The notes under the pieces are model-generated. The model was not told the DNA's origin, made no database searches, and saw only the letters and a program-made list of their open reading frames with translations. Both the position numbers and the translations under genes were made by a program. A stretch of DNA of 64,000 nucleotides. Origin: Nereocystis luetkeana (lineage: Eukaryota > Sar > Phaeophyceae > Laminariales > Laminariaceae). Within the stretch, counting starts at the first letter, position 1. Each line of letters starts with the position of its first letter. Below are positions 1-64,000 of this stretch, in pieces. The stretch lies in NCBI GenBank assembly GCA_031213475.1, contig JARUPZ010000016.1, positions 9,254,270 through 9,318,269 of the forward strand. The letters are read 5' to 3'.

Positions 1-158
1 ACAATACATGGGTTAAGGTCTAGCCAACTCGCCGGCCCTCTCCCTAGCGTGGCGCTCGTATCCTGTTTTTATACCTCTCGCGCTTGCGCGGTCGAACCCT
101 GATGTCGCCAAACCGGTCCCGGACGACTTTACTGCGGCTGCCTGCCTCACCCCGATAG

Positions 159-320
159 GCTGCTGAAGTTTCTGGGAGAGAACGCCATCACCCGCATGCT
201 GTTCACGCCGTCTCTGCTGCAGCTGGTGCTCGATCAGTCCGACCCCGAGGCCCTTAAAGAGGGGATGAAGACCATGCGTATCATCTGGTTGTCCGGAGAG
301 GTTGTCACGGTGGAGCTACG
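159..320 (+). CDS. Gene 1 exon 1 (adenylation domain, first visible)
   Basis: Reads LLKFLGENAITRMLFTPSLL, then ..MRIIWLSGEVVTVELR, the part of the adenylation fold that precedes the A5 motif. The donor is CG|GTAAGA after 320, phase 2. The acceptor is placed at the AG ending at 158, but its polypyrimidine tract is weak, so the 5' boundary is uncertain; the same frame stays open further upstream. The R codon is split exactly with exon 2. Confidence 0.8.
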
Positions 321-3300
321 GTAAGAATTGAGAGAGGGGGGGGGGGGGGGGGTTACTCGATAGGAGAGATGCTCTCGATCTCATGCATGGTCGTAGTCGT
401 AGAGGGGGGGGGGGGGGTACTCGATCTCATGCATGGCCGTAGTCGTATAGCCATAAGACCCTCGTATCTCTGCAATGCCGGAACGGAGCACGTCGGGTTT
501 TCCCCGGCAAGGCAGACATTGCTTGCACCAAGCGCCGCGGGGAGGGGGGGGGGGGAGGGGGTTGTACTCGATTCGGGGGGGGAGGTGAGGGAGGGCAGTA
601 TATAGAGCTTGACACTTGTTCGACACCATGGTTGATGCACGCTGTGGACGAGACGTAGAGGAACTTCCCTGACCATGGTTGATTGGGTTTCGGCTTACGG
701 TAAGTTTCATACATCTCGCATCCAGTAACCCTAAACCGTTGTGTCGTGTAAGCGGTAAGGTGCCCTCGGGGGGGGGGGGGGGGAGAGGGTAGGTCGCTTG
801 TGGTACGTCGCTTTGCGCTTTTCTTTTCCTCGTGAGGCAGCTACGTAGGCAAGGTACGTGGCACGGTTGCAATTGAAAAAGGGTTACACCCCCCCCAGCC
901 GGTTTAGCCATCGCGGGGCTCTGGTTGCCCTCGTTTTGGTTGGGGTGCGATAAGCTTTCCGTTATTCGCCGGCATACCCTGTGGGACCGGCTGGTGTAAT
1001 GGCAGCGATGTAAACAGTATGCAAGCAGCTGGTGGCGCAACTAGTCTCTGCGACATCTCCCTTTCTCGATGACATCGACCCGTGTTTGCTGGAGCCAAAA
1101 CCTTGACGTGTGTGTGAGTGTGTGTGTGTTTTTTTTCGTATTTTGTTGAGACGCCCTGCACTAGCGGTATACCCACCTTCTCCAACGGGCCGAGATAAAC
1201 CCCACAAGTATCGCCCCTACCCCGCCCGCCAACCCCTTCCCCCCTGCGAATATGCCCTACGTTCGACTCTTTCTTTTGGTTTGCGTGAGTAACCCAGGAA
1301 CAAGTTCAAGGCGCTGTTTCCGAACTGTCACATGGAGAACCTCTACTCCATCAGCGAGTGCCACGACATTAGCTTCTGTAACCTGGACGAGCTGAACACC
1401 ACCGAGAGCCCCAAGTACGCCCCGTGCGGAACGGTGGTTCCCAATGTGCGCGCCTACATCCTCGACGATCAGCTGGAGCAGGTGGGCACGAGAGAGGGGG
1501 GGGGGGGCAGCTTGCTGTCCGAATCCCCCCTATACCGGTATACACCCTGTCGCCCCCCATTCCACCCGTCTTGTTTCGCTCGAAACGCCTTCGCGTAGTT
1601 GCTTCAGTACTACCTCGTCGTCGCTTTTACTCGTACCACTCTGTTCCGAAATGTAGGTACCTTTTTATAGTAATAAACCAATCAAAACGGTCCTTTGTTT
1701 TTCCGAACAGCGGGGGTGTATAACATTGTTTGGAATTGATGCGTAGGGCCCTCCCTCTTCTTTTGCGGTTGGTTAGATAGGGGCTCTTCGCCCAGGACTG
1801 CCGCCCCTGCGTTGATTAGATGGCGAGCAATCAACGCGGCACCTTGTTGCGGAGAGCAGCCCCGCCCCGGTAAAATCGATGTCACGCGCGAGCACGAGAG
1901 GGGTAACTAAGTAAGCCAGGTGCCCTGTCGCCCCCTTCCACTTGTCTCTCGTTGCCTCTCGAAAGGCAATCGATTGGATACTACTGTACGCACGCAAACG
2001 GGTACCAGTATGTAATTCTCGTGGCGTGGCTCAGGGTTATTCTTGCCGGGGCGAGCTTTTTTTCCCCCCCATACTTTTCCATATTTATTTTCGCCCAGTA
2101 TTTCTACTCTCCCAAGTTTTTCCCTGACCTTTTTTAATTTTTTGTTGAACTACAAATTTCCTGATTTTTTTGCTTCTGAAGAATTTCACAAATTGTGACA
2201 GAACGCCTCCGTATCTTGATAGATACGCTCAATTATTCCCAAAGTTGAGAGATTCTGGGAAAAAAGAGCTCTCCGATAAGAATGGGCCTTACTAGCTGGG
2301 CCTTTTTTTTTTTTTGGGGGGGGGGGGGGTGGCGGGGGACAGGCGCCCGGTGTCGGACCGACAGGTAGAATCACTGCGCGTGCCTGCCGACACACTTTGT
2401 AGGTGTCGTCGGAGACCCTTCACCCTGCTAGGACTGCAGTCCCGTTTCGGGGACAAACTACTTGGAATATGGCTGGTTTGTGTCCTATACGGGGCTCTGC
2501 AGTCCTGTAAGGGTTGAGACCCTCTTGTGGACTTGAGAGGGAAAAAAATTGACGACAAAACAAAAAAGTGGCGAGTACAGCTAACTAAGGCCCCTCCGAA
2601 ATCATATCATGCGCGGGCGAAGCCACCGCACCGGTGCAGTGCTTCAGTCCCTAAATCTGTGAAGAGGCACGGCTTAACTCACCCACTATATACTCCTGTA
2701 CCTGGTAGTTCTCATGATGATATCATGATGGACCTCACTGGTGGCTCTGTTGCTGAATGAGCCTCTCCCACAGCCAAGCAGGTCACTGGTGATCAACGGT
2801 GTTGCCGTAGAAGTGATCGGTGCTGGCGCTGGGAGAAACAGGCAGACGTCAGGGATTTCTACAGATAGATAGCTGAGTCTGAAATATCAACAACAGTGCA
2901 TCTGATGATGTCTCCCAAGAACTTCCACGCGACGTATGTATGTATGTAGTATATTTGGGGGCGTGTACCTCCCGTGTTTATTATTATTTGGGGGGCGTGT
3001 ACCTCCCGTGTTTCGTTGAGCAGTCCCATATATTCCCCATTGTCGTTCCCCGTTGCGCCCCCATGGTCTTCCCCACATTTCTCCACTGTTTCCCACCCCG
3101 TTTTTAAGACACGCTATAAGTAGTCCCATTCCATCCCGTTGGCGTCACGTTCGACTCCCATACCGCCACATGAATCAAACTCCCAGCTTCCCGTCCCATT
3201 CCCAGCCTGTGTATGAATCAAGTGGGCTTTTCCCGTTCCCATCACAACGGAACGCAACAATTTGGCGATGGGATTCCCATTCCCATCACAATGCGGGGCG

Positions 3301-6300
3301 AAAAAAAAAACGCCTGCGGCGAGCGAAACCCGACCGTCCCGTCCCGCACGGGCCTCGTCTCCCTTTTTGACTATTTAATACCACTCTAAGCCGAAAAATC
3401 CGGACGGTTGATGTATTAGTGATCTTAATACGAAAGAATCGTTAAGTTTACCCCCAGAGAGGTATACAGAGTATCTGCTGCTTGCCGCTTGCTGTGTGTA
3501 ACACCGGCAACACTCGACGATGTAGCAGTCATCTGATTCAAGCTTTCCTTTCGTGACAGCCACGACCGGTGTTTCCGCGTGTTTAGCGTATATGTGCCAT
3601 GTTAAATAGAATCATACAGCAGAAATAGGAACCATAACACCACTGCTGTAGTCTGTTTCAACGGTACCGCTGTAGAGGTCCTGTAGGTGTAATTCCATTT
3701 TTTTGTTTCTCTCGCAACTTGTGCCGCAAATTGTTTACTGTCAGGGATAGCCTTTATACGGCCCAACACATGTACACGTAAACCAAACACGAACGGCCGT
3801 AACTGGATTTTTTGTCTAGTCACATCTGTCGCCGTACCCCGTACGTATATAAAAAAACAGCGACAGAGGGCACGCAATCCACAGACAAACATGGCTCATT
3901 GAACACGCGAACTGCTGCTTCGGTGCACCGCCCTCCACATGCACTGTCAGCAGTTAAACTACTATCATTAACTATATGTACAACATCATTATACAGGCCA
4001 AACGGAGTTCCCGCGCTAATTCCACAAGTGATATATTTGTGGTCTGGTCTCTAGAACGGATTCAGCAAAATTGTCTGTCTGTCCGATCAGGGTCACTCAA
4101 TGGTCACCTACGGACAGATTTCTTTCGAAACGGCTACGCCCATGTCGCACGATTCAGGTCGGAGCCCTCGCGCCGGCGATCGTCATGGCCCAAACCACAC
4201 CTCTTCGGGTGCCCTGTGTGTGGAGTTATCAGAGTTGACTTCCAGCATCCCAATCGGGGTGACGGGTCGAGCGGCAGCAATCGCTCCGCCAAGGCCAGCG
4301 GAAAAACTGTTCGTCACGTCTATTTTCTAGTGAAAAATTGGGTAAAATCAGTTTTGTACTCTGTGCTGCAAGCGATAGGCGGCACGGCAACAGCCAAGGC
4401 TGTCCTCCGTCCCTGCCTCCTTGCCGCTTCTCTCCGCCCGTCCCTCGCTCCCTCTCCCTTCCTTCCTCCCCCCCTTCCTCCCTCCGCCACTCCCTCCCAC
4501 CCGCCATCCCCCTGCCGTCGACCGTAGTTTACTTGAACTCATTGCCGCAGCAGCAGCAACCGACACGTAACGCTGGAGAGCATACTCCCTACCGCGCGTT
4601 TACACTTCGTATACCCGAGCTGTTGATGTAGACGAGGCCGAGCTACGAGTTAATAATACACATGATATACTGATGCACATCTACACCTCTAAGTGCGTTC
4701 AGACCGCAACGTGCCCGTCTTCAGATGCCATTTTTTTTACAGCTTCATGATGCGCAAAGTATCGAATGTTTACCGTGCAAGCCAAGTAGTGCATGCCCAT
4801 AAAATGAAAGGTAAGAATAAGACACTTGAATATTTTGACATACTGTAGTAGAGCCGCACTCACCTGCGTGCAGGCAGAAAAACTCGGCAACGGTGGTGAG
4901 AGCAGCAACACACATCGGATACTGGCAGTACATACAGACAGCATCCGCTGTAGTCAGCAGCCACGAGTTGGTTAGTGGTGGGAACGGGGGTACTCTTCTA
5001 TGTTATAGTTGAGAGGATATACCCGCGGCCATGTTAGTCCAGTTTGCACATTGGTTTTAGCTCGTGTGCGCTTTCTTCGTCTCGTGTATTTCGAGGCAGC
5101 CGAATTTTCGATTTTTTTTTTTTTCGGATCTTCCTAGGGCTCCAGCACCTTTGTGTGACCACGGTCTCCTTCGTCAGAGAGTTAATGTGAGAACAACAAC
5201 AACAAAAAACAAACAACACGCATCTGCCACAATCTGAAGAGCACTCTAACCGGCATTCTGGTTAAGAATAGCCGGGGCAAGGAACTGTCTAAAATTTGTC
5301 GTACTTAACGTGGACGGGACCTTAAGACACGCCCTGACTAGTCACGCCCGTGGTCCACACACACGTTCCAAAGAGGGCGAAACAACAACTTCACCGTGTA
5401 ACCACACATTGAATCGAAGTTATACACACCGGGAGTGGGAGCCACGCGACTCCGCCCCACATAAACGGAGTCCATGGTTGATGGCATGATCTCAACCCAG
5501 CCGATTTCGAGTGAACGCCCACCGGGAAGGCTTCATCAAACAAATGCCGACTGCCTTGTGGTGTCTCAGAACAGCACCCACGAGGGGCGCAGAGGACGTG
5601 TGGCCACACGGAACTATTCAATAATCCAATAATACTCTTACCCTGTCCGTGATACCCCCCTTCTTTGATGTTTGTGGGACGAGTGATCGTTAGATGCGGG
5701 ACCTTAGACGCGTCCTAGTGACGTATTCATGCCACTCCCTTTTTACGGCGTACTTTCATGGATATTCGTATATTATTTTAGATTAGTAGGACTGGTGTTC
5801 GTTGCAGCGTTGCCTCTGCCGGAAATACTGTCCCGATATTCGTAACCACCCTCTGCGTGAGGAGTAGAAGCGAGGGGGCGGGGGCTGGTTGAGGGTCGGG
5901 GTGCTACGTCTTTTATAGCGGTTGTTGCCGTGTGGTAGCTCTGATCAGGTGTTGAACTCAATCAAGTGGAACCGGTCCCGCGGTAGCCTCCAGATATTTT
6001 CTTACCTGGTACAGAACAGCAGTACCACCAGGCAGCAGTAGTAGTCCCCGCAGAAACGAGGTGACACATAACGCCTCCCTCGTACAAACTTGAACTTAAA
6101 CTACGATTGCAAACGTCTACAAATGGAACATATAACATTAATTATGTGCAATTCTCCGCATGTATGTGGCGAACGTTTTCAACCATGCGTCAGTATAAGG
6201 CGGGATGAAAACAATTCGACGTCGAAAATTCGGAAGCGAAATTGAGATAAAAAAACACGAAAAGGGAAACGAGAGAGAAAAAACAGGCAACAACCAGGAA

Positions 6301-9300
6301 AGAAAGCACACAAGAGATTTACACAGATTGTCGCAGATGATCAGCGCGAGGGGGTGTTGAAGAAAGAGCCCAAAAGATGTGCGGTGTTCCGACTCCTTAT
6401 ACATCAACCCCGACCAACTACAACAAATGGTTACGAGTACACACCCTTGTGGAATAAGCACTCCAACCCCGTTCCTTGGCCGTGCAATGACATAGACATT
6501 TTGTGGAATAAGCACTCCTACCCCGTTCCTTGGCCGTGCAACAACATAGACATTTTACCGGGGATACGCCTTTTTCATTCTCAGGGGTATAGTGACCGAT
6601 ATCCCCTTTTATAGTAGACGGACTTACGCGCAACGTTTTCCACCATGCCTCTGTCTTGCAGTTACGCGTATTTCGTGGGCGTCGACGAAACGACCACCTG
6701 CATGCTGCTGTGCATCTTTGTCACACCGTCGGTTTTGAACGCAGCCTGGACGATTCCAACCCGCAACTCCTCTGAATTTCGATAAGCACCAGCGCACTAC
6801 AGCAAGTGATACAGCGGCCGCAGCTGCAGAGAAACGCAAGACGCCAGTAAATTTAGCACCAGGCTCATTTTACACCGGAACGCCTGTCTTCTGTGTTTCC
6901 CCTTTTCAACTATTACGGGGGGCCATAGTTAATATGACCAAATATTGTTAGTAGAAATGGTTAAATATATAGGTTTTTATGTACACCATAGGTCCTATTA
7001 ACTATGGTCCCCCGTAATAGTGACACCGCCGGGATTTTAAGTCAACCACATCCCGAAGGGAAACCTTGTATATATCGATATACGTTGGGCGAAGGCCGGA
7101 GGGAGCTGAATTGGATCGCTTCGCTCACCTGGCTTAAAGTCGGCAAGTCGGCTGGCCGTCAGCTGGCTTCGCCAGCCGACTTGCCGGCTAAGGTCAGCTA
7201 TTATAGCTGGCTGACGGCACCTACCGATTTCTTATTAGTCGTGAAATCCTTCCGACTCGCAGTTCTCGCCTGTCCCGCTTCCGCTACGTACGAGGAACGA
7301 TCGGGCTGGCCAAATCAGAGGTACTGCTACGCGGGGAGGTGCGGCGCAAAAAGTGCGAGCGCTGAAGAACACAACGGTAGACGCACCGTCCTAGAGACCC
7401 GCCGCAACGACCACCACCCTGCGCATCTTCCGGTATTCCCGATCTTGTGGTGTATTCCGCATCCGTCCGATATTTGAGATCTTGTTGTTTTCGATATCAT
7501 CCCGATGGTTCCAACATTCTCGATATTTTCCGATGTTTTCCAATAGTTCCGATGTCTTCCGATGTTTTCCGATATTTCTGACTGACCTTTCCGATATTTC
7601 CCGATTTACCCCCCCCCCCCCCCGATACTTCATTTGCCCCAAAGGTACCGGTTGGCGTGCCGGGGCGTATGTGGATTGCCGGACCGACCCTAGCGATCGG
7701 TTACCTCAACATGCCTGAGCGGACCGCAGAGCGCTTTATCCCCGATCCCTTTGCCGCGGCCGCGGGGAAAAATGAGCGCCTGTACGACACAGGCGACCGA
7801 TGCCGCTACCTGCCCAGCGGGAGCATCGAAGTGATCGGTCGCTGCGACTTCATGGTGAAGGTGAGACCCCTCTCGCTACGTACGAGGGCCGTGGAAAAAA
7901 GAAAATACAGTTACATTTACCAGGGGGCTTTGTGTATTTGTCTGTTGTCACAGCCCGCTGCTCCCCCCCCTCCCCTCTCCACGGTGCTAGCTGTTGCAAA
8001 TGCGGCAGCCCAGCCCACCGCGACACCGTTCATGACGACCCCCCGCCCCCGCTCTCCCCGCGCGTGCGATCTGTTTTATGCTACAGCAGTAGTGCCCATA
8101 TTCAGGTTTCTACGTTCCCCCACGGTCTACCGCGCGATAGGTGTATACGAAGTACGAGGCTACGCCGTCGTTACTATGCAGTGGGTGCACCGACTTGAGA
8201 GAATTCGGGGCTCAACCCTTTGTAGGGTAAACTGCAGTCAGTCCCGTTTTGGGGACAAACCCCTCCAATTCTAAAGTAGTTTTCCTCTAAAAACGGAACT
8301 GCGGTCCTAAAAACAGTACCTTTTAGGACTGCAGTCTTGTTTTGCGGACAATTGGAGACGAATTTCTTAGAATTTGAGTGGCTTGTCCCCACAACGGGAC
8401 TGGAGTTCTAAAACGGTCAACAGCGGTTTCATCCGCCTATATAGCGTTGAGCTGTATTGCCCCCATTACAGGTGATAGCAACCTGTATTTGAGAGCTTCT
8501 CGCGGGTAGAGGGTTACGGGGGCGCGCTCTTAAACCGGGGTGCCTATATGCTGCTTTAGCCTCATGCTCAGGTTTAACAGACGAAAAAAAAAAATCTTTC
8601 AACGCTTCGGACGGGTCATGATCTCAATCTATCCATCTACCACTCTACCCCGAAGCAAAAGGAGAATCAACCCGGGAAATACGTGCTACTAACTGTAGAG
8701 CTTGCGGGCTACGCGGGTCCCCACCCGGGTTGCAGCACGAGCGTATACATCCCACAAGATCGGGAAATAGATCTTGCCTTTCTTGGAAGATATAGAACGA
8801 GTGGATCTATCTGTCTTGGAAGATCTGGATCGAATAGATCTTCCTTGAAGTATCTGTTGATAGATGATGGAAAGTGGAAGGGGATCGATTGCCTGTGCCG
8901 AGATGTGATGCCTCTCCCACGCGGTCCTACCGCACGGCAGGTACGGGGCTTCTCCGTCGTTATCGGAGCGGTGGAGGCAGCCATCACGGAGCACCCCTTG
9001 GTGTCGACGGTGGTAGTGATGACGGAGGGGGAGGAGGGCAGCGTGAACAAGAAGCTCGTAGCCTACATCGTCCCGGACTCCTGGGAGAAGGTAAAAGGGG
9101 GGACCGACCGAACGACCGACCGACCGTTCGCATCGTAGTTGGTGGCGGCGATGTATAGTAGTTGGAACCCTCTCCGGACTGTGATCACATTTTTAGGGAA
9201 AAAAGCCTAGAATTTGACTGTTTTGTCCCCCAAATGGGGCTCCAGTTCTGTTAATAAAAGGAATAATAAGGGCAGTCTTTCAGGTGAAAGAAAATTACTT

Positions 9301-10037
9301 TCACAGTGCAGGCGTCCCCGGTGGCTTGGTAGGTGGTCCGCGTGCCTATCAAGATCAATTTCGTGGGTTCAAGCCTCACCGAGGGCATGCTCTTTGGGGC
9401 TTTTTTCTTGCATAAAAAAATGATTAGCGGAAAGCGCGAGAGCGTGAGTTAGCTACAGCACATTCGATGAAAATCGACGAGCAGTGGGAATGCTGAGCCC
9501 TATGCGCGATAAAAAATGAAGGCACGTACCGCGGGGGAGAATTGTAGACACCTGTGACCCACGGCTTGTCCAGAAGCTCGTTGAGGGTAAAACCTCCTAC
9601 GAGTTAGGCAGGAAAGTAAAAGTGGACGTCTGCTCAAACCACGACCCACCCTCGGGTGCTGCGCTCCTGTGGTCTCGCTCTTGTCCACTCCATCCGTATG
9701 ATTGGCCTGGTGAAGTCCCTTTTCCTTACGCACAAAAATAGAACCAGAGGTATATTGCCATTTTACCAAGGTTCACCATGGAAACATTAGACCCTCTCGG
9801 GATCGTCGTCGTCGTTTGCCGAAAACTCCCTGGCGATCATGGGTTGGCATTGGTCTGGGTCGGCGATCACTGAAAACTGAGTCGGCGATCACTGAAGAAT
9901 CATCGTTGAAGATGCCTACCTGGTATATATATATATTTTTTTTTTGGATGTTTCGGGTATTTCCCCCCCCCCTCCCCCCTCCCCTTATCATCCTCTTTTC
10001 TCTCCGTCCCGCCCCTTCCCTCGCTCGAAACAAACGT

Positions 10038-10073
<36 letters not shown>

Positions 10074-13000
10074 GCCACCGCCCTTCAACTAGCTCCCCAG
10101 CGTGAGATCGATCCAGAAGTTCCTCAAGTCTCGGCTGCCGCCGTACGCCGTTCCCCATGTGTGCATCCTGCTCGACGCTATCCCCATCAACGTGGCCAGC
10201 GGGAAGGCGGACAAGAAGAAACTCCCCGAGAGCGGGAACGCAGAGGTACTACGGTAGGACGAGGAGAGGCTAATGTTATAAGCAGGAACCCCACGATGGG
10301 CCCCCAAAAACCGTATATTCCCCCTTATGTTCACACACCATTCTCGGTTCTCATGACCACCTGGTATACTACTGCATGTATTTTTACGTTCGTTCACACA
10401 CCCTATTTGGTTGTCATTGCTATACTGCTGTATGTATGACTGTGTTCCCTCGTAATACTTGCCCGTATAGAAGTACTTACAGATATCTCACTCTCACTTG
10501 AGCGTTCTCGGTTGGTACATCCCTGGCCTCTCAGAGCTCCCACTCGGAAATCGCCTCCCTTTCTTGCTTGCCCGACCTTTCCAGCGGTTTCTTTGTTTTC
10601 TCCATTTCTCTTGGCATTTTTTTGTTTTTTCTTCTTTCGTTTAGTGTGCCTGCGTGTACTCGGAGCACGGCACCGCGGGCGATTCCGGCGCCGTCGCGGG
10701 TGTCATCGGGTGCTGGCGGGCAGAGGGGGGGGGGTTGCAAGGAGCGCGGTCGCTGCTTTCGTGGCCACGTGTTGCGTGTGCCTCGAGACACAAGGGATGC
10801 ATGAATGGGTGCTCTGTCTGGCCTCCATTTGTGATATTTGATAGTACGAGTCGATAAGGGTCGTTCGGGATTGCAAGATAGCATTCAAGCGGTGCTTATT
10901 TTTGCGGCCATAGCTGAAGTGCTACGTAGGCTGAGCCCCCCAACACTGTCGAGCTGGCGAACGACGGCCGCGTTGAGCACGGGGCTTCACGCGAGGCGGG
11001 TGGCGGGGCTCACCGTGGCAGAGAGTGAGGAAAGCTTTACCCGGACCGAATCGGTGGCGAGGTGGTCGCGAGAGGGGCGGGCGGCGTACGAGGCTGCGAG
11101 AGAAGCTCTGCTGTTTTTTTGTTTTTTTGTTACACCAGTTGAGGTGTTCCAATCAGACAGAAAATTATTACGTGAGGGAAAAGTTTTTTTTTCTTTCCAT
11201 TTTTTTAACGGTTTCATTTTCATTGTTTTTGCAGTGCTGCTGTGTCGTGCTGTGCTTTCTCTTTCGTGCATACAGCAAGCATATCAAAAGAAGAAAATGA
11301 TTACCCTACCTGAGGTATGTACGTACGTACGGTATGTGAGCAAGCGTAGCGGGCGGAACCGCCCTCGACGCGAAGCGTATGTTCTATGTGGCGTCCGAGC
11401 TGTTTTTTCCTGAAGCATGGCGGCGGGACTCTTGGCGTTATCAAGTCGCCAGTTTGCAACTAAATAAATCGTTAAAACAAACTTTATTCAATCATGGACG
11501 TCTGCCCGCTTCGTATAATGTGATGTACTTTTCCTTCCTGAGCGAGCGTGGCGGGCGACGTAGGCCGCCCGCGGAGCGAAGCGCCTTGCATATATTACAG
11601 TATTGTCCTGAATATAGGGGACGGGGAGGTCGCTACAAAAAGGTAGGCTAACTACTGCGCCTTTGTGTTTTTTTGACGGGGCGGATGTGTACAACCACGC
11701 GAGATGACGCACGCCATCTCGATCTACTGCTGTATGGTGGTCCACACGACCACTGCAAGGCATTGCATGAGCATGTATGTACACCCCACTCGAGATGGGT
11801 GTTCGGCCTGGTCTCTCCCCGCAACCGCGTGGAGAGCGCGAAGTCCAAGTGGTGCGGCTGGCTGTATGGAAAGGTCGAAAAACTCGACGAGATATTATCA
11901 CACCTTAGACGTATCAGCTGCAGATCATCTACAGATATACCATCAGCAGGTCATTCCCACCTGATGATCTACCGCAGACCATTCAAGGCAGACATATTCC
12001 CGATCGTGTAAGACCTGCTATTTAATAGCTCATGTTTGCCGGGTGGGAGCTGTACAACCTGCCCGATCTAGCACGTGTTTCCCGGGTTGGATCTGCCCTA
12101 TAAGGCAGACCCTGCGCAACAACCTCTCTCAACGGCAGACGATGAACTAGATCATCTATCTGTAGATAGATAGATCTATCATGATCTGTCTATCCGAGAT
12201 GTGGGTATTTCCTGAGCCCCCATTTTTGGTTTGCGTGTCGCGTGCTCCCCCCCTTGTTTTCAAGAAAAAGCTGCTTGGAAACTTTTTCCGGGGCGGAGGG
12301 GGGGGGGGGGGTAAGGGTGCTGTCTTCGGGTGTTCACGGTACTGCTGTAGGGCAATCGAACGAGCAGCGTTGTGCCCATCTTGTAGACGTGTCGAGGGGG
12401 AGGAGGGGGGGAAGGGGGGGGTGTACTCATTGTCATACATAGCCGCAGTCGTTCAAGAGACTTTAGCCCCTACCTCGCACCCCTACAGCGTCGGGACTGA
12501 CTACGTCGGGTTTCCACCGACCAACCGCGGCGGGAGGGGGGGGGTTCTCATGTCATGCATGGCCGTATTCGTATGACCATAGACCCTCGCATCCCTACTA
12601 TGCCGGGACGGAGCACGTCGGGTTTTTCACCGACCATGCAGACATTGATTGCTTGCACCAAGCGTGAAGCGCCGTGGGGTGTTAGGCAAGATGTCTCGTG
12701 AAGGGTGAGCTGCATCCTATTAAGATAACCGACCAGGCAGCGGGGGGGGGGGGGGGGGGGGGGAGGGGTATGCTTCACGATGTAGGCCGTGTGCTCTGTG
12801 CCCCGATAGGGGTTTGCCATCGGAACCGTGCCTGCCATGTGTCACTGGATACGGCTGTGCCCGGTTTGTCCTGGTGTTGCTGTTTTTGCCGGCCGTCGGC
12901 GTGATGCCCCTGCTGAAGGTTAACGTTGCTTCCTGAGGCACCTCAACACCGCCGAAAAAGTGACAAATATCGCTGCCTCAGACAGTTTTTTTTTCGCGTG

Positions 13001-14187
13001 CACTCCCAGGCGCTTTTGCCTCTGGTTTGTCGGGGACCAGGGACTTGAACGCCCCCTGATCAGATCTCGCCCGAGCGGAAATTGGAGCACCACTGGTGGG
13101 ACCGTATGGGGCCTTATTGTCTTGTTTTGTTCTGTCGAAGAACCATCTTATGAAAAAATGTGCCAGCTACCTGGTAGTTAATAATATTCCCTCCGCAACT
13201 CTGAGAACTTCCTTTGAAAGGAGACACACCATGTATTTTCGGGTCGGTTGTTTGCGCGGAGGTGGATCGGATCGGCTCGATCCCTCATCAGGTATACCTA
13301 GCGCCTCCTGCAGTCTGCTCTCCTCTTGATGCTCGAGTTTTTTTTTTCTTCTTCGTATTACCCCCTGTCTTTAGTCTCTCTCTCTCTCTCTCGCTCCTAT
13401 TGATACGCTTAATATGTACCAGGTATTGTTTTCGTCCTCCTCTCTCGCTCGCTCGCTCGCTCGCTCTTCCCTTCGCTTTATTTTTTGTCCTCGTCCTTGT
13501 TTTGTCTCTTCTTTTTGTTTCTTCCCCCCCGTTGCACGTTCGGTGCCTTCTGCCGTCGCTCGCTCCTTCATGTTTTGCTTGTTGTCTTACATATTTTTCT
13601 GGGTTTCCCTTCTTACGCGTTCACTGCCTCCTGCGGTCGCTCCTGTGTCCTGCTCCTCCTCCCTCGGCCAGGTGCGGTTCGCCCCCCACAGCTGCGTACA
13701 CGACGACCTCTACGCGGACGGAGACCACCAGACGCCGGCGTCGGAGGGAGCCGATCCCGCGGCGCTGAAAGCAGGCTCCGCGATCGGCCTCCAAGAAGAA
13801 GAGGAACAAGCGGCATTCACCTCGGCGCTGACATCCACGCAACGGTACGAACCTGACTCCCTTGCTTCCCCCCCCCCCCCGCGCGCCACATGCTCCGCCC
13901 CGGCATTGTAGGGATGCGAGGGTCTATGGTCATAAGAATACGACTACGGCCATTTTTTTTTTTTTTTTTTTTTCCATCCCATTCATTATCTTCGCACATC
14001 TTCTTCTCTCTCTCCTTCCAACTCGTAACTCAGATCCGGGGTCACATAGCAGGCTCTTCTCCCCCCTTCCCGCTACGGTACGTGCCTTCATGTTTTATCG
14101 CGAGAAGATTTCAGCCTTTTCTTCCCTCGTCGACTCGCATCGAATTGTGCCTGCATGAGATCAAGTACATCTCTCGTATCGAGTACA

Positions 14188-14218
<31 letters not shown>

Positions 14219-17200
14219 ATACGCATGGTTGGTGAAAACCCAACGTGCTCCGCCCCGGCATTATAGGAATGTGAGGGTCTATGGTCATACGACTAGGACA
14301 CTCCCCCCCCACCCCGCTCTTTTTCTCCCTCGCCGCTCCCTTCACCCTTTTGGGGAAGGCCGCGCGCGTTGATCTTCGGCTAGGGTGGCCGTCGCCGTCG
14401 CGCATATGCTTTTGTCTGCCTATATTTGTAGTAAGGTTTGACGCACTTTTTGCCAGGAAGGCGTTTTTTTGCTGACTCCTGCAGCGTTGTTTTTTTTATG
14501 CGTCAGGGACCAGGGAGTACCCCACCACTGATTCGCCGGAAGAAGCTCGAAGGCAAGATGAAGCAGAATATATATACACCCCCCCCCCCCCCCCCCCCTG
14601 CCCACCTCGCACACTCCCGACTTTTTTCTCGGTGACTCTCTTTTTTTTTTTTGTTCTGTTGTTTTTGTCGCGCGCAACAGAGTCGTGGCGCGCCTGTGGT
14701 CACGCCTCCTCTCCGTCGACGAGTCTACCATCGAGCCGTCCTCGGACTTCTTCGACCTCGGCGGGCACTCGCTCCTGCTGGCGAAGCTGTCGGCGGCCCT
14801 CTTGAAGGACGCGGGCGTGGCAATCGCCATCCCCGCAATCATCGAGAGACCCACGCTGCGGGAGCTGGCCGAGCTGCTCGACTCCGAGATGACCTCGACC
14901 GCGGGGAAGACGGCGTCGCCGGCCATCTTGTTCACTCCGGCGCAGAGGTGAGGTGATCGTACACGGGGGGGAGGCAAAACCCCAAGGCAGGCGACGACGG
15001 GGCAGGCGACGACGGGGGTATGATACATAAAAGTTTTTTTTTGTTACCAATTTTTTTTTTTCTGACTAGAGGGGACTACCCAATATCGCTGGAATGCCAT
15101 GTTTTGGTTCACCCGACAGGTTTAGTTAGTTGTGTGCCTAAGGCGCGGGCTTGGGCATCAGGTTTGGCGCTGAAGAACTGCCCAGTATTGATGGGAATCC
15201 CATTCAGAGTTACATGGTCGGCAAAAAACATGTGGTCGAATAGTTGCCCGTGTGGGGGCTTGGCATTGTGTGTGCGGTAGGTTGAGCGTGCGAATGTTCC
15301 GAAGCCCGCCTTCGAGGTGAAATAGAGGAGAGGTTCTGAGGTGTAGAGCCTCAGACGGTTGAAGCGCGTCCCTCTACCCTACCGTTACATGTGTCGTGCA
15401 TGAGCTATATGCCGAGCATGCCGGGTCTCTTGAAAGTGTCCGCGGGTTGTTGAGCATACTACATACAGGTATTCTTGTACTGCGTGCCTGAAAAGAACGC
15501 CTCTTCGTACCGTGCGTACCTGGGAGTAATGACCCATACAATGGATGTCTTGGGAGCTCCTCGCATGCATGTTCCACACGGGGCAACATCTCCAACTTCA
15601 AGATTTAGAGGAACAACGTGGTCAGCGATACGACCCCCATCCCCCCCCCTCCTCCCCCCACCCAACACGCCTTATGCGGCGCTTTTGTTAGCATGGTTGC
15701 CGAGGGCGCCCCTGAAAAAGAGAAAACGGCACCACCACGCCTCCGGAGGTCAAAATGGAAAACCAACCTGAGTTATGTGATCACAGGACGAAACAAAAAA
15801 ATAAGTTATTTTTTTGTATCTTTGTCTTCTCTTGGTCCCGATAGTATCCGTCCGTCCGCCCCCCCCCCCCCCCCCCCCCCCCGCCTCCCATCCCTTGTCT
15901 GACGAAGAAGAGAAAAACTGCGGCTTGTTACTTCTTTTCTTTTTTGTTTTTTCACGGGGCACCCTCGTGCCTATTTTGTCTTTTCACTCTTCTGGCGCGT
16001 CTGCGATGCACTTTTTGTGACACAGGGCTGTCGGGAAAGCGTGGGCTCGGGTCCTGGATAGCGGCGTGGAATCCCAGCTGTCCCCGAGCTCCGACTTCTT
16101 CGACGTCGGCGGCCACTCTCTCCTCCTCGCCAAGCTCACCTCCGTGCTCGTCGAGGAGGCCGGGGTGACCCTGAGCATTCCGGACATCATCGAGTCTCCC
16201 ACCCTGGACGGCATGGCCAGGCTCGTCGAGGAGGAGCTGGGCGGCGCGGCGGCGCTCGGGATTCAGCCTGCGGTTGTGCCTGGCCTCAAGTCGGTACTTC
16301 CCAGTGTCGACGGCGAGGACCCGATCGTTCTGCAGAACGGTTCCGACGGCGTGAAGTGCATCACCACGTGCGAGCCGGCGTGCGCGGGGGGCGCGGGAGA
16401 GGCGCGGGCGGCGCCGGTCGCCGACCCTTGCGGCGGAGGCGCGCAGGCTTGACCCAACCATTTACCCCGCTGGAACGCGTAAGACTGGGTGAGTGGGCGC
16501 GAGTGGAAACGAACCCCTCACGTGTCTTCTTTTTCCACGAAGTTTTTACTTGAGAGTACGGGGGATCACAGTAAATAGGACCTACGGTGGACACAAAAAC
16601 CTACCTGGTATAAATTTGGCTACTTTTACTAACAATATCTGGTCCTTGCTACTTCTGCCCCCCCCCCATAATAGTAGTCACACGATTACAAATATGTAAA
16701 TTATTACCACGTCGTGCTGGAATGGTGCTGTTTTAGGAACAGCACATTATCTTGATAGGACGTGTGTAAGAACAAACACTGAATGTGAAAATTGAAAAGG
16801 AGCGAAAAGCGAAAGCGGAAGCAAAAGCCTCCCACAGAAATATAAAACCAGTAAAAGTTTTTTTTCTTTTTTTTTTCAACAGAAGATACTCTGTGGTACC
16901 CGTGGGGGCTCTTTTTCTAAAAAAGTTCATCGATCATTCCAATGTGTCTGGCACCATTTACAGGCCGCCGCTTGCAATGTCTGGCACCATTTTCAGGCCA
17001 CCGCTTGCAACGTCTGGCACCGATGAGCCTCCTTTCGTTGCACCGCTTTTGTGGCACCTTTTGTGATACCACTTTTTTGTGCCACCGCTTTTCGTGACAC
17101 CTTTTTTGTGACACCGCCTTTCGTGACACCTTTTTTGGACACCGCCTTTTGTGTGCCGCGTTTTTTGTGCCATCGGTGGACAGATACTCTCGTTTCCGCG

Positions 17201-17421
17201 CGGCGAGATCCTCTCGACCCCCCCAGCGGGTCCTGCTGACCGGCGCCTCGGGGTTCCTAGGAGCCCATATTTTGGCTTCTCTGCTCAAGTACACCACTGT
17301 CGACGTGTTCTGCCTCGTTAGGGCTGGCAACAAGGAGGAGGCGCTCATCCGCCTCGAGGACACTTTGAAGAAGTGAGGCCTGCGCAAGTCATGGGGGCGT
17401 TGGGTGGACTTCAGGGGCGTG

Positions 17422-17458
<37 letters not shown>

Positions 17459-20400
17459 ACTCTGCGGATACCCGGGTACCTACCCGGGCGTGTACGATCA
17501 AAATAGACGTACTCGTACGTAGACGTTTTTTTTTTTTTTTTTTTTTCCTCGGGTAAGCCAGTGTTTTCTACGCTTGCCCTGCACGAGTACTGAGCACACG
17601 TTGGTTGGTCTTGGGGTTGGTTAACCCTTTTAGGACCCCAGTCCTGTTTTGGGGACAAATCACTTGGAATTAGACTGGTTTGTCCCCAGATCGGGACTGC
17701 GGTACCTAAAGGGGTTAAGGAGAATGATCGGTGTTTGGGCGGGGGCCCACGCCGTTCAACTGAAGGATGAGGTCGGAGCACGCTTCGTGCGGGCGAAAGC
17801 AGCGTCCAGGCTTGGGCCACCCTGTCGAGGACGCTCTGGAGCAGAAGTGGTTACCGATGGAAAAGGCGTCCCTTGCTGGGGAAACGCCCGTTGCGGGTGG
17901 CGCATCGGACTAGAAATAGTCGCATGGGCATACGCAGTTTAGGTATATACTTATATGAAGATATACGTAGCTTGAATTGCCAGCTACCTACCTACCAGGT
18001 ACCTACCTACCAGCTCACACTCATGCCCGCCTCTTGTCGTCCCGATTGTTGTTGTTTTTCTTCTTCTTCTATTTTAGGTACAGCCTGATGGAAGACAAAG
18101 CGGTGTCGTCGGCCATGGAGAGGGTGGTCCCCGTCCCGGGAGACCTGTCGCGGCCTCTGCTCGGCCTGGACGACAGCGATTTTAAGGTCAGTATTCTGCC
18201 GCGGAATCATGAAGAGTGTACCTGGTAGATGCCAGGGCCGTGCCATGGTTGGGTTTAACTCGATTATAGTGCAGCCCAGTTTTTCCCCATGTGTATACGA
18301 GGCCCTACAACTAAGGAGCTGCCCATACGTTGGAGGTGTATTGCATATCCTTATTTGCAAACCCGTTAATTGTGTTTCAACTGTCTTGGCTTCTTTTTTT
18401 TTACGCTTTTTCTCTTAAAGTCGCGGTGGTTGAGTCGAGGCATGGAATTTTTCTCACGTGAGCATCCTTCGGAATTTTTTACGTGGTGCAGTAGTGCCGG
18501 TTACCGCCATGGTGCCGGTATGCGCTATTACGGGGGACCATAGTTAATAGGACCTACCGGTATGGTATACATACCTGGTATATATTTAACCTTTTTTACT
18601 AACGATATTCGGTTCTATTAACTATGGTCCCCCCGTAATACTGCACTACTCAACTCAACCGGCACTATGTAGCGGCAACCGGCACTATAAAGCGGCAACC
18701 GACACTATATAGCGGCAACCGGCACTATATACCGACAACCGGCACTATATATCGACAACCGGCACTATATACCGACAACCGGCACTATATAGCGGCAGCC
18801 GGCACTATATAGCGGCAACCAGCACTATATAGCGGCAAACGGCACTATATAGCGTCAACCGGCACTATATAGCGGCAACCGGCATTATTTACTCCGCACA
18901 CTGCCACACTGGTTGATCCCATCTGTGTAAAGCGATTTCACAGGCACTATGTAGTGGCAAACGGCACTATGTAGAGGGGGCACTGCTGCATTGGTCGTAG
19001 CACGCATCGCCACCTACCGTAATCGTGCGCTCGTTCGATGATTTCATTGACTCTCTCCTGTTTTTTTTGTTGGCGAAATTCAACTCGGCCTGCCCTTATT
19101 GCTATTGCGGGGGACCACAGCAGTTAATAGGACCTATGGTATACATAAAAACCCATGTATTCAACCATTTTTACTGACAATATTTGGTCCTATTAACTAT
19201 GGTCCCCCGTAATAGTCCGCCCTCCACGCTGCTGCTGATGCTGCTGATGCTGTTGATGCCGCTGCCGCCGGAAAATAATCTTTTGAAATATGCCCCGGCC
19301 GCTGTGTGTACGCGTGGTTGCTTTCTTTGCGTACCCGACCCCTGCGGCTGCTTGCTACAGATGCTCGCGGGCGAGCTGGACTCCATCATTCACAACGGGG
19401 CGTCGGTTAACCTCGTCCGGTCTTACCAGTCTCTCAAGCCCGTCAATGTCCTCGGCACCCAGGTACGTTTTCCAGAGCGTCGGGGTGGGCGGGGGGGGTG
19501 TTTGAGGGTCGGCGGGGGCGGGGGGGGTATACTCATGAGGGGGGGAGGAGCTGCCCTTTACTCCTGGCGTACGGCAGGGGTCTAGGTACGAGGCACGGTG
19601 GCGAGAAGATCGTGCCAGAGGCTTGGCTCGGCCCGCGGACGGTCGTAACTTCCTCCGTTACGCGAGATTTTTTGACGGCGCGCGTCAGGAAAAAAAAAAC
19701 TAGCGAGGGCGTTCTTCCCTCGTTTTTCGTTGAGGGGCGTGTTGGTTTGTCTCCCCCCCCCCCGCCCACTTTTTTTTCACGTAGGGATGCGAGGGTCTAT
19801 GGCCTTACAACTACGGCCGTGCATGAGATCCGAGTGCATCTCTCCTATCAGGTTCATCCCTCCCCCCGCTTTTTTTCTGCTGCGGAATGTATCTCACACA
19901 AAAAAAATCCGAGCACGTTTTGTCTCCAAGAGCTTGGGTGGGGTCCTCTAAAAGAGGGTGTTTGCAGAATATTTTAACCCAATTGGGACTTTTTCTTGAA
20001 GAAAAGGCGTGGCCTTGTAACGCCTCTAAAACCTTCTGCTACGAGCGACCAAAACAATTGTTGGCGAGTTTGGTGGGTGTTACCAACCATCGAACCGTCT
20101 GCCACGACAATGGTTGATGAGTTTGGTGGGTGTTACCAACCATCGAACCGTCTGCTACGAGCGACCAAAACAATGGTCGGAGAGTATGGTGGGTGTTACC
20201 AACCATTGAAACGTCTGCTACGAGCGACCAAAACAATGGTTGCTGAGTTTGGTGAGTGTTACCAACCATTGAACCATCTGCTACGAGCAGCGTTGTGCGG
20301 ACAGGATCACGATGCTCCCCCTGCCGTGCGACTCCTTGCGTTGCTGTGATAAGCAATTGTGATCGCCAAAATATATACTTCGAAATATATATATATTTAT

Positions 20401-20631
20401 ATATATATTATATATACCAGGTATATATATATATGCTCCAAGAGGGTTATAGGTTATAAAGAGGAGAGGAAGAGGAAGTGTGAAAAGACGAAAAATGCCG
20501 AAGAAAAAAGGTGACAATTACAGCAGAGCATCGCCACCACACCAAAGTTGTAGCGCTGAGGTAGGGGGATGTGTGCCCGAAGTGCACAGCAGAAAGAATT
20601 GTGACACGCAGCTGCGGGGTGGCAGCAGCAG

Positions 20632-20664
<33 letters not shown>

Positions 20665-23600
20665 GATGATGATGACGATAGCTCGGAACTGTTACACGCT
20701 CCTCTTCCCATTACGGGGGGCCATATTAAATAGGACCTACGGCACACATGAAAACCTACCCTGGTCTATGTTTCGCTATTTTTACTTACTGTATTTGGTC
20801 CTGTTTACTACGGTCCCCCGTAACAGTGGAAGGTTGATGAGATACCGTCTGCCATCCGGTAAAAAGAGGAGCAGCGTCGAGTTCCGCACAGAGGGCTGGA
20901 GTTAGCTATCGTGTTTTTTTTTTTTTCGCAGCTGTTGGTTTTTCCAGAACGGGGGGGGGTGTACTCGATAGGAGATATGTACTCGATCTCATGCATGGCC
21001 GTAGTCGTATGACCATACACCCTCGCATTCGTACAATTAATGCCGGACGGAGCATGTCGGGTGGGGGGGAAGAACTGCCACTATGATTGGTACCGAACAA
21101 AGGGAGGCGTTTCCGGGAAGATCAGGTCGAGGGGAGAGCCTTCCGAAGATGTACATGTTCGACGTTTAGCACCCTCGCTCACCGTTTGAAGAGAGCACGG
21201 GCGCTGAAATAAAAAACGATCGCACCCCTCCCCGTTCGGAGTCAACGCGCTTAAGGTAAACTCGAAAACATTCGTGCCGGGTATTTTTCGATGCTGGGGT
21301 TCATGCTCTTGTCATGGAATCCCCGCGCATCACCCTCATTGCTACTCTCTCGTGTGCCCCCCCCCCCCCGCCCCTCTCCCCCCCCGGAGCAGGAGGTACT
21401 TCGCTTGGCGGTTACGGAACGCCTTCGGCACGCGAGTGAAACCCGTGCACTTCATTTCGACCAGCGGCATCTTCCCCTTCTCCTCCGGTGAGACGGAAGC
21501 TCCGCGGCGCATAGCGCATGTCAAACTACCGCACGGGTGATAAAATAACACACCCCCTGGGGAATGCGTTCTGACGCCGAGTTTCTCCAAACCATGTCGT
21601 GAGGGGGCGGGACATACCCGACGAAGATGGTGGCCGTGGCCGTGTCTTTTTTTTTTCAAGATGTCGACGATATGTCGCTCGGCGTTTGACCTCTACTCTC
21701 CCCGTTGCCCCCAACATCGTCTTGGAAGCTCGTCCCAGGGGGTGTGTTGTCTTATCACCCTGGGTGATGGTGTGATCCGGTGTGCGCTTGTCGTGTTACG
21801 GCGTGCGTGCCGTGCCGTCGCCGGCGTCGGCCATTGGTTTTGACAAGGACACTGACGTCTTGTGTTTTGGGTGTTGCGCACGTTGTCAGATTCGACAGTG
21901 AGGGGAGTCGGGGTTGGTGCGTGCGACTGACTGACTGCCTTGGAGGGTGCGGACCTAGCAGTAGATCATCTAGACCCTAACCTGCCGGTATGACATATGT
22001 TGTGTGTGATCTGCACAGTACAGACCCAACCCAGGAAAACATGTGCTATTAATACGAGATCGTGAAGTTTTTTTTTTTCGAGTCTCATCCGGTAGCATGA
22101 GCTAGTCGTAGACCGTACAGATCTAGCTAGCTGCATAGGAGACCTATATGATGAAGGGGGGTTCTGATCCCGTCTGATTTATCTCATCTGATCTATCTCA
22201 TCTGATCTATCTCATCTGATCTATCTCGTCCTCGTCTGATCTATCTCGTCTGATCTATCTCATCTGTTCTAGCTGTGGATCTATACTTCCACTCCCGGCA
22301 CCTGACCAAAAACGTGTATAAATGTGTTTTGTATGTTCCTTCGCGAAAAAAAAAAAACACACGGCAGACACGAAGACGTTCATGGAATCGGCTGACATGA
22401 GCGAGATGTGGAAGGAGCTGTCGGACGGGTATGGTCAGAGCAAATGGGTCGCCGAGCAGATGTGCATACAGGCCAGATCTAGGGGCCTACCCGTGAGCAT
22501 CCTCAGGCCCGGAAACATGTCGCCCTCGTCAACGACCGGGGCGTGGAACAAGTCGGACTTCATCTACATGCTGCTGCAGGTGCGCACAATTATATGCCCC
22601 GTTCGGAGTCTAAAGTGTAGATTCGCTGATTTCACTTGTGTGTGTGTGCGTGTGTTTGTGTGTGTGCGTGTTTTCCCGTATCGATTCCAAGGAAAATGTG
22701 CACCATGCTCCGTACTGTATACGGTCGCTCCTACTACTGTACTCGTAGTAGGAGTACAGTTTGACTTCTACCACCGTACTGTCGCGGAGATATTTGTTTA
22801 AGGTGCCAAAGTGCCCATTGTACGTATAATAGCAGCGCGGAAAGTCGTGGTTGGGGGGGGCCATTTTTTTAGGTTTGATTTTATCTCTGCAGTGACGTGT
22901 AGTGTTCCTCCACCCCTCCCTCACCCCCCCCCCCCCCCCCCCCCCCCCCGGCTCCGTTTCGAAAGGGATGCGTGGTCAACAGTCAAGTGACTATGGCAAG
23001 CATTATATTAATCCCCCCCCCCCCCCCCTCTCCTCTATGGTCATACGACTACGGCCATGCATGAGATCGAGTACATCTCTCCTATCGAGTACACCCACCC
23101 CTCTCCTCCCCCACCCTCCCACTTGGCTTCTGCGTACATCTGTACCCTCCTCTGTCTGTTCGCAGGGTTGCTTGGAGCTGGGATGCGCTCCTGAGGGGGT
23201 TAAGTGGCAGTTAGACCTAACGCCAGTGGACTTCGCCGCCCGAGTCGTGGTGCACGTGGCCGTCGAGCAGCCGCACAAGGCGCTCGGTCAGGTGAGGTAC
23301 ATTACACCTCCGTCGGGGGAGGCCTCGATGGGAAAAAAATAGTTAACCATAGAAAATGACGGATCACAGCAAACCGTTGTGGTCACTGCGTGATTTTGTT
23401 TGGGGGGGGGGGGGGGGGGGGGGGGGGATATTCTACGACATGGTTTCCGACTTCCAATGGTTGTGTCGTGTCATGCGGCACTGCGGCACGGGCTCACGCT
23501 GCTCGTAGATGGTTGATAATTGATATACACCTTGGTTATCGGTTTCGCTTTTTTTGGTCGCTATGTTGGGTCGTGACCCCTGTTGGGGGTCCGTGCCCAT

Positions 23601-25787
23601 GCAACATGCGCATGCACAGAAAGCAATAAAAGCGACAAAGTGCGGCATCATCACTCGCCCATCAAGCGCGTTCATCAGCCTCAGTATTGAGGGGGAACTC
23701 AGGAATACATACTCGTACAGTATAGTATTACGGGGGACCCTAGTTTACAGGACCTATGGTGTACATAAAAACCTATATATTTAACCATTTTTACTAACAA
23801 TATTTGGTCCTGTTAACTATGGCCCCCCGTAATAGTATATTAATGATAACCGAATATGGTTTGTGAACATACTGTAGTAATACATACCGTACATTAGTGT
23901 AGTGATGACAACCAACTATGGTGTTGTGAATAGAGTACCACGGGGGACCGTATTAAATAGGACCTACGGTACACACAAAAACCTGTATATTTCGTTTTTT
24001 TACTAACAATATTTGGTCCTATATACTATGGTCCCCCGTAATGGTAGAGTAATGATAACCAGATATGGTGTGTGACCTTAGTAATATATACAGTAGTGTA
24101 GTAATGAGAACCGAATATGGTGTTTGAACATAATACTACATACAGTAGTATAGTAATGAGAACCGAATATGGTGTGTAAACACAGGGGGGTACATAGTAA
24201 TACGTACAGTTAGGTGTGGGACTATAATTTTTTTAGACGTAGAATTTGGAAAAAAAATGTCCCATGTCGTTCTCTGGGGAAAAAAATCTTTAGAAAATCA
24301 ACCAATCAGCGATGGGGGGAAAGGACCCACGTCATCAACAAAAATCTATTCGTAAAGAAAAAGCTGTGCCGCTGCTGCTGCTGTGCCGCAAAAAAGTAGA
24401 AGCGTGGCCAGGTGCTGAGTGTGAAAAAAAGTTTGTGCTGCTGCTGCTGCTGCTGCTGCGTGTTGCTGCTCGAGGTGCTGCTGCACCACACCACGCGCAG
24501 AAGCGTACACAGCGGCCAGCTTAAGTGAGTGGGCCACATCGTCTGGTAGGCCCTCCGGCACGATGGCTGACAGCAGACCAATGCATCCCGTGTCGGACAC
24601 GCTCGAAGGCGGAGGTGCTGACCTCTCTGCTGCTGCTGCTGCTGCTGCTGGAGCTTCTGCTGCTGGAGCTTCTGCTGCTAGAGAGGATACCCCCATCTTC
24701 GCCCATCGGATCGGCTGTGTGTTGCACATCTTGCACCTCGCCGTGACTGCGGGGTTGACGAACCCCTTCTTCATGGGCCAAGGCTGCGTCCGACTCGTGC
24801 CTGAGGTCCTGCTCCAGGTTGAGTTTGCCCTTCTGCTCGAACAACTGATGGGAGACAGCTTGCAGTGAAGACTTTGCCTCAGCGGTCTCGGCCCGACTCT
24901 CGTCGCGCTGCTTCAAGGCCCGGTTACGGATGCCCTCGGCGGCCTCGAGACCGCCGCGCTGGATGGCAAGCGCCCGGCGTGCAGCCACGCCCGCGTCTGC
25001 GACTGTAGTCCCGGTACGCGCCAGATAAGCCTCTTGGTTCTTCTGGACAATTTTCTTTTTTTTCCCTTTTCGTCCGGTGCCCTCAGGTTTTTTTGAGTTT
25101 CCCATGGCTGATTGATATTTCGCGATCACTGCCAGAATGACTCAATAGGGCCAAGTTTGATCGCGAATTTCTCGTCGGCTATTTACTGGATTCAAGCACG
25201 GATTGATTTGTTGTCTCCGCCAAGTCTCGGCGAAGAGGAGGGCACGTATTGTTTTCATACTCAATTGCAGTACTTCTTCCCCATAGAGCAAGAGACGAAT
25301 ATAAGCATAAAACACGAGTTTTCCCGCACATTTCCGGCCAATTAGACGTAAAAATCTAATGGAAAATTCTGAATGATGTGCCTTCCCCTCCGTTTACACT
25401 GGTTACACGTGTCTGTTGAATCCCAAGATCCAACTCGTCTCCTATGTCGAGCAATTTGTCATTGCGGGTCAACCAATAATGCAGTCTAAAGCCAAGTAAA
25501 TAAGGTGGCGGTACATTTTTCATCTTCAATCTTTTTTCGGATTTTTTGGCGGTTTTCGTCGAATAGATGCGCCATTTGTTGGGCACTTTTCGTCGTCCAG
25601 TCCCAGCCCTAACAGTACATTCAGTAAATACAGCAGTACCCTGGTACATGGTTTATGAGGTCCATCGTGGGTGCTGATTACTATTACGGGGGACCATAGT
25701 TGAATAGGACCTACGGTACACACAAAAATATTTCCCTATTTTTACTTTACAGTAGCAATGTTTGGTCCTGTTCACTATGGTCCCCTG

Positions 25788-25823
<36 letters not shown>

Positions 25824-28800
25824 ATACTGGTATGTATTACTATGTATTACTATGTATTACTATGCCCCCCCCCCCGTAATATAGTGTGTTCCATGCTGTG
25901 CGCTCGTGGTGGCAGCTTCTTGTATTCCCCTTAAGACACACGCCCTTTTATTGTAATACCCCAGCACAGCTACCCGGGGTGCTTCGTTTTGGCCGGTGTC
26001 GGAAGAAGCGTCCATTTATTTTCGGCCGGGCTCGATTTCGTATCAGTCCGTCCGAAAATGTAAGGACAATTTTGATATATATACCAGGTATAATATAATA
26101 TATCTATACATTACATATATATTATATGTATAGTTCGAAGCGTATATACTTGAGATACACACCGTTTGCCATCGAACCCGGCCGAAAACAAATGGACGCT
26201 TCTTCCGACACCGGCCAAAACGAAGCACCCCTGGTAGCTGTGCTGGGGTATTACAATAAAAGGGCGGGGATTGTTCCCTGTACCCCTTTCGTTCTTTGCG
26301 CCCGCCCGCCAACGCCGCGGCGCAAAACGGCGCAGTGGACAGCCTTCATGGTGGTCGTTTAGCCAGCGCGAGAAGGTACCGCGTGTAGAGAGGCTTAGGA
26401 GCAGGAAAGGACGTTGATGAGGCGAGTTCGAACGACCGACGTGGCCCACGCGACCCCCGTTCGTTTGGGTTCCTTTTCCGGCCTCTTGATTATTTTCATC
26501 CCCCGGTTTTGTTTATTTTCACGCGGAGGTCGCTGGATTGTTCCGAAATGGTGGGGGGAATTGTGGCGTGGGTATCATGTAGTTCCTGCGCTGGTCATCT
26601 GTTCCCCGTTGCCGTCCCCGCGTCAGCATTCCCAGCTTGGAAACGCGCGCCAACCCGCTGCTGGCGAGGCGCGCAAGTGTTGAGTCTGTCGGCGCACGCG
26701 TGTGTTGGTCTTGGTCCGTTGATGTGAGCTGGTTAACTTGCAGATTGGCGATGTGTTGAGCGAAACCCTGCTACCTCTTTCTTTACTTTCCTTTTCTTCC
26801 TCTCCTTTTCTTTTCTTCCTGTCCTTTTCTTTTCTTCCTGTCCTTTTCTTTTCTTCCTCTCCTTTTCTTTTCTTCCTCTCCTTTTCTTTTCTTCCTCTCC
26901 TTTCCTTTTCCTCCTCTCCTTTCCTTCCCCTCCTTTCCTCTTCTTCCTCTTCCTTCCTTTTCTTCCTTTCCTTCCTCTCATGCATTTCCTTTTCTTCCTT
27001 TCATGCCTTTTCCGTTCTTTCCTTTCCTCCCTTTTTCCTCCCTTTCCTCCCTTCCCTTCATTCCGTCTCATTACCTTCTTCTTCCTCTCCGGCCTTTTTC
27101 CTCCCGTTCTTCCCTTTCATTCCTTTTATTCCTTCCCTCCCTTTTCTTCTGCTCGGCGCGCAGGTGCTTCACGTCCAAAACCCCGGGGAAATGCAGGCGT
27201 TCGGGGACGTCGCTGGTTGGCTGAAGGAGACGACCGGGACGAAGCTGGAAGGCGTCGCCCTGGACGACTTCCGTGACCGCATCAGCAAGGCGGTGGAGGG
27301 AAAGGACCCCCATGATGTCGGCGTCCTGGCGAAGGTACACCTTTAGTTAGTTTGCGCGATGGTAAAAGGTACACCCTCTGATTAGGTTGAGCGACGGCGA
27401 AGGTACACACTCAAATAAATAGAGCGAAAACGAAGGTGCACCTTTATTTAGTTTGCGCGATGGTAAAAGGTACACCCTTTGATTAGATTAAGCGACGGCG
27501 AAGGTACACATTCAATTAAATAGAGCGAAAGTGAAGGTACACCTTTATTTAGTTTGCGCGACGGTAAAAGGTACACCTTCGATTAGATCAAGCGATCGCG
27601 AAGGTACACATTCAACTAGATAAAGCGAAAGCGAATGTGTACCTTCGATTAGACAAAACGATAGCAAAGGTACAAACACCTTTCATCATATCACACGATA
27701 GCATAGGTGCGGTTTCGATCAGATTTCTCGTTTCCCGGTCATCCGTGAGAGGGTGGGCAGAGCAAGTGTTCTGGATGAACACGTGACTCCTGCGGATTTA
27801 TGTCAGTGGGGACAAAGTACGGTCTCGCCGTTTGTCCTGTGGCGTGTAGGCGTAGAGTACAAGGCGTTATACCCCGAATAATCAGGCATGCGAGAGTTGG
27901 GGGGGCGGGGAGGAGGGGAAGGGCTATTTGCTGTCAGTTTCCTCTCGCGAGAAGCTCCATGACTCATCACACACCCGATTTTGATCACGAACAGCCTCAA
28001 CTAGAAGATGAGGACGAACGAAATCTCGAGGATGGGGTCCTGCAATTAAAAAAAAAAAAAAAAACCGTCAAGTCTTCCCCAAAAACAAAACATAAACGCT
28101 CGAAACTGTCATTTCGTCCGTCGACGACAGCAGTTTTTAAAGCGTCCCATGAACATTGAAGCATTTTTCACGGATTTGTTAGGGTCCATCCTAATCGAGC
28201 AAAACAAAACGCGCGTGTGTGTGTGTGTGTGTGTGTGTTTTTTTCTTCTTTTTTCTTCTGCTTTTCAACATTTCCACGCACACGAGGCGGTGTGGAACGT
28301 TTAAAAACAAAGCCAGGATCCCACCCTAATGAGCTCGTTCGTCTCAGAGAACGCACTGCAGTAATCTGAACCAGATATTGTCATTACGGGGCACCATATT
28401 AAATACCTGGTAGGACTTATGATACAAACAAAAAGCTATCCTTGTATACCAGGTATTTACCTATGAATCCTAACATTGTTTGGTCCTTTTTACTGTGGTC
28501 CCCCGTAATAGTACAATACACATGCAGTATTGTAGGGTCGTCCTAAACGTGTATTACAGAGTACCAGGTAAGGGAACAAGCTGTAGTAGTTAGAACCAAG
28601 CGTGGTTAGTAGACATAGGGGGATAGATAGACAGGTTTGGGGGTCCATCGTGGGTTCTGATTCTTACAACATTAGCCCCCCCCAGTACTGCAGTACCTGT
28701 ATGTATGTATGTGGGTACTTAAGGCCGTTACTATTACTACTGTGTTTGTACACGCAACCCCGATGAACGATCCCATTGGTCAGGCGTATCGCATTGGTTT

Positions 28801-29726
28801 TGTTGTAGTACAAGTGGGATCGCAAATAGCGAGTATTGTGTATTAATCTGGGCGGAAATACATGGACCGTTTATACCTGTATATGAAGATCAACCGGTCC
28901 TTATGGTACGTAGTGCTAATGGGGTTGCAAATAGCGAATATTATGTACCAGGTACGAGGTAGTGCTAATGGGGTTGCAAATAGCGAATATTATGTACCAG
29001 GTACGAGGTAGTGCTAATGGGGTTGCAAATAGCGAATATTATGTACGAGGTAGTGCTAACTGGGTTGCAAATAGCAAATATTATGTATCACCCCGGACGG
29101 AGATACAAGGACCGTTTGTACGTTAATACGAAGACCAACCGATCCTTATATTTACGGCCAGAGTGGTATTGCGCAGTTCCGCGGTTGAAGAGCATAATAG
29201 GTTAAAGAGCTCGCGTCAGGCGGATAGTGTTGGGCCCCCGAAAGCACCCCTTTGCTGTGCCGCGGTATTCGCAAAAGTGTTTTTGAATGGCCGCCCACTC
29301 TCACCCGATGAGAGTCGACACGTCCATCCGCCTTCTCGTCGCCGGAAAACGCTCGTTTTTTGTTTTGTTTTTTTCTTTGCTGATTGCATCAACATTTTTT
29401 CTTTTTAGCGACCACATGCTCGTGTCATAGTGCGTACACTCGGTATGCGTGTTCCAAAGTTTTTTGTACTCGCGCGCAACCAGAGCTTCGATAACCCGAC
29501 CGATTCCCTCCGGCGTACTTTCTGTCACACCAACGCCATGTTGTTGCTGGGCCGCCATCAGCTTCAAGCCGGCCTGGATGGCTTCGCCTACTACCTTTCC
29601 GACCCAGGGCGCCTCGACTGTGCGGGACTCAAACATGCACTTGAGGAGTCGGGCATCACCTGCCCACCTCTAGACAAGGGCCTCGTAGGAACCTACGCGT
29701 CAACGTTGGCGGCGGGCCGGGAGTAG
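159..29726 (+). CDS. NRPS-like A-T-T-R enzyme (adenylation, two carriers, thioester reductase); 16 exons, 5' partial
   Basis: Multidomain adenylate-forming reductase whose first exons lie left of the window. Seen in order: late adenylation domain (exons 1-5, with LYSISECHD, LYDTGDR, GRCDFMVKVRG and the SGKADKKKLPE lysine motif), an acidic linker (exon 6), carrier 1 (exon 7, FFDLGGHSLLLAKL), carrier 2 (exon 8, FFDVGGHSLLLAKL), and an extended-SDR reductase (exons 9-16, TGASGFLG, HNGASVNLV, YGQSKWVAEQ, RPGNMS). Family knowledge: such enzymes adenylate an acid, load it on phosphopantetheine and release it reductively as aldehyde or alcohol. The substrate cannot be read, because the specificity region is mostly outside the window. 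Visible coding sequence is about 2.7 kb over 29.5 kb. Introns are 0.6-6.2 kb with GT-AG ends and compatible phases except at exon 8/9 and in exon 12, where the frame changes. Alternatives are an aminoadipate-reductase-like enzyme or a decaying paralogue. Confidence 0.88.
383..545. repeat. Poly-G-linked repeat, two partial copies
   Basis: (G)n followed by TACTCGATCTCATGCATGG..CGTAGTCGTA, then ATGCCGG.ACGGAGCACGTCG and GGCAGACATTGCTTGCACCA. Confidence 0.75.
1298..1481 (+). CDS. Gene 1 exon 2 (A5 region)
   Basis: Acceptor CCCAG|G and donor CAG|GTGGGC. It reads NKFKALFPNCHMENLYSISE followed by CHDISFCNLDELNTTESPKY and ..CGTVVPNVRAYILDDQLEQ. LYSISE occupies the place of the usual YGPTE A5 motif. 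Phase 2 in, phase 0 out. Confidence 0.9.
2055..2290. mobile_element. MITE-3 copy (CTCTCCGATA termini)
   Basis: Shares GAATTTCACAAATTGTGACA, GAACGCCTCCGTATCTTGA and the terminal CTCTCCGATAAG with the copies at 33165 and 35400. Confidence 0.7.
2415..2518. repeat. MITE-2 (palindromic GTCCCGTTTTGGGGACAAAC family)
   Basis: Inverted repeat of the type CCTTTTAGGACTGCAGTCCC...GGGACTGCAGTCCTAAAAGGG, about 100 bp. Confidence 0.7.
6438..6557. repeat. Two-copy 56-bp direct repeat
   Basis: TTGTGGAATAAGCACTCC..CCCCGTTCCTTGGCCGTGCA occurs twice in tandem. Confidence 0.85.
6911..7020. mobile_element. MITE-1 copy
   Basis: About 110 bp with near-perfect ~30-bp terminal inverted repeats (TTACGGGGGACCATAG.. 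and complement) flanked by TA. The internal part is AT-rich (AAAACCTATATATTTAACC type). Non-autonomous; no transposase frame. Confidence 0.9.
7141..7192. repeat. Short hairpin
   Basis: GCAAGTCGGCTGGCC..GGCTTCGCCAGCCGACTTGC forms a ~14-bp stem 450 bp before exon 3. Confidence 0.75.
7645..7860 (+). CDS. Gene 1 exon 3 (A6-A8 region)
   Basis: Acceptor CCAAAG|G, donor AAG|GTGAGA; 72 codons, phase 0 to 0. It reads VPVGVPGRMWIAGPTLAIGY (A6-like), then LYDTGDRCRYLPSGSIEVIG (A7), then GRCDFMVK (A8 start). The preceding intron of 6.2 kb is the largest in this gene. Confidence 0.93.
8210..8422. repeat. MITE-2, two overlapping/nested copies
   Basis: Contains CAGTCCCGTTTTGGGGACAA, a central GGTCCTAAAA/TTTTAGGACTGCAGTC junction, and a right arm TTGTCCCCACAACGGGACTG. 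Confidence 0.7.
8941..9090 (+). CDS. Gene 1 exon 4 (end of A8)
   Basis: Acceptor CGGCAG|G, donor AAG|GTAAAA; 50 codons. It completes A8 as VRGFSVVIGAVEAAITEHPL. The usual R-x-E-L-G-E-I-E continuation is replaced by FSVVIGAVEAAI. It then reads VSTVVVMTEGEEGSVNKKLV, the C-terminal subdomain strand and loop. Confidence 0.92.
9315..9615 (+). mobile_element. tRNA-derived SINE (SINE-B)
   Basis: Box A TGGCTTGGTAGG (9322-9333) and box B GGTTCAAGCCT (9365-9375), a different tRNA-like head from SINE-A, but its body converges on the same GCGATAAAA..GGCACGTACCG..TGTGACCC segment. Confidence 0.78.
10117..10245 (+). CDS. Gene 1 exon 5 (A10 region)
   Basis: Reads KFLKSRLPPYAVPHVCILLD then AIPINVASGKADKKKLPESG. 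The lysine in SGKADKK matches the catalytic A10 lysine (NGKxDR in the family). Phase 0 in demands the acceptor ATCCAG|AAG at 10116, not the earlier CCCCAG at 10100. The donor is GAG|GTACTA. Confidence 0.88.
11925..12190. repeat. GATC-rich dispersed repeat
   Basis: Clusters of ATCTACAGATAGATC and TAGATCATC plus a core (GTTGCCGGGTGGGAGC-type, CCCGGGTTGGATCTG-type) shared with the other copies in the window. Confidence 0.7.
12420..12740. repeat. Poly-G-linked repeat, two copies
   Basis: Two direct copies, each starting in a G run, the second complete to the GGTGAGCTGCATCCTA end block. Confidence 0.78.
13672..13844 (+). CDS. Gene 1 exon 6 (acidic linker between A and carrier domains)
   Basis: Acceptor CGGCCAG|G after a strong pyrimidine tract; donor ACG|GTACGA, phase 2 out. 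It reads VRFAPHSCVHDDLYADGDHQ and ends in a Glu-rich stretch (LQEEEEQAAFTSALTSTQR). It has no recognisable domain. It is assigned because both phases fit its neighbours and it leads directly into the helix 1 start of carrier 1. Confidence 0.8.
13973..14154 (-). mobile_element. SINE-A, 5'-truncated copy
   Basis: Reverse-strand copy of the body and tail only (from the GCACAATTCGATGCGAG block to CATTCATTATC), with a poly-T at the tail side. Confidence 0.82.
14150..14295. repeat. Poly-G-linked repeat, inverted partial copy
   Basis: Reverse complement; the homopolymer is a C run of more than 20 between its two halves. Other partial copies lie at 19780-19850, 20940-21065 and 23030-23110. Confidence 0.72.
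14681..14947 (+). CDS. Gene 1 exon 7 (carrier domain T1)
   Basis: A complete carrier domain on one exon: VVARLWSRLLSVDESTIEPS, then DFFDLGGHSLLLAKLSAALL, then ..IPAIIERPTLRELAELLDS. The Ser in GGHSLL is the predicted phosphopantetheine attachment site. Acceptor CAACAG|A and donor AG|GTGAGG, phase 2 in and out. Confidence 0.95.
16026..16293 (+). CDS. Gene 1 exon 8 (carrier domain T2); 3' boundary uncertain
   Basis: A second carrier similar to T1: AVGKAWARVLDSGVESQLSP, SSDFFDVGGHSLLLAKLTSV, ..IPDIIESPTLDGMARLVEEE. The acceptor is GACACAG|G. The frame stays open to a TGA at 16450-16452, so the donor must lie inside. TCG|GTACTT after 16293 is my choice because phase 0 matches the exon 9 acceptor at 17226. 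The alternatives are later GTs, or a second frame change using the strong GTGAGT at 16489. Confidence 0.75.
16555..16675. mobile_element. MITE-1 copy, diverged, with TACCTGGTA insertion
   Basis: Degenerate copy in gene 1 intron 8. The consensus CCTATATATTT is interrupted at a TA by CCTGG (16602-16610). Confidence 0.75.
16945..17165. repeat. Tandem repeats in gene 1 intron 8
   Basis: About three ~34-bp units (GTCTGGCACCATTT, CAGGCCACCGCTTGCAA) grade into ~27-bp units (TTTTTTGTGACACCGCCTTT) that end at the exon 9 acceptor region. Confidence 0.8.
17227..17372 (+). CDS. Gene 1 exon 9 (reductase Rossmann start)
   Basis: Reads RVLLTGASGFLGAHILASLL, with the GxxGxxG nucleotide-binding loop, then DVFCLVRAGNKEEALIRLED. 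Donor AA|GTGAGG, phase 2 out. The acceptor CCCCAG at 17225-17226 has a good C-tract; an alternative at 17182-17183 would add about 14 residues. Confidence 0.9.
17421..17457. repeat. G homopolymer of ~30 or more
   Basis: Longest G run in the window, in gene 1 intron 9. Runs of 10-30 G or C occur dozens of times in introns and never in the assigned exons. Confidence 0.97.
17621..17718. repeat. MITE-2 copy
   Basis: Near-perfect palindromic copy from TTAACCCTTTTAGGAC to CCTAAAGGGGTTAA. Confidence 0.82.
18078..18186 (+). CDS. Gene 1 exon 10 (reductase)
   Basis: Acceptor ATTTTAG|G after a long T/C tract, donor AAG|GTCAGT. It reads YSLMEDKAVSSAMERVVPVP then GDLSRPLLGLDDSDFK, the typical GDL..P.LGL segment of thioester reductases. 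Confidence 0.93.
18525..18640. mobile_element. MITE-1 copy with TACCTGGTA
   Basis: Full-length inverted-repeat copy in intron 10; carries TACCTGGTA at 18572-18580. Confidence 0.88.
18655..18870. repeat. 20-bp minisatellite
   Basis: About eleven units of CCGGCACTATATAGCGGCAA; two outlying units near 18945-18975. Confidence 0.92.
19102..19215. mobile_element. MITE-1 copy
   Basis: Full-length copy about 150 bp upstream of exon 11. Confidence 0.9.
19361..19462 (+). CDS. Gene 1 exon 11 (reductase)
   Basis: Acceptor GCTACAG|A, donor CAG|GTACGT; 34 codons. It reads MLAGELDSIIHNGASVNLVR then SYQSLKPVNVLGTQ. HNGASVN is the conserved H-x-A segment of the family. Confidence 0.95.
20030..20290. repeat. 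~63-bp tandem repeat, four units
   Basis: Units contain CTGCTACGAGCGACCAAAAC and GTTTGGTGGGTGTTACCAAC. Confidence 0.9.
20710..20825. mobile_element. MITE-1 copy
   Basis: Full-length, diverged copy in intron 11; flanked by CA on both sides rather than TA. Confidence 0.85.
21393..21487 (+). CDS. Gene 1 exon 12 (reductase; contains a net +1 frame change)
   Basis: Starts in phase 0 as EVLRLAVTE, which continues GTQ from exon 11. The catalytic-strand motif VKPVHFISTSGIFPFSS near the 3' end lies in the next frame, and only that frame joins exon 13 correctly (G|AC gives DTKTF). The 95-nt length is 2 mod 3 where 1 mod 3 is required. So there is a one-base insertion, a two-base deletion, or an assembly error between about 21405 and 21440. 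Confidence 0.85.
21955..22290. repeat. GATC-rich repeat with 14-bp minisatellite
   Basis: Same core (AGTACAGACCCAACCCAGGA, GTAGCATGAGCTAG), then about seven copies of CTGATCTATCTCAT at 22170-22265. Confidence 0.75.
22368..22579 (+). CDS. Gene 1 exon 13 (reductase active-site Tyr/Lys)
   Basis: Reads TKTFMESADMSEMWKELSDG, then YGQSKWVAEQMCIQARSRGL, then PVSILRPGNMSPSSTTGAWN. YGQSK is the YxxxK catalytic pair and RPGNM the following loop. Acceptor CGGCAG|A, donor CAG|GTGCGC. Confidence 0.95.
23166..23291 (+). CDS. Gene 1 exon 14 (reductase)
   Basis: Acceptor TTCGCAG|G, donor CAG|GTGAGG; 42 codons. It reads GCLELGCAPEGVKWQLDLTP then VDFAARVVVHVAVEQPHKAL. The PVDxxA segment is typical of the C-terminal half of thioester reductases. 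Confidence 0.94.
23726..23835. mobile_element. MITE-1 copy
   Basis: Full-length copy in intron 14, TA-flanked. Confidence 0.9.
23935..24044. mobile_element. MITE-1 copy
   Basis: Second copy only 100 bp from the previous one; the intervening AACCGAATATGGTGT-type sequence is itself repeated to 24180. Confidence 0.85.
24346..25129 (-). pseudogene. Antisense open frames inside gene 1 intron 14, possibly a decayed inserted gene
   Basis: From a minus-strand ATG near 25103 the frame reads a basic start (GNSKKPEGTGRKGKKKKIVQ) and a helical charged stretch (EAAEGIRNRALKQRDESRAE, ..LFEQKGKLNLEQDLRHESD). Near 24780 a shift to the next frame continues plausibly as MKKGFVNPAVTARCKMCNTQ, then GCIGLLSAIVPEGLPDDVAH, ending in CTG/CAG repeat-coded Ala/Ser runs. 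No family recognised. It could be a transposon-derived ORF or a retrocopy with a frameshift. Confidence 0.4.
25681..25792. mobile_element. MITE-1 copy
   Basis: Full-length copy whose right end runs into a (TA)n tract. Confidence 0.87.
26775..27163 (+). promoter_or_regulatory. Giant polypyrimidine tract before exon 15 acceptor
   Basis: Almost pure C/T for ~380 nt (CCTTTTCTTTTCTTCCTCTC units) ending in GCGCGCAG at the exon 15 boundary. It is both a microsatellite and the 3' splice-site tract. Confidence 0.85.
27164..27334 (+). CDS. Gene 1 exon 15 (reductase)
   Basis: Acceptor CGCGCAG|G behind a ~380-nt pyrimidine tract, donor AAG|GTACAC; 57 codons. It reads VLHVQNPGEMQAFGDVAGWL then KETTGTKLEGVALDDFRDRI. 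The donor sequence is echoed repeatedly in the tandem array that follows. Confidence 0.93.
27331..27690. repeat. Tandem repeat derived from the exon 15 donor region
   Basis: Subunits of ~55 and ~105 bp in which GCGAAGGTACAC, the exon 15/intron junction sequence, recurs at least five times with divergence. Confidence 0.85.
28382..28511. mobile_element. MITE-1 copy with two TACCWGGTA insertions
   Basis: Copy in intron 15 interrupted at 28404-28412 (TACCTGGTA) and 28447-28455 (TACCAGGTA) relative to the family consensus. Confidence 0.85.
28905..29090. repeat. ~50-bp tandem repeat with and without TACCAGG
   Basis: Units GTGCTAATGGGGTTGCAAAT AGCGAATATTATG; two junctions read GTACCAGGTACGAGG (28946, 28995) and one reads GTACGAGG (29043). 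Confidence 0.9.
29562..29726 (+). CDS. Gene 1 exon 16 (reductase C-terminus and stop)
   Basis: Reads LQAGLDGFAYYLSDPGRLDC, AGLKHALEESGITCPPLDKG, LVGTYASTLAAGRE and a TAG stop. This is the normal family ending (CPPLDK..Y...L). The acceptor is CATCAG at 29561. The frame is open upstream as well, but only this acceptor joins exon 15 smoothly in phase 0. Confidence 0.92.
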   Translation, partial: LQAGLDGFAYYLSDPGRLDCAGLKHALEESGITCPPLDKGLVGTYASTLAAGRE

Positions 29727-29737
29727 CGAAAGAAAGC

Positions 29738-29743
29738 AATAAA
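29738..29743 (+). promoter_or_regulatory. Possible poly(A) signal of gene 1
   Basis: AATAAA twelve bases after the gene 1 stop codon. It is very close to the stop but is the only exact hexamer near it. Confidence 0.35.
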
Positions 29744-30439
29744 CGCGTGGCGGCGGACGCTCGTTTTTTGTTTTTTGTTTTTGTTTTTGTTTTTTTTTTC
29801 CCCCCCTAGCGGCTTCTTGGGGGGTGTGAACACCGTTTTTTTAGCGCCCATCTTTTTGGGCGGACGTCGATACTTTTTGCTAGAAGTTGAAACATTTACG
29901 TCAGTAGGGAGATCGAAAAGTTCGGCGAAGGTCACCTTTGAAAAATGCTGCGTGTGATGCTGCGATCGCGCGTGTTGTGCGGGGTGTATCACCTCGGCTG
30001 GTAGCCGGGTAGGCGCTTGTTCGCGTGCTTCGGAGCATCCGTACGCGTACATCGTGGCCTAAAGGCTAGCGGCTAGGTTCTTGTGAGACCGGGAGCGAAA
30101 GATACAGCAGTCAGGTTGTGACATAGCGTAGCAGTTTAAGGTGGTCTGCCGTTCGGCGCGCGGCTTGACGCGCCCACCACCCACGCCATAGAACGATGCA
30201 GGTGATGACCCGAGGGCAGTAGTTGCGGTCGCGTGAGAAAGTCTAGGCACGGCAGTAGTAGTCGCGGTTGCGTGATAAAGGTGGACGTAGGTGGTACGAT
30301 AGGCGATGTGAGGGGTAGGCATGTTTTTTTCTCCTTGGAACGGTGTATCGGTTTCGAGCAGGGCTGGCTGCGCGACGTAATATGGATGCTCACGAATCAA
30401 GCAAGTAGATGAGGATAGGGCGGGAGGGACCATGCCGCT

Positions 30440-30655
30440 GTAAAAAATCGCTACCGCCGTGATGGGCGTTGTCACACACCGGGTACCGAAACAAAACATA
30501 TTGAAAGGCACACTCCGCCGGTCAGCGATAGCAGTAGGCAGGCGGGGGGCGTCGCTACCGCCGTGATGGGCGTTGCCACACACCGGGTACCAAAACAAAA
30601 CATATTGAAAGGCACATCCACCGGTCAGCGATAGCGGTGGGCAGGCGGGGGGGCG
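30440..30655. repeat. Two-copy ~110-bp direct repeat
   Basis: CGCTACCGCCGTGATGGGCG..ACACACCGGGTACC.. AAACATATTGAAAGGCACA occurs twice in tandem. Confidence 0.88.
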
Positions 30656-31969
30656 TCCTGCCCCCCCCCCCCTCCCCTCCCCCCCCTCCCCTCCCCCATA
30701 CATCAACTTTATGGCGGGCGACGGTTCAGCGGGGGGTCGTTCCGCCGCCCCAATTCGACTCTACGCTCGACGGGCGACATTTTTCCGAACCACGTAGCAA
30801 GTTGTTGAGGAGGATGTGGTGTCGAGTCGAGGTCGCGTATCCGTGCATCCCGACTCATACCGGCGTTCACCACGGTGTCAAACCACGGAGAGGCCTGTTG
30901 CCGGGAGCGAGTAGAGTCGGTCAAGCGAGGGTCGTCGGCGGGTAGGGTGCTTCCGCGGCGTGTTTTTTTGGGATGTCTTCCGCCCCACGCACACGACGTT
31001 AAAGCACGTTGTTAGTTAAGTTAGCAAACGTGTCGGGTAGCTGCTGTAGTGTCGGGAAAATGTTGAGGATGGTGTTTCCTGGTGTACGAGGAGAGGGGGC
31101 GGGCGGGGGTAAAATATGCTGCTCGTGTTTTCACGGAGTGATGGGGGAGAAATGACAGGGGTAGGATATTTCCGGTACCGGCGGAGAGACCAGCGGGCGA
31201 CGAAAACTCCGACTGATGTACCGGTCGTAAGTGCGGATTCTTGAGTATGCACGCACATGCTCGGGGCATCTATCGTCCCAGGTATGTCTACAGTACATGT
31301 TGGCGCTTGAGCATGTCATACCTGGTACCAGGTATGTAGTATCATATGTCTACGTGTTATCTTGGCTTTTGAGTGTACCTTATGTATGTCTTTTTTTGGA
31401 GCCGGGACCAACCTAGAGGGGGGGGGGTCCCAGCTTGCAATGCGCAGCGTCAGCAGCTCAATAAAGGGACTCGGGGGTAATATTGCAAGGTGAGATGTGC
31501 GGTGAATTCCTCGCGCATCCCACGTGTGTGTGTGTGTTTTTTCAACTTTTGCGTAAGGTCGCGCATATATTTTAGCAGGTCCCTGCCGTTCGAACGGACG
31601 GACGGACGTTGAGGAGCGTGTTGTACGAAAGCAGCGCGATCTGAGTTTTTTTTTTTTTTTTCCCGTCGTTGTCTGCTTTCAAGCAAGGAACCGATTGCTC
31701 GTGTTTCCTAGCGATTTATTGATTGTTTTCTATATATGTATGGCGTGCTTTAGCACGCTGATCGCCGGTGAAGTGGTGGTGCCGGGAGATCTAGCAAAAG
31801 CGGTGCTGTTTCAGAGGCCGCGGACGCAGCAGCAGGCGACGAATAACGTCGGGGGGGGGGGGGGGGTTACCGGTCTGGGTGTAGCACTGCGTTTCCGTGC
31901 GGGGTAAAACTGAGCGACCATGGTGTGTGCGATTGGACCCGCCCAATCGTTCAACCATCGGACAGGTCA

Positions 31970-32165
31970 GGACCTACAGATAGATCAGATAAATCATCTA
32001 GATTCTCTAACCTACCGTTGCGAGATGTTGTGCAGGAGCTGTTGAGCGTACAGATCCATCCCAGGAAATACGCGTGCTAGACCGTTTAGATCTATACGGC
32101 TCCCACCCGGCAACATGAGCTAGATCATACAGATCACACAGATCATGCAGATCAGGTATACATAT
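31970..32165. repeat. GATC-rich dispersed repeat
   Basis: Shares CCTACCGTTGCGAGATGTTG, CCATCCCAGGAAATACG and CACCCGGCAACATGAGCTAG with other copies. Confidence 0.72.
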
Positions 32166-33164
32166 TCCGTGAAATGTCTACGTAGAGGATGGGAAGTGGC
32201 GACCGGTAATCTATCCGATGTGCGAGTCGGTCAAGTTAGTTGATAACTCCTCTTCCACAAACGAGGCATGGGGGGAGGCGGCGGAGCGTGGGCGCACCGA
32301 GAATCGCAGGTCGACAGCAGTGCGTGCGTGCGTGTTGCAAACTGCGCGTTGCCAATTGCGTGTTGCATGTTGTACCGAGACAGTTTAACGATGTTCCTCG
32401 GAAGTTTTTTTTTTTTTTTTTTTTCTCGACGTGGCCATATATCGGCCGTCGGACCGTCGACAACGTCGAACCGCGGGGAACACCTGGTTTTCCAATTTCT
32501 CCGAGACGTGCGAATTGCTTCTACTTTTTTTGCGAGATGTCCGAAGCCACCCGCTGTTTATTTATCGAGAAAGTGATACCTGGTATAAGCGTGCGTGTTT
32601 ATGCGTCGCTCTGGAAAACAAAAATGAAAAGCTGTATACGAACGTCCGTCCCGTGCGTCCGCCCCCTGGGCACCCCATTTCAGTGTCTGCAAGACCACGC
32701 ATATATATATATATATATATATATATTTAGAACGGCTCCAAACGGTTGACGCCCATAACGCACGCTGCGGAAATCGATAGCCCTCACGGAGACGCTCGGC
32801 ATGAGCAGACCCCACCTCCTGGCATACTCTGTGTAACGAGTTCTCCGACAAGCACCAGGGCTGTCCATGGCCCAGGGGGGGGTGTGTGGCGGCAGTGTAG
32901 ATACATGGGGATAGACGAGGGGGGGACAACGCGACAAAATTGTACCTGGTATAATATGCTAACAGAGGCACTCCCCCCCCCCCCTGCCACCCTCCTCCCC
33001 GTCCCTCCCTCCGTCTCTCCGTCCCACTCTCCATCCATCCCTCCCCCCCCCCCCCCCCCAACAAAACCCGGGAGAGAGAGCACAAAAGCGCGATGCTTAA
33101 CCTCTTTCGAGCTGCGCACTCCCCGTGGCGATTTCTGCACAGTGCAGTACCAGGTACTTGAGGG

Positions 33165-33405
33165 TCATTTTTATCTGAGAGAGCTTTTCCCCCATAATTT
33201 CCATGCTTTTTTAGCGCATTTTTTCAATCTTCCAGATTTCTCTGTTTTTTTTTTTCCCAATTATGTGGCGTTTAACGAATCTGATTTTTTCGCTTCTGGA
33301 GAATTTCACGGATATGTGACAGAACGCCTCCGTATCTTGACAAATATCTCCAATTATTTCCAAACTTCGGGAATTCTGGAAAAAAAAAAACTCTCCGGTA
33401 AGGAG
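33165..33405. mobile_element. MITE-3 copy
   Basis: Same family; ends in ACTCTCCGGTAAGG, with a partial inverted end at its left. Confidence 0.75.
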
Positions 33406-33879
33406 CCTAAAGACTGTTCAAAAACAACATTTCACAAATTCTGCGGTTGAGCGGGGTGCACCAAGCAAAATGTGGGGAAAGTCTAAATTTTTACAGAGTT
33501 TCTGTTCAAATTCGATTTATATTGTTCGATTATTAATTACGAGACTTTACTACTTCTAAGTATATATACTGCAGCTGTATCTCCTCTTTTTGCTACTGCT
33601 GCGGTCGGGGTACTCTTACAATGCAGCACTAAAAAACTCAGAACACAAACCTAGCCGGTGGTGGGGGGAAAAAAAAACTGCCACCACGTAGCCGCAGCGC
33701 GCCGGGACGCCCCCCATACGCACTGCCGGCTTGGTCATTGGGATGGAGAACAAAGAACCTCCCCCCCCCCCCTCCCTCGCCAGGTAGGTGTTGTTGTTGA
33801 TGTGCGTTGTTATTGTTTTTTCACTTGGTGGTGTGGTGGTGGATGATCACGTTGCGTTTGCAGTTGGTGTGTTGATAGT

Positions 33880-34440
33880 TTAATATATATTTTCAATCGG
33901 TGATGCGGTTGACAAGCCAATAACGTCTCGATGAGTACACTGGTCGCCATTTCGAGGAGGGTAGATCGCGATTTAGACTCCAGCTTAGGGGTCGTCAGGA
34001 ATCGAGAAGGACCAGGGGGGGGGGGGAAGGGGAGATGACATACCGACACCGATGGCGTGGGGATGGAGCTTGGGTGCGACTTAGGATTTAAGAAATTGTT
34101 TCCGAGGTTTTCTTCTTTCGGGAAAGTGATGAGTGATCGATGTTGAAGATCATGCTGCACATTTGTCGGATGGCAAGGGAAATAATAATACTAATACTAC
34201 TAATACTACTAATAATAATAATAGAAAGTAACGAGTACATGTTAAGATGTAGGAGGGAGTAAAGACAACACATAGATTAACGCAGATAAAGCATAAAGGG
34301 AAGTAGACATAGAAGATCGATAAACCTTGTGTATAGGTTTCCTTTGTGCCCGGGGATTTCTTCTTAAAGGAATGTTTTGATTGATCAACGTTGAAGCTCA
34401 CGCGGTACATTGTCGGATGGCAAGCCTAATAATAACAATG
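33880..34440. repeat. ATT/AAT-associated dispersed element, long copy
   Basis: Matches 49905-50395 over GCGATTTAGACTCCAG, GATGACA..CCGACA, CAGGATTTAAG-type and GTTGAAG..GTCGGATGGCAAG blocks, each time ending in AAT repeats. Possibly a SINE/LINE-like unit with a microsatellite tail. Confidence 0.7.
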
Positions 34441-35399
34441 GACACCGGGTAAATACACCCGCCACCCCCCCCCCCCCCGCCCACCCATCCACCATATAGA
34501 GGGTTTTTGCGCTGACGTGCATCGCTTGACAATGAAATGTTGGTCGTAGAGGGTGTCGGTGGTGGTTAGACCAACCAGCCCACGCACCAACCGAAGGAGC
34601 CAGCGACCCACTTGCCGGCCAACCCACACCACCCACCCATATACCCACCCAGCCACCAAGCAAGGTTTCCAATGCCGACGCGCATCGCTTGATGGTGAAG
34701 GCGATCTCGACACCAAAGATAAAACACGGAAACAATAGAAGAACTTCCAACAATGCAGTGGCTTGATCCAGTCGGGAGTTTGACCACTCCAAGAAGGCGT
34801 CTCTGTCACGTTCCTCATCCCCCCACTGTTCTTACGGTTTGACCTACTGGGCCTCAAGCGGTATCAGGTATAATACCCGAGGAACGCCTAGAGAGAAGGG
34901 TAGAGCAACGCATATCGCTGGCCCCTGCTCTCACAATACATCAATAGACTCTGCGCCGGGGGGTTGGTGATAAAATGCCGCGTGCGGTTTCCCAACAGTT
35001 TTGTTTTTTTTGTCGACGTGTTCAGCTCTGCACCGGCATTTTACATCTCAGGGACCGTGAATCGCTTCGAAACTGACCTGGGTTCACAGTACGTAGGGTA
35101 TAGGCTTTGAACACACTCTCCGAATGTGTCGGGTCTGTTCGTCTCGGCTTTATCCAGTGCCGAAATCAAGTGAACGCTCCCACTCGCTCCCACCCAATCA
35201 GCACTACACAAAAACCAGCTGGAGTCCCTTAGGTCTACCTAGGGTCGTCCGCGGCGGAAACTCCAAACTCGTCCGAATTTTCAAATGTTGCAATCAAGGG
35301 CAGCATGGCTAGTTTGGCAATATTATACTGCGATCAACTGAGAAACGTCTTTCTGAATTGCGCGAGTAAAATTCGTGGACACTAGTCCAGCCTAGTTAG

Positions 35400-35640
35400 G
35401 TTCATTCTTATCGGAGAGCGTTTTTCCCAGAATTTCCAAAGTTCGGAAATAATTGGAGATGTGTATCAATATACGGAGGCGTTCTGTCACTATTCGTGAA
35501 TTTTTCCAGAAGAAGCAAAAAAATCAAGTTCACTAAAATTCACACATCGGGAAAAAAAAAATCAGGAAAATATGGAAGATTGAAAAATTGCGCGAAAAAA
35601 ATATCGAAAGATTGGGAAAACTACTCTCCGATACGAACGA
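35400..35640. mobile_element. MITE-3 copy, inverted
   Basis: Begins CTTATCGGAGAG and ends CTCTCCGATA, a clear terminal inverted repeat about 235 bp apart. Its body is the reverse complement of the 33165 copy. Confidence 0.82.
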
Positions 35641-35800
35641 CCCTTAAACCAAGTCGCAGCAAGAAATCTCCAGCTGTGGCAGCAACCACATACTACGGTA
35701 ACACGAAGCACGACTCCAGCACCCTCGCACATGGGGCCGAGCAAACACACACTCGTGCGAGCATTTCCGTACCGGTCTCTTTTTCGTGCGGCAAGAGGGC

Positions 35801-35805
<5 letters not shown>

Positions 35806-35882
<77 letters not shown>
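35806..35882. repeat. (GA)n microsatellite
   Basis: About 38 GA dinucleotides. Confidence 0.97.
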
Positions 35883-35884
<2 letters not shown>

Positions 35885-36051
35885 CCGCGAGCATGCACGA
35901 ATTCAGGCAGATGTTTATGTCTCGTTTCGCGTACGCACGCGCTTACTGGCTACTTTTGGTTCGCTAGACGGCGACAAAACTCGCCCCCGGCTCCGCCGAT
36001 GCGGTCCCCTAACGCACCGCCCCCCTGCCCTCAAACCCCATCTTCGCCCCC

Positions 36052-36161
36052 CTATTACGGGGGGCCATAGTTATTAGAACCTATGGCATCATAAAACCCT
36101 ATATATTTAACCATATTTACTAACAATATTTGGTCCTATTAACTATGGTCTCCCGTAATAG
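36052..36161. mobile_element. MITE-1 copy
   Basis: Full-length copy in the intergenic region. Confidence 0.9.
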
Positions 36162-36382
36162 TGTGCACCGGTCCCCAGGCTAACGCGATACAGCCTTCAC
36201 ACAGAAGACACAAGCAACACCCGCCGGGCACGCACGCATCGCCCGCAACAAAAATCACCCACGTATTTTAGCATTGCGGTATTAACAGTAGTAGTGCCTG
36301 CCCATTCGTGAGAGAACGGGCCTGAACGAATCTAGCCCGGGGAGATTTTAATACAACATGAATGAAGAAAGTCTGTAAACTT

Positions 36383-36495
36383 GTTACGGGGGACCATAGT
36401 AAATAGGACCTATGGTACACACAAAAACCAATATATTTACCCATTTTTACTATTTAACAATATTTGGTCCTATTTACTGTGGTCCCCCGTAATAG
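36383..36495. mobile_element. MITE-1 copy
   Basis: Full-length copy downstream of gene 2. Confidence 0.9.
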
Positions 36496-36520
36496 GCGCT
36501 CGACGTCTATCGGAACAAGC

Positions 36521-36637
36521 GTTACGGGGGGCCATACTTAATAGGACCTATGGTACAGATAATATATATACCAGGTATATATTTAACCATTTCTCCTAAC
36601 AATAGTTGGTCCTATTAACTACGGTCCCCCGTAATAG
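36521..36637. mobile_element. MITE-1 copy with TACCAGGTA
   Basis: Near-adjacent copy; TACCAGGTA at 36569-36577 interrupts the central AT tract. Confidence 0.88.
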
Positions 36638-36791
36638 TATGAAGTATCTACCGCCTCTTTTCTCGCTTCCGCCGGAAGAAATTTCTTAGGCCTGATAGCA
36701 CCTGTCTTTCAGTTTTTTCTTCGTGAGAGGAGACCGATACTGCCGTGGCCCCGCTCCCGAAACGGCCTTCATGGGGGGGGGGGGGGGGGGA

Positions 36792-63748
<26,957 letters not shown>

Positions 63749-64000
63749 CTAAAAAGAAAACAGTTACGAAACTTAGTTCACACTGGCTCAAATAAATTAT
63801 GTATCTGGTGGTTAATTCCACCCACTCATACCTTTACTAGAATTAGCATATTTGCCATGGAACCAATCTCCTGTCTCAGCCTTCAGTACCCTATGCCGTC
63901 TGATATACAAAAGGGAATCTATTCGGAGCGGTTTGACCGGAAAGTATGACGGTCTATTTATTCTTGACCCGTCATGTGACCCGTCAAGGCCTCTTTAGAT

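Follow-up and report, generated by a model that had tools for sequence, protein, structure and literature searches.

The 64,000-nt stretch of Nereocystis luetkeana DNA analysed here (the window) raises the question of why a single 9-mer, TACCWGGTA, recurs along its whole length, and what process could have placed it there. Exact counting found 40 sites, with starts from 2699 to 62842, where Markov models expect 0.43 to 0.46 (Poisson P of at least 40 sites at a mean of 0.46, 2.5e-62), in agreement with the first-pass annotation, which had estimated about 40 by eye against about 0.5 expected. Eleven of the 13 positions it named are exact, and the other two are corrected here, 13412 to 13417 and 20416 to 20415. 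The sites, called scars below, are as follows (no strand is assigned).

2699..2707, scar TACCTGGTA
6003..6011, scar TACCTGGTA
9917..9925, scar TACCTGGTA
13168..13176, scar TACCTGGTA
13417..13425, scar TACCAGGTA
16602..16610, scar TACCTGGTA within a MITE copy; empty paralogues read TA (26 empty hits)
17993..18001, scar TACCAGGTA in a CCTA-rich tract
18219..18227, scar TACCTGGTA
18572..18580, scar TACCTGGTA within a MITE copy
20415..20423, scar TACCAGGTA in a TA tract
26082..26090, scar TACCAGGTA within a long hairpin (25941-26270), in its loop
28404..28412, scar TACCTGGTA in a diverged MITE copy; TA in 16 empty paralogue hits
28447..28455, scar TACCAGGTA, second site of the MITE copy holding 28404
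28562..28570, scar TACCAGGTA
28946..28954, scar TACCAGGTA on a tandem repeat unit, forming a passively copied pair with 28995
28995..29003, scar TACCAGGTA, other member of the passively copied pair with 28946, likewise on a tandem repeat unit
31319..31327, first scar of tandem double TACCTGGTACCAGGTA
31326..31334, second scar of tandem double TACCTGGTACCAGGTA, opposite centre base
32577..32585, scar TACCTGGTA
32943..32951, scar TACCTGGTA
33148..33156, scar TACCAGGTA
36569..36577, scar TACCAGGTA within a MITE copy
37803..37811, scar TACCAGGTA in a TA tract
37822..37830, scar TACCTGGTA in the TA tract shared with 37803
37884..37892, scar TACCTGGTA
40096..40104, scar TACCAGGTA
41896..41904, scar TACCAGGTA where a MITE copy (about 41800-41894) loses its right end
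43647..43655, scar TACCTGGTA
45437..45445, scar TACCAGGTA within a MITE copy; TA in 29 empty paralogue hits
45469..45477, scar TACCAGGTA, second site of the MITE copy holding 45437; empty paralogues read TA (21 empty hits)
48976..48984, scar TACCTGGTA adjoining a 98-bp LTR-like repeat that interrupts a MITE copy
52038..52046, scar TACCAGGTA in a TA tract; paralogue evidence weak, low complexity
54025..54033, scar TACCTGGTA
54315..54323, scar TACCAGGTA
55089..55097, scar TACCAGGTA
55655..55663, scar TACCTGGTA
58666..58674, scar TACCTGGTA
59383..59391, first scar of tandem double TACCAGGTACCTGGTA
59390..59398, second scar of tandem double TACCAGGTACCTGGTA, opposite centre base
62842..62850, scar TACCTGGTA

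Abundance in the window and the genome

Within the window, 40 of the 135 CCWGG strings are flanked by TA on both sides, and the next most frequent flank pair occurs three times. The enrichment extends to the whole 465-Mb assembly, with 182,395 occurrences of TACCWGGTA but 1,744 of the reversed pattern used as control, far from chance expectation; this corresponds to one site per 2.5 kb on average and to about 0.7% of all TA dinucleotides. Sampling of 20 other contigs, by one 10-kb piece from each (197.5 kb without N), gave 72 sites and not one reversed control, which with the window makes 112 intact scars. The three MAG genomes holding L011-L013 showed no clear enrichment (23, 2 and 5 sites vs 14, 5 and 8 controls), nor did the viral contigs of one scan, where 10 loci carried one or two sites each; two other scans of viral contigs gave no locus.

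Passive copying within one larger repeat family could in principle multiply a 9-mer. Some scars do lie in MITE copies, and those at 28946 and 28995 belong to the same tandem repeat, so that the window's 40 sites represent at most 39 independent events. Nevertheless, flanks in the window and the 20 pieces appear mostly unrelated, MITE scars lie at differing positions, few of the window's 25 MITE stretches hold one, and the target preference described below survives the removal of clustered and TA-tract sites. As the main cause, passive copying is refuted by these flanks together with empty paralogous sites, and we give it virtually no weight. The sites are thus not all embedded in a single repeat family.

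Insertion at TA and target preference

An ungapped empty paralogue was recovered for 10 of 111 tested sites (seven in the MITE family, two in other repeats and one, weak, in a TA tract), and all ten read exactly one plain TA. These alignments show that TACCWGGTA arises by insertion of CCWGG with duplication of the TA, as had been proposed. That they arose many times in unrelated sequence, also proposed earlier, is borne out by the genome-wide count and the empty paralogues.

The scars have a palindromic target preference, reading Y A T A N T W outward from TA, with 1.03 bits over 10 positions, while the highest of 500 null draws reached 0.17. Of 117 sites (window, 20 pieces, L013 and L049), 88 are left after dropping clustered and TA-tract sites, and the preference persists; the remark that sites often sit in (TA)n tracts is thus partly right. 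In leave-one-out scoring of the flanks, scars reached 1.86, compared with -2.35 for all TA and -2.65 for 489 CCWGG without TA on both sides. The flank score alone is unspecific: other TA-X-TA strings also lie above background, namely GGACC and CATAAAAACC, which come from the MITE, and TACA, CAGA and CA.

Tandem doubles occur 15,917 times genome-wide, where random hits on TA would give about 1,283. In 14 readable doubles the two centre bases match or differ in a ratio of 8:6, which is expected of independent events but not of a duplication. Beside the 112 intact scars, the sample has an excess of about 54 single-mismatch variants, of which about 35 are transitions; many scars have thus decayed by transitions and are therefore inherited and old.

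These data also bear on the reading of TACCWGGTA as a palindromic binding site for a protein, maintained or multiplied by selection. The sequence is indeed palindromic, well kept in the window and very abundant, but it occurs in MITEs, simple repeats and other repeats, its ten empty paralogues are exactly TA, it decays with a transition bias, and it is spaced at about 2.5 kb. An origin by point mutation further predicts many intermediates, whereas each single-mismatch variant occurs 0 to 3 times in the window (centre A/T apart). A binding motif is therefore a very improbable explanation.

By-products and a predicted excision mechanism

Each TACCWGGTA is probably the footprint of an excised, TA-targeting cut-and-paste transposon with CCAGG ends and 3' overhangs of about 5 nt. 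A transposon with 5'-CCAGG ends would land at TA and duplicate it, and its later excision would leave about five end bases, CCAGG, as a 3' overhang on each flank. Two such overhangs could pair CC with GG on either side of one A.A mismatch; being complementary save at the centre, they would anneal and then be ligated, and mismatch repair would yield CCAGG or CCTGG. Overhangs that slip by one or two bases as they anneal would yield CCAGGG or CCAGGGG (or the reverse complements of these), and the loss of one base would yield CCGG or CCAG. The element would have been of a hit-and-run kind, with few or no resident copies today but some 182,000 scars still intact, a number estimated to rise to perhaps about 295,000 when decayed ones are included. 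Because each site belongs to its own reverse-complement class, near-equal A and T centres prove nothing.

In the sample, four minor strings between TAs carry the target preference of the scars: CCAG (25 observed, 10.8 expected), CCGG (11 vs 3.4), CCAGGG (9 vs 0.6) and TCAGG (9 vs 1.6). TACWGTA, CCG, CG and CCCGG do not carry it. TACWGTA, considered as a Sleeping Beauty-type scar, is enriched (106 vs 36.6), but since it lacks the preference and 28 of the 106 lie within TAC-type repeats, it was left out of the scar count.

At the MITE target AAAAACC/TA, 2,905 cases of CCWGG followed by TA compare with 134 in which a base other than T follows CCWGG. The 75 lettered rows of these 134 comprise 54 CCAGGG+TA, 9 CCAGGGG+TA, 1 CCTGGG+TA and 11 others, so that extra-G products have A rather than T centres by 63:1 (p = 7e-18), on a baseline that is thin because the centres of ordinary AAAAACC scars come from few cases (2 A and 2 T, with 3 A in a separate reading). 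The same asymmetry is seen in the window and the 20 pieces (CCAGGG 9 vs CCTGGG 0 and CCAGGGG 2 vs CCTGGGG 0, together 11:0). It fits the joining of a few bases from each of two putative element ends, CCAGG... on the left and ...CCTGG on the right.

It had been supposed that CCA and TGG ends overlap at one mismatched base, that is, through 3-nt overhangs. This detail is not supported: CCAGGGG (CCAGG+GG) and CCAGGG (CCAG+GG) would retain five and four end bases, which a 5-nt overhang fits better. TACCATGGTA, the product predicted for simple joining of two 3-nt remnants, occurs twice in the sample (0.42 expected) and is rare beside the 112 CCWGG.

A minimal insertion of CCWGG plus TA at TA, for example by a repair or polymerase activity or as a 7-bp mobile unit, would dispense with a transposon altogether. 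It would accord with the uniform product (2,905 exact scars vs about 96 CCAGGG at the one target, extrapolated as 54/75 of 134) and with the failure to find a donor in the DNA searched. However, it predicts neither a transposase-like palindromic target preference nor products made of k bases of CCAGG and m bases of CCTGG, with CCAGGG:CCTGGG at 54:1 at that target and at 9:0 in the window and pieces, and we regard it as unlikely.

Search for a donor and comparison with known systems

No full CCAGG...CCTGG element was found in the window, the 20 pieces or the 75 lettered AAAAACC/TA rows, the window and pieces together being about 0.06% of the genome. A search of the same window and pieces for TACC...GGTA inverted repeats gave 66 pairs vs 12 in the control; none of the 40 pairs listed was a CCAGG-ended element, and on inspection most belonged to the MITE, to low-complexity sequence, to two neighbouring scars or to repeats with arms extending beyond TA. 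In the window, the 20 pieces and L013, the sequences in which something other than TA or GTA comes after TACCWGG shared no recurring inner sequence resembling an element end; three related rows (L038 at 887, L039 at 2482 and 6552) are parts of a single longer repeat. The candidate at 48872-48983, from a comparison of paralogues for insertion gaps, is a high-copy LTR-like repeat with its edge at the scar and not the element sought. A further 89 places AAAAACCTACCWGGT[CGT] may conceal either decay or real elements.

Among protein profiles, DDE_3 (PF13358) gave no match (30 candidates scored), and Transposase_1 (PF01359) gave none in a test whose controls were also silent. No Tc1/mariner peptide motif was found in the window, the 20 pieces or L011-L013. 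DDE_1 (PF03184) has 28 matches in the genome, which correspond to the pogo/Tigger-like elements of brown algae; the best five named rows (P0003, P0005-P0008) are from Ectocarpus sp. CCAP 1310/34, with 83-88% identity over 54-57% of the query. The pogo/Tigger-like group targets TA. The two copies read, L049 and L050, however, show no CCAGG-ended inverted repeats and no link to the scars. L049 has a possible TA-CAGTGGGG end near 470, which is unrelated to CCAGG.

The check proposed earlier thus yielded no TA-CCA...TGG-TA donor and no linked transposase in the DNA searched, and for that reason we infer this part of the transposon reading, while the excision part is strengthened by the palindromic target preference and the end-joining by-products. 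Literature searches on footprints, target sites, brown algae and the exact 9-mer returned no report of the phenomenon among the matches listed; the letters of the 9-mer occur in 217 papers, and the 20 titles listed bear on other matters.

For every possible CCWGG-ended resident copy at the MITE target there are at least about 30 scars. Such a ratio, like the uniformity of the products, would also be expected if a domesticated transposase removed TA-flanked germline elements from the sequenced cells in a programmed manner, as with ciliate IESs but leaving scars. TA-bounded IESs of Paramecium and Euplotes are precisely excised en masse by transposase-related enzymes. They leave a single TA and no CCWGG, unlike the scars here, many of which, in this one assembly, are decayed by transitions and so inherited and old; programmed elimination is accordingly a distinctly improbable account.

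The closest known footprints are those of the IS630-Tc1-mariner elements, which share with the scars a TA target and TA duplication. Their footprints consist of the element's terminal bases between two TAs, as may also hold for the scars, whose by-products read as k bases of CCAGG plus m bases of CCTGG. Sleeping Beauty leaves C(A/T)G between two TAs, and its self-complementary overhang has a single central mismatch resolved either way, as predicted for the scars. In published accounts, the Sleeping Beauty footprint is given as TAG(T/A)CTA (PMC2874221), its overhangs as three-nucleotide 3' overhangs with NHEJ footprints identical to them (PMC7827188), and the Tc1 target consensus as the palindromic CAYATATRTG (PMC9635669, PMC8525568). 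The symmetric, weak, AT-rich preference around TA is likewise common to Tc1 and the scars. Cleavage in known Tc1/mariner elements is placed 2 to 3 nt inside the element in these sources (PMC2170065, PMC7827188), whereas the scar is 5 nt and up to five end bases appear to be kept (CCAGGGG, 9 of 75). The scars also differ in their roughly 182,000 copies, and no donor, linked transposase or DDE_3 match was found for them. The element would work like Tc1/mariner; its membership of the superfamily would be putative at most, given that no full element or DDE_3 match was found and that the putative stagger exceeds the known 2-3 nt. Tentatively, the agent might be an undescribed TA-specific transposase, outside or unlinked to the tested Pfam models, with a 5-nt 3' stagger and an almost purely hit-and-run habit; its nearly self-complementary overhangs would make the closure of donor sites efficient and uniform, and on this reading some 300,000 single excision events would be archived, in countable form, in the genome.

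Excision footprints have mostly been examined singly, in mutants or cell assays. One footprint type so abundant makes target preference, repair products and decay readable from sequence alone. Read as excision footprints, their best explanation, the scars form an unusually dense record of past jumps. If confirmed, they would document in nature how frequently a cut-and-paste transposon has moved and how staggered breaks are repaired in a little-studied lineage, and the 7-bp insertions would represent a large mutational input (182,395 x 7 bp, about 1.3 Mb). The predicted end, CCAGG, may serve as a handle for seeking the missing element in related algae.

Abundance of TACCWGGTA and insertion of CCWGG at TA

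The first-pass annotation held that TACCWGGTA is over-represented across the window, and counting bore this out, with exactly 40 sites against 0.43 to 0.46 expected. TA stands on either side of CCWGG in 40 of its 135 occurrences in the window (runner-up flank pair, 3), and the excess is sharp, because each single-mismatch variant occurs only 0 to 3 times there. Two of the 40 sites, 28946 and 28995, are copies inside one tandem repeat. A sample of twenty 10-kb pieces, drawn from as many other contigs of the assembly, holds 72 sites and none of the reversed pattern counted as control. The genome-wide count that the annotation had proposed (465,085,209 bases, 1,987 contigs) gave 182,395 TACCWGGTA, far above the background of 1,744 reversed patterns and equivalent to about one per 2.5 kb; extrapolated from the sample, scars occupy roughly 0.7% of all TA dinucleotides.

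CCWGGTA was deleted by script from each site, and the empty form was sought in the window, the 20 pieces and the MAG contig L013. Of the 115 sites, 111 had 80 bases of flank to the left and right. An ungapped paralogue spanned the junction for 10 of these 111, each time with TA at that point, in agreement with the earlier claim that CCWGG was inserted at TA with TA duplication. Seven of these cases lie in a MITE family (1 to 30 empty matches each), two in unrelated repeats (L032 and L035/L039, sequences used beside the window) and one, a weak case, in a TA tract; the remaining 101 sites had no ungapped empty paralogue within this small sample. The TACCWGGTA sites are insertions, as supported by the empty paralogues of 10 of the 111 tested sites. 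Scars within the MITE occupy differing TAs (for example, 45437 and 45469 within one copy), which shows that they were not passively copied.

MITE of the window
25 stretches, e.g. 6910-7020, 23726-23835, 38015-38127, 49799-49909: TA-flanked, nearly palindromic, ~112 bp (TTACGGGGGACCATAG...CTATGGTCCCCCGTAA)

Target preference and repeated visits

Each of the two flanks, going outward from TA, follows the consensus Y, A, T, A, N, T, W. Over ten positions, the flanks of 117 sites (window, 20 pieces, L013 and L049, another sequence used beside the window) diverge from all TAs by 1.03 bits, while the highest of 500 random draws reached 0.17, and the preference is still present in 88 sites after removal of clustered and TA-tract sites. 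For the 112 sites of the window and pieces, the leave-one-out flank score averages 1.86; the corresponding figures are -2.35 over all TAs and -2.65 over the 489 CCWGG that lack TA on at least one side. For Tc1, a symmetric TA consensus, CAYATATRTG, has been reported (PMC9635669, PMC8525568).

Tandem doubles (TACCWGGTACCWGGTA) number 15,917 genome-wide (control 2), against ~1,283 under random TA choice; those listed include overlapping ones, that is, triples. The centre bases are the same in 8 and different in 6 of 14 readable doubles, as for two separate events per double. The excess of doubles fits the target preference, since each scar itself supplies the T and A that are favoured at outward positions 6 and 7; TA occupies these positions in 0.281 of scar flanks (doubles included) and 0.079 of the background. 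Sites lying less than or equal to 50 bp apart are also over-represented overall (17 versus 3.8), to which local hopping could have contributed.

By-products, decay and the inferred ends

In the window and pieces, further strings between two TAs are enriched with the flank preference of scars: CCAG/CTGG (25 versus 10.8 expected), CCGG (11 versus 3.4), CCAGGG/CCCTGG (9 versus 0.6) and TCAGG/CCTGA (9 versus 1.6). CCATGG (2 versus 0.42) also has high flank scores, and CA scores marginally over background. Other such strings score high as well, several being parts of the MITE; the flank score therefore backs membership and does not prove it. CCG, CG, CCCGG and TACWGTA (106 versus 36.6 expected, 2.9-fold) are enriched without this preference. 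TACWGTA, the form of a Sleeping-Beauty-type scar, possibly marks a second, CAG-ended family such as pogo-like elements.

At the MITE target AAAAACC followed by TA, CCWGG+TA occurs 2,905 times genome-wide on both strands (control 0), CCWGG followed by A, C or G at 134 places (control 3), and CCWGG followed by T and then C, G or T at 89 (control 0). Reading 75 of the 134 gave 54 CCAGGG+TA, 9 CCAGGGG+TA, 1 CCTGGG+TA and 11 others, of which, by inspection, 7 resemble decayed scars running on into the MITE and 4 are mutually different. Extra-G products, CCAGGGG included, thus have A rather than T at the centre by 63:1 (p = 7e-18), to be read beside a thin centre-base baseline at this target (2 A and 2 T in the sample, 3 A in the genome-wide rows). 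The window and pieces show the same bias (CCAGGG 9 to 0, CCAGGGG 2 to 0). Slippage in finished scars should yield CCTGGG as often as CCAGGG, and the 63:1 excess speaks against it as the source of the extra G.

The products fit a junction between a left end CCAGG, of which k bases remain, and a right end CCTGG with m bases left: CCAGG and CCTGG would arise as 3+2 and 2+3, while 4+2 would give CCAGGG, 5+2 CCAGGGG, 2+2 CCGG and 3+3 CCATGG. CCTGGG is not decomposable in this way. They point to an element that begins with CCAGG and would leave up to five end bases on the flank. Paired in register, two CCAGG overhangs would form four G.C pairs around a single A.A mismatch, which would account for the dominance of CCWGG. 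The 3-nt version first put forward, with CCA and TGG ends overlapping at one mismatched A/T, does not fit these products, as 4+2 and 5+2 would be impossible and the ends would touch only at the mismatch.

Single-mismatch variants in the window and pieces are ~54 above expectation beside 112 intact sites (fewer in the window alone), and transitions make up ~35 of the 54. Scars thus decay neutrally and were produced over a long time. Assuming Poisson decay, we estimate ~295,000 scars in total.

Neighbouring elements and the missing donor

Other features
Window 48878-48975: 98-bp repeat, splitting a MITE copy and adjoining scar 48976
Window 25941-26270: long inverted repeat, 330 bp, arms 78% identical, scar inside its TA-rich loop
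Window 14562-14951, 16021-16452, 22322-22801: frames with PP-binding and NAD_binding_4 domains
L049 1087-2986: pogo-like DDE_1 transposase frame

No MITE is more abundant in the window than the ~112-bp family, which is probably a TA-target element family in its own right; it was also found in three bacterial MAG contigs, likely through algal contamination or chimerism. On inspection, one of the three, L013 (JALZWD010000061.1, from a GTDB genome), is a chimeric MAG contig, with ~3.7 kb of alga-like DNA carrying three scars and then bacterial genes. The 98-bp repeat has 301 candidates genome-wide (the 40 scored are 99-100% identical; several pairs lie ~2.9-3.3 kb apart) and resembles a terminal repeat belonging to a young LTR-like element. 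The PP-binding and NAD_binding_4 frames probably represent exons of genes from an NRPS-like or aminoadipate-reductase-like family. The L049 frame has named relatives in Ectocarpus sp. CCAP 1310/34: in the five top-scoring named rows, 54-57% of the query aligns at 83-88% identity, with lower or shorter matches elsewhere. Such high conservation between species could reflect horizontal transfer or domestication. These relatives make a brown-algal source of the assembly likely, a lone transposase being weak evidence.

CCAGG-ended elements were sought without success in the window and pieces and in the 75 of 134 rows read at the hot MITE target. Unexcised copies at AAAAACC would number at most the 89 places plus ~7 (4/75 scaled to 134), so scars outnumber residents there by at least about 30:1 if the ends read CCWGG, other ends escaping the count. 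Profile searches of the genome gave no match to DDE_3, none to Transposase_1 (its controls silent as well) and 28 to DDE_1; both DDE_1 copies inspected lack CCAGG-type ends. A donor related to the Mariner-Tc1 families of Ectocarpus is plausible, because 17 such families, with mostly non-autonomous copies, are described there (PMC12477816).

Known Tc1/mariner members have a stagger of 2 to 3 nt (PMC2170065), whereas the stagger suggested here is larger, and the scars also differ in scale and in having no donor found. The scars are therefore not assigned to a Tc1/mariner element; they are classed no further than as products of some transposon that works in a similar way.
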